Below the pieces are notes generated by a model, which did not search any database, was not told the origin of the DNA, and saw only the letters and a list, made by a program, of their open reading frames with translations. DNA of 64,000 nt from Sporolactobacillus kofuensis (GTDB lineage Bacteria; Bacillota; Bacilli; Bacillales; Sporolactobacillaceae): contig NZ_JAMXWN010000006.1 in NCBI RefSeq assembly GCF_024125425.1, positions 62,001 through 126,000 of the forward strand, written 5' to 3'. Below, piece after piece: positions 1-64,000 of this stretch (positions within the stretch are counted from its first letter, which is position 1; each line of letters starts with the position of its first letter). A program made the translations under genes and the position numbers.

Positions 1-1263
1 TTGATCACGGTCATAGTTCATCCCGTACTGTGCGCATTTTGGGCTATCCTTCCCGCTCACTGTTGGATATTTGGGTACGTAAGGACCCTCGCTTTACCGA
101 GCAGTTGGTCACTCATGCACCGGATCGAGTCAAGCATCCAACCAAACCGCGCAAATCCAAGCAGAGAACGGCTGCCATGCAAAGCGCAAAACTGTTACGC
201 CAGTCTACTAAGGCGTTCTTGTCAACACCAATGGGCACCGATGATCTGGCCACGCTAGATCACCATTCACTATTACGGCGCGCCCAAGAGCTTGAGCTTC
301 AAAATAATATCCTTAAGCAGGTCAACGATCTCCTAAAAAAAGATCTGGGCATCGATCAACTCCACTTGACCAACAAGGAGAAGATGCAGGTGATTGATGC
401 CCTTCGTGATCAATATCCGCTCAAGGTCTTGCTTCTCGCACTTGAGCTCTCAAAGAGCAGCTACTTCTACCAACACAAGGTGCTTGAGGCTGGGGACAAG
501 TATGCATACGTTCGTGAACGCTTGAAGGTGCTCTTCTCTCAGAACTACTCCAGCTACGGGTATCGCCGAATGCGAGAGGCTCTGCTCGATGAAGGCATTC
601 ATATCTCTGAGAAGGTCATCCGTCGTCTCATGGCCGAGGAGGGTCTGGTCGTCAAGGTGACCCGTTGTCGTAAGTACAGCTCTTATGCGGGCGAGATCAC
701 ACCGGCCGTCGCAAACCTTCTGGAACGCAACTTCAAGGCTGAGAAGCCAAATGAGAAGCTGGTTACCGATATCACTGAGTTCGCGTTTCAAGCCGGTAAG
801 GTCTACCTCTCACCGCTCATTGACTGCTTTGACGGGCAGATCATTAGCTGGTCGATTGGGACAAGCCCGAACGCCGAGCTGGTCTCAACGATGCTTAAAA
901 CAGCTGCGGAATCCATGATCGACGGTGAGAAGCCGATCATCCATTCTGATCGTGGTGCGCACTACCGCTGGCCCATTTGGATCGATCTGATGGGGGAATA
1001 TGGATTCGCGCGTTCCATGTCCAAGAAAGCCTGTACACCGGATAACGCTGCAGCTGAGAGTTTCTTTGGACATCTCAAGACCGAATTCTTCTACAACCGT
1101 TCTTGGCGAGGGGTCTCAATTCAAGGCTTCATGACCGAGCTGGATACCTATATCGAGTGGTATAACACCTGCCGCAAAAAAATTTCTCTAGGAGGTATGA
1201 GCCCATAAGAATACCGTCAGGCCAAAGCTGCCTAATTGTATTGGTCCAAGAAAACGTCCGCAC
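1..1263 (+). mobile_element. Right part of an IS3-family insertion sequence
   Basis: The element is defined by the transposase. The right end is probably near the sequence TGTATTGGTCCAAGAAAACG (from 1237), which resembles IS150-group terminal repeats. The left inverted repeat is outside the window, so the boundary cannot be confirmed. Confidence 0.45.
3..1208 (+). CDS. IS3-family (IS150 group) transposase, 5' end outside window
   Basis: Reading frame open from the left window edge, so the true start lies upstream. The N-terminal part reads like the OrfA helix-turn-helix (HGHSSSRTVRILGYPSRSLLDIW), followed by a leucine-rich linker and an OrfB-type rve/DDE integrase core. The catalytic triad is visible as TDITEF (D), IHSDRG (D) and NAAAESFFG (E). 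OrfA- and OrfB-like parts share one frame, so this is a fused transposase rather than a frameshift pair. The frame ends at TAA (1206-1208) inside the usual C-terminal GGMSPxEYR motif; codons EYRQAKAA and a second TAA (1233-1235) follow in frame, so the last eight residues appear lost through a single-base change. Activity is uncertain. Confidence 0.9.
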   Translation, partial: DHGHSSSRTVRILGYPSRSLLDIWVRKDPRFTEQLVTHAPDRVKHPTKPRKSKQRTAAMQSAKLLRQSTKAFLSTPMGTDDLATLDHHSLLRRAQELELQNNILKQVNDLLKKDLGIDQLHLTNKEKMQVIDALRDQYPLKVLLLALELSKSSYFYQHKVLEAGDKYAYVRERLKVLFSQNYSSYGYRRMREALLDEGIHISEKVIRRLMAEEGLVVKVTRCRKYSSYAGEITPAVANLLERNFKAEKPNEKLVTDITEFAFQAGKVYLSPLIDCFDGQIISWSIGTSPNAELVSTMLKTAAESMIDGEKPIIHSDRGAHYRWPIWIDLMGEYGFARSMSKKACTPDNAAAESFFGHLKTEFFYNRSWRGVSIQGFMTELDTYIEWYNTCRKKISLGGMSP

Positions 1264-1266
1264 GTC

Positions 1267-1705
1267 CAATTGGACACAAATTGAGCATTGCCCCAAACTG
1301 AGCGAGGAACGAGCCAAAAACGCAGTTGAATGGGACAATTTTGCACCAGAACGGGACAAAAAGCTAGAGGAATCGGACACAAATCTGGATAAATCGGACA
1401 CAAAATGAGCATTGCCCCAAACTGAGCGAGGAACGAGCCAAAAACGCAGTTGAATGGGACAATTTTGCACCAGAACGGGACAAAGTTGGATCAGAATCGG
1501 ACAAAAATCTGAATAAATCGGACACAAAATGAGCATTGCCCCAAACTGAGCGAGGAACGAGCCGAAAACGCTGTTGGATGGTACAATTCTGCACCAGAAC
1601 GGGACAAAGTTGGATCAGAATCGGACAAAAATCTGAATAAATTGGACACAAAACGAGCGCTGCTCCAGTCTGAGCGAGGAACGAGCCAAAAATGCTGTTG
1701 AATGG
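1267..1705. repeat. 21-bp phased GGACA word array with 124-bp super-period (array A)
   Basis: The word GAAYSGGACA/GGACAMAAA recurs every 21 bp. An anchor, TTGCCCCAAACTGAGCGAG (19 bp), replaces one unit in six, so the higher-order period is 5x21+19 = 124 bp. The GAGC of the segment GAGCATTGCCCC falls at 1283, 1407, 1531 and (degenerate) 1655, exactly 124 apart. The array lies between the convergent transposase and monooxygenase genes. The minus-strand open frames here are a by-product of stop-free repeats. Confidence 0.9.
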
Positions 1706-1758
1706 ACGCCCATTATATGGAGGGCAAAAAGTCCATCTTAATTGACATTAATAGAAAA

Positions 1759-1790
1759 GCGGAGAGAAAAAATTCAACTTTTCTCTCCGC
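1759..1790 (-). terminator. Intrinsic terminator of the monooxygenase gene
   Basis: GCGGAGAGAAAA (1759-1770) pairs perfectly with TTTTCTCTCCGC (1779-1790). On the minus strand the stem is followed by TTTTC. Confidence 0.7.
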
Positions 1791-1902
1791 TTACTGTTAT
1801 TAAGAAGCTTTTGGGACAGCCTCTTTTATGATGAAATGGCCAATTTTATTTCTACTTATTCAAATGCGTTCAGAATATCCGGACATTTAAACTTAGGACA
1901 AA

Positions 1903-2235
1903 TCATGACTGATCAAAGGAATAATCACGTTCAACTTTACTGATCCGCGTAACAAAAGAGGCGTACCAATCGCTCTTTCCTTTTTTCTGAGCCATTCGGT
2001 GCTCCATGTTCGCTTTCCAACTTCGGATCGCCTCGAGTGTCTCCCAATACGAAACCGTGATACCAAGACCGCGTTCATCACGTACGCTCTCTACCCCTAG
2101 GAAGCCAGGCTGCTTACTTGCGAGCTTAACCATCCATTCGGCTGTTTGATTATAGTCTTCTTCATCATTTGCTGTCCGCTTAGATGTGAAAATAACTGCG
2201 TAATACGGTGGCTTTGGTGTTTGTGCAAAAGATAT
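1903..2235 (-). CDS. Antibiotic biosynthesis monooxygenase (ABM) family protein, apparent AUA start
   Basis: About 110 residues. The conserved core reads TPKPPYYAVIFTS...QPGFLGVESVRD...GITVSYW...WKANMEHRMAQKKG...WYASFVTRISKVERDY, typical of YqjZ-like ABM-fold proteins (small dimeric ferredoxin-like barrels; some degrade heme or oxidise quinols). The expected start codon, just before SFAQTPKPPYY, reads ATA (2235-2233) where relatives should have ATG. A good ribosome site (GAGGGGG) sits 8 nt upstream and an in-frame TAA lies just before it, so no normal start exists upstream; the first internal ATG (2133) would remove a third of the fold. Either a rare AUA start, a start-loss pseudogene or a sequencing error. 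It lies 46 bp downstream of the nitroreductase gene, probably in its operon. Confidence 0.75.
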   Translation of the reverse strand: MSFAQTPKPPYYAVIFTSKRTANDEEDYNQTAEWMVKLASKQPGFLGVESVRDERGLGITVSYWETLEAIRSWKANMEHRMAQKKGKSDWYASFVTRISKVERDYSFDQS

Positions 2236-2281
2236 AGGTGCCGCCCCCTCTTATGGCAAGTATTAACGAACCAGGATGTAT

Positions 2282-3031
2282 TTAATAGGTAAAGAGTCCT
2301 TGTCCTTTTAGTGTATCCATCATTTTTTTCTTATTTTCCGATTGCTTTCCACTGACTGCCTTTGCAATCTGATTGGTGAACGTGTCCACCCGACGATTCG
2401 CATCACGAAGATCGTAATATTGATTGACGTCATGATCGTAAGCTTTTAAATCTTCCAATGGATGCTCAGCAGAATGGTATTCATTTTCAAAATAGACGTT
2501 TTCCTGTGGCAAACGCGGCTTTAGTTGTGGTGACTGATTCGGATAACCGATCGCCATTCCGAATGCCGGGAACGTGTACTTCGGCAGCTTCAAGAGGTCA
2601 ATGACCGCTTGTGGATCATTGAGGATACTGCCAAGATAGACAGCGCCTAAACCAAAACTTTCTGCCGCAACGACAATATTCTGTGCGGCAATCACCGTAT
2701 CACTAAACGCTCTGAAGAAGAAATCGGTAGAGCCCAAAATATCCGTTTGCTGGCCCTTGGCCTCTGCAATTTTGGCATTACGATGCAAATCGACTACGAG
2801 CACGAAAAGACGAGCTGCTTCTGCTATGTAATGTTGGTTACCTATTTTTGCTAACGCCTGCTTTTTAGCCGGATCGGTCACATCAATAATTGAATATTGC
2901 TGGAAAAAGTTGCTTGTGGATGCATGTTGTGCAGCACGAATCAGCAAATTTACTTGTTCCTGCGGAATTTGTTGATCAGTGAAACTGCGTATGCTGCGAT
3001 GGTTTAACAGCTGCTTAATCGTTTCGTTCAT
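2282..3031 (-). CDS. NADPH-dependent nitroreductase / flavin reductase, NfsA-FRP type
   Basis: 249 residues, the usual size of NfsA/FRP oxidoreductases. The N-terminal HRSIRSFTDQQIP motif is the FMN-binding signature of the nitroreductase fold. AAQHASTSNFFQQYSIIDV and the long C-terminal half with GLGAVYLGSILND and GMAIGYP are typical of the NfsA branch. It should reduce nitro compounds, quinones or free flavin with NADPH in the cytosol. It is followed 46 bp later by the ABM monooxygenase gene on the same strand, suggesting a small redox operon. Substrate unknown. Confidence 0.88.
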   Translation of the reverse strand: MNETIKQLLNHRSIRSFTDQQIPQEQVNLLIRAAQHASTSNFFQQYSIIDVTDPAKKQALAKIGNQHYIAEAARLFVLVVDLHRNAKIAEAKGQQTDILGSTDFFFRAFSDTVIAAQNIVVAAESFGLGAVYLGSILNDPQAVIDLLKLPKYTFPAFGMAIGYPNQSPQLKPRLPQENVYFENEYHSAEHPLEDLKAYDHDVNQYYDLRDANRRVDTFTNQIAKAVSGKQSENKKKMMDTLKGQGLFTY

Positions 3032-3225
3032 CGTTCACGCTCTACTCCTTTACGTTGTAACTTCAAAAGCTGACCTTTGGGTACCTAACTGCACTGATTA
3101 TAACATTTGCGCATCATAGATTCAGGGGTGGTGTTCGTAAAAGACAAGGGCAATGATTTATTCGGTTTATTCATCAATGGAGTGGTGCAAAAGATTGAAT
3201 ACTTTAAAAAATAACAAAACATATC

Positions 3226-3254
3226 TTGACACTCCATCGTATATTTGTTATAAA
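3226..3254 (+). promoter_or_regulatory. Sigma-A promoter of the araT leader transcript
   Basis: TTGACA (3226-3231), 17-bp spacer, TATAAA (3249-3254). Near-consensus housekeeping promoter about 30 bp before the leader peptide start. Confidence 0.85.
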
Positions 3255-3285
3255 TGTAGTCACTAACTCAAAGGAGTTTTATCTG

Positions 3286-3357
3286 ATGATTGATCTTAGA
3301 TCTAACAAACTCCAATCGAATACTGTTTATTATTACTACTTTGGTTTCTTTCGTTAG
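3286..3357 (+). CDS. Aromatic leader peptide of the araT operon
   Basis: A 23-codon open frame starting ATG (3286), with AAAGGAG (3270-3276) 9 nt upstream and TAG at 3355-3357. Its second half reads VYYYYFGFFR: four consecutive Tyr codons (3328-3339) and three Phe codons within eight codons. Such clustering of aromatic codons immediately before a stem-loop and terminator is the hallmark of a ribosome-stalling attenuator leader peptide. The downstream gene is an aromatic aminotransferase, which fits the codon content. The sequence reading is certain; translation and function are inferred. Confidence 0.85.
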   Translation: MIDLRSNKLQSNTVYYYYFGFFR

Positions 3358-3545
3358 TGTTTGCATTCGCTTCAAGGGATGCAAACACTTCTGCAGAAGG
3401 CTTGCATCCATGCGGAAACCAAGGTGGTATGATTAATCTTGGAAAAATAACCACATGGATCATCATCAATAATCCGTGTGGTTTTTATTTTATGGAAAAG
3501 ATTCCGGAACACCCACGGTTTATTGAGACCGTGGGTGTTTTTTTA
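3357..3545 (+). promoter_or_regulatory. Multi-segment transcription attenuator with two tandem terminators
   Basis: Segments: 1 GTGTTTGCAT (3357-3366), 2 GGATGCAAACAC (3377-3388), 3 TTGCATCCATG (3402-3412), 4 ACCACATGGAT (3450-3460), 5 ATCCGTGTGGT (3472-3482) followed by TTTTATTTT, 6 AACACCCACGGT (3508-3519), 7 ACCGTGGGTGTT (3528-3539) followed by a T run. Pairs 4:5 and 6:7 are intrinsic terminators. 1:2 (10 bp), 3:4 (7 bp, plus TGGT 3425-3428 with ACCA) and 5:6 (8 bp with one bulge) form the alternative fold; 2:3 (8 bp) belongs with the terminators. Stalling on the Tyr codons leaves 1 free and favours readthrough; finishing the peptide covers 1 and favours termination. Confidence 0.75.
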
Positions 3546-3568
3546 CAAATTGGGGAAAAGGGGAACTC

Positions 3569-4768
3569 ATGATGACACATGCATTAGTCAGTAAGATGAA
3601 GAAGGAATTGAGTTTGATTCAGCCGTCCGACATTCTGAAATTCGATCAGGAGGCTTCGGGAATTCCGGGAATTATTAAGTTGACCATCGGCGAACCGGAT
3701 TTCAATACACCGGAACATGTGAAAGAGGCAGGAAAACGCAGTATTGATCATAACCGCAGCCATTACGCGCCGCCGAACGGAACTCCCGAGCTACGCCAAG
3801 CCATCAGTCACTTTCTTGAAAAAAAATATGGTTTGTTCTACAATGCGGATCATGAAATACTTGTCACGGCAGGTGCAACTGAGGCGATTTACACCGTGCT
3901 CACCTCGATTTTGAATCCGGGAGACAAGGTGCTGATACCAACGCCGATCTTCCCACTCTACATTCCGGACACATTACTAGCCAAGGCAGAACCGGTGTTC
4001 ATGGATACCTCGAAAAACGGTTTCGTGCTTTCGCCAGAATTACTTGAGCAGACGCTCGCAGAACATGGCGATGCCGTTAAAGCAGTGATTTTCAACTTCC
4101 CGTGTAACCCGACCGGCGTCACGTACCGACGTGACCAGATCGAAGCACTGGCGAATGTATTGAAAAAACATGATATTTTCGTGATTTGTGATGATATTTA
4201 CAGTGAACTGACCTACGGTGACCGGCATGTGTCGATGGCTGAATACCTCCCGGATCAGGCGATTGTGATCAACGGTGCATCGAAATCGCATGCGATGACC
4301 GGCTGGCGGATTGGCTTTATCTGCGCGCCGGCAGTGATTGCAACCGAGCTTGGCAAGATCCATCAATTCACGATTACGTCAACGGCAACAGTTGCCCAAG
4401 ATGCGGCACTGGAAGCTTTTGAAAACGGGATGGATGATGGCATCCGAATGCGTGCCGAATATGAGAAAAGACGCGATTTTGTCTATGAAGCAATGAGAAA
4501 AATTGGTTTTGGCTGTGTGAAGCCGGAAGGGGCATTTTATCTGTTTGCCAAGATCCCGGATCACATGATCCAAAACAGTATGGCGTTCAGTAGGGATTTG
4601 GCACGTAAAGCGAGGGTTGCCGTCATTCCTGGCGGATCATTTGGACCGGGCGGTGAAGGCTACATTCGAATCAGCTACGCGGCAAGTATGGAACAGCTGC
4701 ACGAAGCGATGCACCGGATCGCTGAATATGCAGCAAAAATTGAAGAAGCGCAAGGGAGTGTTCAGTAA
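3569..4768 (+). CDS. araT: Aromatic amino acid aminotransferase, AraT-like (PLP class I)
   Basis: 399 residues, fold-type I aminotransferase. Seen: LTIGEPDFNTPEHV near the N-terminus, the SHYAPPNG stretch, FPCNPTGV for cofactor contact and SKSHAMTGWR holding the PLP lysine (Lys239). The sequence resembles the lactic acid bacterial AraT group, which exchanges the amino group between Phe, Tyr or Trp and 2-oxoglutarate; this assignment is from family resemblance, supported by the Tyr/Phe-rich leader peptide upstream. An AGGGG ribosome site precedes ATG 3569. It overlaps the next gene by one base (TAATG), so translation is probably coupled. Other class I aminotransferase specificities are possible. 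Confidence 0.82.
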   Translation: MMTHALVSKMKKELSLIQPSDILKFDQEASGIPGIIKLTIGEPDFNTPEHVKEAGKRSIDHNRSHYAPPNGTPELRQAISHFLEKKYGLFYNADHEILVTAGATEAIYTVLTSILNPGDKVLIPTPIFPLYIPDTLLAKAEPVFMDTSKNGFVLSPELLEQTLAEHGDAVKAVIFNFPCNPTGVTYRRDQIEALANVLKKHDIFVICDDIYSELTYGDRHVSMAEYLPDQAIVINGASKSHAMTGWRIGFICAPAVIATELGKIHQFTITSTATVAQDAALEAFENGMDDGIRMRAEYEKRRDFVYEAMRKIGFGCVKPEGAFYLFAKIPDHMIQNSMAFSRDLARKARVAVIPGGSFGPGGEGYIRISYAASMEQLHEAMHRIAEYAAKIEEAQGSVQ

Positions 4769-5775
4769 TGAAAATCATTATGTTTAGTGTTCGGGCTGAT
4801 GAAGAATCAGCAATTCAGGCATGGGCAGAAAAAACAGGCGTTCAGGTGGATACCAATCAACTGGAACTGGATGCGGAAACGGCCAAGCTGACGAAGGACT
4901 ATGACGGCATCGTCATTCAGCAGCGCAATCATCTCAGCGACCCTGCAATTTATGAGACGCTTGAAAAAAATGGACTAAAGCAGCTGGCTTTACGTACAGC
5001 TGGTTATGACATCGTTGATCTTGAACAGGCATCCGCTCATGGCCTGATTATTACCAATGTGCCTGCCTATTCGCCAAATTCAGTGGCCGAACTGGCACTT
5101 ACCCAGGCGATGCGATTGATCCGCAATTTGGAACTTTTCGATGAGCGTGGCAGACAGCAAGACTTCCGCTGGGCAGGACTCATGGCGCGTGAGATCCGCT
5201 CGTTGACGGTCGGCATTATTGGTGCCGGCCGCATCGGCGGGACGGCCGCCCGATTATTTAAAGGACTTGGTGCAACAGTAATCGCCAACGATATTGTCGA
5301 GCGCGATGACCTGAAGGATGTACTGACCTATGTCTCTAAGGAAGAACTTTTAAAAACCGCAGATGTGATCACTTTGCATGTGCCATTGATGGATTCCACA
5401 ACCCACCTTATTGATGCTGATGCACTGGCGTTGATCAAGCCGGATGCAGTATTGGTTAATGCTTCGCGTGGACCAGTTGTCGACACCGATGCGCTGATCC
5501 AAGCCCTTCAAAACAAAAAAATTGCGGGCGCAGCACTCGATACATTGGATGGCGAAGAGTATTTCTTCAATCATGACCTGCGGGGCAAAGAACTTCCAAG
5601 TGAGCAGCTCAAAACCTTGCGTGCATTGCCAAATGTGCTGATTACGCCACATATTGGGTTCTATACGAATCTCGCTGTGCAGAACATGGTCGAGATCAGC
5701 CTGAATGATGTGCTTGCGATTCTTAAAACCGGGCAGAGCGAGCATCAAGTCAACCAAGTAGCGGTGGAACACTGA
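4768..5775 (+). CDS. D-2-hydroxyacid dehydrogenase (D-lactate / D-phenyllactate type)
   Basis: 335 residues, the standard length of the D-LDH/D-hydroxyisocaproate dehydrogenase family. Rossmann motif GIIGAGRIGG, then VNASRGPVVDT (substrate-binding Arg), ALDTLDGEE (Glu) and ITPHIGFYT with the catalytic His295. The family reduces 2-oxoacids to D-2-hydroxyacids with NADH. Starting in the stop codon of araT, it is likely made in fixed ratio with the aminotransferase; together they would turn Phe into phenylpyruvate and then D-phenyllactate. Lactate or branched-chain hydroxyacids remain possible products because specificity cannot be read from the sequence. Confidence 0.88.
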   Translation: MKIIMFSVRADEESAIQAWAEKTGVQVDTNQLELDAETAKLTKDYDGIVIQQRNHLSDPAIYETLEKNGLKQLALRTAGYDIVDLEQASAHGLIITNVPAYSPNSVAELALTQAMRLIRNLELFDERGRQQDFRWAGLMAREIRSLTVGIIGAGRIGGTAARLFKGLGATVIANDIVERDDLKDVLTYVSKEELLKTADVITLHVPLMDSTTHLIDADALALIKPDAVLVNASRGPVVDTDALIQALQNKKIAGAALDTLDGEEYFFNHDLRGKELPSEQLKTLRALPNVLITPHIGFYTNLAVQNMVEISLNDVLAILKTGQSEHQVNQVAVEH

Positions 5776-5856
5776 TACTGACGCTGCTCTAAAAAGAATG
5801 GCGACCCGTTGCTCGTCGTTTCATTAATAACTACCAAGTGAATAATGGCTTACAGA

Positions 5857-5893
5857 AAAGAACGGCTCAAATCATTTGCAGCCGTTCTTTTTT
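5857..5893 (+). terminator. Terminator of the araT operon
   Basis: AAAGAACGGCT and AGCCGTTCTTT form a stem with a 12-nt loop, followed by a T run. The bases between 5776 and 5856 hold nothing recognisable. Confidence 0.85.
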
Positions 5894-5979
5894 GCTTAAT
5901 AGATCTAGAACGCGAGAAATTTAACCAATATCCGGTTAATTTGTCTCTGGATCAGTATCGTTACGGTCGGAGCAATTAG

Positions 5980-6180
5980 ACGTATACCAAATCGAGTGCG
6001 GCACTTGGTCTGCTTTTAGAACATCGTGGCGGTATTCGCAGTGCAGAAAAATTTTTGAAAAGCTATTATCATTACTCTAAGTATAAAGAAGTCTATACCA
6101 ATGAATTTGTCCGTTTTACGAAGGCATACGTAAAACTTAAGCACAACTCAGCATTTAAGGGTTGGCTGTCTTTGAATTGA
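5980..6180 (+). pseudogene. Gene fragment of unknown identity
   Basis: A 66-codon stretch after a TAG (5977-5979), without a good start or ribosome site, reading SSAALGLLLEHRGGIRSAEK, then a Lys/Tyr-rich segment, and ending KHNSAFKGWLSLN before TGA. The composition looks protein-like but I do not recognise the family. Probably the 3' remnant of a lost gene. Confidence 0.35.
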
Positions 6181-6208
6181 CCGGAGGAAAAACGATAATC
6201 AAACGTAA

Positions 6209-6243
6209 ACAAGCACATGACCGTTAACCGGCCATGTGCTTGT
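6209..6243 (-). terminator. Terminator downstream of bioY
   Basis: ACAAGCACATG (6209-6219) pairs with CATGTGCTTGT (6233-6243); on the minus strand a weak T-rich tail follows. Confidence 0.65.
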
Positions 6244-6261
6244 TAGGGGAATAGAAAGTTT

Positions 6262-6828
6262 TTACGCCGCCGTTTGCTGTTTGCCAGTGGTAATTAGCCC
6301 AAATTTAGTCAGTCGCTGACGGACACGAATACCAACAAAGCTTGCAATTAGGGCTTTAAGGATACCCACGATCAAGAATGGGTAGACGCCAATAGCTAAG
6401 GCTTTAGACCATGAGAGATCCAGAACGAGCTTCAATTGCATCGTTCCTATGGCAAGGGTGACGAGCATACCTACAATATTAGCAAGGATTGCCATAGGCA
6501 TGTTGAACTTTGTGCGCTCCAGGATAAACCCGGTGACAAAGGCAGTCACGATGAAACCAATGATGTAGCCGCCGGAAGGACCAAGGATGACACTCAATCC
6601 ACCGCTCATCCCAGCAAATACGGGTAGACCGATCGCTCCGAGTCCAGCATAAACCAACATAGAGGCGGTACCATATCGGCTTCCTAGAATAGTAGCTGTC
6701 AATCCAACTGCAAGTGTTTGTCCACTGATCGGGATAATCGGCAGTGGAATGTTCACCTGTGCAAGAATGGCTGTAATCGCCGCAAATAATGCGCATAGAA
6801 TAAGATTTTTTAGTTTTATATGATTCAT
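6262..6828 (-). CDS. bioY: BioY biotin transporter, ECF S-component
   Basis: 188 residues, hydrophobic throughout with about six membrane segments, the normal size of BioY. The N-terminal IPLPIIPISGQTLAVGLTATILGSRYG and later LGPSGGYIIGFI are BioY signatures. It binds biotin at the membrane and works with a shared ECF energising module (EcfA/A'/T), not encoded here. No biotin synthesis genes are adjacent, so the cell may rely on uptake. A BirA-type palindrome directly upstream indicates repression by biotin-loaded BirA. Confidence 0.93.
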   Translation of the reverse strand: MNHIKLKNLILCALFAAITAILAQVNIPLPIIPISGQTLAVGLTATILGSRYGTASMLVYAGLGAIGLPVFAGMSGGLSVILGPSGGYIIGFIVTAFVTGFILERTKFNMPMAILANIVGMLVTLAIGTMQLKLVLDLSWSKALAIGVYPFLIVGILKALIASFVGIRVRQRLTKFGLITTGKQQTAA

Positions 6829-6849
6829 TGACTACGTCTCCTTATAAAT

Positions 6850-6880
6850 ATGTTAACCAAAACAATTATTAGGTTAACAT
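6850..6880 (-). promoter_or_regulatory. BirA (biotin repressor) operator
   Basis: Inverted repeat TGTTAACC (6851-6858), 13-bp spacer, GGTTAACA (6872-6879), extended by flanking AT pairs. This matches the TTAACC-spacer-GGTTAA form of Firmicute BirA sites and lies about 25 bp before the bioY start. Confidence 0.85.
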
Positions 6881-7029
6881 ATATTTTGATGAATGACTAG
6901 GTTTTTTATAAGGAGATTAATGATTATTTATGTATAAAGAGTCATTATTATTTCGTAGACAAGTAGGACTATTTATTATATCGTTCACTTTATAGCATCT
7001 TGATTGGGATTCGAAAAGAGGGAATGGAC

Positions 7030-7719
7030 ATGGAGCAGCGGAAGGCGACGATAAGAACGGCATGCGTTGAAGCACTGCCCTTGGCAATTGCGATTGCTGC
7101 CTATGGGCTATCTTATGGGGTACTGGCAACACAGGTTGATTTTAACGCACTAACTGCAGTTCTGATGTCTGTGCTCGTTTTTTCCGGATCCGCTCAGCTT
7201 GTTGCCGTAGCAATGCTTGCCGGAGGTGCGGGACTTACAAGTGTATTATTGACTGTTGTTTTATTGAATTTGCGGAATCTGCTCTATGGGGCGGCATTGG
7301 CCGACGGACTTGGTCCGGCAAAAAAATGGACCAGCCTGCTCGCATTTGGGATTACGGATGAACCTTTTGTACTTGCCAGCAGCCGATTTCAAAAGGTAGG
7401 ACCGGATCCGCTCTATTTTGCAGTTGTTGCAGGGATTTTTTATATCGCCTGGATTTTTTCTTCACTAACTGGAGCTTTAATCGGTGATCATCTTGATCCG
7501 CAAAAGTTTGGCCTCGATTTAGCGTTTCCAGTCACGTTTGCAGCGCTGCTTGTTCCTGGATTGAAAGGGAAGCCGGTCATCGGAACAGCTCTAGCGGCAG
7601 TGCTTATGGCACTGTGCCTTGAATGGTTCAAACCGGGTAATGAATTAACGATCATCATTACGGGCCTTCTCGCACCACTTGTCGGACTCTTTATGCACAG
7701 GAGGAGCGATCATGGTTAA
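7030..7719 (+). CDS. azlC: AzlC-type branched-chain amino acid exporter, large subunit
   Basis: About 230 residues with several membrane spans. LAIAIAAYGLSYGVLATQ, FSGSAQLVAVAML and NLRNLLYGAAL are AzlC landmarks. AzlC and AzlD together export branched-chain amino acids or their toxic analogues. The start at ATG 7030 is chosen because AGAGGG (7016-7022) lies seven bases upstream; ATG 7024 is too close to it. The stop overlaps azlD by eight bases. Confidence 0.9.
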   Translation: MEQRKATIRTACVEALPLAIAIAAYGLSYGVLATQVDFNALTAVLMSVLVFSGSAQLVAVAMLAGGAGLTSVLLTVVLLNLRNLLYGAALADGLGPAKKWTSLLAFGITDEPFVLASSRFQKVGPDPLYFAVVAGIFYIAWIFSSLTGALIGDHLDPQKFGLDLAFPVTFAALLVPGLKGKPVIGTALAAVLMALCLEWFKPGNELTIIITGLLAPLVGLFMHRRSDHG

Positions 7720-8026
7720 TCAATGGATTTTAATTGGCGTGCTTGCAGTTGCCACCTATGTTTCACGAGTGCTGGGGCTAACCGTCATGGCCGGACGGGA
7801 ATTAAATCCGGCCGTTCGTCTTTATTTTAATTACGTTCCTACAGCGATTATCGTCGCGCTGATTGTCAAACAAATTTTCATACCTTCAGGCGGTCATCTT
7901 GTTTTGTCATTGCCGGTGCTCGCTGCCTGTCTTGCCGGAGCGCTTGCAATTCTATTGTTTAAAAAATTCTTGCCATCGGTTGTGGCCGGCGTTGTGGTGG
8001 GCTTGTTGGTACGTTATTTTTTATGA
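7712..8026 (+). CDS. azlD: AzlD-type transporter small subunit
   Basis: 104 residues, four hydrophobic segments, the expected size and position for AzlD. It begins VNQWILIGVLAVATYVSRVLGL and contains FNYVPTAIIVALIVKQIF, typical of the family. ATG 7712 has AGGAGG (7699-7704) at normal distance, and lies inside the end of azlC, so the two subunits are translationally coupled. No regulator gene (azlB) is adjacent. The 150 bp after the stop show nothing clear. Confidence 0.88.
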   Translation: MVNQWILIGVLAVATYVSRVLGLTVMAGRELNPAVRLYFNYVPTAIIVALIVKQIFIPSGGHLVLSLPVLAACLAGALAILLFKKFLPSVVAGVVVGLLVRYFL

Positions 8027-8176
8027 AGGTGGCTGTTCTTATGATGCGAGCGGCGATCGTGCAGATATGCTGGCTGCGCTGTTAGGATAGGCTCTTTTTA
8101 CAGAAAGTGTCTTGCAGGAATTGTCGAATCTCGCAGCGAACTATTGAACGACTAATAAAGAAGGGAAGGCTGCCTA

Positions 8177-9187
8177 TTGAATGTGAATCAACAATTCATA
8201 CCCATGCGTCTTCTGACCGTTTCCGCACTGCTGAGACATTTGCCCGAAGAGCATCCCAAGTTTTCAATTGTCGAATCCGATTTCATTAAACGCCAGGCTG
8301 GTTGGCGTGGCGAACAAAAACTCAGCTATTACCTCGATGCACTTCCTCAGCAATTCCATTGTCTGTATAATCTTCGTTTAAGCGCGCACATTCAAACTCC
8401 TTTTGAGATTGATGCACTGATCATCAGCCCATTTGCTCTTTATATTGTGGAATCAAAAAATTACTTTGGCACGATTTATTTTGATTCGGTTTTTAATCAG
8501 TTCATTAGATTGAAAGGTGAGCATCAAGAAGGTTTCCCCAATCCGCTTGTTCAAGCGACCCGGCATAAAGACCGACTCGCGGCATGGCTCTCATTCCGTC
8601 ATTTGGTCTGTCCCCCCATCCAGTGCCTCATTTCAATAGCCAATACTGAGACACTCATCAAAGCATCATCAAAAGACAATGAGATTGGCCGCATGGTCTG
8701 TCACGCAGAACAGTTGGTAGCGAAAATCATTAAAAATGCCCAATCCTACACCCAGCAACTGCTTGATGCAACGCAGCTGTACAAACTTGAAAAGCTGTTG
8801 CTATCCGATCATACAGAGCCGGAAACGGATGTGCTTGCACAGTACTCAATCTCAGCAGCCGATCTTCTGTATGGTGTGCAGTGCTCTCGTTGCCGCTGTT
8901 TCACGATGAAGCGTATCGCTCGATCATGGAAATGCAATCGATGCGGCCATGCAGATCCTGCTGCGGCAAATCAAATGATGCTGGATTATTTTCTCTTATT
9001 CGGAAAAACAATGACCAATAGTCAATGCCGTAATTTTTTAAAAGTTCCAAGCAGACATGTAGTCGCAAGAATTCGAAAACAAATGGGACTTGAAATTGGA
9101 GGCTCGGGCTGTGGCATTGGATTGCATTATCTTATGCCGAATCACCAGTACTTTCACCAGAACTACCAACTGTGGAGAAAACAGTGA
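8177..9187 (+). CDS. NERD-domain protein with C-terminal zinc ribbon
   Basis: 336 residues from TTG 8177 (GAAGG ribosome site upstream). Residues about 40-150 form a nuclease-related (NERD) domain: GWRGEQKLSYYLDALP, then FEIDALIISPFALYIVESKNYFG, which contains the Asp and ExK residues of a PD-(D/E)xK nuclease fold. Near residue 235 a CxxC...CxxC pair (CSRCRCF...CNRCG) forms a zinc ribbon, followed by a helical tail (MTNSQCRNFLKVPSRHVVARIRKQ) that could be a DNA-binding helix-turn-helix. NERD proteins are presumed DNA-processing enzymes of unknown role. It stands alone and is followed by a long repeat array. Confidence 0.8.
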   Translation: MNVNQQFIPMRLLTVSALLRHLPEEHPKFSIVESDFIKRQAGWRGEQKLSYYLDALPQQFHCLYNLRLSAHIQTPFEIDALIISPFALYIVESKNYFGTIYFDSVFNQFIRLKGEHQEGFPNPLVQATRHKDRLAAWLSFRHLVCPPIQCLISIANTETLIKASSKDNEIGRMVCHAEQLVAKIIKNAQSYTQQLLDATQLYKLEKLLLSDHTEPETDVLAQYSISAADLLYGVQCSRCRCFTMKRIARSWKCNRCGHADPAAANQMMLDYFLLFGKTMTNSQCRNFLKVPSRHVVARIRKQMGLEIGGSGCGIGLHYLMPNHQYFHQNYQLWRKQ

Positions 9188-9228
9188 TCCACACGACCCG
9201 AGCTGAAACCGACGGGGACGGAGCCAAA

Positions 9229-9790
9229 TCGAACCGAATTGTGGCATATCCGAGCCGAATCGGGCCGAATCCGAACCGAATTTCGGTATATCCGAACCGA
9301 ATTTCGGTATATCCGAACCGAATCGTGGCTTACCCGAACCGAATCGTGGCGACCCGAACCGAATCTCGGCATAACCGAACCGAATCGTGGCGAATCCGAA
9401 CCGAATCGTGGCGAATCCGAACCGAATCACGGCATAACCGAACCGAATCCGGCGATCCGAACCGAATCACGGCATAACCGAACCGAATTGCGGCATAACC
9501 GAGCCGAATCACGGCATAACCGAACCGAATTGCGGCTTACCCGAACCGAATCGAGGCTTATCCGAACCGAATTGCGGCATACACGAACCGAATCCGGGGA
9601 TCCGAACCGAATTGCGGCATAACCGAGCCGAATTGGACCGAATCCGAGCCGAATCACGTCATAACCGAACCGAATCGTGACGAATCCGAGCCGAATCACG
9701 GCATACCCGAACCGAATTGCGGCTTAACCGAACCGAATTGGACCGAACCCGAACCGAATGCGGCATTGCTCGACCCGAACCGATCAAATC
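9229..9790. repeat. 21-bp phased CCGAACCGAAT array (array B)
   Basis: About 27 consecutive units of the form CCGAACCGAAT+10, mostly 21 bp long. Two 19-bp units ending GGCGAT and GGGGAT start at 9438 and 9583, 145 bp apart (6x21+19), the same rule as the GGACA arrays plus one unit. All frames on both strands are largely stop-free, which explains several apparent small open frames. The array lies between the NERD gene and levR, both on the plus strand. Confidence 0.9.
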
Positions 9791-9943
9791 TGGCACCCAA
9801 TTTAGCACTTTTCTTATTCTTTTGCCCAATTCTAGATCATTTCGTGATAAAGTAGTTCAAATCGCCTTTAGTAACCGCTTTCATTGTATAATAGAGGATA
9901 AACGATACTTTATGAAGAATTGATTCAGAAGAGGTGGACGAAT

Positions 9944-12757
9944 ATGGGACGGCGACGTGAGAAGATTTACGATGAACTATCTAGACAATGCGCACATTTC
10001 GATAAGAAGACACTGCTAATGAATTCTGGTGTAACGGCTTCTGATCTTGCGGAAGCCTTGGCTATCATGCGCAGCAATGTCAGCTCAGAGCTGAATGCCC
10101 TTGTTCGTGAGAAACGAGTGATCAAGTTTGTCACACGCCCCGTACTGTATGTGCCTGCTGATCTTATTCGTTCGCAATTCGGAGATGTCGTTCATGACTT
10201 TGAAATCAAAGCATCTTCATTGAATGAATTGCTGAATCAAGAGCGTGTTCATGATAAAAATGAGGATCCATTTTCTCATTTGATTGGAGCAGATAAAAGT
10301 CTGAAGAAAAGTGTGAAACAGGCTAAATCAGCGATTGTCTACCCACCGAGAGGACTACATACTTTGATACTCGGACCGACCGGATCAGGGAAAACGCTGT
10401 TTGCGCATATGATGCATAATTATGCGATCTCAATAAAGCGGATTGTTGAAAAGGCGCCGTTTATTGATTTTAACTGTGCTGATTACTACAACAACCCGCA
10501 GCTTCTGATTGGTCAGCTGTTCGGCTACATCAAAGGTGCATTTACCGGTGCCGCGCGCGATCAAGACGGGCTGGTGGCCAAAGCGGACGGAGGAATTTTG
10601 TTTCTCGATGAAATCCACCGTCTGCCGCCGGAAGGTCAGGAAATGCTGTTCTATTTCATGGATACCGGCCGCTACAGTAAGCTTGGCGAGACGGGAAACA
10701 AACGAGAGGCGCATGTTTTGATCATCGGTGCAACAACGGCTGATCCGGAATCGGCACTGCTGCAGACGTTCCTGCGCCGCGTTCCGGTGATGATCAATAT
10801 ACCAAATTTCCAGAGCCGGAGTGTCAGCGAGCAAATTGAGCTGACTAAATTCCTGCTCTCACGCGAAGCTCACCGGACGCATCATAGGTTCCATGTCAGT
10901 GCAGATGTGATCAAAGCACTAATCGGTAGTGTGACCTTCGGTAATATCGGTCAGCTGAAATCCAATGTGCAGCTGATCTGCGCACAAGGGTTTCTGGACA
11001 GTATGAATAATGATTTTGTTCAGCTGGATGCGAAAATGCTGCCTTCAGAAATGCAGGAAGGACTGCATCGTATTTCGCATCAGCCGAAAACGAATCAGCA
11101 GTTAAACAAAGAACTGCCGCTGTTCCTTGTTGTTACAGGAAGCAAGGATCCATTGCTGACGGATATCGATCAGTATGAACCGCCGTTTGATCTTTATAAA
11201 AAGATTTCTGGAAAATACGATTCGCTCACTCAAGAGGGACTGTCTGCACATGATATTCACAAACTAATTACTGAGGACATCAAGGAGCAGCTCAGAAAAT
11301 TTTATCGAAAAACAGCTAAGAATATGCAGAACACTGCTGTGGACCGGCGGATTATGGACCTATCAAAGCACTTCGAAACAATTTGTTCTCAAGTGCTTGG
11401 CGAACACTTAAGCCGGCAATTTGTATCGCTGCTGACCGTTCATCTCTCATCATTTTTGGAACATCCGCAACGCAAGCTGGAGTGTTCGCCTGATATGAAA
11501 CAAACGATGTTCACGTATGCACAGAAAGACTATGAAGCAGCAGGAAAAATAGCGCAGCTCATCGAAGATCAAGTGAAAGTGGCTCTTCCTGAAGTTGAAA
11601 TTGTGTATATTGCCTTTCTGCTCAGTTCATTTGTGGAACTCTCGCAGCAGAAAAACGTCGGCATTGTGGTAGCAGCGCACGGCCCGCATACGGCGAGCTC
11701 GATGGTCAGTGTTGTTAAGGAATTGATGGGCGACTATCCGATCGAGGCCGTAGATATGCCGCTCAGTTTAAATTTCAGCGACATTTTCGATAATATCGTA
11801 CAGGCGGTCAAAATGGTTGATCAAGGTGCAGGGGTACTGATGATGGTGGATATGGGATCCCTCTATTATTTTGAAGAAAAAATAGCTCGAGGTGCAAAAG
11901 TTCGCGTCAAAGCGATTGATATGGTGTCCACACCGATGGTTCTGGATGCCGTCAAGAATGCGAACTATCTTCATATGGACTTAAAAGGGCTCGTCGATTC
12001 GCTTTACAAACTGCGCCGTACTGTTGGTATGGAGCATCAGCAGTCGAGTGGTCAGCGTGAAAAAGCAATTCTCACCATCTGTACAACCGGAAGCGGGATT
12101 GCCAAGCGAATTAAAAATATCGTCAGCATGTATCTTCGCAATGTGACGGATGAAGAAATTACCGTGCTGCCGATCTCAATTGAGGATCTGTACGATACTG
12201 CACAAAAAATGCAGGAGAAATATGAAATTGTAGCCAGTATCGGTGCGAAAAATCCGAAGCTTGAGGGCGTGCCGTATATCACTCTTTCTCAATTTGTCGG
12301 CGGTGAAGGGCAAGAAATTCTCCAATCCATTTTGCAGAACAAAGCGCTGCCGATCAAAGATAATCCATCGCACATTATTGTCAAAGGTGTCTGCGAAGAT
12401 AGTCTGCAGGATATGCTGATGTATCTGAATCCGAAACGGGCAGTGGCTGCTATTCTTGAATTTAATGGTGCCGTGCAAAAAGCACTAAATCTCCACTTCA
12501 AAAATGCAACGCAGATCCGAATCATCATGCATCTTGCTTTTGCGCTTGAACGTGAAGTCGTGCATACACCGTTAAAATACGAAGGGGAGCTTAGCGAGGA
12601 GAAGAAGCAGCTGTTCCGCCAGCTTGAGCCGACACGCCAAGTATTCAATTTTAAATTGAATGTACAAATGAGCGATGGTGAGTTTTATTATTTTATTGAT
12701 ATGCTGATTGATGATTTGGGAAAAAATATACTTCAGTCTCAAGTAGCCCAAATTTAG
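9944..12757 (+). CDS. levR: LevR-type sigma-54-dependent PTS regulator
   Basis: 937 residues in LevR order: N-terminal winged helix; AAA+ domain with Walker A GPTGSGKT (about residue 144), sigma-54 contact loop GAFTGA (about 198) and Walker B GGILFLDEIHRLP (about 219); PRD1 around 450-560; a mannose-class EIIA-like domain (IGIVVAAHGPHTASSM); an EIIB-like region; and a C-terminal PRD2. It activates RNA polymerase-sigma-54 at the PTS operon and is tuned by phosphorylation from HPr and the EII proteins. ATG 9944 is preferred because AAGAGGTGG precedes it. A -24/-12 promoter and repeated upstream sites follow directly, confirming its target. The specific sugar (fructose or mannose) is inferred. 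Confidence 0.92.
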   Translation: MGRRREKIYDELSRQCAHFDKKTLLMNSGVTASDLAEALAIMRSNVSSELNALVREKRVIKFVTRPVLYVPADLIRSQFGDVVHDFEIKASSLNELLNQERVHDKNEDPFSHLIGADKSLKKSVKQAKSAIVYPPRGLHTLILGPTGSGKTLFAHMMHNYAISIKRIVEKAPFIDFNCADYYNNPQLLIGQLFGYIKGAFTGAARDQDGLVAKADGGILFLDEIHRLPPEGQEMLFYFMDTGRYSKLGETGNKREAHVLIIGATTADPESALLQTFLRRVPVMINIPNFQSRSVSEQIELTKFLLSREAHRTHHRFHVSADVIKALIGSVTFGNIGQLKSNVQLICAQGFLDSMNNDFVQLDAKMLPSEMQEGLHRISHQPKTNQQLNKELPLFLVVTGSKDPLLTDIDQYEPPFDLYKKISGKYDSLTQEGLSAHDIHKLITEDIKEQLRKFYRKTAKNMQNTAVDRRIMDLSKHFETICSQVLGEHLSRQFVSLLTVHLSSFLEHPQRKLECSPDMKQTMFTYAQKDYEAAGKIAQLIEDQVKVALPEVEIVYIAFLLSSFVELSQQKNVGIVVAAHGPHTASSMVSVVKELMGDYPIEAVDMPLSLNFSDIFDNIVQAVKMVDQGAGVLMMVDMGSLYYFEEKIARGAKVRVKAIDMVSTPMVLDAVKNANYLHMDLKGLVDSLYKLRRTVGMEHQQSSGQREKAILTICTTGSGIAKRIKNIVSMYLRNVTDEEITVLPISIEDLYDTAQKMQEKYEIVASIGAKNPKLEGVPYITLSQFVGGEGQEILQSILQNKALPIKDNPSHIIVKGVCEDSLQDMLMYLNPKRAVAAILEFNGAVQKALNLHFKNATQIRIIMHLAFALEREVVHTPLKYEGELSEEKKQLFRQLEPTRQVFNFKLNVQMSDGEFYYFIDMLIDDLGKNILQSQVAQI

Positions 12758-12870
12758 TGTGTTGTTTCCTAGTATATTATCAAATTAGTGTTTTGTTTGG
12801 AAACGTTTCAGACATTAGTGAATTATAAAAAGAAATAGTGTTTCATCTTTACCAATTAGTGTGTTGGTTT
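12754..12870 (+). promoter_or_regulatory. Candidate LevR upstream activating sites
   Basis: Direct repeats TTAGTGTGTTGTTT (12754), TTAGTGTTTTGTTT (12785), ATAGTGTTTCATC (12835) and TTAGTGTGTTGGTTT (12856), 70-200 bp upstream of the sigma-54 promoter, the usual distance for enhancer-like activator sites. Confidence 0.6.
12797..12811. promoter_or_regulatory. Candidate cre site (CcpA)
   Basis: TTGGAAACGTTTCAG region, a near-palindrome close to the catabolite-responsive element consensus, between the LevR repeats. Suggests glucose repression of the PTS operon. Confidence 0.6.
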
Positions 12871-12899
12871 TAAAAATCAGTTCATTCAAACATCTGTTT

Positions 12900-12928
12900 A
12901 AGAGCCTTTTGGGGGCTCTTTTTTTTTT
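12900..12928 (+). terminator. Terminator of levR
   Basis: AAGAGCC (12900-12906) pairs with GGCTCTT (12914-12920), followed by nine or ten T residues. It separates levR from the sigma-54 promoter. Confidence 0.85.
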
Positions 12929-12939
12929 AACACACAAAA

Positions 12940-12956
12940 TTGGCACGGGAATTGCT
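12940..12956 (+). promoter_or_regulatory. Sigma-54 (-24/-12) promoter of the PTS operon
   Basis: TTGGCACGGGAATTGCT matches TGGCAC-N5-TTGC exactly. It drives the four EII genes. rpoN is not in the window. Confidence 0.92.
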
Positions 12957-12992
12957 TATATAAAAGTGTACAGAGAGAAAGGAGGGTAAAAA

Positions 12993-13442
12993 GTGGTCGC
13001 AATTGTTATCGCTACGCACGGAAATTTATCTGAAGCTTTAATTGGAACAGCTAAGATGATTTTCGGAAATATGGAGAATGTTGCTCAGGTCACATTTAAA
13101 CCTGGTGAAGGAATTGAGAATTTGCTGGACAAATATCAAACGGTAAGCGAAGGCTTTGAGGATGACCAAATCCTATTCCTTGTCGATTTGTTTGGTGGAA
13201 GCCCTTATAATGCCGCGAGCCGCTTTGTTGCCCGCAAAGAAACGATGGATATTGTCACCGGCGTCAATCTTCCCATGCTTGTGGAAGTGCTGGGGAAGCG
13301 GCTTGCCGGTGGATCATTAGAAGAGCTGGTTGCAACCGCAAAGCTTGCGGGAGCAGATGGAATCAAGTCATTTAAAGAAATTTTTACACATCAAAAGCTT
13401 GCGAATAGTGCTGAAGAAGACGAGGGAGATGAATTAGGATGA
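12993..13442 (+). CDS. levD: PTS mannose/fructose-family EIIA
   Basis: 149 residues, the size of LevD. It begins VVAIVIATHGNLSEALIGTA, with the phosphorylated His in ATHG (about residue 10), and has FLVDLFGGSPYNAA typical of EIIA-Man. It accepts phosphate from HPr and passes it to EIIB. GTG 12993 is the start, with AAAGGAGG upstream. Four-base ATGA overlap with the EIIB gene. First gene of the sigma-54 operon. The symbol is by analogy with the Bacillus lev operon. Confidence 0.92.
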   Translation: MVAIVIATHGNLSEALIGTAKMIFGNMENVAQVTFKPGEGIENLLDKYQTVSEGFEDDQILFLVDLFGGSPYNAASRFVARKETMDIVTGVNLPMLVEVLGKRLAGGSLEELVATAKLAGADGIKSFKEIFTHQKLANSAEEDEGDELG

Positions 13443-13930
13443 AAATTAAATGGTTACGTATTGATTCACGACTCATCCATGGACAGGTGGCAAACAACTG
13501 GGTGAATCACGTTGGTGCAGGTACGATTATTGCTGCGAATGACAGCGCTGCCAAAGATGATTTGAGAAAGACATTACTTTTACAGGTGGCTCCGGGACGA
13601 ACAAAGTCCTACGTCATGACGATCGACAAGACAGCACGCTGCTACAAAAATCCGTCCTATGACAATCTGGAAGTGTTGCTGGTTGTCGAAACACCAAAGG
13701 ATGTGCTCCGCTTGATGGATGCCGGCGTAGAAGTTACCCAGGTTAATGTTGGCGGAATCACTTTTAAGGAAGGCATGACATTAATCTCCGAGGCGGTTTC
13801 CGTCAGCCCGGAAGATGTTGAAGCATTTAAGGAGTTGGATAAACGGGGTGTAAAGCTTATTTTGCAGCAATTGCCAAACACCACAGCATCCGACTTTATG
13901 AATCGGTTGAAAAGCAAAAATCTTTTATAA
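13439..13930 (+). CDS. levE: PTS mannose/fructose-family EIIB
   Basis: 163 residues, identical in length to the Bacillus LevE family. The active-site His lies in IDSRLIHGQVANNW (about residue 15), the EIIB-Man phosphorylation motif, and NVGGITFKEG is also typical. Cytosolic; transfers phosphate from EIIA to the incoming sugar. Coupled to the EIIA gene by overlap. Confidence 0.93.
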   Translation: MKIKWLRIDSRLIHGQVANNWVNHVGAGTIIAANDSAAKDDLRKTLLLQVAPGRTKSYVMTIDKTARCYKNPSYDNLEVLLVVETPKDVLRLMDAGVEVTQVNVGGITFKEGMTLISEAVSVSPEDVEAFKELDKRGVKLILQQLPNTTASDFMNRLKSKNLL

Positions 13931-13957
13931 CAACAGAATAAAGGGAGGGTTTTCAGC

Positions 13958-14758
13958 ATGAATACGATGCAGTTTGTTTTAGTTATTCTCGTAGCGCTCA
14001 TCTGCGGTATGGCGAGTGTAATGGATGAACGTCAGTTTCACCGTCCGATTGTTGCATGTACACTGATCGGCCTTGTTTTAGGAGATTTGCATACTGGTAT
14101 TATTCTCGGTGGTAGTCTTGAATTAATTGCGTTAGGCTGGATGAACGTTGGTGCTGCAATGGCCCCTGACGCTGCACTTGCTTCAACAATTTCTGCAATC
14201 ATCGTTATTGTCGGTCATCAATCCATTGGTGAAGGTATTGCCATTGCCGTTCCGCTCGCAGCGGCTGGTCAAGTATTAACGATCTTCGTTCGAACTATTG
14301 CCGTATTCTTCCAGCATCAAGCGGATCGCTATGCAGCGGAGGCCAACTTCCGAGGGATTGAGTGGTGCCACTTTGGCGCGCTGCTCTTGCAAGGGCTTCG
14401 TGTTGCCATCCCAACAGGCGCTGTTGCGGCAATCGCTGGAACAAGTGTAGTCAATCAATGGCTCGATTCGATTCCACCGGTCATCACACACGGACTTCAA
14501 GTCTCCGGCGGATTCATCGTTGTCGTTGGGTATGCAATGGTTATTAATATGATGAAAGCGCGTTCTCTGATGCCGTTCTTCTTCATTGGCTTTACGCTTG
14601 CAACGTTTATGACAGGGATTAACCTTGTAGGCTTAGGTATTCTTGCTGCCTGTGCAGCAGTCGTTTATGTCCAGCTGAATCCAGATTTCCATGATTCGAT
14701 TAAAGCGCCTGCTGCAGCGACGAATGTCGGAACTGACGACGATGATGTATTAGGATAA
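13958..14758 (+). CDS. levF: PTS mannose/fructose-family EIIC permease
   Basis: 266 residues with six or more membrane segments. GLVLGDLHTGIILGGSLELIALG and NVGAAMAPDAALAS are EIIC-Man signatures. Forms the sugar channel with EIID. ATG 13958 has AAAGGGAGGG upstream. Ends six bases before the ribosome site of the EIID gene. Confidence 0.93.
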   Translation: MNTMQFVLVILVALICGMASVMDERQFHRPIVACTLIGLVLGDLHTGIILGGSLELIALGWMNVGAAMAPDAALASTISAIIVIVGHQSIGEGIAIAVPLAAAGQVLTIFVRTIAVFFQHQADRYAAEANFRGIEWCHFGALLLQGLRVAIPTGAVAAIAGTSVVNQWLDSIPPVITHGLQVSGGFIVVVGYAMVINMMKARSLMPFFFIGFTLATFMTGINLVGLGILAACAAVVYVQLNPDFHDSIKAPAAATNVGTDDDDVLG

Positions 14759-14772
14759 GGAGGGTGAAGAAC

Positions 14773-15609
14773 ATGACAGAATTGAGAAAAGTAGAGCCGT
14801 TAACGAAAAGAGATATCCTAAGTACCTATTTCCGAAGCACGTTCATGCTTGGTTCGTTCAACTTTGAACGTATGCAAGCGATTGGATTCTGCGTGACCAT
14901 GATACCAGCGATCAAACGTTTCTACCATAAAAAAGAAGATCAGGCTGCTGCACTGAAGCGTCATCTTGAATTCTTCAACACAACGCCATGGCCGGCATCA
15001 GCAATCTTTGGTGTAACTGCTGCGATGGAACAAAAGAAAGCAGAAGGCGGAGACATCGATGAAGCCGCAATCACGAACGTAAAAATCGGTTTGATGGGAC
15101 CATTGGCAGGTATTGGCGACCCAATCTATTGGGGAACTGCACGCCCGATTCTTGCAGCGCTTGGTGCATCACTGGCATTGAGTGGAAGCATTCTTGGACC
15201 GCTACTCTTCTTCTTTGGTATTAACATCATCCGTTTTCTGACGAGATGGTATGGGTTCCAGGTGGGTTACCGTCAAGGTACGGATATTGTTCAAGACGTT
15301 GCAGGCAATCGCCTGAAAAAGTTGACACAAATGGCTTCCGTACTTGGCTTGTTCGTCATGGGTTCGCTTGTATCGAAATGGACCAGTATTAAGATGCCGC
15401 TTGTGCTTGTTTCTTACAAACAGGCAGGTCACGTTGTGAATACATCTCTGCAGAACATTTTGGATTCGCTTCTTCCAGGACTCGTTGCCTTGCTGATGAC
15501 GTTTGCGTGCATGTGGCTTCTGAAACGTAAAGTCAATGCAATCTACATCATCTTTGGCATGTTTGCCATTGGTATTCTCGGTTACTGGGCCGGCATTTTC
15601 GGACTATAA
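14773..15609 (+). CDS. levG: PTS mannose/fructose-family EIID permease
   Basis: 278 residues. TYFRSTFMLGSFNFERMQAIGF near the N-terminus and IGLMGPLAGIGDPIYWGTARPI are diagnostic for EIID-Man. A C-terminal group of membrane segments anchors it. ATG 14773 is preferred, nine bases after AAGGAGG; the earlier GTG at 14764 directly abuts that site. Completes the four-subunit transporter. Confidence 0.93.
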   Translation: MTELRKVEPLTKRDILSTYFRSTFMLGSFNFERMQAIGFCVTMIPAIKRFYHKKEDQAAALKRHLEFFNTTPWPASAIFGVTAAMEQKKAEGGDIDEAAITNVKIGLMGPLAGIGDPIYWGTARPILAALGASLALSGSILGPLLFFFGINIIRFLTRWYGFQVGYRQGTDIVQDVAGNRLKKLTQMASVLGLFVMGSLVSKWTSIKMPLVLVSYKQAGHVVNTSLQNILDSLLPGLVALLMTFACMWLLKRKVNAIYIIFGMFAIGILGYWAGIFGL

Positions 15610-15685
15610 TTTAAGGAATAACAGAAGTAGGCGCATCATTTGATGATGAATGAGACTTTTTGGAGAACGGCTAGGAGGGGTTTTT

Positions 15686-16063
15686 ATGTTAAACAGCTTG
15701 AGAGCATTTTTTGAACCAAAGAATAAACCTGAAGGTTATGTATACAGTTCGGCAAAATTGGTGACAGGACTGATGGTCATCGGTATCCTGTTATATACCA
15801 TTACTAATGGTTGGGGAACAGTAGTCGCTTTGTCCCTCGCTATTGCCTTACTGATCGGTCGCTATTTGCTGGCGAAACAGGCTGCTGGTGATTTTCGTGA
15901 TATGCATCATGCAAAAAAAGGGTATGCCAGGACGAGAAACAAAGATTATCTGCGCTTTATTAAAGCGCGTGGCGAACAAATGTTGAATGATAATAAGGTG
16001 CTCACCAAAACTGCTAAAGGAGAAATTCATGAACTCCTGGCCTATGCCGCAAAATATCTCTAA
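15686..16063 (+). CDS. Small membrane protein of unknown function, PTS operon
   Basis: 125 residues from ATG 15686 (AGGAGGGG five bases upstream). Two adjacent hydrophobic segments at about residues 20-60 (LVTGLMVIGILLYTITNGWG and VVALSLAIALLIGRYLLA), then a basic soluble tail rich in Lys/Arg. It is not the DUF956 (ManO) protein often found after mannose-class PTS genes. It sits 76 bp after levG with its own strong ribosome site, and before the terminator at 16111, so it is probably the last gene of the operon. Function unknown. Confidence 0.75.
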   Translation: MLNSLRAFFEPKNKPEGYVYSSAKLVTGLMVIGILLYTITNGWGTVVALSLAIALLIGRYLLAKQAAGDFRDMHHAKKGYARTRNKDYLRFIKARGEQMLNDNKVLTKTAKGEIHELLAYAAKYL

Positions 16064-16110
16064 TTCATATCCGAGAATGATGCCGCAAAACTGAATAAAT
16101 GAAAGATGAA

Positions 16111-16139
16111 GCGAAGGGATGAGGTGCCCTTCGCTTTTT
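16111..16139 (+). terminator. Terminator of the PTS operon
   Basis: GCGAAGGG (16111-16118) pairs with CCCTTCGC (16127-16134), followed by TTTTT. Confidence 0.85.
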
Positions 16140-16246
16140 GCGTCATGATGAGGATTGAGTTGCCCATCGGTAAAGACGAGATGAGGTAGGGGTAGGGTAG
16201 CAGTGTGAATACATCCTTTTTGCAATCTAATTTAACTTGGCCCGCT

Positions 16247-16294
16247 GCACAAGGGTTTCTGGACAGTATGAATAATGATTTTGTACAGCTGGAT
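16247..16294 (+). repeat. 48-bp copy of an internal levR segment
   Basis: Bases 16247-16294 match 10982-11029 inside levR at 47 of 48 positions, in the same orientation and still coding for the peptide AQGFLDSMNNDFVQLD before running into a stop. It lies 5.3 kb from its source, beyond the operon terminator. Confidence 0.9.
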
Positions 16295-16301
16295 CAAACT
16301 G

Positions 16302-16409
16302 GTCTTTAATAAACGCTATCTGATGATCGATCAAATAAAAGGAGACAAGGTTTACGTTGATCATAGTGTTGATTGCAGGCAAAATTACGGATGGCTTTTA
16401 GAACAATAA
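16302..16409 (+). pseudogene. 3' fragment of an unidentified gene
   Basis: In-frame stretch ending FNKRYLMIDQIKGDKVYVDH, then SVDCRQNYGWLLEQ and TAA. It has no start and begins right after the levR fragment, so it looks like the tail of a gene whose front was lost in a rearrangement. The family is not recognised. The rest up to 16500 carries a decayed dispersed-repeat remnant. Confidence 0.45.
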
Positions 16410-16451
16410 TTTTGCCTATGTATAAAAATAATGTTGTTATTAGATCAATAC

Positions 16452-16505
16452 TAAGCCTTCTGAGTGCGAGACACCTGCGTGACCGTTCCAATTGATGCGA
16501 GCCAG
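16452..16505. repeat. Remnant of the GAGACGCCTGCG dispersed repeat
   Basis: TGAGTGCGAGACACCTGCGTGACCG... followed by GATGCGAGCCAGAGG resembles the two ends of the family copies at 19866 and 62160, with the middle lost. Confidence 0.45.
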
Positions 16506-16553
16506 AGGAGAACCAGCAGCAACGGAAGATTGTACGGTACACCTATGGGCAGA

Positions 16554-17426
16554 TTATTTTGATCCTTTTTGCTTTCTAAATGTATAAGCCAGGGCGATGA
16601 AAATGAACAGAATGCCAAGGATCTGCAGATAAGTGGGCACAAATCCAGTGATGAGCACATCGAGTAGGATTGCGACCAAAGGATCCAGATAGGTAAGGGC
16701 GGAAATCACGGGCGTACGGAGCGAGCGAATGCTGCCGTAAAACAGCAGATAAACGATACCTGTATGAACAACACCGGTAAAAATGCTGTAAAACCAGTTG
16801 GCTGCGGTCAGGTGGTCGAAGTATGAGTAATGAACAAAGGGCAGTAGCATGATCACACCGATAGAAGTCTGGATGATTGTCACTAAGTAGGGACTGGCAT
16901 GCTTGATATATTTTCCGGTGATGATGACGAAAGCGTACAGTAAAGAAGCAGCAAGCGCATAGAGCGGACCGGTAATTGATTTACCGCTGGTCAGATCATT
17001 TATAGTGATGCCTGAAATCAAAACAGTACCGACAAAAGCGAGAACAACGGCGAATATACCGAGTAATTTGATCCGGTCTTTGAAGAAGAGCCAACCGATA
17101 ACAAGCACGATAATTGGGGCCAGATTATAGATTGAGATCGCAACGGTAATTGCTGTTTTTTCAAATGAGGCAAAGAAAAAAATCCAGTTAAGGACGAGGA
17201 ACACACCGCCAATTAAGATGGCGGTTATTTCTTTCTTTTGCCATGTTTCCCGCTTGTAGTTCCCGCTGATCAGCCAATAGGCAATAAGAAAAACAGCTGC
17301 GCTGATGCAGCGGACAAAGACCAGCTCCAGAGACGGTAGCCCAGACAATCGCGAAAAGAAACCAATCGAACCAAAAATTGTCATAGCAATACTGAGTTTA
17401 ATGAGAGCGGACGTGTTCACGGACAT
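16554..17426 (-). CDS. EamA/DMT-family transporter
   Basis: About 290 residues with ten predicted membrane segments in two EamA repeats, the standard DMT layout. N-terminal ALIKLSIAMTIFGSIGFFSR and FVRCISAAVFLIAYWL belong to repeat one; GPLYALAASLLYAFVIITGK starts repeat two. Such proteins export or import small metabolites. The start at 17426 (MSVNTSALIK) has AAAGGGG upstream; an alternative start at 17486 overlaps the TetR stop as ATGA and would add 20 hydrophilic residues. Downstream of and probably co-transcribed with the TetR gene. Confidence 0.82.
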   Translation of the reverse strand: MSVNTSALIKLSIAMTIFGSIGFFSRLSGLPSLELVFVRCISAAVFLIAYWLISGNYKRETWQKKEITAILIGGVFLVLNWIFFFASFEKTAITVAISIYNLAPIIVLVIGWLFFKDRIKLLGIFAVVLAFVGTVLISGITINDLTSGKSITGPLYALAASLLYAFVIITGKYIKHASPYLVTIIQTSIGVIMLLPFVHYSYFDHLTAANWFYSIFTGVVHTGIVYLLFYGSIRSLRTPVISALTYLDPLVAILLDVLITGFVPTYLQILGILFIFIALAYTFRKQKGSK

Positions 17427-17482
17427 GTGTACCCCTTTGATACGAAAAATAATACCGGACTTGGATGTTGGTCGTGGTACCT

Positions 17483-18094
17483 TCATTTTTTCTCAATAAA
17501 AAGCGGCTCAAGTAATGTTTTGTTGACGTTTTCAATTACTTCTTTCGCAGAATACCCGTTTTTTTGGCGAAGAAAATTATAGATTTTTGGATTCATAGAA
17601 GCGATCAGTGTATGGGCGGTAAAATCTGCATTAATCGGTCGCGATTCTTTTGATTCAATGGCTTCCTCAAGCAACGAGCGAATGGTTTGATGGAGAAAAA
17701 TATAAGGCGCTTTTTCGTAAAATGGTTTTGTTGTATTTGTGCATGTTATATAAGAATGAATCGTTTCAAAAAGCTGAGTGTGCTTCTCTAGAAATTTTAG
17801 ATGCAGCTTAAAAAGAGCCTGCATTCTTACTTTTACTGGCTCTGCTTTTAATTCTGCTAAACTTTGGAGCATGTGTTCTTGCAGGGCATGGAAATTTTCA
17901 CTCATTAATTCAAGGCAAAGGTCGCCCTTATTGGCATAGCGGCGATACATCGTTCCTTGGCCCACATTGGCAGCTTTTGCAATCTGATGCATGCTGACAT
18001 TCCCAACACCGTATTGAGAGAATAAGGATTCAGTTGTCTGCAAAATTGATTTGCTTATTTCATTTGCATCTCTGCGCTGCGGTTGATCAGACAT
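17483..18094 (-). CDS. TetR/AcrR-family repressor
   Basis: 203 residues. The N-terminal helix-turn-helix is clear (TTESLFSQYGVGNVSMHQIAKAANVGQGTMYRRYANKGDL); the C-terminal ligand-binding part is variable. It is divergent from an MFS drug transporter and next to two identical palindromes, so it very likely represses that transporter and itself, released by a toxic ligand. The DMT gene follows directly and probably shares control. Confidence 0.9.
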   Translation of the reverse strand: MSDQPQRRDANEISKSILQTTESLFSQYGVGNVSMHQIAKAANVGQGTMYRRYANKGDLCLELMSENFHALQEHMLQSLAELKAEPVKVRMQALFKLHLKFLEKHTQLFETIHSYITCTNTTKPFYEKAPYIFLHQTIRSLLEEAIESKESRPINADFTAHTLIASMNPKIYNFLRQKNGYSAKEVIENVNKTLLEPLFIEKK

Positions 18095-18139
18095 CCAAAG
18101 CAGATCTCCTTTTCATAGACGAGTCAAAGATTTGACAAT

Positions 18140-18187
18140 CGGACAATTGTCCGCTAATATTTTCCTATGCGATCGGACAATTGTCCG
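18140..18187. promoter_or_regulatory. Twin TetR operators
   Basis: The perfect 14-bp palindrome CGGACAATTGTCCG occurs at 18140-18153 and again at 18174-18187, 34 bp apart, between the divergent TetR and MFS genes. Confidence 0.88.
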
Positions 18188-18288
18188 ATGAACGTAACAA
18201 TTCCCTTGATTTATTGTAATCATTAATGAAAAACAGGTCAACAATGAGGATCACGAGATCATTGATACGTAAAATTGGAGGATGAGGT

Positions 18289-19755
18289 ATGGCTTTAAAT
18301 GAAACATCAGACAGTTCTGTTCAAGCAACGTCAATAAAAGCAATTATTGCACCGCTTTTGGCGATCATTGTCGGTATGTTTATGGTTATTCTGGATGGAA
18401 CGGCAATGAACGTTGCACTTCCCGGACTTGTAAAGGATTTTAATAGTAAGATTTCAGTTGTTCAGTGGGCGGTAACCGGGTATGCACTCGCACAAGCAGC
18501 GGTTATCCCGCTTGCAGGTTGGCTCTCTGATCGTTTCGGAGCAAAACGAGTTTTTCTCTTTTCAGTGATCATGTTTACGATTGGATCCGGGTTATGCGCG
18601 CTCTCCTCAGGAGTGGAACAGCTTATTGTTTTCCGTGTGCTTCAGGGACTTGGCGGCGGGATGGTTGCGCCTATTGCAATGGCCTTTGTTTACCGTCTGA
18701 GTCCTCGAAATAAAGTGGGCGCAGTCATGGGCATGATCGGTATTCCAATGCTCCTTGCTCCGGCGCTTGGACCGGTTTTATCAGGTTGGCTCATAGATAA
18801 TGCCAGCTGGCACTGGATTTTCTTGATTAATCTGCCAGTTGGTGCACTTGCTGTATTAGCGGGCGTTCGCACGATGCCAAATTTGGAGCGGCAATCTGTG
18901 CCTGCATTAGATACTTTAGGTATGTTCCTTGCTCCGATCGCCTTTGCATCTATCGCTTATGGTGTTAGTGAAGGCGGAACAAGCTGGACCTCTACGAAGA
19001 CAATCACTGGATTGATTGTGGGCGGCATCGCCCTGATTCTTTTTGTTCGTGTAGAACTTCGTCGCAAGCAACCTTTGTTAGAGCTTCGCGTCTTTCGTTC
19101 TGCTGATTTTACAAGAGGAATTATCGTTCAATGGATTACGCAAATCGCGTTGTTTGGAACTATGTTCCTTATTCCTCTGTTTCTTCAGGAAGGCAAGGGC
19201 TTCAGCGCATTTGAATCGGGAATGTCAGTGCTTCCGCAGGCAATTGCGGCAGGTATCTTTATGCCAATTGGTGGTCGTTTATTTGATCGACTCGGTGCAA
19301 GACCTGTTGTCATTACCGGTTTGGTTTTTGTCACATCCGCCACATACTTACTGTCGGGCATATCAGCGGAGGATGGATCACGCGCACTCATTTTGCCTCT
19401 AGCACTTCTCGGCGCGGGAATGGGTTTGTCGATGATGCCGCTGAATACGCATATCATTCAGTCTGCACCGCAAAATATTGTCAGCAGGGTAACTTCGCTG
19501 ACCAATGCTGCGCAACAAGTCATGATGTCGTTCGCTGTTGCCGGTTTGTCGACCATTCTTTCTCAGCGAATGAAACTGCACATGAAAGATGGCGACCAAC
19601 CGCTGCATGCACTCTCCTCCTCATTTGGGGACACATTCTTTGTTTTAGTTGGAATCGCAATTGTGGGGATGGTTCTGAGCCTCATGCTCAAACGGCCCAA
19701 AAAAACAAGTGATGGACCAGAAAATAAAAAAGTGCCGGTAATCGCCGAGCACTAA
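18289..19755 (+). CDS. DHA2-family MFS drug transporter (EmrB/QacA type)
   Basis: 488 residues, 14 predicted membrane segments. DGTAMNVALPGLVKDF is motif D1, GWLSDRFGAKRVFLFS is motif A, and APALGPVLSGWLIDN is the antiporter motif C. Exports drugs in exchange for protons. TTGGAGGATGAGGT precedes ATG 18289. Control by the divergent TetR through the twin operators is inferred from position. Confidence 0.92.
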   Translation: MALNETSDSSVQATSIKAIIAPLLAIIVGMFMVILDGTAMNVALPGLVKDFNSKISVVQWAVTGYALAQAAVIPLAGWLSDRFGAKRVFLFSVIMFTIGSGLCALSSGVEQLIVFRVLQGLGGGMVAPIAMAFVYRLSPRNKVGAVMGMIGIPMLLAPALGPVLSGWLIDNASWHWIFLINLPVGALAVLAGVRTMPNLERQSVPALDTLGMFLAPIAFASIAYGVSEGGTSWTSTKTITGLIVGGIALILFVRVELRRKQPLLELRVFRSADFTRGIIVQWITQIALFGTMFLIPLFLQEGKGFSAFESGMSVLPQAIAAGIFMPIGGRLFDRLGARPVVITGLVFVTSATYLLSGISAEDGSRALILPLALLGAGMGLSMMPLNTHIIQSAPQNIVSRVTSLTNAAQQVMMSFAVAGLSTILSQRMKLHMKDGDQPLHALSSSFGDTFFVLVGIAIVGMVLSLMLKRPKKTSDGPENKKVPVIAEH

Positions 19756-19773
19756 GATTTTCATAGGTTGATG

Positions 19774-19823
19774 AAAAACGGGCGGGAGAAATCAATAGAT
19801 GATTTCTCCCGTCCGTTTTTTTT
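19774..19823 (+). terminator. Terminator of the MFS gene
   Basis: A long stem, ACGGGCGGGAGAAATCA with TGATTTCTCCCGTCCGT, and a run of eight T. Confidence 0.9.
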
Positions 19824-19865
19824 AAAGATAAGAAAGAAAATAAACTTTTTGCTTAAAAATGAGCG

Positions 19866-20008
19866 AAGATGCGAGACGCCTGCGGGATCAGCGTGCCAGC
19901 GAGACCTCGCAGACTTTTTGCCTGTTCGAGGAGGCTCGCGGTGCGCCCGCGGCAAGCGAGCAATCGGAGCATAATCAACATCGGCATGGCTTAAGGACCG
20001 GGCGCTTT
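19866..20008. repeat. Dispersed GAGACGCCTGCGGGA repeat, full copy
   Basis: GATGCGAGACGCCTGCGGGA at the left, GCGCCCGCGGCAAGCGAGCA in the middle and TTAAGGACCGGGCGC plus a T run at the right. Same landmarks as the copies at 60305 (inverted) and 62160. Lies between convergent genes. Confidence 0.75.
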
Positions 20009-20035
20009 TTTTCCGGTTTTTCTTAACTTGTGACG

Positions 20036-20116
20036 AAAAATGACCTACTGTGAGTCGCGCGAAACGGAATCAAACGTGTGCGAAACCCACTGGAACGTGC
20101 GCGCGAAATGTCCAAA
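20036..20116. repeat. Short 21-bp phased GCGAAA array (array C)
   Basis: GCGAAACGGAATCAAACGTGT and GCGAAACCCACTGGAACGTGC are each 21 bp and are followed by GCGCGAAATG. It lies just beyond the MarR operon terminator. Confidence 0.6.
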
Positions 20117-20152
20117 ACAAAAAAACAACAAGGCCGAATCATGGCCTTGTTG
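20111..20152 (-). terminator. Terminator of the MarR/efflux operon
   Basis: CAACAAGGCC (20126-20135) pairs with GGCCTTGTTG (20143-20152); on the minus strand a run of seven T follows. Confidence 0.85.
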
Positions 20153-20575
20153 TCAATTAAGCTTTCCAAGAAGCATTGATAATTGTTCGAGTTCTTCATC
20201 ATTGATCTCTTTAAACATCTCGTTAGCGTATTCTCGACGGACAGCACTTAATTTTTGATAAAGTGCGTTCCCTTCAGCAGTTACGGTCAGTTGAATGATT
20301 CGACGATCGGATTCCGAACGTTTCCGTGCAACATAGTTTTTACGAATCAATTTATCGACAACGTTTGTCGCGTAACTTGGAGAAACTTCTAACCGTTTTG
20401 CAATTGCCGAAGCGGTCTCAGGCTGATTTTTATAGAGACACGAAAGAAAGAAAAACTCATGTGCGGTCAGTTCGCTTCCCAGCAGATCGTTAATCGTTCG
20501 ACGGTATCTGCGAATCATAATTGAAAGATTACTTTCGATTTCATGAATCGTGGTTTCTCTATTCGTGTGCGTCAC
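20153..20575 (-). CDS. MarR-family regulator
   Basis: 140 residues, winged-helix fold: ASAIAKRLEVSPSYATNVVDKLIRKNYVARKRSESDRRIIQLTVTAEG holds the recognition helix and wing. GTG 20575 is the probable start. It is the third gene of an operon with a membrane fusion protein and a DHA2 transporter, and is likely the repressor of that operon. Confidence 0.88.
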   Translation of the reverse strand: MTHTNRETTIHEIESNLSIMIRRYRRTINDLLGSELTAHEFFFLSCLYKNQPETASAIAKRLEVSPSYATNVVDKLIRKNYVARKRSESDRRIIQLTVTAEGNALYQKLSAVRREYANEMFKEINDEELEQLSMLLGKLN

Positions 20576-20591
20576 CTGCTCTCATCATTCA

Positions 20592-22427
20592 TTAATCATT
20601 TTCAGTTCCTATAGCTTGTTTTTCAGCAATCAGCTTGTTCTTAGATGGTGTTGCTCTTTGAATAAAGAAGGAGAGAATCCAAGCGATCACTGTCAGTAAG
20701 GTTGCAACGATAAAAGCATCATTAATCCCTTGAATAGTCGCAAGCTGTTCAATTTTCAGCGTGAGCAGCTGAAGCGCGGTCCCTTGTCCTTGTGCAGCAG
20801 ATAAGTGGCTCGTACTTGCAAGAGCAAAACCAGCATCCTGCAATTTATGAACCAGTGGTTGATTGCCTAAAGTGACTTGATTGGCGTACTCACCGACGTG
20901 ATAGGTTGTACGATTCGTCATGACAGTAACCAGAAATGCTGTTCCAAGTGAACCGGCAACTTGGCGCATCGTGTTGGACATTGCCGTACCGTGACTATTG
21001 AGTGCTCTCGGCAAGTTATTCAAGCCTTCAGTCATAATCGGCATCATCAGAAGCGACATGCCGAACATGCGCGCTGTGTACAAGAACATAATATGCCCAT
21101 AAGACATCGAATCGCTCAATTGAGCGAATGCCCAAGTGGTGACGACAGTAATCGCAAGTCCGATAATGGCAAGCGGTCTTGAGCCGATGCGATCAAAAAG
21201 AAGCCCGGTAATCGGAGACATCACACCCATGAGTATTGCGCCCGGTAGCAAAAGTAGACCGGATTGAAGTGGCGTAAAGCCACGGATGTTCTGCAGATAG
21301 ATCGGCAACAAAATCATCGCCGCAAACATAGCCATAGTTACCAGTATATTCACGATGGTTGTAAAAGTAAATATTCTGTATTTAAAGACGCGCAGGTCAA
21401 GAAGCGGAGTCTTTGTTGTGAGTTCGTGCCATACAAATAAGATCAGTGCCAAGAGTCCGGTGATCAAACTGGATACAACGAGCGCATCATCCCAGCCATT
21501 ATTTCCCGCTTCACTGAATGCATAGAGGATTCCGCCAAATCCAATAGTCGAAAGGATGACGCCGAGTCCATCCAGTTTCGGAAAGGACCTGCTTCCGACA
21601 TTTTTAAGGTAGCGTACAGCCAAGAGTACGTCGAGTGCGCCCAGCGGGAGAACAATCCAGAATAAAATGCGCCAGGAAAAATGTTCGACAACATAACCAG
21701 AAAGCGTTGGTCCAACAGCAGGGGCAAAAATCATTGCTAGCCCCATCAATCCCATTGCGCCGCCCCGTTTCTCAGGCGGAAATACAGCAAGAAAGACATT
21801 CGTCATGAGTGGCATGATAATCCCTGCACCCGATGCTTGAACAATACGACCAACCATGAGCAGGGTAAAGTTCGGTGAGAGCGCGCAGATCAATGAACCT
21901 ACTGTGAATAAAGACATCGCGGAAATGAATAACTTTCGCGTGGTAAACGTCTCCATGAGAAAAGCAGTTATTGGGATAAGCACCCCATTCACGAGCATAT
22001 ATCCGGTCGTAATCCACTGAGCGGTGTTTGTTGAAATAGTTAAATCTGTCATCATTTTCGGCAGAGCGACATTCATTAGTGTCTGATTCAGCAAGGCGAT
22101 AAACGCACCGAGAATCAGTACACCAATAATGGATAGGACATGTGGCGACTCTGTTTGATTTGCAGCAGCAGGCTTGCCACGTGTTTGCTTTTCATTCATC
22201 GTTGCTTCTACAGATTCCTGTTGTCTGTGTGTATGCTGATCTGGATGCATCGGTTCCTGATCAAATGCATTTAATGTTGACTGACCTTGATCTGGCACTA
22301 CATCCTTTGATTGATGATTGAGAACGCTTTTGTTCTGCTTTTTCTTCCGGCGGATACGCAGAAATAGATTGAAAATGATTAAAAAAAGTAAGGCACAACC
22401 TGCGTAAATGGAAAGGAACGATGTCAT
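20592..22427 (-). CDS. DHA2-family efflux transporter with N-terminal membrane extension
   Basis: 611 residues. Residues 1-100 are an extra part: one hydrophobic helix (YAGCALLFLIIFNLFLRIRR) and a hydrophilic Gln/His-rich linker. A regular 14-segment EmrB-type transporter follows (NQTLMNVALPKMMTDL, FAPAVGPTLSGYVVEHFSWR with intact motif C). Partner of the membrane fusion protein encoded 20 bp upstream, together an EmrAB-like system adapted to a single membrane. The extension is unusual for the family. Confidence 0.9.
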   Translation of the reverse strand: MTSFLSIYAGCALLFLIIFNLFLRIRRKKKQNKSVLNHQSKDVVPDQGQSTLNAFDQEPMHPDQHTHRQQESVEATMNEKQTRGKPAAANQTESPHVLSIIGVLILGAFIALLNQTLMNVALPKMMTDLTISTNTAQWITTGYMLVNGVLIPITAFLMETFTTRKLFISAMSLFTVGSLICALSPNFTLLMVGRIVQASGAGIIMPLMTNVFLAVFPPEKRGGAMGLMGLAMIFAPAVGPTLSGYVVEHFSWRILFWIVLPLGALDVLLAVRYLKNVGSRSFPKLDGLGVILSTIGFGGILYAFSEAGNNGWDDALVVSSLITGLLALILFVWHELTTKTPLLDLRVFKYRIFTFTTIVNILVTMAMFAAMILLPIYLQNIRGFTPLQSGLLLLPGAILMGVMSPITGLLFDRIGSRPLAIIGLAITVVTTWAFAQLSDSMSYGHIMFLYTARMFGMSLLMMPIMTEGLNNLPRALNSHGTAMSNTMRQVAGSLGTAFLVTVMTNRTTYHVGEYANQVTLGNQPLVHKLQDAGFALASTSHLSAAQGQGTALQLLTLKIEQLATIQGINDAFIVATLLTVIAWILSFFIQRATPSKNKLIAEKQAIGTEND

Positions 22428-22446
22428 GATATCCCTCCTCTCATCA

Positions 22447-23103
22447 TTAGATATGAATCTTGACGGTGACGTTCATTCCAGGCAGTAACTTTTCACCCTT
22501 GTAGCCATCCAGCTTGATTTTTACCGGAACAACTTGTGTGACTTTTGTAAAGTTTCCGTTGCTGTTTGAATTTGCAATTAAAGAGAAGGTTCCTGCGGTT
22601 GCCGTGCCAATCTTTTCAACTTTCCCGGTAAACTTCGTTCCTGGGAATGCATCAATAGAAAGATCTACTTTTTGTCCTGTCTTTACTTTATCAATAGACG
22701 TTTCATCAATATTCGCAGTAACGTACAAAGCGTTGAGATTGTATGCTTCTGCAAGCTGAGTTCCGGCAGCAACAAATGTATTTTTGATACTACTGTTTAA
22801 AGCAATTGTTGCTGATTCCGGCATTTTCACTGCTGTTTTGACTGGCTTCCCATCTGTTCCGGTAGATGCTACATCACCGATAGTTTGATTTTGATTAAAT
22901 TGGTCCCCTTGCTGGCCTTTCCAATTTACGAGTTTGCCGGATACGGGAGAAGCGATAGAAATGGCTTGACCACTGATCGAGGCATTGTCGGTTTTGACAA
23001 AATTTGTTTTTTGGTCATAGTAATAATAACCAACTGCGCCACCGCCGATGAGAATAACAATGACAACAATGTTGATAATAAGCAGACGTACGAAATTACT
23101 CAT
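22447..23103 (-). CDS. HlyD/EmrA-type membrane fusion protein
   Basis: 218 residues. One N-terminal membrane anchor (LLIINIVVIVILIGGGAVGYYYY), then a biotinyl-lipoyl-like half motif (ISGQAISIASPVSGKLVNWKGQQGDQFNQNQTI) and a beta-barrel segment (ALYVTANIDETSIDKVKTGQKVDLSIDAFPG). No long coiled-coil hairpin, as usual in Gram-positives. ATG 23103 follows GGAAGGGG; the earlier possible start at 23136 lacks one. First gene of the efflux operon. Confidence 0.88.
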   Translation of the reverse strand: MSNFVRLLIINIVVIVILIGGGAVGYYYYDQKTNFVKTDNASISGQAISIASPVSGKLVNWKGQQGDQFNQNQTIGDVASTGTDGKPVKTAVKMPESATIALNSSIKNTFVAAGTQLAEAYNLNALYVTANIDETSIDKVKTGQKVDLSIDAFPGTKFTGKVEKIGTATAGTFSLIANSNSNGNFTKVTQVVPVKIKLDGYKGEKLLPGMNVTVKIHI

Positions 23104-23149
23104 GTTTGAACCCCTTCCAAAATCGTAAATAGTCAATGTGAAAATTAAC

Positions 23150-23192
23150 CGGATTAATAGTTAACTAGATTAATAGTTAACTTAGTTAATTA
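23150..23192. promoter_or_regulatory. Candidate MarR operator repeats
   Basis: GATTAATAGTTAACT occurs twice in direct orientation (23152-23166, 23168-23182), one every 16 bp; AGTTAACTA...TAGTTAACT is also an inverted repeat. Just upstream of the efflux operon, as expected for autoregulation. Confidence 0.65.
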
Positions 23193-23589
23193 ATTTGTGT
23201 GCAAAAGCTACTATAGCACTATTTTCAAACTCCAGCAATACGTGTGAAAATTTTTTTATGGGTAGCTTATAGAGACAAGCATACCCATTTTAAATGATCC
23301 GCGGTAAACAGGAGTGCTCAATGGATTGATCAATAAAAGATGTACGATTATTGACATAATGTTGGATAAAAAACTTTGTAAGCGCTGTTATTATAGAGAT
23401 AGGGACAAGTCCTAAGTGGCTTCTGACAACTTTCCTTATCATGGTATAAAACCAAGCAATGAACACAAAGAAAGTATTGTCACATGACATTTCAGGTGTT
23501 AGAAGAGGGGTTAATCCGTTTTAAGTCGGGAATCCTATCCAACAAGTAAGTTTTCGTGATTAACTACGTAGATTGTGGAGGAAATGCCC
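23193..23589. other. Intergenic region without a clear gene
   Basis: Divergent spacer between the efflux operon and the lactate permease. Open frames here lack ribosome sites and family resemblance. A TTGACA at about 23352 has no convincing -10 partner. Confidence 0.5.
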
Positions 23590-25185
23590 ATGGTATGGAC
23601 ACAGAATTATGATCCAGGACACAATATTTGGATTTCTTCAGCAGTTGCCGCTTTACCTATAGTCTTTTTCTTTTTAGCTTTGACGGTTCTGAAAATGAAA
23701 GGACATATGGCCGCATTCTTTACAGTACTCATTGCATTAACTACGGCGCTAATCTTTTATCAGATGCCGGCAAAAACGGCAATTGGTGCCGCAGGGTATG
23801 GCGCTGCTTATTCCATTTGGCCAATTGCCTATATTGTTCTTGGTGCTGTCTTCCTCTACAAGTTGACGGTGAAAAGCGGACAGTTTGAAGTGATTCGCGC
23901 GTCCATTGTTTCATTAACGGACGATCCGCGCTTGCAGGTGCTCATTGTTGGGTTCATTTTCAATTCGTTCCTTGAAGGCGCAGCCGGGTTTGGCGCCCCC
24001 ATCGCCATAACTGCCGCATTACTTGTTGGACTTGGATTTGATCCGGTCAAAGCGGCTGGGCTATGCCTGATTGCAAATATCGCTCCCGGATCATTCGGTG
24101 CCATGGGCATTCCTATCATTGTTGCAGGTCAGGTGACTGGAATAGCACCTCATTTAATTGCTGCACAACTTTCAACCTATATGCCTTATATCTCGTTCAC
24201 AGTACCTTTTCTAATTGTGGTGATCATGAGTGGCTTCCAAGGCGTTAAAAAAATCTGGCGGCCGACATTGGTAACCGCACTGTCCTACTCGCTTACTCAG
24301 TGGGTGACCATTCGTTTTATAGGTCCGGAGTTACCGGACATTACGTCAGCTATTGTTGCTTTAATCTGTCTTGCAACTTATTTGAAATTAGCAAGACATG
24401 AAAACACATCACCTAAGAGCGAACACTTGAGTGTTGTAAAGGTCTTAAAGGGCTGGTCACCATTTATTCTATTAACGCTATTTGTCTTGATCTGGTGTTC
24501 AAATGGATTCAAACAATTATTTACTGAATCGGGCATTCTTTCGGGAACGACGGTTACTATTCCCTTTCCCTGGTTGCATAATATGGTATTGAAAGGGGCA
24601 CCGCTAGTCCCCGAAACAACTCTGTATCCGGCGATCCTTAAACTCGACTTCCTTTCTGCTACCGGAACGGCCATCGCATGTGCTTGCATTACGACAATGG
24701 TCTTATTGAAAATTAAACTGCGCGATGCTGGGCAGGTGTTTGTTGAAACGGTTAAAGAACTGATTAAACCGATTCTAACGATTATGTTTGTTCTGTCTTT
24801 TGCTTTTATCGCCAATTATTCTGGCGAATCAGCCACACTGGGTATTGCCCTGGCGCATACAGCACGCTATTTTCCGGCAGTGTCACCGATTCTTGGCTGG
24901 CTTGGCGTGTTCTTGACCGGATCCGTTGTGTCTGCGAATGCTTTATTTGGTGGGTTGCAACACGCAACTGCCAATCAAATTGGTGTACTCCCACTCATTT
25001 TAATCACAGCAAACGTCGGTGGGGGAACAGTAGCCAAAATGTTATCTCCTCAGTCGATTGCCGTTGCAACAGGAGCCGTTGGTCTCGCAGGAAAAGAGGG
25101 CATACTTTTGCGCTTCACAATCAAATATAGTGTGGTTTTTCTTGTTATTGTCTGCGCTGTCGCTTATGTCCAGTCCATCATCTAA
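23590..25185 (+). CDS. lctP: L-lactate permease (LctP/LldP family)
   Basis: About 531 residues with 12-14 membrane segments. WTQNYDPGHNIWISSAVAALP opens the protein as in LctP; GFIFNSFLEGAAGFGAPIAI and ANIAPGSFGAMGIPIIVAG are family signatures. It moves lactate or glycolate with protons, probably exporting fermentation lactate or recapturing it. ATG 23590 is eight bases after GGAGG. Followed by a terminator. Confidence 0.93.
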   Translation: MVWTQNYDPGHNIWISSAVAALPIVFFFLALTVLKMKGHMAAFFTVLIALTTALIFYQMPAKTAIGAAGYGAAYSIWPIAYIVLGAVFLYKLTVKSGQFEVIRASIVSLTDDPRLQVLIVGFIFNSFLEGAAGFGAPIAITAALLVGLGFDPVKAAGLCLIANIAPGSFGAMGIPIIVAGQVTGIAPHLIAAQLSTYMPYISFTVPFLIVVIMSGFQGVKKIWRPTLVTALSYSLTQWVTIRFIGPELPDITSAIVALICLATYLKLARHENTSPKSEHLSVVKVLKGWSPFILLTLFVLIWCSNGFKQLFTESGILSGTTVTIPFPWLHNMVLKGAPLVPETTLYPAILKLDFLSATGTAIACACITTMVLLKIKLRDAGQVFVETVKELIKPILTIMFVLSFAFIANYSGESATLGIALAHTARYFPAVSPILGWLGVFLTGSVVSANALFGGLQHATANQIGVLPLILITANVGGGTVAKMLSPQSIAVATGAVGLAGKEGILLRFTIKYSVVFLVIVCAVAYVQSII

Positions 25186-25197
25186 TTAAATGTTGAA

Positions 25198-25226
25198 AAC
25201 CGTCCGGATACCCGGACGGTTTTTTA
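25198..25226 (+). terminator. Terminator of lctP
   Basis: AACCGTCCGG, ATAC loop, CCGGACGGTT and a T run. Confidence 0.9.
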
Positions 25227-25229
25227 AAA

Positions 25230-25345
25230 ATAAAATAGTATGTCTGATGAGGCTCCTGAATTGCCCGAGGAAAGCGAGCAATGAAGCATAGGTTTTTAGA
25301 ACTCTAACTGTATAAAGAGTGATAACCATGGACCAGGCAAGACCC
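25230..25345. repeat. Partial dispersed repeat (GAGGCTC...AAAGCGAGCA...GGACC)
   Basis: Carries the right half of the family: GAGGCTC, CCGAGGAAAGCGAGCAATGAAGC, then GTATAAAGAGTGATAACCAT and GGACCAGGC, which parallels GTATAAAGGGTGACAGCTAA and GGACTGGGC at 62318-62343. Confidence 0.55.
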
Positions 25346-25353
25346 GGTTTATC

Positions 25354-25722
25354 TCAAGATAGAAAATGTGCAGTAGCCTGTCCAAACGTGATCAACAAGA
25401 TACCAAATACAAAAGTTGCACCCGCATAGCACACAAAAAGAGCGTACCTTTTTTTGCGTAAAAGGTGGATGTTTTCTGCATTAAAGGTGGAAAAGGTAGT
25501 GAACGTACCAATGACTCCGGTAGACAGCATTAAGAGTAGATGCTGATCTAGTGGGAAACCGACAACAAGGCCGAGCACAAAGCAGCCGATCATATTGATT
25601 GAAAAAGTTGCAATTGGAAATGCCTGTTTTTTCTCTCGATCAATTTTTTTTGAGAGGAGGGCCCGTCCCAATACACCGCAAATGGCACCTATTGCAACCA
25701 TCAATGCATTGAATAGCATCAT
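25354..25722 (-). CDS. crcB: Fluoride channel CrcB/FluC, subunit 2
   Basis: 122 residues, four membrane helices. GAICGVLGRALLS, ATFSINMIGCFVLGLV and STGVIGTFTTFSTFNAE are Fluc signatures (the last holds the Phe and Thr residues lining the pore). Dual-topology or paired channels expel fluoride. Overlaps the other crcB gene by four bases, and both lie behind a fluoride riboswitch. Confidence 0.93.
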   Translation of the reverse strand: MMLFNALMVAIGAICGVLGRALLSKKIDREKKQAFPIATFSINMIGCFVLGLVVGFPLDQHLLLMLSTGVIGTFTTFSTFNAENIHLLRKKRYALFVCYAGATFVFGILLITFGQATAHFLS

Positions 25723-26105
25723 TTTGCCTCCTCTTTTAGATGAAATAAAGTGTTACTGACGCGATCACCAAGCCAGCAAGCGAGGAGCCCGCTTGATACT
25801 GTGAGGGCAAAGTAGACGGCTGCGATCAGAACATTGCCGCCTTGAATAAAGTGAATAACCTCAAGTAAAAAAGCGGAAAGTGTGGTGAACGATCCGATAA
25901 AACCAGTGCTGATTGCCCCACGCCATTGTGGAGATAAATTCCGAAAGAAGCGGGATGACTGCGCAAAGAAGGTAATAAAGAAACAACCCAGTATATTAAT
26001 GAGCAGTGTGGCTAGTGGTAGAGGATCAGGATGAATCAGACATTCGAGAAAGTACCTGGAGAGTGCGCCAAGCATACCAAAGACAATAAGCAGTAAATAA
26101 GACAA
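25719..26105 (-). CDS. crcB: Fluoride channel CrcB/FluC, subunit 1
   Basis: 128 residues. MLGALSRYFLE, ATLLINILGCFFITF and STGFIGSFTTLSAFLLE are the same family motifs as in the following gene. Two adjacent, divergent crcB copies usually form an antiparallel heterodimer. GGGAGGAATT precedes the start. Confidence 0.93.
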   Translation of the reverse strand: MSYLLLIVFGMLGALSRYFLECLIHPDPLPLATLLINILGCFFITFFAQSSRFFRNLSPQWRGAISTGFIGSFTTLSAFLLEVIHFIQGGNVLIAAVYFALTVSSGLLACWLGDRVSNTLFHLKEEAK

Positions 26106-26171
26106 AACAATTCCTCCCTAATGATCAAAACGAAAAAACGCCCACCTAAAAAAACCTTACGAAAAGGGCTC

Positions 26172-26228
26172 AAGGCAGACGTATGAAACAGACTTCATTC
26201 AACAGTTGAACGAGCGCCATCGCCTATT
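26172..26228 (-). promoter_or_regulatory. Fluoride riboswitch (crcB motif)
   Basis: Minus strand reads ATAGGCGATGGCGCTCG, then TTCAACTG, a TGAA/TTCA hairpin and ATACGTCTGCC. This fits the crcB aptamer pattern GGNGAUGGNG...AACYG...hairpin...AYGNCUGCC. A CCTT...AAGG stem followed by seven T just downstream can serve as the expression-platform terminator. Confidence 0.78.
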
Positions 26229-26257
26229 TTCACACAAAAAATAAAGGTACGTAAAAC

Positions 26258-26300
26258 ATAGGATCAGCCGGTGCCCAAGGCTTGGTAGCATCCTATTTTC
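26258..26300 (-). terminator. Possible terminator of the ferritin-like gene
   Basis: ATAGGAT and ATCCTAT bracket a GC-rich inner hairpin, with a modest T run on either strand. The remaining bases of the 26106-26384 spacer hold nothing else recognised. Confidence 0.45.
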
Positions 26301-26384
26301 TATAAATGAGCATAACGCTGATTCCCGGCATGAGCAACTCGATAACGGTCATGTGATCTTTTTTTGGGTCAATGGGCTCTGTGT

Positions 26385-26831
26385 CTATTCGCTGAGCGAT
26401 GTTTCCATAAATCCGACACGAATCGCGTGTTTGATTTCATCTGTGAATGCTCGAAGAAAAACATCGCGGAGCATCGGATCTTGGGTCATTAAATAGTAAT
26501 TTCTGTATTTTTCATAATCTTCGAGTTCGTCCCGGTAAGCAATCTTCAAACCCTCGCGAAAAGAAGAGAACTGAACCGGTGTGATTTGATACACGGGTTG
26601 CTGTCCGGTTAGCCGCGCATAGAGACCACTAAATAAGCGGAAATGCTCCTCTTCATCGCGACGATTGGCTAAAATAGCATTGCGCATTTCCGGAGTAGGT
26701 GCAGCTGCTGCGAGGCGTGTATAAAAATCTACCCCGGTGGCCTCTCCTTTAATAGAACCAAGAATTTGAGCAATTAATGGGTTCATGGGTTCTTGGGCGG
26801 ATTGACGATAAAATTGTTCTGCATCGTACAT
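26385..26831 (-). CDS. Ferritin-like / rubrerythrin-like di-iron protein
   Basis: 148 residues, all-helical. Metal ligands are visible as GEATG (Glu), RRDEEEHF (ExxH), DELEDYEKY (Glu) and FTDEIKHAIR (ExxH), the arrangement of a four-helix di-iron bundle similar to the YhjR group. Probably protects against peroxide or iron. The start MYDAEQFY (26831) is chosen for its GAGGTGA ribosome site; longer frames upstream overlap the phosphatase gene. Confidence 0.8.
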   Translation of the reverse strand: MYDAEQFYRQSAQEPMNPLIAQILGSIKGEATGVDFYTRLAAAAPTPEMRNAILANRRDEEEHFRLFSGLYARLTGQQPVYQITPVQFSSFREGLKIAYRDELEDYEKYRNYYLMTQDPMLRDVFLRAFTDEIKHAIRVGFMETSLSE

Positions 26832-26949
26832 GGTATCACTCACCTCATCATTTGTTTTCAATGATAGGTTATGACAGATACACATTGGGGTGCGAAAATG
26901 GGCAGCTTTGGACATTGGTTGGGATAGAATCTTACGATGCAATAAAGAA

Positions 26950-28044
26950 TCAGAAGCAGTATTTGGGTACCCAGCCGACGGCTCCATTTTTCTTGATTAA
27001 TGTATAGCCGGCACATTTGTTATCGATGATTGCTACCTGGTCCTGAGCAGACACGCTAAGACCGGACGCGCTTAAATCGCCTGCTACATAAGATCCGTCT
27101 TCTTTTTGGGTGAGGTATTCGTTCTTTAACCATTGTTTAAGCCCGAGAGCGATATTCTCACAAAGGCTGAAGTATTTTCCTTTTTCCAGGAGCCTTACCT
27201 TGTAATTGGGATAATTGAGTGTACCCACGAATCCATCCGGTGCAGTATAGGAGTGTCTTATCGTTTCAACACGTTGGAAATGATCAACGTACGTACTGCT
27301 GATTTGGTCGCCTTGGGGACGGCGTTCAATAATTAATGCGTTTAATTGTCCGTCAAAGCGCACCTGATTTCCACCATCAATGCTGATGATTCGTTTTGTC
27401 AAATCAATAATCGGATTGTGGCTGGATAGGGTGTTCGCACGATAATTGACTACCGGCCAATGCCCAACGATGACAACTTTTTCCGCTTGATGCGTGCCCG
27501 TGTAAAAATGAGGCAGAGAAACTGCTGATCGGTGACTGGTTTCCTGCCAATCTTCTCGGTCATCAAGACCTGCATGAATGAAAAGGTAGCGATCAGAGTC
27601 AAGTGCGGTAGGTAGAGAGAAGAGCCAATCGAGTTCGCTGCCGCAATGTTCTGTATAGAATGTGCTCAACTGCTGCACGGAATCGAAATCAGCGATGGTT
27701 TTGCCGTTTTCCTGCAGCCACTCATTCATAATGGAATGCGGGTGTTGTGCCAAGTGACCAAAGACATCAGGGTCGTGATCAAAGACATGATGGATGAGAC
27801 GGTCGCAATTGCCTTCAGTAAGATAAACGTGATTATTCTCATCCATGAGTTTTTTCGCGTAGCGGATCACGCCGAGACTGTTCGCACCTTTCTCACATAA
27901 ATCGCCGTTAATAATTAATGTATCATCTAAAGTGTAGTGCACCTTTTTAAGAAGCGCTTGAAAAAGCTGCAGATCACCGTGAATGTCTGAAATCACGAGT
28001 ACACGTCCCGTTTCAGGAAGCGTGATCTTTTTGATATGAATCAT
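26950..28044 (-). CDS. PPP-family metallophosphatase with C-terminal SH3-like tail
   Basis: 364 residues. Calcineurin-like motifs GDxHG (SDIHGDLQLF), GDxxE (NGDLCEKG), GNC (TEGNCDR), HAGLD and VGHWPV all occur in order, the metal ligands of serine/threonine or Ap4A-type phosphatases. The last 60 residues (SGLSVSAQDQVAIIDN...GAVGWVPKYCF) look like a small SH3-type beta-barrel. Substrate unknown; related to the PrpE/ApaH branch. Confidence 0.85.
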   Translation of the reverse strand: MIHIKKITLPETGRVLVISDIHGDLQLFQALLKKVHYTLDDTLIINGDLCEKGANSLGVIRYAKKLMDENNHVYLTEGNCDRLIHHVFDHDPDVFGHLAQHPHSIMNEWLQENGKTIADFDSVQQLSTFYTEHCGSELDWLFSLPTALDSDRYLFIHAGLDDREDWQETSHRSAVSLPHFYTGTHQAEKVVIVGHWPVVNYRANTLSSHNPIIDLTKRIISIDGGNQVRFDGQLNALIIERRPQGDQISSTYVDHFQRVETIRHSYTAPDGFVGTLNYPNYKVRLLEKGKYFSLCENIALGLKQWLKNEYLTQKEDGSYVAGDLSASGLSVSAQDQVAIIDNKCAGYTLIKKNGAVGWVPKYCF

Positions 28045-28242
28045 GAATAATCTCCTTTACCCGATAGCTTACCTAGAGCTATTATAACGAACTCGTCTAT
28101 GAAATTGGACCATCAGGTTCTGCTTTATCACTGACCGAATCGGTGATACTGGAATGGGGAAAGGTGCTCAGATAAAGTGAGGACAAGACGATGACAAGGA
28201 GGGGAAAGCGCATGAAAAAAGACATTGCGCTTGGCCAGAACT

Positions 28243-28366
28243 GGATATGTGCATGAGATTCAAAAAGTCGCGCATAGAACAAGATATTTCGCGCATTGGA
28301 TCCACATTTTTGCACATTAATCCAGAAATTTCGCGCATAAGCTGTAGCCAGGTCCGCATATGTACT
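28243..28366. repeat. 21-bp phased GCGCAT array (array D)
   Basis: GTGCAT, GCGCAT, GCGCAT, GCACAT, GCGCAT, CCGCAT recur at 21-22 bp intervals (four exact 21-bp units). Contains CATTGGATCCACATTTTTGC (28294-28313), which also occurs in arrays at 41193 and 46664. Immediately downstream of the HxlR gene. Confidence 0.85.
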
Positions 28367-28734
28367 CAAGCCTTGTTCTGATCAACATCTTCCAGCTGTT
28401 GTTCTTGATGATGCTCGTAACGATCGCCCCAACGTTTCATTTCTTGAATGATCGGTTTTAGTGTTTCGCCGAATGCAGTAAGCGAATATTCGGTTTTAGG
28501 TGGAACGACGGGATAAACCTCACGGTGAATGACGCCGTCTTTTTCCAATTCTCGAAGTTGGAGGGTCAGCATACGCTGACTGATTCCAGGCATCAAGCGG
28601 CGCATTTCGTTGAATCGGCAGGTCTTGTTCATGAGGTGATACAGAATAACGCCTTTCCATTTTCCACCGATAATATCAAGCGTGGTCTCTACGGGACAGT
28701 GCTTGCACGCATAGCCTGCTTTCCGATTACGCAT
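28366..28734 (-). CDS. HxlR-family regulator
   Basis: 122 residues. CPVETTLDIIGGKWKGVILYHL and FNEMRRLMPGISQRMLTLQLRELEKDGVIHREVYPVVPPKTEYSLTAFG are HxlR hallmarks, including the N-terminal Cys that often senses electrophiles. ATG 28734 lies eight bases after AAGGAGGG. Divergent from an alcohol dehydrogenase/quinone reductase gene that it probably controls. Confidence 0.92.
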   Translation of the reverse strand: MRNRKAGYACKHCPVETTLDIIGGKWKGVILYHLMNKTCRFNEMRRLMPGISQRMLTLQLRELEKDGVIHREVYPVVPPKTEYSLTAFGETLKPIIQEMKRWGDRYEHHQEQQLEDVDQNKA

Positions 28735-28754
28735 CAAGAAAACCCTCCTTAGTT

Positions 28755-28783
28755 ACATTCATGTGCCTACGTCACGTGAATGT
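28755..28783. promoter_or_regulatory. Candidate HxlR operator
   Basis: Inverted repeat ACATTCATGTG (28755-28765), 7-bp spacer, CACGTGAATGT (28773-28783), in the divergent spacer. Confidence 0.7.
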
Positions 28784-28862
28784 GCGTTCTATTCGTAATG
28801 CTTTAGAGCCATTATACTATAAGTGTACATGAAGAAAAGAAGATAAGCCGGGAGGCATGAAG

Positions 28863-29882
28863 ATGAAAGCATATGGCACATTAGATGTAACAAAGATAAC
28901 AGACCCAAAGAGCATTGTTCCAATAGAGATTCCCAATCCAACACCAACCGAACATGATTTGCTCGTTCGTGTTAAAGCCGTATCGGTAAATCCGGTTGAT
29001 ACTAAGGTGCGCAACGCAAGAGATGGATTGACCAATGGTGCCCGTATCGTTGGCTATGATGCAAGCGGAATTGTTGAAGCGGTTGGGGAAAAAGTGACGC
29101 TCTTTAAACCGGGAGACGCTGTCTATTATGCAGGAGCGATTCAACGCAAAGGGACAAACGCAGAATTACATCTTGTTGATGAACGTATCGTTGCGGCGAA
29201 ACCAAAGCATTTGGATTTTCTGACCGCAGCGGGTATGCCCTTGACGAGCATCACGGCGTATGAAGCACTCTTTGAACGGTTACCTTTCAGTGCAGAACAT
29301 CCGGAACAAAATAAGGGCAAACGCTTGTTGATCATTAACGGTGCCGGCGGTGTAGGTTCGATCGCGATCCAGCTGGCGAAATGGGCCGGTATCCATGTCA
29401 CAGCTACAGCTTCGCGGCCCGAGACTGTCGCTTGGGTAAAGGAACTCGGTGCAGATGAAGTCATTAATCATCGCCATGCATTCAAGGATGAATTTGAGGC
29501 ACTACCTTTTGACTCCGTTGACGCCATACTTTGCCTGAATAACACCAAAGGACATTGGCAGAACATGGAGGATGTGATTAAACCGCAAGGCCATATTTGC
29601 TCGATTGTGGAAATTGGCGCCGGCATTAATCTTGATCTGCTTAAGCCGAAGAGCATTACCTTTAGCTGGGAATTTATGTTCACGCGTCCGAAGTTTGAGA
29701 CCGATGACATGATTGAGCAGCACAAACTTTTAGAAAAAGTAGCGGTACTTCTAGACAACGGTGTAATCAAACCAACCGTTAAAAAGAAATTAACACCGCT
29801 CAATGCGGAGAATCTTCGTCAGGCACATGAGTTGGTAGAAAGTGGAAAAATGATTGGAAAAATTGTCATCGGTGAAAATTAA
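28863..29882 (+). CDS. Zinc-type alcohol dehydrogenase / quinone reductase (MDR family)
   Basis: About 339 residues, medium-chain dehydrogenase fold: GroES-like start (AVSVNPVDTKVRNA, GYDASGIVEAVG) and Rossmann motif INGAGGVGSIAIQLAKW. No structural-zinc Cys cluster, so it belongs to the YogA/quinone-oxidoreductase side of the family. ATG 28863 has GGGAGG at good distance. Regulated by the divergent HxlR, which suggests a role against reactive aldehydes or quinones. Confidence 0.88.
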   Translation: MKAYGTLDVTKITDPKSIVPIEIPNPTPTEHDLLVRVKAVSVNPVDTKVRNARDGLTNGARIVGYDASGIVEAVGEKVTLFKPGDAVYYAGAIQRKGTNAELHLVDERIVAAKPKHLDFLTAAGMPLTSITAYEALFERLPFSAEHPEQNKGKRLLIINGAGGVGSIAIQLAKWAGIHVTATASRPETVAWVKELGADEVINHRHAFKDEFEALPFDSVDAILCLNNTKGHWQNMEDVIKPQGHICSIVEIGAGINLDLLKPKSITFSWEFMFTRPKFETDDMIEQHKLLEKVAVLLDNGVIKPTVKKKLTPLNAENLRQAHELVESGKMIGKIVIGEN

Positions 29883-29895
29883 TATCAAAAAATAG

Positions 29896-29932
29896 AACTG
29901 CCCTTGGATTAATAGGAGGGCAGTTTTGTTTT
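29896..29932 (+). terminator. Terminator of the dehydrogenase gene
   Basis: AACTGCCC pairs with GGGCAGTT, followed by a T-rich tail. Confidence 0.8.
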
Positions 29933-29947
29933 GCTAAGAGAATAAGA

Positions 29948-29990
29948 AACATTCGTGACCCCTTGGAGCGGTGAGACTGCGCAGATAACC
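29948..29990. repeat. Short dispersed-repeat remnant
   Basis: TTCGTGACCCCTTGGAGCGGTGAGACTGCGCAGATAACC retains the GAGACTGCG core only. The rest up to 30117 shows nothing recognised. Confidence 0.3.
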
Positions 29991-30117
29991 AACGAATGGA
30001 CTATTCTCGATAAGACCGGATTGTTTTATGTAACAGTCGAACTATCGGACGTAATGATCGAATTTTTCCCGAAACGAACGAATTACACCATAATAGTAAA
30101 TTATTCAGGAACACAAG

Positions 30118-31014
30118 TTATTGGCCGTTTAGATTATTCAGCCCGCTTTTTTCCACAAACTCAAGGATATGGTCATACATTTTTAGAGCAGCCGGGGACA
30201 AATACTGCTTTTTAAGTGAAGCGAGACCGATGATTCGATGTTCCGCAGGTTTAAATGGATACACGCCGACATCTGCATGATTTTTTGTAAGTACAAGTTG
30301 AGGAAGAATGCCAATGCCGAGTCCGCTTTCCACCATTGCGACAATGGATTGATCATCAATACTGTAGAACTGGGAATGTACGGACAGTCGATGTTTATGC
30401 AACAATGCTCTAATTTCTTTCATGTAATCATCACGTTGAAGAATGAAACTCATGTCCTTGATTTCCTCAACAGTGACATAGTTCGCGTGCTGAGGGCGGA
30501 AATCTCTGGGCGTGACGCAGAGCAATGGATCCATGGTCAATGGTGTGACCGTTATCTTTTCTTCAGCAGGGAGAGAGATAAAGCCAAGATCAATCGCCCC
30601 GGACTTGATCCATCCGACCACATCCTCATAACCACCTTGGAAGATGATAATCTTTATTTCTGGGAAGAGCCGGCGAAACGATTTTACAATTTCAGGGATC
30701 CAGTTAATACAAATACTGCTATAGGTGCCAATGCGCACGACTCCTTTTTCCAAACCTTGAATATGTGCGGCTTCCTGTTTCAATCGTTCTTCACTATTAA
30801 GCACTGCGCGAACATGCGGTAAGAGATTCTGTCCCTCAAGTGTAAGGCGTACACCGGTCCGATCTCGAATAAAAAGTGCCACACCCAATCGCTGTTCAAG
30901 GTTGGTGATGGAGTGGCTGATCGCTGATGGCGTGAGGTTGAGCACCTCTGCAGCTTTGAGAAAACTTTTTTGTTCGGCGACGGTGTCGAAGACGGAATAA
31001 GCGAGCAAAGACAT
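30118..31014 (-). CDS. LysR-family regulator
   Basis: About 298 residues. N-terminal helix-turn-helix AEQKSFLKAAEVLNLTPSAISHSITNLEQRLGVALFIRD; C-terminal periplasmic-binding-like effector domain (VRIGTYSSICINWIPEIVKSF). The start at 31014 (MSLLAYSVF) follows AAGGGTTGG; a start at 31035 is possible. Divergent from the aminotransferase/PanE pair, which it most likely activates. Confidence 0.9.
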   Translation of the reverse strand: MSLLAYSVFDTVAEQKSFLKAAEVLNLTPSAISHSITNLEQRLGVALFIRDRTGVRLTLEGQNLLPHVRAVLNSEERLKQEAAHIQGLEKGVVRIGTYSSICINWIPEIVKSFRRLFPEIKIIIFQGGYEDVVGWIKSGAIDLGFISLPAEEKITVTPLTMDPLLCVTPRDFRPQHANYVTVEEIKDMSFILQRDDYMKEIRALLHKHRLSVHSQFYSIDDQSIVAMVESGLGIGILPQLVLTKNHADVGVYPFKPAEHRIIGLASLKKQYLSPAALKMYDHILEFVEKSGLNNLNGQ

Positions 31015-31189
31015 CGACAAGATCCAACCCTTCATTAAAGTGAAATAAATTCATCTATACGTGAATAAGATGACGTTTACTTTAGCTTACTAACAGATTA
31101 CTATAAATGCAGGTAAAGATAAATCGTAACTTTGTATCACATAGAGTGGATGGTTTCCTTACAAATAATGGTACGGGGAGAATAAGAGG

Positions 31190-32377
31190 ATGATTGATTT
31201 GTATTCAGAGCGAATGAACGAAGTGAAGCCGTCTGCTATACGGGAGTTATTGAAATTAGGTGCTGATCCGGACGTTATTTCCTTTGGCGGCGGCTATCCG
31301 GATCCAAATCTATTTCCAACAGATCAACTTAGCCTCGTCTATGCGCATGTTCTTAAAGAACAAGGCAAGCAGGCATTGCAATACACGATTTCAGAAGGAC
31401 TTCCTGCGCTTCGGGAAAAACTGGTCAAACGCATGGAACGTGTAGGTGTTACTTGCGGACTGGACAATCTATTTCTTTTACAAGGAAGTCAGCAAGGGTT
31501 AGATCTTGTTGCGAAAATGTTGTTGAATCCCGGAGATGTCGTGATTACGGAAAATCCTACATTTTTAGGTGCACTGATTGCTTTTAATGCCTATCAACCG
31601 AACTATGCTTCCGTTTCCATGGATGAGGAAGGTATGGATATGGATGAACTCGAATCAGTACTTAAGGCAAATCCTCGTGCGAAGATTATTTACACAGTGC
31701 CGACATTCCAGAATCCTACCGGTGTGACAATGAGTCTTGCACGTAGAAAGCGACTTGTTGCGCTTGCCAACCAATACAATGTGATCATCTTGGAAGATGA
31801 TCCGTACCGTGAAATTCGCTACGAAGGCGAACCACTTCCGAGTATTAAGAGCTTGGATACCGAAGGAAGAGTGATTCACCTCGGCAGTTTTTCAAAAATA
31901 CTGAGTCCGGGCATGCGCCTTGGTTGGGTGATTGCTGAGAACGAATTGGCCGAAAAGCTCTGCCTGTTAAAAATGGCTGCAGATACACAGAATTCTACCC
32001 TGAATATGTACGCAGCAAACCTGTTCCTAGAGCGCTATGATATTGATGCACATATAACGCGTATCCAAAAGGTGTATAGGAAGAAGAAACAGATCATGTT
32101 GGATGCATTTAATACTTATTTACCGAAAAGTGTTCGTTACACGAATCCACAAGGCGGACTATTTACATGGTTAACCCTCCCGGAAACGGTGGACACCACG
32201 AAATTGATGAAGGAACGTGTGCTTCCTGAAGCGAAAGTAGCGTATGTTCCCGGCGCAACCTTCTATCCTTTGCGTCAAGAAACCAATCATTGCCGATTTA
32301 ACTATTCATGCATGTCCGAAGAAAAAATTGTGAAAGGCATTGCGGCGTTTGGCAACATTTTGCAAGAGTATTGCTAA
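31190..32377 (+). CDS. PLP-dependent aminotransferase (LysN/AAT-I group)
   Basis: 395 residues. FGGGYPDPNLFP, LQGSQQGLDLVAKML, YTVPTFQNPTGVTMS and SFSKILSPGMRLGW (PLP Lys in SFSK) place it near the 2-aminoadipate/aromatic/branched-chain transaminases related to MocR cores, without the GntR domain. It should convert an amino acid into its 2-oxoacid. The PanE-like gene follows 30 bp later, so they form an amino acid to hydroxyacid pair. Confidence 0.87.
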   Translation: MIDLYSERMNEVKPSAIRELLKLGADPDVISFGGGYPDPNLFPTDQLSLVYAHVLKEQGKQALQYTISEGLPALREKLVKRMERVGVTCGLDNLFLLQGSQQGLDLVAKMLLNPGDVVITENPTFLGALIAFNAYQPNYASVSMDEEGMDMDELESVLKANPRAKIIYTVPTFQNPTGVTMSLARRKRLVALANQYNVIILEDDPYREIRYEGEPLPSIKSLDTEGRVIHLGSFSKILSPGMRLGWVIAENELAEKLCLLKMAADTQNSTLNMYAANLFLERYDIDAHITRIQKVYRKKKQIMLDAFNTYLPKSVRYTNPQGGLFTWLTLPETVDTTKLMKERVLPEAKVAYVPGATFYPLRQETNHCRFNYSCMSEEKIVKGIAAFGNILQEYC

Positions 32378-32407
32378 TTGGATCATAGAAGCTGAGGAGG
32401 AGACTCT

Positions 32408-33328
32408 ATGGAAATCAAGACCGTAGCGATTGTTGGCTTGGGTGCATTGGGCATTATGTATGGGAACCATCTTGTTGATCGTTTGGGCGTTGATGCAGTA
32501 CGTATTGTTGCTGATCATGATCGCATTGAGCGCTATAAGAAAGACGGCATTTTATGTAACGGTGAGCCTTGCACATTTCGCTATGTCGATGCTAATGAAC
32601 CTATGGAACCTGCGGATTTGCTCATTTTTGCGGTAAAATACACCGGATTGAAAAGTGCCATTGCCAGTGCGAAAAATCAAGTGGGGAAACAGACGATCAT
32701 TCTTTCCGTGCTGAACGGGATTTCGAGTGAACAGGTAATTGGTGAGACATTTGGTTTCGACCAACTGCTCTATTGCATTGTTGCAGGAATGGATGCTTCC
32801 AAAGTCGGTAATGAACTCATCTATAAAAATCTCGGTTTTATCAGCTTTGGCGAAGCAAATGATGTGCGTAGCGCCAAAGTACAAGCACTTGCTCATTTCT
32901 TTGATAAAGTCGCCATGCCCTATGAAATTCCTGAACATATGATGCACAAAATGTGGAGCAAGTTGATGGTCAATACGGGTGTCAATCAATCGACCGCAGT
33001 ATTCGCAACGAATTACGGTGGAATACAAGTTCCGGGCAAGCCACGCGATACTGTAATCGCTGCGATGAAAGAGGTTGTCAAGGTTGCTAATAGCGAAGGC
33101 GTGGATCTTCAAGAATCTGAAATCGCCGGGTGGCTGAAGATCAACGATGCACTGAATCCTGAAGGCATGCCATCGATGCGCCAGGATACCTTACAGAACC
33201 GGCCGACTGAAGTCGAATTGTTTGCCGGAACAATTCGCAAATTGGGCAAGAAACATGGCATTCCAACGCCGGTGAATGATTTCCTTTATACGAAGATCAG
33301 GGAAATAGAATCCTCATATGCGAATTAA
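32408..33328 (+). CDS. PanE/ApbA-family 2-oxoacid reductase
   Basis: 306 residues. N-terminal Rossmann GLGALGIMYGNHL, then LIFAVKYTGLKSAI and a C-terminal helical domain with KLMVNTGVNQSTAVF (catalytic Lys and Asn). Annotated by family as ketopantoate reductase, but a lactococcal PanE-like enzyme is known to reduce branched-chain 2-oxoacids to D-hydroxyacids, and the neighbouring aminotransferase favours that role here. GAGGAG precedes ATG 32408. Confidence 0.85.
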   Translation: MEIKTVAIVGLGALGIMYGNHLVDRLGVDAVRIVADHDRIERYKKDGILCNGEPCTFRYVDANEPMEPADLLIFAVKYTGLKSAIASAKNQVGKQTIILSVLNGISSEQVIGETFGFDQLLYCIVAGMDASKVGNELIYKNLGFISFGEANDVRSAKVQALAHFFDKVAMPYEIPEHMMHKMWSKLMVNTGVNQSTAVFATNYGGIQVPGKPRDTVIAAMKEVVKVANSEGVDLQESEIAGWLKINDALNPEGMPSMRQDTLQNRPTEVELFAGTIRKLGKKHGIPTPVNDFLYTKIREIESSYAN

Positions 33329-33341
33329 GAAATGGGAATAA

Positions 33342-33377
33342 AGCCGAATGTCACTGGGACATTCGGCTATTTTTTTA
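33342..33377 (+). terminator. Terminator of the aminotransferase-PanE operon
   Basis: AGCCGAATGTC and GGACATTCGGCT pair around ACTG, with seven T following. Bases 33378-33619 hold no recognised feature. Confidence 0.9.
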
Positions 33378-33619
33378 ACTGCAAGCCTTTTATTTGGTAT
33401 GGATCAAACGAATCTGCTACGATTTAGATGAAGTTTCCAATTTATGATCGATCCGGTCATGCAAACTTAGAAGCAATGAACGAGGACTCGTGATGTTGCT
33501 CTTAAATCCGATTTTCTTATTAATAGTCATGACCGAAAAAGTATCGGAAACGGATAAGAAAAATAAGCGATTCGTTGGTGTTGTTTGCTCATTGAAATTT
33601 TACTTAAGGAGTGATCAAG

Positions 33620-34654
33620 ATGATTGATCTTTTTACACCATGGACATTCAAAGGTTTGGAATTAAAGAATCGGGTAGTCATGCCACCGATGTGCCAGTAC
33701 TCGGTGGAGAAAAAAGATGGCATTGCAACCGATTGGCACTTTGTGCACTATGTCAGCCGTGCGATTGGCGGAGCTGGCCTCGTGATCATTGAGATGACGG
33801 ATGTTGAACCGGATGGACGAATCTCTGATAATGATCTTGGCTTGTGGTCTGATGATCAGATTCCGGCATTGGCAAGAATTGTGGACGCCTGCCATCGTTA
33901 CGGAGCAAAGGTTGCTGTTCAAATCGCGCATGCCGGACGAAAAGCTGAAGATGCGGCAGTTCCTGTTGCCCCCTCAGCCATAGCCTTTAACGATCAGTAT
34001 AAGACGCCCCGTGCATTAACAACGGATGAAGTAAAAGCAATGCCTGAGAAATTTGCACAAGCAGTGAAACGTGCGATTAAAGCCGGCTTTGACACGATTG
34101 AACTGCATGGTGCACACGGCTATCTGATTCATCAATTCCAATCTCCTTATACAAATAAACGCACGGATGAATACGGCAAGGACCTCTTTAAATTCGGCTC
34201 CGAAGTGGTGCAGGCCGCGCGTAGTGAAATGCCTACGGATATGCCACTGATTATGCGCATTTCGGCGATTGAATATGTGGATGGTGGTTATGGTCTGGAT
34301 CATAGTATTGCATTCTCTAAAGTGTACAAAGATGCAGGGGTTGATGTATTCCATATCAGCGCAGGCGGCGAAGGACCGATTGCAGCCGCTGGAAAACCTG
34401 GAACACATGCCGCTTATCAAGTACCTTTTGCCCGCACAATTAAGGAAGCGGTTGGCGCGCCTGTTATTGCCGTTGGCCGCTTGGATGATCCTGTCTTAGC
34501 TAACGCTGTTATTGGTAATGAAGAGGCTGATCTTGTCGCAGTTGGCCGCGGCATGCTCCGCAATCCATATTGGACACTTGAAGCAGCAACGCAGCTACAT
34601 AAGGAAACAAACATACCGCGCCAATATCAATTCGGATTCCCTTCCCGTCATTAA
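33620..34654 (+). CDS. namA: NADPH dehydrogenase, old yellow enzyme (NamA/YqjM type)
   Basis: 344 residues, FMN TIM barrel. LFTPWTFKGLELKNRVVMPPMCQYS has the Cys that tunes FMN in YqjM; QIAHAGRKA, ELHGAHGYLIHQFQSPYTNKRTDEYG (catalytic His pair) and AVGRGMLRNPYW follow. Reduces activated alkenes and nitro compounds. ATG 33620 is eight bases after AAGGAG; a GTG at 33611 is also in frame. Confidence 0.92.
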   Translation: MIDLFTPWTFKGLELKNRVVMPPMCQYSVEKKDGIATDWHFVHYVSRAIGGAGLVIIEMTDVEPDGRISDNDLGLWSDDQIPALARIVDACHRYGAKVAVQIAHAGRKAEDAAVPVAPSAIAFNDQYKTPRALTTDEVKAMPEKFAQAVKRAIKAGFDTIELHGAHGYLIHQFQSPYTNKRTDEYGKDLFKFGSEVVQAARSEMPTDMPLIMRISAIEYVDGGYGLDHSIAFSKVYKDAGVDVFHISAGGEGPIAAAGKPGTHAAYQVPFARTIKEAVGAPVIAVGRLDDPVLANAVIGNEEADLVAVGRGMLRNPYWTLEAATQLHKETNIPRQYQFGFPSRH

Positions 34655-34683
34655 GTCTGATTTTATATAAAGAACTCTATGAA

Positions 34684-34715
34684 AAGTTTTCTCTAATAAT
34701 AGAGAAAGCTTTTTT
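34684..34715 (+). terminator. Terminator of namA
   Basis: GTTTTCTCTA and TAGAGAAAGC form an imperfect stem followed by a T run. Confidence 0.65.
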
Positions 34716-34730
34716 GCTTTATCCGGAAAA

Positions 34731-34818
34731 AGTAACGATTACCCAAATTCGTAACGAACAAACCAAATCGTAACGAACCCTGAAAAAATGGTAACGAACA
34801 AAGAAAAAGTAGTAACCA
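34731..34818. repeat. Short phased GTAACGAAC array (array E)
   Basis: GTAACGATT, GTAACGAAC, GTAACGAAC, GTAACGAAC, GTAACCATC start at successive intervals of 19, 19, 21 and 21 bp, directly after the namA terminator. Bases 34819-35037 contain only a spurious frame and the ribosome site of the next gene. Confidence 0.75.
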
Positions 34819-35037
34819 TCCGATTGAGACACTCCACCGCAACCTCCAGCATCGAACATTTTCATCTCAATCGACCAATTTTCGTTGTGGTGATTTTAGA
34901 AAAAATGCGGTTTGTAATGAATAAATCGAGCAATACTATCATTGGTGAAATGAACGAGGACGTGGAACGTACATTTCTTTAAGACAAGGAGGCCTTATCA
35001 CTTTTAGAAAATTGGTTCTTGAAGGAGTATGTTAGGA

Positions 35038-36474
35038 ATGCCTGCAAAAAATGTGGAAGGTCATACATACAATCGTCCGTTATTGATCGTTGTGCTGCTT
35101 GTCGGAAACTTCGGAATGATGATTAACCATACTATGCTGGCAACGGCGCTCCCAGACATGATGAAGGATTTCAACGTAGATGCAGCAGACGGTCAATGGT
35201 TGACTTCAGGATTTTTGCTCATGAATGGGATCTTGATTCCCATTGCAGCCCTGCTTATGAGCAAGATAAATTCGCGAAAGCTCTATCTCATGTCAATCAT
35301 TTTACTCCTGCTGGGTACGCTTTTGTCAGCTGTCGCCATTAATTTTGGTTGGCTTCTTTTAGGACGAATGATTCAGGGAACGGGTACGGGCATCATGATT
35401 CCGCTCATGCAGACGATCTTTTTGCTCCTTTTTCCAAAAAATAAAAGGGGTTTTGCCATGGGCCTAGACGGGCTTGTGATTGCTTTCGGACGCGCGGTAG
35501 GGCTGACGCTCTCTGGTTGGATGGTTGATCATTTTCACTGGCGTATTCTATTCTGGTTATTAATTCCTCTGTTACTTGCCGTCATGTTCCTGGCGTTCAC
35601 AACCATGCGATCAATGATTCCGTTAAACCATTCACGCATTGACTATCCATCAATTGTTTTATCATCTCTAGGATTTGGTGCGTTGCTTTATGGATTCAGC
35701 AGTGTGGGCAACCATGGTTGGACGAATGTGCATGTGATCGGGGGGTTGCTTATTGGGGCGATTTTTTCATTACTCTTTATCATGAGACAGTTAACAATTA
35801 AAGAACCGATTCTAAATTTGACTGTGTTCAGATCTAAAATGTTCAGTCTGTCTGTAATTGTGAGCGGAACAGTGATGACGGTCATAACCGGTACTGAATT
35901 GGTTCTTCCGTTATACATCCAGAACTCGAGGGGAGAAAGTGCTTTTTTTTCCGGACTGATCATCATGCCTGGGGCAATCCTGATGGGGTTATTGTCTCCG
36001 GTAACAGGCATCATTTTTGATAAAATTGGTGCACGAAAATTGGTGATTTCCGGAATGAGTCTCCTTACCTTGGGAACTATTCCATTTATGTTTCTGACGA
36101 TGTCTACGACATATAGCGAAATTCTTATTTTCTATGCGGTACGGTTTTTGGGTGTTGCTATGGTAATGATGCCGATGACAACCGCTGGCTTGAATACATT
36201 ACCGAACGCGCTGATCAGCGATGGAACGGCGGTAAACAATACGGTTCGCACGATCGTGGGATCAATTGGCACATCACTCATCATCAGTGTCATGTCTGAT
36301 GTCACCCAGAGTGAGACTCCGGAAAAAGGGATGATGAGCAATGATCCATCACTTTACCATGTTTTAAAGACAGACGCCGTACTTAATGGTGTGAATGCTG
36401 CATTTATCGTTGCAGTTTGTTTCTGCGTATTGACGTTGGCCCTTACTTTTTTCATTAAAGAGTCCCGTAAATAA
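35038..36474 (+). CDS. DHA2-family MFS transporter with altered motif C
   Basis: 478 residues, 14 membrane segments, closest in this window to the transporter at 20592. HTMLATALPDMMKDFNVD corresponds to motif D1. In place of the antiporter motif (APAVGPTLSG) it reads FGRAVGLTLSG, so both conserved prolines are replaced (P to R and P to L). ATG 35038 lies 10 bases after AAGGAG; 35029 is too close. No regulator is adjacent. Confidence 0.88.
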   Translation: MPAKNVEGHTYNRPLLIVVLLVGNFGMMINHTMLATALPDMMKDFNVDAADGQWLTSGFLLMNGILIPIAALLMSKINSRKLYLMSIILLLLGTLLSAVAINFGWLLLGRMIQGTGTGIMIPLMQTIFLLLFPKNKRGFAMGLDGLVIAFGRAVGLTLSGWMVDHFHWRILFWLLIPLLLAVMFLAFTTMRSMIPLNHSRIDYPSIVLSSLGFGALLYGFSSVGNHGWTNVHVIGGLLIGAIFSLLFIMRQLTIKEPILNLTVFRSKMFSLSVIVSGTVMTVITGTELVLPLYIQNSRGESAFFSGLIIMPGAILMGLLSPVTGIIFDKIGARKLVISGMSLLTLGTIPFMFLTMSTTYSEILIFYAVRFLGVAMVMMPMTTAGLNTLPNALISDGTAVNNTVRTIVGSIGTSLIISVMSDVTQSETPEKGMMSNDPSLYHVLKTDAVLNGVNAAFIVAVCFCVLTLALTFFIKESRK

Positions 36475-36617
36475 TGTGTGAAACTCAGTGAATAAGGGCA
36501 TGATTATTGAAAAAGTTCCCTGATCTGAAAAGGATAAGATATATGGGTCTGCTTGACAGCATTAGTGAATCCTTTATAATATGTTATACCGCTCTTCAGA
36601 CAGGCAATAGGCTTTGT

Positions 36618-36682
36618 ACTTTAAAGCGATTATCTGTCGAAAAGGCGTATTTTTTTGCAAATAAGCTTTATCGCTTTAAAGT
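36618..36682. promoter_or_regulatory. Perfect 13-bp inverted repeat upstream of the permease
   Basis: ACTTTAAAGCGAT (36618-36630) and ATCGCTTTAAAGT (36670-36682) are perfect complements separated by 39 bp, ending 36 bp before the permease start. Could be a pair of regulator sites or a leader stem-loop. Confidence 0.65.
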
Positions 36683-36718
36683 GTGTTTGCGAGAAACATA
36701 GAGAGAAAGGATACGAGA

Positions 36719-38092
36719 ATGATGCGTACAACAGAAGGGAAGAAAGAAACATTGAAGCGCGGGTTGTTGCCGCGTCACATTATGTTCATGGCAATGGCCG
36801 GGATGATTGGTACCGGTATTTTTAAGGGGAGCGGCGATACGTTAAACATCGCGGGTCCAAGTGTAACGATCGCCTATCTGATCTGTGGCTTGATTTTATT
36901 TATTGTCATGGTTGCACTCGCTGAGCTGGCAATCGCGTACCCGGGCATGAACATTCAACATTTGATGCATAAGGCGTTCGGATTTCGTGTATCGATCATG
37001 GTCGGCTGGCTGTACTGGATTAACTGGATGCTGGTCACCATTGTAGAAATTTTGGCTGCAGGAAGCTTTCTCCAGTATTGGTTTCCACATGCACCATTGT
37101 GGGTGCTGGCGGGATTGTGCGGATTGTTTATAGTCGGAATTAACTTGTTCCAAGTGAGTCTGTATGGTGAATTTGAATTCTGGTTTGCTGGGATCAAGAT
37201 TGCGGCAATTATTGTCTTCATAATACTGGGTCTGTTAATTTTGTTCGGGATTATTCCAAGCCCGGCTAATCCGGTAAAAAATATATTTGGTTATGGCGGC
37301 TTTTTTCCGCATGGTTTTGGTGGAATGATCCAGGCATTTCTCGTCGTCATTTTCTCTTATGGCGGTTCGGAATTAATTGGGCTTACGGTTACTGAAGCCA
37401 AAGATGTGGAACATGTCCTGCCGAAAGTGATCAAGAGTGTTGTCTCACGTGTTGCCATGTTCTATATTTTACCGATCATTATTATTTGTGGGATTATGCC
37501 TTGGAATAGTGTTTCGGCGACGGAGAGCAGCCCGTTTGTCCAAGTCTTTGAGACAGTCGGACTCCCAGGTGTGCCCCATCTGATGAATTTCGTCTTGCTG
37601 ACGGCCGTGTTGTCTGCAGCAAATTCAGGGATCTATGCAACCACACGAACACTGTACGCAATGGCTGAGCGCGGCGAGGCACCAAGTTTTGTTCGTAAAT
37701 TATCGAAAAGCGGTGTGCCACTTGGTGGGCTTGCACTCACGACAAGCTTTTTAGTCGTCGGTGTGATCATGGCTTACATTGCTCCGGGTCAGATCATCAA
37801 TCAATTGATGAGCATACCAGGATTCACTGTTTGCCTTGTATGGATTGCAATCTGTACCGCCGAACTGAAACTACGTCCAACGTATGAACAGCTACCGTTC
37901 TTTAAAATTGTCGGGTTCCCATATATGACGATCTTAGGTATCGCTTCATTATCCGCGATTTTCTTATCGTTTATCATCAACAGTGCGAATCGAGTGGGAA
38001 CACTCACGAGCTTAGTAATTATGGCATTCCTGGTTACCGTTTCCTTTGTGGTGAAGCAGACGAAGCCAGCACCGAACAAGAACCAATCATGA
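36719..38092 (+). CDS. APC-family amino acid permease
   Basis: 457 residues, 12 membrane segments. GLLPRHIMFMAMAGMIGTGIFKGSGDTLNIAGPSV is the start motif of the amino-acid transporter (AAT) branch; SYGGSELIGLTVTEAKD and ANSGIYATTRTLYAMAERGEAP are also typical. Substrate cannot be read. ATG 36719 has AGAAAGGA upstream. Behind a long inverted repeat and followed by a terminator. Confidence 0.9.
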   Translation: MMRTTEGKKETLKRGLLPRHIMFMAMAGMIGTGIFKGSGDTLNIAGPSVTIAYLICGLILFIVMVALAELAIAYPGMNIQHLMHKAFGFRVSIMVGWLYWINWMLVTIVEILAAGSFLQYWFPHAPLWVLAGLCGLFIVGINLFQVSLYGEFEFWFAGIKIAAIIVFIILGLLILFGIIPSPANPVKNIFGYGGFFPHGFGGMIQAFLVVIFSYGGSELIGLTVTEAKDVEHVLPKVIKSVVSRVAMFYILPIIIICGIMPWNSVSATESSPFVQVFETVGLPGVPHLMNFVLLTAVLSAANSGIYATTRTLYAMAERGEAPSFVRKLSKSGVPLGGLALTTSFLVVGVIMAYIAPGQIINQLMSIPGFTVCLVWIAICTAELKLRPTYEQLPFFKIVGFPYMTILGIASLSAIFLSFIINSANRVGTLTSLVIMAFLVTVSFVVKQTKPAPNKNQS

Positions 38093-38107
38093 GTTAAACG
38101 AAAAGAG

Positions 38108-38138
38108 GAAGCTGCTCAACCTTGGGCAGCTTCTTTTT
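38108..38138 (+). terminator. Terminator of the permease gene
   Basis: GAAGCTGC pairs with GCAGCTTC, then TTTTT. Confidence 0.9.
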
Positions 38139-38149
38139 CTATCTGCTGA

Positions 38150-39352
38150 GTCGGGCACAATGAGACAAAATGGTGGCCAGGCTGGACAATTAATAAAGAG
38201 AATCTGACACAAACGTGGAGAAACGTGACCAAAACGTGGACGGATCGGATACAGATGCAGAGGAACGGGCCAAAAACAACTTGGAATGGGACAAAACAGG
38301 CTAGGAATGGGACAAAAAGCGAGAAGAACCGGACAAAAGAGGAACAATGCCCCAGTTTGAGTCTGGGAGCAGGACAAAAAAGCATAGGAACGGGCCAAAA
38401 ACAATTTGGAATGTGCCAAAAACGAATTGGAATGGGACAAAAAGCGAGAAGAACCGGACAAAAGAGTAACAATGCCCCAGTTTGAGTCTGGAGCAGGACA
38501 AAAAAGCATAGGAACAGGCCAAAAACAATTTGGAATGGGACAAAACAGGCTAGGAATCGGACAAAAGAGGAACAATGCCCCAGTTTGAGTCTGGAGCAGG
38601 ACAAAAAAGCATAGGAACAGGCCAAAAACAATTTGGAATGTGCCAAAAACGAATTGGAATGGGACAAAAAGCGAGAAGAACCGGACAAAAGAGTAACAAT
38701 GCCCCAGTTTGAGTCTGGAGCAGGACAAAAAAGCATAGGAACAGACCAAAAACAACTTGGAATGGGACAAAACAGGCTAGGAATGGGACAAAAAGCGAGA
38801 AGAACCGGACAAAAGAGGAACAATGCCCCAGTTTGAGTCTGGAGCAGGACAAAAAAGTATAGGAACGGGCCAAAAACGAATTGGAATCGGACAAAACAGG
38901 CTAGGAATGGGACAAAAAGCGAGAAGAACCGGACAAAAGAGGAACAATGCCCCAGTTTGAGTCTGGAACAGGACAAAAAAGCAGAGGAATGTGCCAAAAA
39001 CGAATTGGAATGGGACAAAACAGGCTAGGAATGGGACAAAAAGCGAGAAGAACCGGACAAAAGAGGAACAATGCCCCAGTTTGAGTCTGGAGCAGGACAA
39101 AAAAGCATAGGAACGGGCCAAAAACAACTTGGAATGGGACAAAACAGGCTAGGAATGGGACAAAAAGCGAGAAGAACCGGACAAAAGAGGAACAATGCCC
39201 CAGTTTGAGTCTGGAGCAGGACAAAAAAGCATAGGAACGGGCCAAAAACAATTTGGAATGGGACAAAAAAGCATAGGAACGGGCCAAAAACGAATTGGAA
39301 TGGGACAAAACAGGCTAGGAATCGGACAAAGCGTCAACCGAATCAGACAAAT
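38150..39352. repeat. Large 21-bp phased GGACA array with 124-bp super-period (array F)
   Basis: About 1.2 kb of units GGAAYGGGACAAAA+7, each 21 bp. The ATGCCCCAGTTTGAGTCT segment (a 19-bp unit) recurs with its TGCCCC at 38348, 38473, 38576, 38700, 38824, 38948, 39072 and 39196, spacings 125, 103, 124, 124, 124, 124 and 124; 103 is 124 minus one unit. Long minus-strand open frames (up to 300 codons) arise because the repeat lacks stops. Lies between the permease terminator and trpB. Bases 39353-39558 hold the presumed trpB promoter region only. Confidence 0.95.
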
Positions 39353-39558
39353 GGGCAATGTATGCAGATCCCTGCTCTATTTCGAACGAAAGCCTGTCAT
39401 ACCAAGAAGAACTCAAGGTAACCAAAATGTTCGGAAAATTTTTGTTGATCGAATGATAATGCTTGACTTTAGAATATTTTTATTGGAAACTTATGGGGCA
39501 CTACATTTTCGGTACCTTCCGGAGGGCGGGTACGAAAAAGAACAGGAGCTGAGTAGAG

Positions 39559-40740
39559 ATGAGTAAAAGTACGAGTACGAGTGTAGCAACAACTGCAGGT
39601 AAATTTGGGGAATTTGGCGGAAGCTATGTCCCGGATGAACTGCAGACGGTTTTGGAAGAAATTGCACAGGCCTTTGACAAGTTTAAAGACGATCCCGAAT
39701 TCAACAAAGAATTGCGTTACTATTTGAAAGACTATGTAGGACGCGAAAATCCGTTGACGTTTGCAAAGAACCTTACGGAACAAGTTGGCGGGGCAAAGAT
39801 TTATTTGAAAAGAGAAGATTTGAATCATACAGGTGCCCATAAGATTAATAACACAATTGGCCAGATTCTACTTGCGAAACGGATGGGTGCAAAAAGGATT
39901 ATCGCTGAAACAGGCGCCGGACAGCACGGCGTAGCCACAGCGACCGTTGCTGCCCTATTCGGATTGCCGTGTACGATCTATATGGGTAAATATGATACCG
40001 AACGTCAAGCATTGAACGTCTTCAGGATGGAATTGCTTGGCGCTAAAGTCGTGCCGGTGGAAAAAGGGCAAGGGCGTTTAAAAGACGCCGTTGATGTTGC
40101 ACTGGAAGACTTGGTACAGAATCACGAAACGACATTCTATCTGCTCGGTTCAGCTGTAGGACCGCATCCGTATCCAACCATGGTGCACCACTTCCAATCG
40201 ATCATCAGTGAAGAATCGAAACGCCAAATCCTTGAAAAAGAAGGTAAGTTGCCAGCTGCTGTTGTTGCCTGTGTCGGTGGGGGAAGCAATGCGATCGGGG
40301 CGTTTTCACATTATATTGACGAACCGAGTGTCCGCCTTGTCGGTGTGGAACCGGTAGAGGCAGCCAGCATCGCTGAAGGTGTGCCGGCGGTCATTCACGG
40401 GTTCAAATGTTATGCACTTGTCGATGAGAACAATGTACCGAAGCCAACGTATTCCATTGCAGCCGGGCTCGACTATCCGGGTGTCGGACCGGAGCACAGT
40501 TATTTGAAGGCTTCAGGTCGCGGTGAATACGTAACCGTTACCGGCATAGAAGCGCTCGATGCCTTCTTAATCCTTTCTAAAGTAGAAGGCATCATTCCGG
40601 CATTGGAAAGTGCACATGCTGTTGCCTACGCGATGAAGCTCGCGAAGACGCTGCCTCAGGATGAGAGTATTATCGTCAATCTTTCTGGTCGCGGGGATAA
40701 AGATGTGAAGCAAGTCTATGATATGTTGAATAAAGAGTAA
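39559..40740 (+). CDS. trpB: Tryptophan synthase beta chain, stand-alone
   Basis: 393 residues, the length of the classical TrpB1 form. [30 protein letters not shown] (PLP Lys95), [22 protein letters not shown] and [14 protein letters not shown]-like [14 protein letters not shown] are all intact. It joins indole and serine into tryptophan. No trpA or other trp gene is adjacent, so it may be a solitary copy for indole salvage or a relocated pathway gene. Preceded by an AGGAG site and followed by a terminator. Confidence 0.95.
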
Positions 40741-40755
40741 TAGATATTAAAATGG

Positions 40756-40785
40756 CCGCATTCTCAATAGGGAATGCGGTTTTTA
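40756..40785 (+). terminator. Terminator of trpB
   Basis: CCGCATTC and GAATGCGG pair, followed by TTTTT. Confidence 0.88.
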
Positions 40786-40918
40786 ACTTTTATTGAACTT
40801 TAATTGTGAAAATGGCCAATCCGCATGGAGCAAAAGAACATAACGGCCGGGTTTTGAGGGCAAGATGAGTCGGTCTTTTTTCATTGTCAAGGTCTCGCCA
40901 GTCTGGTTATTCTCCAAT

Positions 40919-41014
40919 AGAGAACAATACAGTGTAAAAGAAATTGTAGAAATGACGGGTATTAGTCGAGCAACAGTATATCGTTACGTGAATCAAGAAC
41001 TGATTATGGCTTAA
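40919..41014 (+). pseudogene. Fragment of a serine recombinase (resolvase/invertase) C-terminus
   Basis: Reads REQYSVKEIVEMTGISRATV, then YRYVNQELIMA and TAA: the helix-turn-helix tail of Tn3-type resolvases. The catalytic domain is absent. A scar of a former mobile element. Confidence 0.65.
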
Positions 41015-41145
41015 ATGTCTACCCAAAAATGAAAGGAGCCTTTCTACATTCGACTCAATTACTTTCTATTTTAATTTACATCATGACATAGATATGTTCA
41101 CAAGATTAAGATGAAATTGGACATGAGCCTTTGGCCCAAACGTGT

Positions 41146-41268
41146 TTTGCGCATTAGATCATGAATATTGCGCATTGGTCTTATTTATCGTGCATTGGAT
41201 CCACATTTTTGCGCATAGAACTGAGGATTGCGCGCATGGACCTTAGCCTTATTGATTTGCGCATGAGT
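41146..41268. repeat. Phased GCGCAT array (array G)
   Basis: GCGCAT-type words at intervals of 21, 20, 21, 21 and 27 bp. Contains CATTGGATCCACATTTTTGC (41193-41212), shared with arrays D and H. Lies beyond the terminator of the minus-strand hydrolase gene. Confidence 0.85.
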
Positions 41269-41322
41269 TCATCAGATTTATGATCCACGTGAATCAAGTC
41301 CATGAACGGTTGAACGGATGGC

Positions 41323-41366
41323 CAAAAAATAACCCGCATGAGGAGGAAATTCTCTTCAGGCGGGTT
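41323..41366 (-). terminator. Terminator of the esterase gene
   Basis: AACCCGC and GCGGGTT bracket an inner GAGGA/TCTTC-type stem; on the minus strand ATTTTTT follows. Confidence 0.8.
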
Positions 41367-41413
41367 TAATCAGATTTTACGAGCTCTCATACGAATGAAT
41401 AAGTATTTCAAAT

Positions 41414-42052
41414 TCAGGACTGGAATTGTGCGTTCAGCCAGTTCCGAATATCGATCACTTCATCTGGTACCACACCATGAGCGGTTGGGTATTCCTTGTA
41501 GGTGACGCTCAGATCTTTGCTTTCCAAATAAGTTTCGGTTGCTTGGCCAACGTGTACCGGAAAGAGTGGGTCGAATTGGCCGTGGCCAACGAAGAATGCG
41601 GGTTGAGCACCAGGAACAACAGCTTTTGCTGATTCTGCCACATAGTCAGGCAGCCGGCCGCTCATAATGACAGCACCGTTCGATTTGTCGGGATGAAGCA
41701 GGCTGTAGGAGAGGCTCAATATGGCTCCTTGGCTGAAACCTAGGAAATATCTTGGCTGATTCGGGCTGAGTTTCTCTTTCTTTATTGTTTCATCAAAAAA
41801 GCTGTCCAGTTGATCCAGTGTCCCATTAATCACTTCTTCCTCGGTTTGCCTTGAGAAGTCAGGCACGTAATAGGTATAACCTGAGCCATAGGGCCGATTG
41901 CCTTGAACATCGATTTGTACAAAGCCTTTTTCCTCGATACCCGGGATGCTGCTGAGATCGTGATAGTTCGAGCCGACACCATGCATGGTAAAGAGTATCG
42001 GTGTGCGCTCCGTGATGTTTTCTGGTTTGCTAATTTTATATAAATAGGTCAT
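41414..42052 (-). CDS. Alpha/beta hydrolase (carboxylesterase/phospholipase-like)
   Basis: 212 residues. Oxyanion motif LFTMHGVGSNYHD, nucleophile elbow GFSQGA, Asp in GQFDPLFPV and His in TAHGVV give a complete Ser-Asp-His triad, similar to the small YtpA/EstB-type esterases. Cytosolic. The start MTYLYKIS (42052) follows GAAAGAGGTGGG. Substrate unknown. Confidence 0.85.
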   Translation of the reverse strand: MTYLYKISKPENITERTPILFTMHGVGSNYHDLSSIPGIEEKGFVQIDVQGNRPYGSGYTYYVPDFSRQTEEEVINGTLDQLDSFFDETIKKEKLSPNQPRYFLGFSQGAILSLSYSLLHPDKSNGAVIMSGRLPDYVAESAKAVVPGAQPAFFVGHGQFDPLFPVHVGQATETYLESKDLSVTYKEYPTAHGVVPDEVIDIRNWLNAQFQS

Positions 42053-42144
42053 GGTCCCACCTCTTTCAATTGTTACTGTCATTTTATTGGCTTACAAAAT
42101 GTAAGTCAAAGATTTATTCCTCGTGACTTCAAGATTTTTCTGGT

Positions 42145-42180
42145 CAACAAAAAGACCCGCGTAAATAGCTGTTTACGCGG
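42145..42180 (-). terminator. Terminator of the nitroreductase gene
   Basis: CCGCGTAAA and TTTACGCGG are perfect complements; TCTTTTTG follows on the minus strand. Confidence 0.88.
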
Positions 42181-42205
42181 ATCCGAAAGGCATAGTAGAA
42201 AAAGA

Positions 42206-42892
42206 TTAATTTTTCCATTCGACAACATCGTCAAGTGGCTGTCTCGTTTTCGGACGTGGATCTTTCACGCGGTAACCAAAAGCGACCATACAAGCAATAC
42301 CGAAATCATTGCCTTTAATAATGCCTTCTTCTTGCAAAACCTTTTCGACTTGTTCCTTATTAAAGCCCTCCATTGGGCAAGAATCAATGCCGATCTCAGC
42401 TGCTGCAGTCATCATATTTCCAAGTGCAATATAACTTTGGCGGCAGCCCCATTCAAAGAAGACGCGTTCGCTGCTGGTCAGGTCAAAATCAACTTTTTCA
42501 AAATTGTCGATGGCACTGGTCATCATATGCTCAACATCTTCCGGCAACTTCTGAATATCATTGAGCATGTGCTGCACATGATTGGAGTGTGCGCTCAATC
42601 CGAATTGAAGACGGGACAGAATCAGCACGAAATGGCTGGCCGTTTTCAGTTTATCCGTCGCACCCCATGAAGCGGGCGCGAGTTTTGCACGAAGGTCTTT
42701 GTTCTGTACCACAACAAATTTCCACGGTTCTAGACCAAATGAGCTTGGTGACAGGTGACCGGTCTCCAGGATGAACTGGAAGTCCTCATCACTGATTTTC
42801 TTTGCAGGATCGAATTGCTTGCATGCGTGTCTGAATTGAAAAGCAGACAGAATGTGTTCTTTGATTTGTTCCTTGTTCATGATCTGATTCAT
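42206..42892 (-). CDS. NAD(P)H nitroreductase, NfsB/YfkO type
   Basis: 228 residues. HILSAFQFRHACKQFDPAKKISDEDF and LSPSSFGLEPWKFVVVQN are signatures of NfsB-like FMN enzymes; YIALGNMMTAAAEIGIDSCPMEGF follows. Distinct subfamily from the NfsA-type gene at 2282. Start 42892 (MNQIMNKEQ) has GAGGAG upstream; the frame continues 21 bases further without benefit. Confidence 0.9.
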   Translation of the reverse strand: MNQIMNKEQIKEHILSAFQFRHACKQFDPAKKISDEDFQFILETGHLSPSSFGLEPWKFVVVQNKDLRAKLAPASWGATDKLKTASHFVLILSRLQFGLSAHSNHVQHMLNDIQKLPEDVEHMMTSAIDNFEKVDFDLTSSERVFFEWGCRQSYIALGNMMTAAAEIGIDSCPMEGFNKEQVEKVLQEEGIIKGNDFGIACMVAFGYRVKDPRPKTRQPLDDVVEWKN

Positions 42893-43183
42893 GATACACT
42901 CCTCTTCCTTCATTGATGTTATTCCGGATCAAAGCGAGTCTCTTGGATTGCCCTCAAGTCCGGTCAAGGTTAGAAACAGTACTTGCGTTCACAAGGATTA
43001 TTATAGTCTTTATGCGGGAAAAAATTAAACAAACCAGCTTTTTACTGGGTAAAAGAGGATTCAGAAAAAATTTTCGCTGATAGTAATATAGGGTATTTGG
43101 TTTTCGGTTCTTCACACGCGCCTGCGCAATTATAATTAAAAATTAGATAGAAAATGATATGATAGGTAAAAATACAAAAGTGA

Positions 43184-43978
43184 ATGGAAAGTTGGGTGCA
43201 AATGGAAAATAATGCATTGATGGAGCGCGTGCTTCCTTTGGAAGGTGTGTACAATTTCCGTGACATGGGCGGATTGAAAACACGAGACGGTAGGAAAGTA
43301 AAAAAAGGACTGCTCTTTCGATCGGCAGAATTGACCCGCATGACAAGCAGCGATAAGAAAAGTCTGAGGCCGCTTAATCTCAAACTCATCTATGATTATC
43401 GAGATAGGGAAGAGGCGGAGAAAAATCCTGATCCACAAATTGGCAACGAGCGGCATGAACGCGTGGCAGTGAATGGTGAGGACAAGACGACAGCAAGAGA
43501 TGAATGGGATCCGGAAACCTTTTATAAAACGTTCACGCCTGAAAAATTTGCACAAGTATACAAGGCGATGCCCATACGCAACGCCTCTTATCAACGGCTG
43601 ATGCATCTTTTTGCGAATCCGGAAAAGAATGTACCGTTGCTCCATCACTGTGCCGGCGGGCGGGATCGAACCGGCGTTGGTGCGATGCTTCTGCTGCGCA
43701 CATTAGGTGTTTCGTTCGAATCGATCATGGACGATTATTTGCTATCGAACCGTACGCTCGTGGCCTATCACGAGGAAATGTTTGAGGAAGCAGCGCACTA
43801 CGTATCGGGCGCACAGTTAAAGCGATTTGAAAAAGGATTCATATTGAATGAACAATATCTGGATGCTTCGATTGATTCGATTTTCAATACGTATGGAAAG
43901 TTCGGAAATTATTTGGAGAAAGAATTCGGCATTACGCGAGAAGTTCGCACGCGTATTAAAGATTTTTGTCTTGAATAA
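43184..43978 (+). CDS. Tyrosine/dual-specificity protein phosphatase (Y_phosphatase3 family)
   Basis: 264 residues. The family start GVYNFRDMGGLKTRDGRKVKKGLLFRSAEL and the catalytic P-loop HHCAGGRDRTGVGA (C-x5-R) are clear. Similar enzymes in Firmicutes act on phosphotyrosine and phosphoinositides. No leader peptide. The start is not firmly set: ATG 43184 or 43202, neither with a strong ribosome site. No kinase is adjacent. Confidence 0.9.
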   Translation: MESWVQMENNALMERVLPLEGVYNFRDMGGLKTRDGRKVKKGLLFRSAELTRMTSSDKKSLRPLNLKLIYDYRDREEAEKNPDPQIGNERHERVAVNGEDKTTARDEWDPETFYKTFTPEKFAQVYKAMPIRNASYQRLMHLFANPEKNVPLLHHCAGGRDRTGVGAMLLLRTLGVSFESIMDDYLLSNRTLVAYHEEMFEEAAHYVSGAQLKRFEKGFILNEQYLDASIDSIFNTYGKFGNYLEKEFGITREVRTRIKDFCLE

Positions 43979-44032
43979 TCGATGAATGGATGATGGAAGA
44001 CTACATCCATTTTTCTTATAAGCGGATTGGGA

Positions 44033-44899
44033 TTAAGGAACAAGTCCCCGCAAATCATCAACACTTCTCATTTGATCGTTATGCCAATGCGAGACTGCGG
44101 GATCTTTGTCCAGTTCTAAGTGAAACCAGACGGGTTCATGGCCCTGAACAAAGACACACTGCACATTTTTCGTATTGTCCTTAACAATGAACTGGGCATC
44201 TACATCACTCTTGCCATTCCACTTCAGTACCGTATAGCGATGCTGAACAAATTCTTCATAAGGAATAAAGGGCTTTACTTTTGTATCGAAGAGCTCTTTC
44301 AATTCGCTCGTTAGTTTGTCTTTCTGTGCTTGAAGTTGTGGACATGGGTGGTAGTAATCACCTCGGGCATTTCGTTTACCGAAGGTGAGTATGCCGGCAG
44401 CTTTGATTTGTTCGAGCCAAAGTTTCTTTATTTCTTCAAGGTTATGCCATGACGAGTGTGATCGGATGCCCCACCCGATCAGCATCCAAGGATGCCGCTG
44501 CAATTCATCCTTGGTCGCAAGCGATTCGGTGAGCATAAGCTTATGTTCGTTAACGAACTGTTCAAAGAGAGCAATCGCGTCTGCGGATTTCGCTGCTTGG
44601 AGATGAAACAAATTATAGATTTGAAGAGTACCGGACGGATGGCCACGATAAAGTTCATGAACCAATTTAGTCAGTTGTGCGATGGTCGGGTCTTCTTTGA
44701 TCGGACCCATCGCCGCTCCGTATTTTCTCAGTTGGGCATCCAACTTCGGATTTGTTTGTTCGAACTGCGCAGAACCTGGGTTGAGCATTAGCACAGCACC
44801 TAACGATCGACTTGAATGGCCCCATTGAATATAGGCCGATGTCCGGAATACGTGTCCAAATCGGAAAATAAATCTGCCGAAAGCTCGTGGATGATCCAT
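44033..44899 (-). CDS. DUF1643-like protein
   Basis: 288 residues. The segment SLGAVLMLNPGSAQFEQTNP and the later IYNLFHLQAAKSADAI and WGIRS resemble DUF1643 (expected LNPSxAD, NLF, WG motifs). No catalytic assignment is known for the family. The last third is specific to this protein. Divergent from lemA. Confidence 0.6.
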   Translation of the reverse strand: MDHPRAFGRFIFRFGHVFRTSAYIQWGHSSRSLGAVLMLNPGSAQFEQTNPKLDAQLRKYGAAMGPIKEDPTIAQLTKLVHELYRGHPSGTLQIYNLFHLQAAKSADAIALFEQFVNEHKLMLTESLATKDELQRHPWMLIGWGIRSHSSWHNLEEIKKLWLEQIKAAGILTFGKRNARGDYYHPCPQLQAQKDKLTSELKELFDTKVKPFIPYEEFVQHRYTVLKWNGKSDVDAQFIVKDNTKNVQCVFVQGHEPVWFHLELDKDPAVSHWHNDQMRSVDDLRGLVP

Positions 44900-45126
44900 C
44901 GTTTTATTTCTCCTTGTACTTAGTCCTCTGTGAGATACGTCTTATCTTATTTTACATCTGAATTCCTTAATTAGGAAACGAGAAGCAGACACCATCAAAG
45001 GTTTTGAAAGGCTCATGCGTTAGCCTTTTACCAAGATGTGTAAATCATCTCGATAATCACATAGTTATTCATGGTTTGATGCTATACTTGATTTAGCATG
45101 GGATATAAAAAGGAGAGAAAAGACCT

Positions 45127-45672
45127 ATGATGACATGGATTAGTGTTGCAATCGTTGCAATTATCGTGATCTATTTTATTGCGCAATACAACGGTCTGGT
45201 GAAGCTGCGCAACTGGGTGCAGGAATCATTCAGCCAGATCGATGTTCAGTTGAAAAGACGTCATGATCTGATCCCAAACTTGGTGGAGACGGTCAAAGGC
45301 TATGCGAAGCATGAGAAAGAAACACTGAATCAAGTGGTTCAAGCTCGGAACGGTCTGGTCAGCGGGACGCCGCAGCAAAGAATTGAAGCAGACAACCAAA
45401 TCGAAAGTGCGTTGAAATCCATCTTTGCTTTGGCGGAATCCTACCCGGATCTGAAAGCAAACCAAAATTTCCTGAGTTTACAGGAAGAACTGGCAACGAC
45501 TGAAAATAAAGTGGCTTATTCACGTCAGTTGTATAACAAAACAGTGAAAGACTATAACATCAAACGTGAATCATTTCCAAGTAACATTATCGCGAAGATG
45601 TTTGGCTTTCAGAGAGAAGAGTTGCTCACAATTCCCGAGGCAGAACGTGATGTGCCTAAGGTAACGTTTTAA
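45127..45672 (+). CDS. lemA: LemA family membrane protein
   Basis: 181 residues: one N-terminal membrane helix ([20 protein letters not shown]) and a four-helix bundle with the family motif [31 protein letters not shown]. Function of LemA is not settled. AAAGGAGAG precedes the start. Followed 12 bp later by an M48 protease gene, a common pairing. Confidence 0.93.
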
Positions 45673-45684
45673 CGGAGGCTGCTC

Positions 45685-46575
45685 ATGCTCTATCAACAAA
45701 TTCAACAAAATAAACGCAAGACCTTGGTACTACTTACTTTTTTCTGTCTGCTTGTGCTTGCGATCGGTTGGGCAGTCGGCTATTTTCTAAATGGTGACTT
45801 GATTTCCGGTCCAATAATTGCTGCAGGTGTGCTCGCTTTTTACGTTCCAATCACCTTTGCGAGTGCGAAGGCGCAGGTGCTGAGCATGGCGGGGGCGCAT
45901 GAGATTAAAAAAAGCGACAATCCAATGGTGTTCAACGTGGTCGAAGAGCTGGCACTCGCAGCTCATGTTCCAATGCCGAAAATTTACATTGTCGATGATC
46001 CGTCACCGAATGCATTTGCGACAGGTATGAAGCCGGAATCCAGCGTAATCGCATTCACGAGCGGACTTTTGGAGCGGTTGAATCGTGAAGAGATTGCCGC
46101 AGTGACCGCTCATGAATTTTCGCATATTAGAAATTATGATATCCGGCTGATGACGCTTTGTATTGCGCTCGTTGGTGTGATTGTTGTGATTGCCGATATT
46201 GGTCAACGGATGTTTTTCTGGGGCGGCGGCCGCAGTAATAAGCGCAACAATGACAAATCGAATCCGATATTCATGGTGATTGCACTGGTGCTGATCATCC
46301 TTGCGCCGCTCGTTGCTCAATTTGTTCAGCTTGCTGTATCGCGAAATCGCGAATATCTAGCCGATGCATCGGCCGTCGAACTGACACGCGATCCACAAGG
46401 ACTGATCAATGCGTTAACAAAAATCAGTAGCGATTCACAAGGCATGAACCATGTGAAAGACGCTACCGCATCGATGTACATTTCTAACCCTTTTGGTAAG
46501 AATCGCAAGAAAACCAATTGGTTTGCAACCCATCCTCCGATTGAAAGCCGAATTGAACGGCTCAAAGCAATGTAA
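45685..46575 (+). CDS. htpX: HtpX-like M48 membrane metalloprotease
   Basis: 296 residues with two N-terminal and two central membrane segments. The zinc site HEFSH (AAVTAHEFSHIRNYD) and the downstream Glu in NREYLADASAVELTRDP are intact. Degrades damaged membrane proteins. Partner of lemA in one operon. Confidence 0.93.
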   Translation: MLYQQIQQNKRKTLVLLTFFCLLVLAIGWAVGYFLNGDLISGPIIAAGVLAFYVPITFASAKAQVLSMAGAHEIKKSDNPMVFNVVEELALAAHVPMPKIYIVDDPSPNAFATGMKPESSVIAFTSGLLERLNREEIAAVTAHEFSHIRNYDIRLMTLCIALVGVIVVIADIGQRMFFWGGGRSNKRNNDKSNPIFMVIALVLIILAPLVAQFVQLAVSRNREYLADASAVELTRDPQGLINALTKISSDSQGMNHVKDATASMYISNPFGKNRKKTNWFATHPPIESRIERLKAM

Positions 46576-46586
46576 AAAAGTAATGA

Positions 46587-46616
46587 AACCGCATGGTATA
46601 GCCATGCGGTTTTTTG
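46587..46616 (+). terminator. Terminator of lemA-htpX
   Basis: AACCGCATGG, short loop, CCATGCGGTT and six T. Confidence 0.9.
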
Positions 46617-46715
46617 TGCGCGGATTAGGCCAGGGTTAATGCGCGAAATGTCTGGTTTAATGCGCAAAAATGTGGATCCAATGTGCGAAAAATCGAGATC
46701 AATGCGCATATCGAT
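46615..46715. repeat. 21-bp phased ATGCGC array (array H)
   Basis: Three exact 21-bp units beginning ATGCGC or ATGTGC, bounded by further GCGC words. Contains the reverse complement of CATTGGATCCACATTTTTGC at 46664-46683. Directly after the htpX terminator; opposite orientation to arrays D and G. Confidence 0.85.
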
Positions 46716-46767
46716 ATCAGGCCAATTTTTCACAAGTAAATTATCCCAATCTACCACGTCTAACCCG

Positions 46768-46966
46768 ATACTAAAGACCTATTGAATTTACAATTGTGTA
46801 ATATAAATTCAATAATTAGCTAATAATTAGAGATTGCGTTTTCATTTTAAACAAAGGCTTTAATAGATGCTTTTAAAGCGCCACACTTTTTATTTTTAAG
46901 AGAGCTAGAATTGTAATAAATGCAATAATGCACAATACTAAAGACCTATGATGGAATCGATTCCAT
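46768..46966 (+). promoter_or_regulatory. Repeat- and palindrome-rich region upstream of sacB
   Basis: The 15-mer ATACTAAAGACCTAT occurs at 46768-46782 and 46935-46949. The inverted repeat ATTGAATTTA (46781-46790)/TAAATTCAAT (46804-46813) abuts the first copy and the perfect 16-bp palindrome ATGGAATCGATTCCAT (46951-46966), LacI-operator-like in form, abuts the second. Confidence 0.65.
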
Positions 46967-47001
46967 GTGGAAAACTAGGCGAATTTGTTTCATTTGTTAG
47001 A

Positions 47002-47031
47002 TTGACTTGGGTACCGGATTCCCCGTATTCT
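47002..47031 (+). promoter_or_regulatory. Candidate sacB promoter
   Basis: TTGACT (47002-47007), 18-bp spacer, TATTCT (47026-47031). Not a strong consensus, as expected for a regulated gene. Confidence 0.5.
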
Positions 47032-47176
47032 GAGTAAGGCGCATCAGCAGAATCAATGCTGATTAAGAAGAGGACATGCGTTAACCGAAGCCACAAATAG
47101 AGAGAAGCAAGCTCAAAGAGGTTTGTTCAGTTTCGGAAGAGCGTGTTCTTCAAAAATGCAACAGGGAGAGGTATAC

Positions 47177-48637
47177 ATGATGATGGGAAAACTCGTAAAA
47201 CAGACCGCTGCTGTCGCATTGGCTACAACGTTCTTGTTTGGCAGCACGGGGCATGTGTCGGCAAAGCAAAGTGATGATTTGGGCTATGACAAATCTTATG
47301 GACTCTCACATCTCACACGATTCGATATGAGTAAAATTTCGGATCAGCAGGAAGATGAGCGATTCCAAGTGCCGGAATTCGATGAATCAACAATAGAGAA
47401 TCTACCGTCAGCAGTCGGTAAAAATAAAGATGGAAATGACATTGATCTAGATGTTTGGGACAGCTGGCCTCTGCAAAATGCGGATGGAACAGTTGCCAAT
47501 TATAAAGGCTATACTATAGTTTTCGCACTTGCCGGTGATCCCAAAGTAAGCAATGATACGTTCATCTATCTGTTCTACCAAAAGAAAGGTGAAACATCCA
47601 TTGATAGCTGGAAGAATGCCGGTAAAGTATTTAAGGCGGATGATCACCTGAATGCGAACGATCCGATTCTGAAAAACCAGGCGGAAGAATGGTCCGGATC
47701 AGCAACACTAACTTCGGACGGCAATGTACGGCTTTTCTATACTGACCGTCACCCAATGGATGAAAGCAACAAGCTTTATGGAAAACAAACCTTGACGACG
47801 GCACAAATTAATCTTTCTCAACCGGACGCGGATACGTTAAAGGTAGACGGTATCGAAGATTTGAAGTCGATTTTTGACGGGGACGGCAAATACTATCAGA
47901 CGGTAGACCAATTTGTAGCTGGTGATAAGTCTGCGGATAACCACACATTACGTGATCCGCATTATGTTGAAGATAATGGGCATAAATACCTCGTTTTTGA
48001 AGCAAACACCGGAACCGAAGTCGGTTATCAAGGTGATGATCAGCTGAATAATCGCGCCTATTACGGCGGGAACTTGAACTTCTTCCAAAAAGAACGAAAA
48101 GCATTACTGAACAGCTCGAAGAAGAATCTTGCATCCTTTGCTAATGGTGCATTAGGCATTATCGAGCTGAACGATGATTATACGTTGAAAAAAGTAATGA
48201 AGCCGTTGCTCACTTCGAATACGGTAACCGATGAAATTGAACGCGCAAATGTGTTCAAGAAGAACGGAAAATGGTATCTCTTTACCGATTCACGTGGAGC
48301 GAAAATGACTGTGGACGGCATTGGCGACAAAGACGTGTATATGCTCGGGTTTGTCTCGAACGCACTCACCGGAACCTACCACCCACTTAACGGTAGCGGG
48401 CTCGTGTTGCACATGGATCTCGATCAGAGCGATGTCACTTGGACGTATTCTCATTTTGCAATTCCGCAAACAAAGGGAAACAAAGTCGTGATTACAAGCT
48501 ATATGACCAACAGAGGGACATTTGATGACCATCATGCAACGTTCGCACCAAGCTTCCTTGTAAACCTTCAAGGCTCGAGAACATCGGTGGTTCCAGATCG
48601 TACTCTGGATCAAGGTCAGCTGACTGTCGAAGATTGA
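47177..48637 (+). CDS. sacB: Secreted levansucrase (GH68)
   Basis: 486 residues. Signal peptide with basic start, hydrophobic core and likely cleavage after HVSA. The GH68 residues are visible: VWDSWPLQ (nucleophile Asp), TLRDPHYVED (RDP motif) and EIERANVFKKNGKWYLFTDSRG (acid/base Glu). Transfers fructose from sucrose to build levan and releases glucose, outside the cell. ATG 47177 follows GGGAGAGG; upstream in-frame codons lack a ribosome site. Shares transcription with levB, separated by a hairpin. Confidence 0.95.
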   Translation: MMMGKLVKQTAAVALATTFLFGSTGHVSAKQSDDLGYDKSYGLSHLTRFDMSKISDQQEDERFQVPEFDESTIENLPSAVGKNKDGNDIDLDVWDSWPLQNADGTVANYKGYTIVFALAGDPKVSNDTFIYLFYQKKGETSIDSWKNAGKVFKADDHLNANDPILKNQAEEWSGSATLTSDGNVRLFYTDRHPMDESNKLYGKQTLTTAQINLSQPDADTLKVDGIEDLKSIFDGDGKYYQTVDQFVAGDKSADNHTLRDPHYVEDNGHKYLVFEANTGTEVGYQGDDQLNNRAYYGGNLNFFQKERKALLNSSKKNLASFANGALGIIELNDDYTLKKVMKPLLTSNTVTDEIERANVFKKNGKWYLFTDSRGAKMTVDGIGDKDVYMLGFVSNALTGTYHPLNGSGLVLHMDLDQSDVTWTYSHFAIPQTKGNKVVITSYMTNRGTFDDHHATFAPSFLVNLQGSRTSVVPDRTLDQGQLTVED

Positions 48638-48657
48638 AATTAATAGCAAGAATTGTA

Positions 48658-48692
48658 GAAAATGTCGAGAATATGCGACATTTTCTTTTTTT
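48658..48692 (+). terminator. Hairpin between sacB and levB
   Basis: GAAAATGTCG (48658-48667) and CGACATTTTC (48676-48685) pair perfectly, followed by seven T. A partial terminator would lower levB expression relative to sacB. Confidence 0.8.
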
Positions 48693-48750
48693 ATGGGCAT
48701 TTTATGTAAGGATGGAGAGGCATCACGGATTCATTTGGAGGGTTATACAC

Positions 48751-50307
48751 GTGGAATTGAAAAAGAAATTTTTTGTAGTAGTCAGCCTCGTCACGCTGAG
48801 TTTGCTCATTTTAACCATCATTATTTTATTCTCCGGATTGTTCCAACCAAAGGAAAAACCAGTGATAGAAAAAAAGAAGCAGACGTATCGATCGGTTTAT
48901 CATTTTACCGTTCCGGATAAGTGGATGAATGATCCACAGCGGCCAATTTATTTTAACGGATATTATCACTACTATTACCTGTACAATCGTGATTATCCAA
49001 AAGGAAACGGGACGGAGTGGCGCCATGCGATCTCCAAGGATCTCATTCATTGGAAAGATGAAGGCGTGGCAATTCCGAAATATACAAACAAAAACGGTGA
49101 TATTTGGACAGGTTCGGTTGTCCGCGACGTGCACAACACTGCGGGCTTAGGAAAGCATGCGTTGGTCGCGATTGTGACACAACCGCCGGCAAATGGTGAC
49201 CAAGAACAGTTTCTTTGGTATAGCTCGAATCAAGGAAAAACATTTAAGAACTATGGTGATGATCCTGTGTTGCCGAATCCGGGAGTTAAGGATTTTAGAG
49301 ATCCGAAAATTATTTGGGATGCCGAGCGCAACCAATGGATCATGCTGCTTGCTGAAGGAGCAAAGATTGGCTTTTACACATCGAACAATTTAAAAGAATG
49401 GCAGTATGTCAGTGGCTTTTTTACTCAGAATATTGGTATTGTCGAATGCCCGGATCTCTTTCAGCTGCGTGCCGATGATGGAAAGGTCAAGTGGGTACTC
49501 GGCGCAAGTGCAAACGGAAAGGCAGCCGGATTGCCGAACACGTATGCCTACTGGACAGGCAGCTTTGATGGGAAAACGTTTAAGCCTGATAATGAGGAAC
49601 CCCAATGGCTCGATCATGGCTTTGACTGGTATGCAGGCGTCACGTTTGAAGATGGCCGCGCTTCGGATAAGTTGAAGGCACGCTATGCGATTGCCTGGAT
49701 GAATAATTGGGATTATCCGAATAACACGCCAACGTTGAAAGAAGATTTCAACGGGGCGAATTCGATTGTACGCCGGATTCGGTTGATCCATCGGGCTGGG
49801 CAATACAGCTTGGCATCACAGCCACTTCCTGGTTTAGAGAAAATGACGGAGTCAACGAAACGTTTGGATACGCAACATGTGGAAGGAGTCAAGACACTTG
49901 ATGTGCAAGGGGACGCCTATCAGCTTGATGCCGATCTTTCCTGGTCAGATGCACAAAATGTCGGACTCAGACTACGCGAATCCAAAGACAAAACGCGGCA
50001 TATTGATGTCGGTGTTTTTGTAAAAGGTGGCTACATCTACGTGAATCGTGCGTTCACCGGCCAACCAGATAAAAGTAACAAAAGTGTAGAAAGTCGAGTT
50101 GCGATTCCTTCCGATAAAAAACAGGTTCATCTGAAAATTTTCGTCGACAAGACCAGCATCGAAGTATTTGTCGATGATGGGCAAACCGTTTTTAGCGATG
50201 AAGTATTTCCACATCTTAACGACCAAGGAATCAGCTTATTTTCCGAAGGCGGAACGAGCACATTTAAAACTATTGAGATAAAAAAATTCCGATCAATCCT
50301 GCAATAA
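48751..50307 (+). CDS. levB: Membrane-anchored or secreted levanase, LevB-like (GH32)
   Basis: 518 residues, close to the Bacillus LevB length (about 516). N-terminal membrane segment FFVVVSLVTLSLLILTIIILFSG. GH32 motifs: KWMNDPQRP (nucleophile Asp), DFRDPKI, and VECPDLFQL (acid/base Glu); a C-terminal beta-sandwich ends with FVDKTSIEVFVDDG. LevB is an endolevanase releasing levanbiose. GTG 48751 follows GGAGGG. The sacB-levB order is the same as in Bacillus subtilis. Confidence 0.92.
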   Translation: MELKKKFFVVVSLVTLSLLILTIIILFSGLFQPKEKPVIEKKKQTYRSVYHFTVPDKWMNDPQRPIYFNGYYHYYYLYNRDYPKGNGTEWRHAISKDLIHWKDEGVAIPKYTNKNGDIWTGSVVRDVHNTAGLGKHALVAIVTQPPANGDQEQFLWYSSNQGKTFKNYGDDPVLPNPGVKDFRDPKIIWDAERNQWIMLLAEGAKIGFYTSNNLKEWQYVSGFFTQNIGIVECPDLFQLRADDGKVKWVLGASANGKAAGLPNTYAYWTGSFDGKTFKPDNEEPQWLDHGFDWYAGVTFEDGRASDKLKARYAIAWMNNWDYPNNTPTLKEDFNGANSIVRRIRLIHRAGQYSLASQPLPGLEKMTESTKRLDTQHVEGVKTLDVQGDAYQLDADLSWSDAQNVGLRLRESKDKTRHIDVGVFVKGGYIYVNRAFTGQPDKSNKSVESRVAIPSDKKQVHLKIFVDKTSIEVFVDDGQTVFSDEVFPHLNDQGISLFSEGGTSTFKTIEIKKFRSILQ

Positions 50308-50377
50308 TACGTAGCTCGAGCGATGTGTTAAGCGGGAGGTGGGATGACCGAGCCAAAATGCTGAATGTCTCAATTAG

Positions 50378-50735
50378 ATGAAAAAGTGTCCGATTCAGCT
50401 TGGTTTTTGTCCTGTTCGGAGTGAAAAGTGTCCGGTTCGATCACGTTTTTGTCCGCTTCCGAAGCATTATTGTCCTGTTCTGCCCGACTTGTCCGGTTCG
50501 GCCTGATTAGTGTCTGATTCCGCTTGATTTTTGTCCTGTTCGGAGTGAAAAGTGTCCGGTTCGATCACGTTTTTGTCCGATTCCGTAGCATTATTGTCCC
50601 GTTCCGTCCGACTTGTCCGGTTCGGAGTGAAAAGTGTCCGAATCCGATTAATAATTGTCCCGTTCGGCATCATTTTTGTCCGGTTCCACCTCATTTGTGT
50701 CTCCTTCTCGCGATAATTTGTCCCAATCCTAATCG
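50378..50735. repeat. 21-bp phased TGTCC array with 124-bp super-period (array I)
   Basis: Seventeen or so TGTCCNNTTC units, each 21 bp, with two 19-bp units (starting 50471 and 50595) exactly 124 bp apart. Complementary orientation to arrays A and F (TGTCC is GGACA reversed). Between convergent levB and the NCS1 permease. Confidence 0.93.
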
Positions 50736-50752
50736 GCCGCAAAATGAAAATC

Positions 50753-50788
50753 AAAAAGAGCTGTGGGCGCATCACCCCACAGCTCTTT
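50753..50788 (-). terminator. Terminator of the NCS1 permease gene
   Basis: AAAGAGCTGTGGG and CCCACAGCTCTTT pair; a T-rich tail follows on the minus strand. Nearly identical to the terminator at 57184. Confidence 0.88.
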
Positions 50789-50829
50789 GCATTTAGTCAA
50801 AAGTCCTTTTTCTATATATGCGCATTAGA

Positions 50830-52266
50830 TTATTTTGCAGGGGAAACTTCCCGCACTTTTGTTTTATTTTCTGTATTTCTCATCAGCAGCGCATAGATGA
50901 TAAACCCGGCTCCGACGCCAAGAAACCATGAATAAGAATAAAGAGGTTTAAGCGTTGGAACAAATAAACCGATTAGAGAAATAATCGTTCCGACTGCCAT
51001 CGCAATCAACGCGCTGTAATTCCATCCGTGGCTATACGAATACTCACTGTCTTTTAAATAAAAGCTGTTAATTTCGTAATGCCGATGGTGTACGATATAA
51101 AAATCGGCAAACATAATTCCAGCGACAGGGCCAAGGGCGCCACCGACAGCTCCCATAACCGTGAGAATTACGCCGGCATTATTGAACCATAACCAAGGAA
51201 CAAAGAATAGGGAGAGAATAATAGATATATTTCCGGCTTTCACAAAGTTTAACTTTTTAGGGAAAAGGTTAACTAAGTCGTAACCGGGTGAAACAACATT
51301 TCCTGCAATATTGACGGACAAGGTAATGATAATCAATGCGATTGCTCCGAAAAATAGAAGAAATGGGTTATCAAATTTTTGTAGTAATGTAACTGGGTTC
51401 CAAATAGCTTTTCCAAATGCAACAACTGTACCAGAAGTAGTAATGATGCTCATTAGCGCAAAGGCAATTGCGGTACCGGGCAAACCAATAAACTGGCCAA
51501 CTGCCTGGTCCTTCTGGCTACGCGTAAAACGAGTGAAATCGGAAATATTCAGAACTAATGTTGCCCAAACACCAACAAGTCCTGTAACGGAAACTGGGAA
51601 TATGGTCCAAAATTGTGATGAAGATAATTTGCTCGGCTGTTCGAAAAGCGGTCCTAAACCATGGGACACATTAATGGACCAAATGACTAAGATGATACCT
51701 AGTATGATGACCAAAGGTCCTGCCCAAAGCTCAAAAATCTTAATGCGATGCATTCCTTTGGAAACAATCCACATGTGTAGGAGCCAGAAAAGAACAACTG
51801 CAATGGCACTGTTCAGACCCATACCGACGAGATGAAACTTTGATAAACCGTTCCATCCGGGGATCAGTGCACCAAATATAGCATTTACAGCGGCACTCCC
51901 TGCGTAGGCCTGAACGGCGAACCAAAAAATGGCAACAAATGCGCGTAAGACAACAGGAATATGCGCTGCTTTATGACCAAAGGCAGCTCGGATAATTACC
52001 GGGAATGGAATGCCGTATTTTCCACCAACGACACTATTCAACCACATCGCACTGATAAGAACTATATTAGCGATAATGACAGCGGATAATGCTTGCCAGA
52101 CACTCATGCCTAACATGATTAAGCTTCCTGCAGTTTCCCAAGCAACGATATTATGAATCATGCCCATCCAAATCGTTGTAAAATTTATCCACGTCCATGT
52201 TTTATGTTCTTTTTTCACTGGAGCGAGGTCGTAATTATAAAGGCTAGGATCGTATTTAGTTTCCAA
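50830..52266 (-). CDS. NCS1-family permease (purine/pyrimidine/hydantoin/allantoin type)
   Basis: 478 residues, 12 membrane segments. Start region NYDLAPVKKEHKTWTWINFTTIWMGMIHN and the GIPFPVIIRAAFG motif are NCS1 hallmarks. Such proteins import nucleobases, hydantoins, allantoin or thiamine precursors with sodium or protons. An operator identical in core to one upstream of the amidohydrolase gene lies in front (52468), linking it to the catabolic genes. Confidence 0.92.
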   Translation of the reverse strand: METKYDPSLYNYDLAPVKKEHKTWTWINFTTIWMGMIHNIVAWETAGSLIMLGMSVWQALSAVIIANIVLISAMWLNSVVGGKYGIPFPVIIRAAFGHKAAHIPVVLRAFVAIFWFAVQAYAGSAAVNAIFGALIPGWNGLSKFHLVGMGLNSAIAVVLFWLLHMWIVSKGMHRIKIFELWAGPLVIILGIILVIWSINVSHGLGPLFEQPSKLSSSQFWTIFPVSVTGLVGVWATLVLNISDFTRFTRSQKDQAVGQFIGLPGTAIAFALMSIITTSGTVVAFGKAIWNPVTLLQKFDNPFLLFFGAIALIIITLSVNIAGNVVSPGYDLVNLFPKKLNFVKAGNISIILSLFFVPWLWFNNAGVILTVMGAVGGALGPVAGIMFADFYIVHHRHYEINSFYLKDSEYSYSHGWNYSALIAMAVGTIISLIGLFVPTLKPLYSYSWFLGVGAGFIIYALLMRNTENKTKVREVSPAK

Positions 52267-52467
52267 TTAAGATTCACCTCTTGAATAATTTTGCTTCGAA
52301 TAATCTATTGATCTCTTGTTCGCACAGTGACATAGAATAGAAGACGATCTGAACTATTTTTTCTAATAACAGTAAAATACTGGACAGTTTGAAACGAGTT
52401 AAATAGTATTAATATTAAATCTATTTACGATGTATAAAACCTCCTCCTTACGAACAATATAAGCTTT

Positions 52468-52487
52468 TGGTCTTACCGGTCAGACCA
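52468..52487. promoter_or_regulatory. GntR operator 1
   Basis: TGGTCTTACCGGTCAGACCA: TGGTCT/AGACCA arms around ACCGGT. Shares the frame TGG-N4-ACCGGT-N4-CCA with the site at 56792. The rest of the 52267-52697 spacer is AT-rich and holds no gene. Confidence 0.85.
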
Positions 52488-52697
52488 GATGATAGATACA
52501 TTATAGCACTGAGAAAAGAATTTTCTGAAAAAGTGTCATATTTTCTGACATAGAATTTAAAAATGGATTGAATTCAAGTAAGTAATTTAAGGTTTTTCAT
52601 ATTAAGAAGAAATGAACAGAACAAGAGATGGGACGATTACAACAGGTTTATCGAATCACCGTTAGAACAAAACAAGCAGTTGGTTCCCTGTGAACTT

Positions 52698-53405
52698 CTA
52701 GGTCGCAACGTGCTCGCCTCTCAGTTTAGGATTTATTTCCGTAATCATTTTTTGGTAATGCTGTTGGACGTCCTCGATGTGCTTGCGCATCAACAGGCTT
52801 GCCTGATTAGAATCTCTGTCTTCTATTGCGTTTAACAGCTCTGTATGATATTGAACAGCATTTTCAACATCATCATTGATAGCCATTTCAATGCGCACCT
52901 TTTTAAAATAATCGATCAATGAATCGTAGACGTGTATCATGACCTTATTCTGAGTGGCGTGAGCAATAGTGTTATGGAAGGTTAAGTCGGGAACGATGAT
53001 CGACTGGCCTTTATGTATACAGTCCTTTAGATCAACAAGAGACATTTTGAGCACATCAATAGACTGTTCTGTCATTCTTTGAGCAGCAAGATAGGCATTC
53101 TCCGTTTCTATACCTCTTCGAAATTCAAGAAAATCTAAGGATGATTCGATGTCAAAAGTCGGTAATAGACGCTTGACTACGGTTGTAAGGTTCGTGTCGA
53201 TCTCTTGTCTTAAATAATTCCCCTTTCCCGGTCGTTTCTCAATAATTCCTGTGTCACACATGGATTGCAGAGCCTCACGTACTGAGGAACGGCCAACCTT
53301 AAGCATCTTGGCTATTTCACGTTCCGAAGGCAATTTATCTCCTACCTTCACCCGTGTTCGAATATAATCTAATAAAAATTTCTGGACAGTTTCACTGACA
53401 ATCAT
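52698..53405 (-). CDS. GntR-family regulator, FadR subfamily
   Basis: About 235 residues. N-terminal winged helix RTRVKVGDKLPSEREIAKMLKVGRSSVREALQSMCDTGIIEKRPGKGNYL and an all-helical FCD domain (DLTFHNTIAHATQNKVM with metal-binding Asp/His). Start at 53405 (MIVSETVQ) is chosen; GTG 53423 is in frame but has no ribosome site. Lies 38 bp after the amidase stop, same strand, so probably part of the catabolic operon. Confidence 0.9.
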   Translation of the reverse strand: MIVSETVQKFLLDYIRTRVKVGDKLPSEREIAKMLKVGRSSVREALQSMCDTGIIEKRPGKGNYLRQEIDTNLTTVVKRLLPTFDIESSLDFLEFRRGIETENAYLAAQRMTEQSIDVLKMSLVDLKDCIHKGQSIIVPDLTFHNTIAHATQNKVMIHVYDSLIDYFKKVRIEMAINDDVENAVQYHTELLNAIEDRDSNQASLLMRKHIEDVQQHYQKMITEINPKLRGEHVAT

Positions 53406-53443
53406 AAAAAAGGATGACCTCACTTAAATTATTAGGACTGGTT

Positions 53444-54634
53444 TCAAATTCCTTTCAATCCGGATAAGTCAACGTTTCTGACAAATTGTAACAATTGCTT
53501 GTCTGTATTATATCCTGAAATGAAGGAAAGACCGAGCGGCTTCTTTGTATGAAGAAGCGGTCGTGTTATTTGAGGCAGACCAGATAATCCAGCAAGACAG
53601 GTCAATTTCATCGTTTGCGCTCTAAGCGATTCAATAGACGAAAAACTACTTTCTCTACTTGGAGCGGATCCGACCGTTGTGGGTATGATTACTAGGGAAT
53701 CACTACCCAAAAGTTGGTGCATCTCAGTTGTGAAATTTTGTTTGGTTTGAAGCATTAGATGATAGTGGACATCCTCCTTAATTTTAGATGCCATTTCGAA
53801 TCGGCCGGAGATATCTTTACTGAAATCTGGGTGATACTGATTAATCCATTGACCATGCGATTGCCAGGCTTCCTTACCCTGAAGGATACGGAAACACTCC
53901 GTTAGTTCATGAAAGGAATGGTTGTCTAAGAGGTCGACAGATTTTAGCGTGTAGCGATCATTTAGTAGTTGCAAAAGCTTGTGATAATAAGCGATATCGT
54001 CTGAGTCCTGTAATAGATCGAAAGCTTTCTGAAATACATAGATCGTTTTATAGGCGTGCACGGTTTGATCTGGGAGTAAAACATCGCCCACTTTGGCTAA
54101 AATATCCGCATGATTGGCCATCCAGCCGACAGTATCAAAACTGGGTGCGAGCGGTATCACACCATTCATGGAAATTAATCCATGCGATGGTCGCATTCCG
54201 AATAGTCCACAGTAGGAGGAAGGGATTCGGACAGATCCCCCGGTATCCGTTCCAATGGAAAAATCAGTTTGATGAGAAGCAACAGATACTGCTGATCCAC
54301 TTGATGATCCTCCGGTAAATGAATCCGGGGCTTTAGGGTTAATTGTCGGAGGATAATGTTTATTGTCTCCTTTCAAGCTATACATCAATTCATCTGTAAC
54401 CGTAGTGCCAACTAAAGTAGCTCCGTGATGAAGCAGCTGATTGACCACATCAGCATGTTCGGTTGCCTCATCGGCATAGGTAAGCCAAGTTGGATTGCCG
54501 GCACTATTCTTATAGCCTTTAACGGCAAAAACGTCTTTCAATGCAAATTTGAGTCCGGAAAGGGGGCCGCTCGTGTTAAGAGAGAGAGTCATGCTCGGGT
54601 TAATGAAAGCACCGTAATCGTTGTGATTGATCAT
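53444..54634 (-). CDS. Amidase signature family protein
   Basis: 396 residues, shorter than typical amidases (about 450-500). The Ser-cisSer-Lys triad is present: ALKDVFAVKG (Lys), FTGGSSSGSAVSVAS (cis-Ser) and GTDTGGSVRIPSSYCG (nucleophile Ser). Hydrolyses an amide, releasing ammonia. Located between the GntR and SDR genes; a breakdown step for the compound imported by the NCS1 permease is inferred. Confidence 0.88.
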   Translation of the reverse strand: MINHNDYGAFINPSMTLSLNTSGPLSGLKFALKDVFAVKGYKNSAGNPTWLTYADEATEHADVVNQLLHHGATLVGTTVTDELMYSLKGDNKHYPPTINPKAPDSFTGGSSSGSAVSVASHQTDFSIGTDTGGSVRIPSSYCGLFGMRPSHGLISMNGVIPLAPSFDTVGWMANHADILAKVGDVLLPDQTVHAYKTIYVFQKAFDLLQDSDDIAYYHKLLQLLNDRYTLKSVDLLDNHSFHELTECFRILQGKEAWQSHGQWINQYHPDFSKDISGRFEMASKIKEDVHYHLMLQTKQNFTTEMHQLLGSDSLVIIPTTVGSAPSRESSFSSIESLRAQTMKLTCLAGLSGLPQITRPLLHTKKPLGLSFISGYNTDKQLLQFVRNVDLSGLKGI

Positions 54635-54693
54635 ATTAAATCTCCAATTCTTTTATTCGTTTCGTTCGAGGTTAGAATGAATGTTAAGTTAAA

Positions 54694-55440
54694 TTACCAG
54701 CTTGTGTATCCTCCATCAATGAATAATGCGCTCCCAGTTATAAATGACGCGTCTTCGCTACAAAGAAATAGAATGGGCTTGGCAATTTCTTCTGGTTCCC
54801 CCAGCCGTCCTAATGGGTGCATCCTGATCAAATCTTGAATGGATCCTTGTGGTCCTTTTTTCCCATTTTCAAATTGCCTGCTCAGTAGAGGCGTATGAAT
54901 TGCTCCAGGGCAAACCGAATTAACACGAATGCCATCTTTTGCTCCTTCAATGGCCAGACTTCGCGTGAAATTCACAATTGCCGCTTTGGATGCGGTGTAG
55001 GCTGTGAATAGAGCAGAGCCTACTAAAGCAAGTTGAGAAGCGGTATTGACGATCACGCCATGAGATTCTTTTAAAAAGGGCAATACGGTTCGGGTTGTCA
55101 GAAACATGCCTTTCAAATTTGTATCGAGGACGCGATCCCATTCTTCTTCTTCCATCTCTTCAAGTGACGAAACAAATTCAATTCCTGCATTATTTATCAG
55201 TACATCGATTTTATGATTTTTTTTAATGATCTCCGCAACTGCTTCTTTGATGCTTTCAGACTTACGAACATCCACTTGATAGACATCACATGTGGTCCGA
55301 ACAAGTTCATCAGTAATTTGATAATCCAACACAGAAACACGTGCACCTTCAGATAAAAATGATTTGACTGTTGCGAGCCCAATCCCCGAACCGCCACCTG
55401 TGATCACAACCTGTTTATTCTTGAATCTACCCTGATTCAT
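54694..55440 (-). CDS. Short-chain dehydrogenase/reductase
   Basis: 248 residues, classical SDR: GGGSGIGLATVKSF (cofactor), NNAGIEF, catalytic Ser in NTASQLALVGS and YTASKAAIVNF (YxxxK). Asp after the second strand (VSVLDYQI) suggests NAD. Overall likeness to 3-oxoacyl-ACP reductases, but placement in the operon suggests oxidation or reduction of a pathway intermediate. Confidence 0.9.
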   Translation of the reverse strand: MNQGRFKNKQVVITGGGSGIGLATVKSFLSEGARVSVLDYQITDELVRTTCDVYQVDVRKSESIKEAVAEIIKKNHKIDVLINNAGIEFVSSLEEMEEEEWDRVLDTNLKGMFLTTRTVLPFLKESHGVIVNTASQLALVGSALFTAYTASKAAIVNFTRSLAIEGAKDGIRVNSVCPGAIHTPLLSRQFENGKKGPQGSIQDLIRMHPLGRLGEPEEIAKPILFLCSEDASFITGSALFIDGGYTSW

Positions 55441-55469
55441 TCGCTCATCTCCTAGTTACTGCTGATTGG

Positions 55470-56672
55470 TCAAATGATCTTATGCCCATTTTTGTAGGAA
55501 CAAATGACGCGTGGCCGGTCTAATAAAACATTACGGAGGTTATTCGCGTCCAAGAGCACTAGGTCAGCGAGTCCACCTTCATATATGCCATAGTGTTCTA
55601 AGCCCAGCGCTTTAGCAGATTGATAGGTCATCATGTCTAGAATTGTCTCTGCATCCTGGGAAGTCCCCATCTGTGTCACTTCAGCAAATAAATAAGCAAT
55701 ATCAAGGATGTTCCCTGTGCCAAAAGGCGTAAATGGATTTTGAATATTATTTGTTGCAAAAATAACATTGGCCTGCTCATTCAGCAAAGTTTTTACGGGT
55801 GTTAGGCCTCGTCTGATTTTTTCCTTATCCTGGCGCCCGTTAATATAGAGATCAGTTGCTGGAAGAGCAACGACATGAATGCCAGCATCGGCTATCTGTT
55901 TAGCTATATCGCGTGCTTGATTATGATCGACCGAACCTAAGGAAGTCATATGCGCAACCGTTACGTTGTTTTCAAAGTGATTGTCCTTGGTGCGTTTGAT
56001 GATATCTAAAATTGAAAGATCTTCAGGATTATCAGAATCATCAATATGAATATCCATGGGTTTTCCATATTTTTCTGCAAGATTGAAGATAAAATCGAGG
56101 TGTTCTGTTTGATCTCGATCATTATAAGGGATGCCCCCAACAACATCTGCACCCATTTTTAATGATTCTTCCATTAGCGCTGCTCCATTTTTTTGAATGA
56201 AGATACCCTCTTGAGGGAAGACAACAATCTGAATCGTGATTTTACTTTTATATTTTTCTTTCAACGCCATAATGGTTTCCATGGCGCTTAAATTTAATAG
56301 ATCATCGACTTCTACCTGAGCCCGTAAGTTAGTTACGCCACTTTGGATGCTTTTTTCAATGACACGAGTAGCTCGCTCTGTCATATCTTCCTTTGTAAAC
56401 GATTTTTTTAAAGCAGCTGTCATTTGGATTGCTTCTTGTAATGAATGGGCATCTGTATCCATTTTTTCGAGTAGATAGGCTTTTTCCAGATGAATATGTG
56501 ATTCATTGAATCCAGGCAGTACAACATGCCCTCCGGCTTCAATAATTTGTTTTACCGGAGGAATGGAAGCACCAGTTTCATTTATGTACGTAATGGTCCC
56601 ATTTTCTATTCCTATATCGATATTCGTAAGGTAATGCAGACTTTTTGCATTATGAAAAAGTAGATCCAGCAT
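55470..56672 (-). CDS. Amidohydrolase (cytosine deaminase / AtzC-like)
   Basis: 400 residues. Metal ligands: PGFNESHIHLEKAYLL (HxH), DIHIDDSDNPED (His) and NVTVAHMTSLGS (His). The region expected to hold the final Asp reads FATNNIQNPFTP rather than the SDN of CodA, so the deaminase chemistry may differ. Related to CodA and N-isopropylammelide hydrolases that remove amines from N-heterocycles. ATG 56672 follows GGAGG; the first in-frame codon is a TTG six bases earlier. Confidence 0.85.
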   Translation of the reverse strand: MLDLLFHNAKSLHYLTNIDIGIENGTITYINETGASIPPVKQIIEAGGHVVLPGFNESHIHLEKAYLLEKMDTDAHSLQEAIQMTAALKKSFTKEDMTERATRVIEKSIQSGVTNLRAQVEVDDLLNLSAMETIMALKEKYKSKITIQIVVFPQEGIFIQKNGAALMEESLKMGADVVGGIPYNDRDQTEHLDFIFNLAEKYGKPMDIHIDDSDNPEDLSILDIIKRTKDNHFENNVTVAHMTSLGSVDHNQARDIAKQIADAGIHVVALPATDLYINGRQDKEKIRRGLTPVKTLLNEQANVIFATNNIQNPFTPFGTGNILDIAYLFAEVTQMGTSQDAETILDMMTYQSAKALGLEHYGIYEGGLADLVLLDANNLRNVLLDRPRVICSYKNGHKII

Positions 56673-56791
56673 AATCAATCCTCCACTCTATTTTTTTCAC
56701 GTATAAGCACGTGTTTTGAACGATTTAACCAATTGCGGCGTTCTTCATCTTTCACTCACTGAAAGAAGTAAGGGAAGGTTAAATTCCAAAC

Positions 56792-56811
56792 TGGCAATAC
56801 CGGTCATACCA
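56792..56811. promoter_or_regulatory. GntR operator 2
   Basis: TGGCAATACCGGTCATACCA, inside a longer palindrome AAACTGG...CCAGTTT, about 120 bp upstream of the amidohydrolase gene. Same frame and core as operator 1. Confidence 0.85.
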
Positions 56812-56949
56812 GTTTATGATTCATAGTTTATCACGATAACGTTAAAGATGTTCTGAGTATGTCGGATTTTCTAACATAAAAAGAATGAGTTTATGAAAAA
56901 AGCACATTGAAAAATATTGGGTTCAAAGAGTTCCGATCAATCCTCGAGG

Positions 56950-57172
56950 CATGTAAGCATCCGGAAAAAAAGCGTCTTAATCCGGAAAAAGTTGTCCGAA
57001 TCCGGGAAAAGAGCGTCTTAATCCGGAAAAAAGTTAGCCGAATCCGGGAAAAGAGTGTCTTAATTCGGGGAAAAGTTAGCTGAATCTGGGAAAAGAGCGT
57101 CTTAATCCGGAAAAAAGTAGAGCGTCTTAATCCGGCAAAAAGTTAGCCGAATCTGGGAAAAGAGTGTTCGGG
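56950..57172. repeat. 21-bp phased AATCCGGRAAAA array (array J)
   Basis: About ten units beginning AATCCGG/AATCTGG and ending GTCTT or GCCG in alternation, mostly 21 bp (one 20 and one 25). Sits beyond the M16 gene terminator on the minus strand. Confidence 0.85.
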
Positions 57173-57183
57173 TTATCCCCACG

Positions 57184-57224
57184 TAAAAAAAAAGAGCTGT
57201 GGGAGCATTGCCCCACAGCTCTTC
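57184..57224 (-). terminator. Terminator of the M16 peptidase gene
   Basis: AAGAGCTGTGGG and CCCACAGCTCTT pair; a run of nine T follows on the minus strand. Near-identical to the terminator at 50753. Confidence 0.9.
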
Positions 57225-57236
57225 GCATCTCTTCAA

Positions 57237-60170
57237 TTAGTCAAACACATTGATGCAGTCTTTGAACAGATTTTTATTTTGCTGAATTTTGGTTTCGTTT
57301 CCGAGTACGCACACGAAGCCTTCGTCGGTTACGGCTTTTAACAGTTTGCCGAAGTCTTTGATATCGGATAATTTTGTCGCCAGTACATCATCGCGTGTTT
57401 GCTGCACGTCAGCTTGTGTGATGTGCTTGAAATATTGGGCATCGGCCATGCCGCCTTTACTACGCGGAGTGAGTGGCGTTTCGAGATCGGATAATGTTCC
57501 GATAATGTACTTCGTCATTTCGAAGTCATCGGCATCGAAGGATTCGGCGAATTCAGCCGCTTTGTCGTAAATGGACAAGGTTTCTTGCAGGTTCGGGTCG
57601 CGATAGGACCAGAAGATCATGTTGCCCGCTGATTCAAGGGACAGCCCACATCCATAGGCGCCGCCCATGACGCGCACCTGATTCCACAGATAATCGAGGG
57701 TCAGGATTTTCTTAAGCACCTGAAGCTTTCCGGTATAGGAGAAACCCAGTGATTTGAAGTTCGCGCCTTTAGCGGCATATTGAACTTTACTCGAAGTCAT
57801 CAAACCTTCGTTTTTGGCGGCAGGTTTCGCCAATCGGTCCGCATGCGCAGCATCGGTTACCGACTTCGCTTGGAGTTCCAACGTGCTGAAGTGATCTTTT
57901 ACGGCTTGGAACAACTCTGTATTTCCGGTCACACTGAAAATTAGCCGATCCTTACTGAACAATTGTTTGGACAACGCGGACAAGGTTTCTTTGAACTGCT
58001 CAAAGCGGGTATCCCAATTTTTATCAAGATCCGAGATGAATTGGTAAAAATCGAGCCCACGTAATTTTTCGCTATAGGCAGCTGCTTGAGAAAAATAAGA
58101 ACCAAGACGTCGAACGACAACGGATTGACCATTTTGATTAAAGGCCATCTCAACGCGAGACTTGATTTCCTTAATGATTTCTCGAATGCGGGATGCGTTG
58201 TCGAATTTGCTGTGGTAAAGGATCTCATGAATGAGTGCGAAAGCCTGTGGCAGTTTATCGGCCAAAACCTTTGTGCGCACAGAAAATTTCGGCGCATAGG
58301 CATCATCATCAGACATATCACTAAAGGTCTGGTTGTCGAAATCAATGCTGCCGGTTTGGATATTGATTTCACTCACGAGTTCTGCATAAGGGTACTTTTC
58401 CGTATCCACCTTGCCAAGAATTTCCTGTAAAAGGGAGAGGGCAGCAATCTGGTCAGCAGATACATCAGTCGCATCAAAATACATGCTTAGATAAGCGATT
58501 TTATTGGTTTCAAGATCATGATAGAGCGTTTTTACACCATCAACAGTGGTTTCCTCAAGTGGGATATCCTCTGCCTTTTTCTGAACATCACTCAGAGTGA
58601 GCATTGGAATTTTGCGCAGGTCTTCAGGCTTGTCGCTACTCGATTGACGCTCTTTCAGTTTCTTTGTTTCTTCAATAATTTGCTGCAAACCTTCAGCATT
58701 CAGATTCTTCTTAACATCGGCTAATTTCGATTCCACGAATTTGGCTTCTTTGTCCGCAATCGTTTTGGAAGGTGCGATCGTGACAAAGGTCTGATGATTA
58801 CTGTTCAGCAAATAGTTTTCAATTAACGTTTCGAAGTAGTTGGTGGTTAGCGCCTGTTTGATCTTCGCCAAAGTCGCTTCAAATTTCAAGTGCATCAGAG
58901 GGTCTGCATCATGAAGCCAGCTGTCCATCGTCATAATGCTGTAAATGAGACCCGTAGGCATCGAGCCATAGTCTGCCTCACGCAATTGGAATTCTTTGAC
59001 GGTGAGCGCTGCCTCAATTTGTTTCTTATCCAGACCATCTTTCACGAGTTGTTTCAAGGTATCGAAAACGACTTTCTTAAAATCTGCTTTTTGACTTTCG
59101 TTGGCATTCTTCACATTAATGGAGAAAAAGGGTTGAAGGATGCTGTTGTCATAGGCGCCGAACACATCCTGACCAATTCCGGCATCGAGAATTGCCTTTT
59201 TCAGCGGAGCCGCCGGGCTGTCAAGAAGCAGATAATCAAGAATATCAAAAGCGAGGTATGGTTCCGGATCGGTTGATGTGGCTACTGCAAAGTTCATGCT
59301 TAAGTATGTTTTATCCTTGAGGTCTGCATCTGGGAGTACTGGATATTCTTTGATCGTTTCATTAAGTTTTCCGATCGGTTTCTGGAGCGCAAGAGCGGAA
59401 TCGACCTCAATGCGGTCATAGTCGCTCAAATAGGCTTGATCCAAATACGCCAATTTTTCCTCTATATCCATATTTCCGTACAGAAAAATATAGCTGTTGG
59501 ATGGACTGTAATATTTTTTATGGCAATTAATGAAATAGTCATAGGTCAGATCAGGAATATTGATTGGATCACCGCCTGATTCATAGCCGTAGCTTGTATC
59601 AGGGAATAGTGAGTTTTGGTTGGCGCGCATCAACAAGCCTTCCGGGGAGGAAAAGGCGCCTTTCATTTCATTATAGACAACGCCTTTGTAATTGATCGGA
59701 TCCTCAGCATTTTCTAGCTCGTAGTGCCAGCCCTCTTGTTGAAGGATTTCCTTATATTTGTAAATGTTCGGATGGAAGACAGCATCGAGATAGACGTCCA
59801 TCAGATTCTGAAAATCTTTGTTATTTTTGCTGGCGACCGGATACATGGTCTTATCGCTGAATGTGAATGCGTTAAGGAACGTATTCAGTGAACCCTTGAG
59901 CAGTTCAACAAACGGTTCTTTAACCGGGTATTTGTCAGAGCCGCAAAGCACCGAATGTTCAAGAATGTGAAAAACGCCGGTATTATTTTCCGGAGGGGTG
60001 CGGAAACTGATCGAGAAGACTTTATTGTCATCATCGTTTTTCAAAAACAATAGTTTCGCGCCGCTTTTCTCATGCTCGAACACGTACGCGTCTGAGTGAA
60101 TGTCTTGAATTGTATCGGTATGGAGCAGCCGAAAACCATGGCATACCTTGTTTTGAGTGAGTGTTTCCAT
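57237..60170 (-). CDS. M16C-family zinc metallopeptidase (insulinase/PreP-like)
   Basis: 977 residues, the size of one-chain M16C enzymes with four homologous domains. The inverted zinc motif HILEH lies in VFHILEHSVLCGSDKYPVKEPFVELLKGS; KDFQNLMDVYLDAVFHP and VVYNEMKGAFSSP are family landmarks (the second holds the third ligand Glu). Degrades peptides in a closed chamber. Start MUST follow TTAGGAGG, giving METLTQNK at 60170; 19 extra codons upstream have no ribosome site. Confidence 0.92.
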   Translation of the reverse strand: METLTQNKVCHGFRLLHTDTIQDIHSDAYVFEHEKSGAKLLFLKNDDDNKVFSISFRTPPENNTGVFHILEHSVLCGSDKYPVKEPFVELLKGSLNTFLNAFTFSDKTMYPVASKNNKDFQNLMDVYLDAVFHPNIYKYKEILQQEGWHYELENAEDPINYKGVVYNEMKGAFSSPEGLLMRANQNSLFPDTSYGYESGGDPINIPDLTYDYFINCHKKYYSPSNSYIFLYGNMDIEEKLAYLDQAYLSDYDRIEVDSALALQKPIGKLNETIKEYPVLPDADLKDKTYLSMNFAVATSTDPEPYLAFDILDYLLLDSPAAPLKKAILDAGIGQDVFGAYDNSILQPFFSINVKNANESQKADFKKVVFDTLKQLVKDGLDKKQIEAALTVKEFQLREADYGSMPTGLIYSIMTMDSWLHDADPLMHLKFEATLAKIKQALTTNYFETLIENYLLNSNHQTFVTIAPSKTIADKEAKFVESKLADVKKNLNAEGLQQIIEETKKLKERQSSSDKPEDLRKIPMLTLSDVQKKAEDIPLEETTVDGVKTLYHDLETNKIAYLSMYFDATDVSADQIAALSLLQEILGKVDTEKYPYAELVSEINIQTGSIDFDNQTFSDMSDDDAYAPKFSVRTKVLADKLPQAFALIHEILYHSKFDNASRIREIIKEIKSRVEMAFNQNGQSVVVRRLGSYFSQAAAYSEKLRGLDFYQFISDLDKNWDTRFEQFKETLSALSKQLFSKDRLIFSVTGNTELFQAVKDHFSTLELQAKSVTDAAHADRLAKPAAKNEGLMTSSKVQYAAKGANFKSLGFSYTGKLQVLKKILTLDYLWNQVRVMGGAYGCGLSLESAGNMIFWSYRDPNLQETLSIYDKAAEFAESFDADDFEMTKYIIGTLSDLETPLTPRSKGGMADAQYFKHITQADVQQTRDDVLATKLSDIKDFGKLLKAVTDEGFVCVLGNETKIQQNKNLFKDCINVFD

Positions 60171-60304
60171 GTCGTAACCTCCTAATTGGCTTATGCGTTC
60201 ATTCCGATGAACATCGGAAAATTGCAATACTTTTATTATACAGTATTATTTAGAAAAAAATGCCTTTGACAAACTCGCGTGGTATGTGTCTAACTTTTCT
60301 CGGA

Positions 60305-60427
60305 ATAAGGCTTTCGGTGCTCGCTTGCCGCGGGCGATCCGTGGGCCTCCTCGTACATGCATGTTGATCTGCGGGGTCTCACTTGGTTCGCGATCATCAG
60401 GAACGATCCCGCAGGCGTCTCGCACCA
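60305..60427. repeat. Dispersed GAGACGCCTGCGGGA repeat, inverted copy
   Basis: The reverse complement reads GGTGCGAGACGCCTGCGGGA...GAGACCCCGCAG...GAGGAGGCC...CGCCCGCGGCAAGCGAGCA, matching the copy at 19866. Here it lies between divergent genes. Nothing else is seen in 60171-60563. Confidence 0.75.
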
Positions 60428-60563
60428 CGCCTTCCTAAACTCATTCCTCCGAGAAACTTTTTACACAGATCACCCCTGCGCTTTCCTGATCTTGTGCCTT
60501 TGTTTAAAATGTACCGCAAAGGGTTATTTCATACCAAGGGAGAGAAAAGTGGGGTGAACCAAG

Positions 60564-60986
60564 ATGGGTTATGAGCTAAAAATGAAGGAAAACGAGAATA
60601 GCGTCACGGCATTTATTGAAAAGGTGGAGAGTGTACAGAAGAAAGCAGATGCGTACCGTTTGCTCGATTTGTTTACTGAGGTTACCGGACATCCGGCAAA
60701 AATGTGGGGGCCAAGCATTATCGGTTTTGGCGCTTATCATTACAACTATGCCTCCGGACATGAGGGAGACGCGCCACTCACCGGATTCTCACCGCGCAAA
60801 GCGAAAATCAGTTTATATCTGACAATGAGTGAGGATACTTATGACATATATGCCAAGGATCTAGGAAAACATACGCGCGGAAAATCATGCACCTATATCA
60901 ATAAACTGGCAGATATTAATCAAGATGTGCTGAAAAAATTGATTGTAGAATCGGTTCAGTTTCTGAAAAAGCAAGAGACACAGTGA
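60564..60986 (+). CDS. DUF1801 domain protein
   Basis: 140 residues. EVTGHPAKMWGPSIIGFGAYHYNYASG and TGFSPRKAKISLYL match the DUF1801 fold, found in small cytosolic proteins of unknown role. ATG 60564 follows a weak GTGGGGTGA site; ATG 60582 is an alternative. No operon partner. Confidence 0.8.
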   Translation: MGYELKMKENENSVTAFIEKVESVQKKADAYRLLDLFTEVTGHPAKMWGPSIIGFGAYHYNYASGHEGDAPLTGFSPRKAKISLYLTMSEDTYDIYAKDLGKHTRGKSCTYINKLADINQDVLKKLIVESVQFLKKQETQ

Positions 60987-61132
60987 GTGTGCTATTGGTG
61001 ATCACGTGGGAATGCACGCGCAATGGTAACTTTTATGTACCTATATCACTTTAAGGTGCGTACTACCTGAAATGATCAATACCATTTACACTGAAAAGGA
61101 ACGAATTACGGTTGAATAAAGGAGGATGACCA

Positions 61133-61966
61133 TTGGTAGCAAAGACAGTGGTTTTAAATAACGGCGTTGAAATGCCGACTGTTGGGTTAGGTGTGTTCAG
61201 AGTTGAGGATCAGGCGATTGCCGCTTCATCTGTTCAGTCGGCGATTCGGAACGGATACCGTCTGATTGATACGGCAGCGATTTATCAAAATGAGCAAGGC
61301 ACCGGTGAAGGGATCAAAGCAGCGCTTAAGGAAACGGGCCTGAAACGCGAGGATCTGTTCATCACATCGAAGGTCTGGAACGCAGATCAAGGTTATGAAT
61401 CGACCTTGAAGGCGTATCAAGAATCGCTCGACAAGCTTGGCTTAGATTACTTAGACTTGTACTTGATTCATTGGCCGGTCGCCGGAAAGTATAAGGATAC
61501 TTGGCGGGCAATGGAGCAATTATATAAGGAAGGAAAAGTGCGTGCGATCGGGGTCAGCAATTTTCAGATTCACCATCTCGAAGACTTGCTGAAGGATGCT
61601 GAAGTCGTGCCGGTGGTCAATCAAGTGGAACGTCATCCACGTCTGACGCAAGAACCGTTAAAAGCATTCAGCGAGCATCATAAAATATTGCTCGAAGCAT
61701 GGGCGCCGCTGATGGTCGGTGGGCTGTTTGATAATGAAACGATTACCACAATTGCGGAAAACCATCAGAAGTCGCCTGCACAAGTCATTCTTCGTTGGCA
61801 TCTTCAAGAAGGCGTGATTGTGATTCCAAAGTCAACGAAGGAACCACGTATCATTGAAAATGGCGACCTATTTGACTTTGATCTTTCAAAAGAAGAGATG
61901 GCAGCAATTGACGCGCTCAATCAGGATCATCGCACAGGTCCTGATCCGGATAATTTTGATTTCTAA
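61133..61966 (+). CDS. Aldo/keto reductase
   Basis: 277 residues, TIM-barrel AKR of the 2,5-diketogluconate reductase/YtbE type. Asp and Tyr of the tetrad in RLIDTAAIYQNEQGTGEGI, Lys in LFITSKVW, His in LIHWPV; cofactor site IPKSTKEPRI. TTG 61133 is the start with AAGGAGG upstream. Reduces aldehydes or ketones with NADPH. Confidence 0.92.
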   Translation: MVAKTVVLNNGVEMPTVGLGVFRVEDQAIAASSVQSAIRNGYRLIDTAAIYQNEQGTGEGIKAALKETGLKREDLFITSKVWNADQGYESTLKAYQESLDKLGLDYLDLYLIHWPVAGKYKDTWRAMEQLYKEGKVRAIGVSNFQIHHLEDLLKDAEVVPVVNQVERHPRLTQEPLKAFSEHHKILLEAWAPLMVGGLFDNETITTIAENHQKSPAQVILRWHLQEGVIVIPKSTKEPRIIENGDLFDFDLSKEEMAAIDALNQDHRTGPDPDNFDF

Positions 61967-61980
61967 TTTTGGTATGAAAA

Positions 61981-62019
61981 CATGCCGGCTCCTGAGAATG
62001 GAGTCGGCATGTTTGTTTT
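61981..62019 (+). terminator. Terminator of the aldo/keto reductase gene
   Basis: CATGCCGGCTCC and GGAGTCGGCATG pair with one mismatch, followed by a T-rich tail. Confidence 0.88.
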
Positions 62020-62029
62020 TTTTACAATC

Positions 62030-62345
62030 AGGGGTGCGAGAATCTTGCGGGATCAGGAGTAGCCGGAGGTGAATTCAGCATCATAAATACAAACCGATGG
62101 CATATGATCGGGGATTAATGACCGGCCTAGTTTGTGTTCATATCAGCGGTGTAACACTGAAAACCGTTCCGATTCAAACACGGAAGGTGGGACGCCTGTT
62201 GGACCGTTCCTGATAATCGCGTGCCAGCGAGACTGCCTGTTCGAGGCTCACGGTGCGCCCGCGGCAAGCGAGCAACTGAAGTGTCATCTAGGCACAAGTT
62301 TAGAGATATAAGCCGTATAAAGGGTGACAGCTAAGGACTGGGCTT
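62030..62345. repeat. Dispersed repeat: one remnant and one full copy
   Basis: Remnant: GTGCGAGAATCTTGCGGGATCAG at 62034. Full copy about 62185-62345: GGGACGCCTG, CGTGCCAGCGAGACTGCCTG, GTGCGCCCGCGGCAAGCGAGCA, and the AAGGACTGGGC right end. Located between convergent genes. Confidence 0.7.
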
Positions 62346-62358
62346 AGCCCAGTTTTTT
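62337..62358 (+). terminator. Terminator-like hairpin at the end of the repeat
   Basis: ACTGGGC, TTA loop, GCCCAGT and six T. The copy at 19866 also ends in a GGGCGC plus T run, so this seems part of the repeat. Confidence 0.6.
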
Positions 62359-62359
62359 C

Positions 62360-63175
62360 TTAAGGATTACTGCTTAAAAATTGGAGCAGCGCCTTATTGA
62401 ATGCTTCGGATTGATCGACGGGTGAGCCATGTCCACTATTATATAGAGGAAAAAGTACGGAACCGGGAATTTGACGCTGCGTCAGTTGACCGCTCGCAAA
62501 CGGGACGACCTGATCATGAACCCCATGTAGGACAAGCGTTGGCACAGTGATCTTGCTTAGATCCTTGGTGAGATCTTCTCGCACCAGTTCCTGCAAGATT
62601 TTGATCGTGGCATAAGAGGATGCTTCAAGAGAGAGTGAGATGAACCAGTCGAGCATCGCGGGACCAAGATTACGGTTGAAAAACATCAGGGACAAGTCTT
62701 GAAGAAACTTAGGCCGATTCACATAAATCTGGTTGATCATTGCATTTGCCTGTTCAAGCGGCACGCCGGATGGGACGTTCGGTTGTTCGGCAAATGCCGG
62801 GGCTGCCGCATCAGCTAAGATGAGTTTTGAGATAAACTGTCCGTTGTAGCGTGCCATATAGCGAATCGCGGTGGCACCACCAACAGAGAAACCGAGCAGT
62901 GTCACGTTTTCAAGATGAAGCGCCTGTAGAACTGCAAAGAGATCATCAGCCAGCCGGTCATAAGCATAGCTTCCCCAAGGCTTGTCGGACTTTCCAAAGC
63001 CGCGCAGGTCAATGCCGATACAGCGAAACCCGTGCGCCGGCAATACATTGAATTGATACTCGAACATTTTATGATTTAATGGCCAACCATGTACGAATAC
63101 AATCGGTCTGGCATTCTGACCTGGATTAATATCCTGTACGAAAATCCGGACACCTTTTTCTACTTCAACATACAC
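62360..63175 (-). CDS. Alpha/beta hydrolase (arylesterase/haloperoxidase-like)
   Basis: 271 residues. Oxyanion VFVHGWPLNHKMFEYQ, nucleophile elbow GFSVGG, Asp in GVHDQVVPF and His in NSGHGSPV complete the triad. The GWPL and GFSVGG pattern is that of cofactor-free haloperoxidases/arylesterases. GTG 63175 follows AGGGGGA at seven bases; the upstream TTG is too close. Stands alone. Confidence 0.87.
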   Translation of the reverse strand: MYVEVEKGVRIFVQDINPGQNARPIVFVHGWPLNHKMFEYQFNVLPAHGFRCIGIDLRGFGKSDKPWGSYAYDRLADDLFAVLQALHLENVTLLGFSVGGATAIRYMARYNGQFISKLILADAAAPAFAEQPNVPSGVPLEQANAMINQIYVNRPKFLQDLSLMFFNRNLGPAMLDWFISLSLEASSYATIKILQELVREDLTKDLSKITVPTLVLHGVHDQVVPFASGQLTQRQIPGSVLFPLYNSGHGSPVDQSEAFNKALLQFLSSNP

Positions 63176-63313
63176 GTGCAAGTCCCCCTGTTCCTAAATC
63201 CATCACTTTTTCGATATATGAGTGCAGGAAGGTGATTATGCAAGTTTAAAGGATTTAATATTGGCCAGGGCCCCGTGAAAAAATGACAATAAGCACTGGG
63301 GCATTGGCACCGT

Positions 63314-63325
63314 CTCTGATACAAT
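63314..63325 (+). promoter_or_regulatory. Candidate extended -10 promoter
   Basis: CTCTGATACAAT: TGN before TACAAT. The -35 region is poor, as often with an extended -10. It lies about 30 bp before the leader peptide. Confidence 0.45.
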
Positions 63326-63355
63326 GAAGTCAATAAATTCTAGGAGGAATCACAA

Positions 63356-63409
63356 ATGGCAAACGTACAACTCTTCTTCTCAAATCAGGCAGGAGAATAC
63401 ATGAATTAA
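63356..63409 (+). CDS. Leader peptide of the terminal MFS gene
   Basis: MANVQLFFSNQAGEYMN, 17 codons. TAGGAGG (63341-63347) lies eight bases before ATG 63356. The 3' third of the frame forms the left arm of a terminator-like hairpin, so translation would prevent its folding. This is the layout of drug-inducible attenuator leaders. Too short to be found by family search; the call rests on the ribosome site and the hairpin overlap. Confidence 0.7.
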   Translation: MANVQLFFSNQAGEYMN

Positions 63410-63440
63410 AAGGTGATGCGTGTAGGTTCTCCTGCTTTTC
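63389..63440 (+). terminator. Attenuator hairpin overlapping the leader peptide
   Basis: GCAGGAGAA (63389-63397, within the leader codons) pairs with TTCTCCTGC (63427-63435), followed by TTTTC. Lies 50 bp before the MFS start. Confidence 0.7.
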
Positions 63441-63485
63441 TTAATGAGCACCATTAATTTTGATAAGAAAGTGGGAATAGAGCAC

Positions 63486-64000
63486 TTGAAAGCGACAACT
63501 GCTACCTATAATATTCGCTTATTATTTTGGATCGAATGTTTTGCAACAATGAATTTTATGCAACCTGTGCTGACGCTGTTTTACATGCAACGCGGCTTGA
63601 ATGCTCAAGATATATTTATCATCTTATTTTGCTGGAGTGCAGCAGTACTGGTGGGCGAAATTCCGACCGGCGTCTATGCTGACCGCTTCGGTGCAAAATG
63701 CGCGTTCGTTACGGGCTCACTATTCCGTATAGGTAGCATCATTCTATTAATGTTTGCTACAGAGCCATGGATGTTTTTCCTTTACAGCTTTATCAATGGG
63801 TTTTCAGTCACCTTTTATTCAGGAGCCGATGAGGCATTTATCTATGAATCTCTGAAAGAAAGCCGTCAAGAAAATAAAATGGATCAAGCAATGGGGAAAA
63901 TTCAGTCCGGCGGTTTTATCGCAATGATCCTTTCGGTCTTGTTCGGAGCCTATGCCGCAAAAGATTTAACCAATGCGCAATTTCATTTGCTGATCCTATT
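63486..64000 (+). CDS. MFS transporter, 3' end outside window
   Basis: 172 codons to the right edge, from TTG 63486. At least five membrane segments; motif A appears as GEIPTGVYADRFGAKCAFVTGS, and FNGFSVTFYSGADEAFIYESL-like GFSVTFYSGADEAFIYESL matches the macrolide/tetracycline-type MFS group with the ADEAxxYD motif. Start uncertain (GTG 63471 is in frame, neither has a strong ribosome site). Expression seems governed by the leader attenuator. Confidence 0.82.
   Translation, partial: MKATTATYNIRLLFWIECFATMNFMQPVLTLFYMQRGLNAQDIFIILFCWSAAVLVGEIPTGVYADRFGAKCAFVTGSLFRIGSIILLMFATEPWMFFLYSFINGFSVTFYSGADEAFIYESLKESRQENKMDQAMGKIQSGGFIAMILSVLFGAYAAKDLTNAQFHLLIL

Follow-up and report, generated by a model that had tools for sequence, protein, structure and literature searches.

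Polar rows of short sequence words at a 20- or 21-bp step in intergenic spacers of Sporolactobacillus and related genomes

The window analysed here, a stretch of 64,000 nucleotides from Sporolactobacillus kofuensis, holds at ten intergenic places short sequence words that recur for the most part every 21 bp (Table 1). Specifically, GGACA is common to arrays A, F and I (on the opposite strand in I), and GCGCAT to arrays D, G and H (on the opposite strand in H), the latter three sharing a near-identical unit. Arrays A, F and I also contain a 124-bp super-unit (5 × 21 + 19 bp) that accounts for their 19-bp steps, and block duplication is plainly the source of many of the window arrays. A family scan of the 20 proteins that flank the ten arrays returned enzymes, transporters, peptidases, a transposase, MarR, HxlR and sigma-54 regulators, and one protein without a family. 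The gene caller places the arrays outside genes, and no reading frame survives their 19- and 20-bp steps or their 124-bp units; coding heptad repeats were rejected for the window arrays on these grounds, in agreement with the non-coding reading of a preliminary description of this DNA.

Table 1. Word arrays and adjoining terminator-like hairpins in the window
Feature	Position	Strand	Description
Array A	1268..1705	+	GGACA, 12 exact copies; steps of 21, gaps of 61 and 82; 124-bp super-unit × 3.5
Array B	9230..9774	+	CCGAACCGAAT word, about 26 units; steps of 21, some of 20 and 19
Array C	20059..20108	+	GCGAAA × 3; steps of 21 and 23; not significant after look-elsewhere (P = 0.18)
Array D	28208..28362	+	GCGCAT, 8 copies (at most 1 mismatch); steps of 19, 22, then 21 × 5
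Terminator-like hairpin and T run	34687..34715	+	Separates the FMN-oxidoreductase gene from array E; by eye, missed by the automatic caller
Array E	34732..34822	+	GTAAC(GAAC), 5 copies; steps of 19, 19, 21, 21
Terminator-like hairpin and T run	38108..38138	+	Separates the amino-acid permease gene from array F; by eye, missed by the automatic caller
Array F	38165..39340	+	GGACA/GGCCA word, 33 exact GGACA; 124-bp super-units
Array G	41147..41265	+	GCGCAT, 5 exact copies; in a convergent spacer
Terminator-like hairpin and T run	46589..46615	+	Separates the M48 peptidase gene from array H; by eye, missed by the automatic caller
Array H	46635..46712	-	GCGCAT on the minus strand, 4 copies (at most 1 mismatch); steps of 21 × 3
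Array I	50382..50738	-	GGACA on minus (TGTCC on plus), 18 copies (at most 1 mismatch); steps of 21 and 19
Terminator-like hairpin	50756..50787	-	Of the permease gene 50830-52266; adjoins array I
Array J	56959..57165	+	AATCCGG / GCCGAATC word; 42-bp double unit; 10 copies (at most 1 mismatch)
Terminator-like hairpin	57193..57223	-	Of the M16C peptidase gene 57237-60227; adjoins array J

Compared with Markov shuffles in which dinucleotide content is preserved on average (n = 300, allowing for look-elsewhere across lags 12–45), the recurrence at lag 21 is significant in nine of the ten arrays. None of the 300 shuffles reached the signal of arrays A, B, F, I or J, and P was 0.003 for D and E, 0.010 for H and 0.023 for G. 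The words named in the preliminary description are present at all ten places and its observation of a recurring 21-bp spacing is thus confirmed, except at 20.0 kb (array C), where the recurrence of the three copies is not significant. The same period characterizes the spacers of the genome at large, the check that had been proposed: in a sample of 728,189 of its 2,962,024 bases (373 spacers), observed over expected recurrence peaks at lags 21 (2.39) and 42 (2.04), with values of 1.30 at lag 40, 1.26 at lag 19, 1.16–1.27 at lags 9–12, and 1.03–1.12 at lags 18, 20, 22 and 24. As for related species, the ratio at lag 21 is 2.30 in 22 sequences of the genus and 3.85 in six of Terrilactibacillus. 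It falls to 1.31 in six sequences representing other genera of the family, and to 1.05 in 18 that represent the order's other families. Arrays built on other words occur in congeners, in Terrilactibacillus and in further genomes of the order.

To call the words unrelated, as was done at the outset, is too strong, as words are shared between arrays and a CGAA core recurs across word families. Of 41 array loci, 20 carry 0.6 or more copies of this core per 21 bp, a 4.0-fold excess over the spacer background (45 arrays, nine of them added by hand, in part from the preliminary description, were merged into the 41 loci); when a template common to all words was sought among the array loci, the CGAA core alone stood out. 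An order-wide scan for CGAA at 21 bp was positive in 111 of 249 genomes, an overcount because coding heptad repeats explain part of it: of 30 loci taken as examples from as many genomes, 11 fall inside called genes and 19 outside, with L205 and L206 of the latter crossed by long open frames. The reversed word (AAGC at 21 bp), used as a control, was positive in roughly 75 of these 249 genomes when counted by hand, mostly with one or two matches, and with tens of matches in G046, G055, G057, G091, G125, G228 and G250. Across the phylum, 24 of 398 genomes were positive, three of them among the seven from this order, and the matches listed from outside the order appear by eye to be coding-like or 7-bp simple repeats, G352, G438 and G640 excepted.

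It is informative to examine the step itself. Single steps over 46 arrays number 495 of 21 bp, 88 of 20, 33 of 19, 11 of 22, three of 18 and one of 23. The preliminary description held that the word changes and the spacing does not; one step for different words is indeed what is seen, but the spacing does change, in that one word family recurs at 20 bp and 19-bp steps are common in this genome (24, against 107 of 21 bp). Rather, the step seems to be a property of the word: all 24 single steps of ATTCCGCGAAA are 21 bp, and 63 of the 64 of TATAGCGAAAA are 20 bp, the remaining one being 19, although these regions were preselected from lists of 20- or 21-bp matches and the contrast is partly built in. 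Independent of this preselection, none of the matches listed for genome G104 (10 of 19 at 21 bp, 3 of 3 at 20 bp) mixes word and step. In the order-wide CGAA scan a 20-bp step was found in 46 of the 249 genomes and a 22-bp step in five; this comparison, which replaces an earlier spacing control in 24 genomes chosen for their 21-bp matches, is a fair one, whereas a 22-bp step cannot fairly serve as a coding control for the 21-bp one, 21 being a multiple of three. A pure 10.5-bp two-turn rule would permit 22 as readily as 20, and the scarcity of 22 counts against simple phasing. The interpretation first proposed is partly supported: site-like words at a near-constant step would fit phased protein binding.

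The division of each unit into word and filler is clearest in genome G186, which contains 62 exact copies of the 11-mer ATACAGCGAAA in 2.7 Mb, against three of the reversed control. Fifty-nine of the copies lie within 13 arrays, on one strand per array, at intervals of 21 bp (32 times), 42 (nine), 63 (three), 62 (one) and 41 (one), the last two being 1 bp short of a multiple of 21; of the three single copies, two inspected by eye look coding. In six of the 13 arrays (43 in-frame units), the 11-bp word carries 1.26–2.0 bits per position and the 10-bp filler 0.03–0.57, near random, the word profile being slightly inflated since units outside the outermost exact words were taken at 7 of 11 matches. 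In the same six arrays, filler identity is 0.33 within arrays and 0.29 between them, and a similarity of 80% or more is reached by 5 of 134 pairs of fillers from one array. Because the words hardly vary and the fillers bear little resemblance to one another, slippage alone fails as an explanation, as had been argued from the window. Genomes G104 and G134 are built similarly, and G023, G235 and G105 retain more filler signal. Copy number is narrow as well: 26 arrays in three genomes average 6.4 units (s.d. 1.2), with 24 of the 26 having five to eight.

The arrays lie in spacers, and more often than expected beyond a terminator. Of 70 array-facing genes, 28 are separated from the array by a terminator, where length-matched spacers without arrays predict 14.0 (P = 0.0001; L262 and L270, where arrays overlap a called gene, are omitted); earlier counts with unmatched stretch lengths gave 33/78 versus 183/771 and 29/71 versus 166/771, the latter including L270. 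Furthermore, array orientation tends to follow replication. With the origin set from dnaA, the leading strand carries the word in all six arrays of G025, all nine of G138 and six of the eight of G215, that is, in 21 of 23, an array near the presumed terminus of G215 having been counted against. Isolated places with three CGAA and no common word were excluded before this count, some against the trend (G025 at 1194261 and 2087513; G138 at 446135 and 590618) and others in favor (G138 at 2641286; G215 at 198006 and 2836747).

These observations suggest that the arrays are probably phased, directional sites at which lineage-specific DNA-binding proteins would assemble between operons. In each site a word of about 11 bp, close to one turn of the helix, would precede a largely free filler of 9–10 bp, bringing successive sites to almost the same face of the helix. 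A sequence-specific protein, which would differ from lineage to lineage in identity or in tuning, may place one protomer on each unit, with neighboring protomers touching to form a short polar nucleoprotein patch; this putative cooperative assembly would span mostly five to eight units (about 100–170 bp) in the three well-resolved genomes, and patches in Sporolactobacillus and Terrilactibacillus could grow much longer through duplication of multi-unit blocks. As the arrays lie between transcription units, and beyond terminators more often than expected, a boundary would be a likely, though speculative, role: the arrays might halt read-through or anchor supercoiled domains at their ends.

The main rival is that the arrays are a functionless satellite, produced by slippage, unequal exchange and copying between spacers and tolerated past terminators, with a step set by the duplication mechanism. 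We regard this as unlikely. In its favor are the duplicated 124-bp blocks of A, F and I, the unit common to D, G and H, the very long arrays of Terrilactibacillus (up to 83 word copies), and a replication-linked orientation bias of the kind expected of a replication-linked process. Turnover points the same way, and its speed is odd for a conserved function. One array of G215 finds no room in any of the 15 other species of its genus (51–141 bp between matched flanks versus about 390), and in 14 congeners the spacer next to array J contains either different words or nothing, indicative of empty sites and word replacement. Decay, however, should hit word and filler equally, which is not what G186 displays, and neither the narrow copy number in three genomes nor the word-specific steps (in regions preselected at 20 or 21 bp) are readily accommodated. 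In the block copies of A, F and I the conserved phases also vary less (20 of 696 cells versus 31 of 463, P = 0.003), a result of little weight given a crude alignment, poor for A, and cells that are not independent.

It is also worth considering that the word might be bound in RNA, the arrays being transcribed as 3′ extensions or by read-through. Among the tandem spacers of G025, G138 and G215 whose flanks are clear, 10 of 11 have the word on the gene strand, and arrays D and H are equally oriented to their flanking genes. In the convergent spacers of the same three genomes, however, orientation follows replication in 6 of 7 (these flanking-gene counts omit L262, L270 and L267; L265 is divergent), the CGAA strand of array J opposes both neighboring genes, and the automatic caller, over 71 array-facing genes, places the terminator before the array only in 28, after it only in three, on both sides in one and nowhere in 39. 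RNA structure is not needed, because folding z-scores in seven arrays range from -1.9 to +0.9, and a strict DNA-like step is unexpected of flexible RNA; an RNA-level element is therefore improbable. Chi, KOPS and DNA uptake words raise another prospect, that of polar words read along the DNA (Chi, KOPS/SRS or uptake type) in lineage dialects and oriented with the leading strand. Such words are scattered as single copies, Chi and KOPS being strand-biased along replication, and uptake words measure about 10–12 bp, a length similar to that of the words here. Lineage dialects, as in the arrays, are known among DNA uptake sequences of Neisseriaceae (PMC3630211). The leading-strand placement in 21 of 23 arrays and the match between the CGAA strand and the local GC skew (23 of 30) speak for this reading. 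Yet in G186, the one genome so profiled, words are almost never single (3 of 62) and keep to multiples of 21 bp, orientations in G239 are mixed (6 of 10 places agree with replication), and agreement of the CGAA strand with the local gene majority in the sampled sequences is weak (10 of 16); we give it very little credence.

Several known systems share features with the arrays. CRISPR repeats, of about 23–47 bp, are separated by spacers of similar length, and the arrays likewise join a constant repeat to a variable filler of constant length; their 11-bp word and 9–10-bp filler are nonetheless far too short, their loci are many and dispersed, and no Cas family occurs among the 20 window proteins next to the ten arrays. 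REP and BIME elements are found as many palindromic, folding copies between operons near terminators, a setting that the arrays share, but the arrays are short direct repeats with filler, and the seven that were folded show no stable structure. In iterons and parC-type centromeres, direct repeats about two turns apart each take one protein unit in a polar assembly. The step histogram of the arrays shows direct repeats at a like spacing, although the arrays occupy many chromosomal spacers, their words differ within one genome, and the same family scan returned no Rep or Par family beside the ten arrays. In systems of this type binding specificity differs between relatives (PMC9426499). The intergenic TAACTGA of Beggiatoaceae, heptamer direct repeats without filler (PMC4679880), differs from the word and variable filler at 20–21 bp seen here, as do simple head-to-tail heptanucleotide repeats, given the nearly unrelated fillers of G186.

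No description of such arrays was found in the literature searched, with subscription papers mostly outside its reach. It is possible, and we propose it tentatively, that they represent an undescribed, order-wide class of chromosomal element. Each would be a polar row of some six or seven words particular to its lineage, at a strict step of 20 or 21 bp per word, read by a putative fast-evolving family of array-forming proteins that would build replication-oriented nucleoprotein boundaries between operons. A conserved word, a free filler and a strict step provide a ready assay, with one short probe per species and spacing mutants as controls. Were the arrays instead a neutral satellite, a duplication mechanism with a 20–21-bp step that spares an 11-bp word would be needed, which would be equally unexpected. 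If they bind proteins, the word dialects imply a rapidly changing protein partner, and many Bacillus-like genomes would hold a layer of chromosome organization that is invisible to annotation.

The window lies on contig C40 of a draft genome totalling 2.96 Mb. One window protein has its nearest named relatives in Sporolactobacillus (84% and 82% identity), with Terrilactibacillus next. The words listed in the preliminary description are present at all ten places that it named (arrays A to J, at 1.3, 9.2, 20.0, 28.2, 34.7, 38.2, 41.1, 46.6, 50.4, and 57.0 kb), a word being a repeated motif of about 11 bp that is parted from the next by 9–10 bp of filler. The proposed 21-bp recurrence rises above shuffled sequence, with any lag from 12 to 45 allowed, in nine of these arrays but not in the three-copy array C at 20.0 kb. 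Tandem Repeats Finder returned a 21-bp row for seven arrays (A, B, E, F, H, I, and J) and an additional 124-bp unit for three (A, F, and I). The words, which had been said to change from array to array, do differ among groups of arrays, but GGACA is common to A, F, and I, and GCGCAT to D, G, and H. The latter three also hold a stretch that looks as though it had been copied from spacer to spacer (table). The insertion sequence next to array A may have landed in or beside that array, and the five genes after the LevR-like activator may, judged by position only, be its PTS operon.

Coordinates of features in the window and in two other sequences
Feature	Location	Remarks
GGATCCACATTTTTGCGCAT stretch, array D	window 28298–28317	one base different
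GGATCCACATTTTTGCGCAT stretch, array G	window 41197–41216	
GGATCCACATTTTTGCGCAT stretch, array H	window 46660–46679	complement
Transposase with rve domains	window 3–1208	presumably IS3-type; stop about 60 bp from array A
LevR-like sigma-54 activator with PRD and EIIA-man domains, then five co-directed genes	window 9920–16063	
Levansucrase (GH68), then GH32 fructanase	window 47123–50307	
Pair of arrays whose words, TTATTACCGAAT and TTCTATGAGCTATT, are unrelated	L193:1480–1700	back to back in a single spacer, both about 21 bp
M16C peptidase gene, Terrilactibacillus genome G018	G018:C1:773517–776395	matched in four pieces; adjoins a long array

The genome-wide excess at 21 bp that the preliminary description anticipated was borne out in a sample of 41 pieces (728,189 of 2,962,024 bases, the window included), in which genes were masked by a purpose-written codon-based caller tried on the window and the 373 spacers with a length of 70 bp or more were kept. 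Specifically, the observed/expected ratio was 2.39 at lag 21 and 2.04 at lag 42, with weaker excess at lags 40 (1.30), 19 (1.26), and 9–12 (1.16–1.27) and ratios of 1.03–1.12 at lags 18, 20, 22, and 24. The significant top lag was 21 in eleven spacers and 42 in three, and no other single value came top in more than two. Arrays are denser near the window than in the rest of the sample. When an identical 5-mer occurring three times at 21 bp was taken as a cluster, the sample contained 24, of which the window accounted for 7 and the two pieces on its right for 6; by eye, several clusters, one in the window among them, are coding.

The build of the arrays is clearest in genome G186, where ATACAGCGAAA was found 62 times (reversed control, 3). 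Thirteen arrays account for 59 of these copies, spaced by multiples of 21 bp except for two intervals that are 1 bp short. When every in-frame unit of six of these arrays was profiled, imperfect words included, information content was 1.26–2.0 bits at each word position and 0.03–0.57 bits at each of the ten positions of filler. Filler identity was hardly higher within arrays (0.33) than between them (0.29), although 5 of 134 within-array filler pairs were at least 80% alike. It is possible that the arrays are a satellite without function: they turn over fast, and some were plainly made by block duplication. However, duplication followed by neutral decay would not be expected to yield the pattern of G186, where a near-constant word stands against near-unrelated filler. 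G104 and G134 share this build, and G023, G235, and G105 retain more filler signal. Furthermore, in G104 and its congener G235, in regions chosen from period-specific match lists, one word takes single steps of 21 bp in 24 of 24 cases and another takes 20 bp in 63 of 64. The 26 arrays of G186, G104, and G235 have 6.4 ± 1.2 units, a tighter spread than a geometric distribution would give (P=0.002); as a caveat, the G104 and G235 lists required four units, and a contig end cuts one array. Across 46 recurrence-found arrays, the steps were 21 bp (495), 20 (88), 19 (33), 22 (11), 18 (3), and 23 (1), the detector having taken single steps of 18–23 so that values outside are unfairly sampled; intervals of 10–17 (59) and 24–32 (31) in the same arrays come from overlapping or missed words. 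A word and a step that are both held, filler under little constraint, and a step characteristic of the word are how sites for a cooperative protein would look, and on these features we read the arrays as putative binding sites of such a protein. Our searches of an open-access library turned up no description of such arrays. G105, of the same genus as G186, has 20-bp spacing with AATTARGCGAAA-like units.

The turnover is apparent among relatives. The spacer 3′ of the M16C peptidase gene, which holds array J in the window, has strong arrays with different words in 4 of 14 congeners (GTAAC in G012 and G003, TTCGG in G011, TTTAC in G010), a weak signal in three (G013, G002, and G007), and none in seven. 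The assembly quality of the Terrilactibacillus genome G018 is doubtful, as its match to this gene is in four pieces, its dnaA match contains TAA, and it has 75% completeness and 10% contamination. Likewise, one array of genome G215 lies between a terminator and the following gene; each of the other 15 species in its genus has both flanks matched, with 51–141 bp between them versus about 390 in G215, and no array is present in the six of these spacers that were read (L281, L298, L285, L300, L291, and L295).

The lag-21 ratio was 2.30 in the genus (22 sequences), 3.85 in Terrilactibacillus (6), 1.31 in other genera of the Sporolactobacillaceae (6), and 1.05 in other families of the Bacillales (18). 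It was 1.40 in 62 more distant sequences, where other multiples of three were also raised and lag 21 was topmost in four spacers: a clear array of AATGRGCGAAT ×5 directly past a terminator in Bacillus sp. MM2020_1 (L101), and three that are chance-like or coding-like. Four copies of CGAA, a core of several word families, recur at an exact 21-bp step in 111 of the 249 genomes scanned from the order, a count inflated by coding repeats since 21 is a multiple of three. Among 30 example loci, one per genome, 11 lie inside called genes and 19 outside, and the control with the reversed word AAGC matched at 21 bp in about 75 of the 249 by hand count. The contrast between 20 bp (46 of 249) and 22 bp (5 of 249) is unaffected by this inflation. 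Across the phylum, 24 of 398 genomes matched, three of these among the own order's seven, and the matches outside it, among those listed, are mostly coding-like or simple-repeat-like. Tens of AAGC matches at 21 bp occur in G046, G055, G057, G091, G125, G228, and G250, which possibly hold further word families.

When dnaA is taken to mark the origin, all 6 arrays of G025, 6 of 8 of G215, and, among the matches listed, 9 of 9 of G138 have the word on the leading strand. One of these G025 arrays (L262) and one of these G138 arrays (L270) overlap a called gene, all but one of the counted G138 arrays were read as sequence, and isolated three-CGAA places lacking a common word were excluded (four against, three for). 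Orientation is mixed in G239 (6 of 10 places agree with replication), and the one array of G146 has CGAA on the lagging strand and purines on the leading strand. In convergent spacers, where the flanking genes give no preferred direction, the arrays follow replication in 6 of 7 cases, and in tandem spacers they follow the genes in 10 of 11. Over all samples, the strand bearing CGAA matches GC skew in 23 of 30 cases and the direction of most local genes in 10 of 16. Orientation by replication is thus a tendency, strong in some genomes.

It is also worth considering where the arrays lie. The 44 arrays with two flanking genes, some of which occupy one spacer jointly, fall into 12 convergent, 28 tandem, and 4 divergent settings, compared with 122, 566, and 181 among all 869 spacers. 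A terminator-like hairpin separates 28 of 70 facing genes from the array, where length-matched spacers without arrays give an expectation of 14.0 (P=0.0001). In the unmatched count of 71 facing genes, hairpins were called only before the array in 28, only after it in 3, on both sides in 1, and nowhere in 39, with a caller that misses some, for example those before arrays E, F, and H. Our guess from this location is that the arrays have a boundary role between operons.
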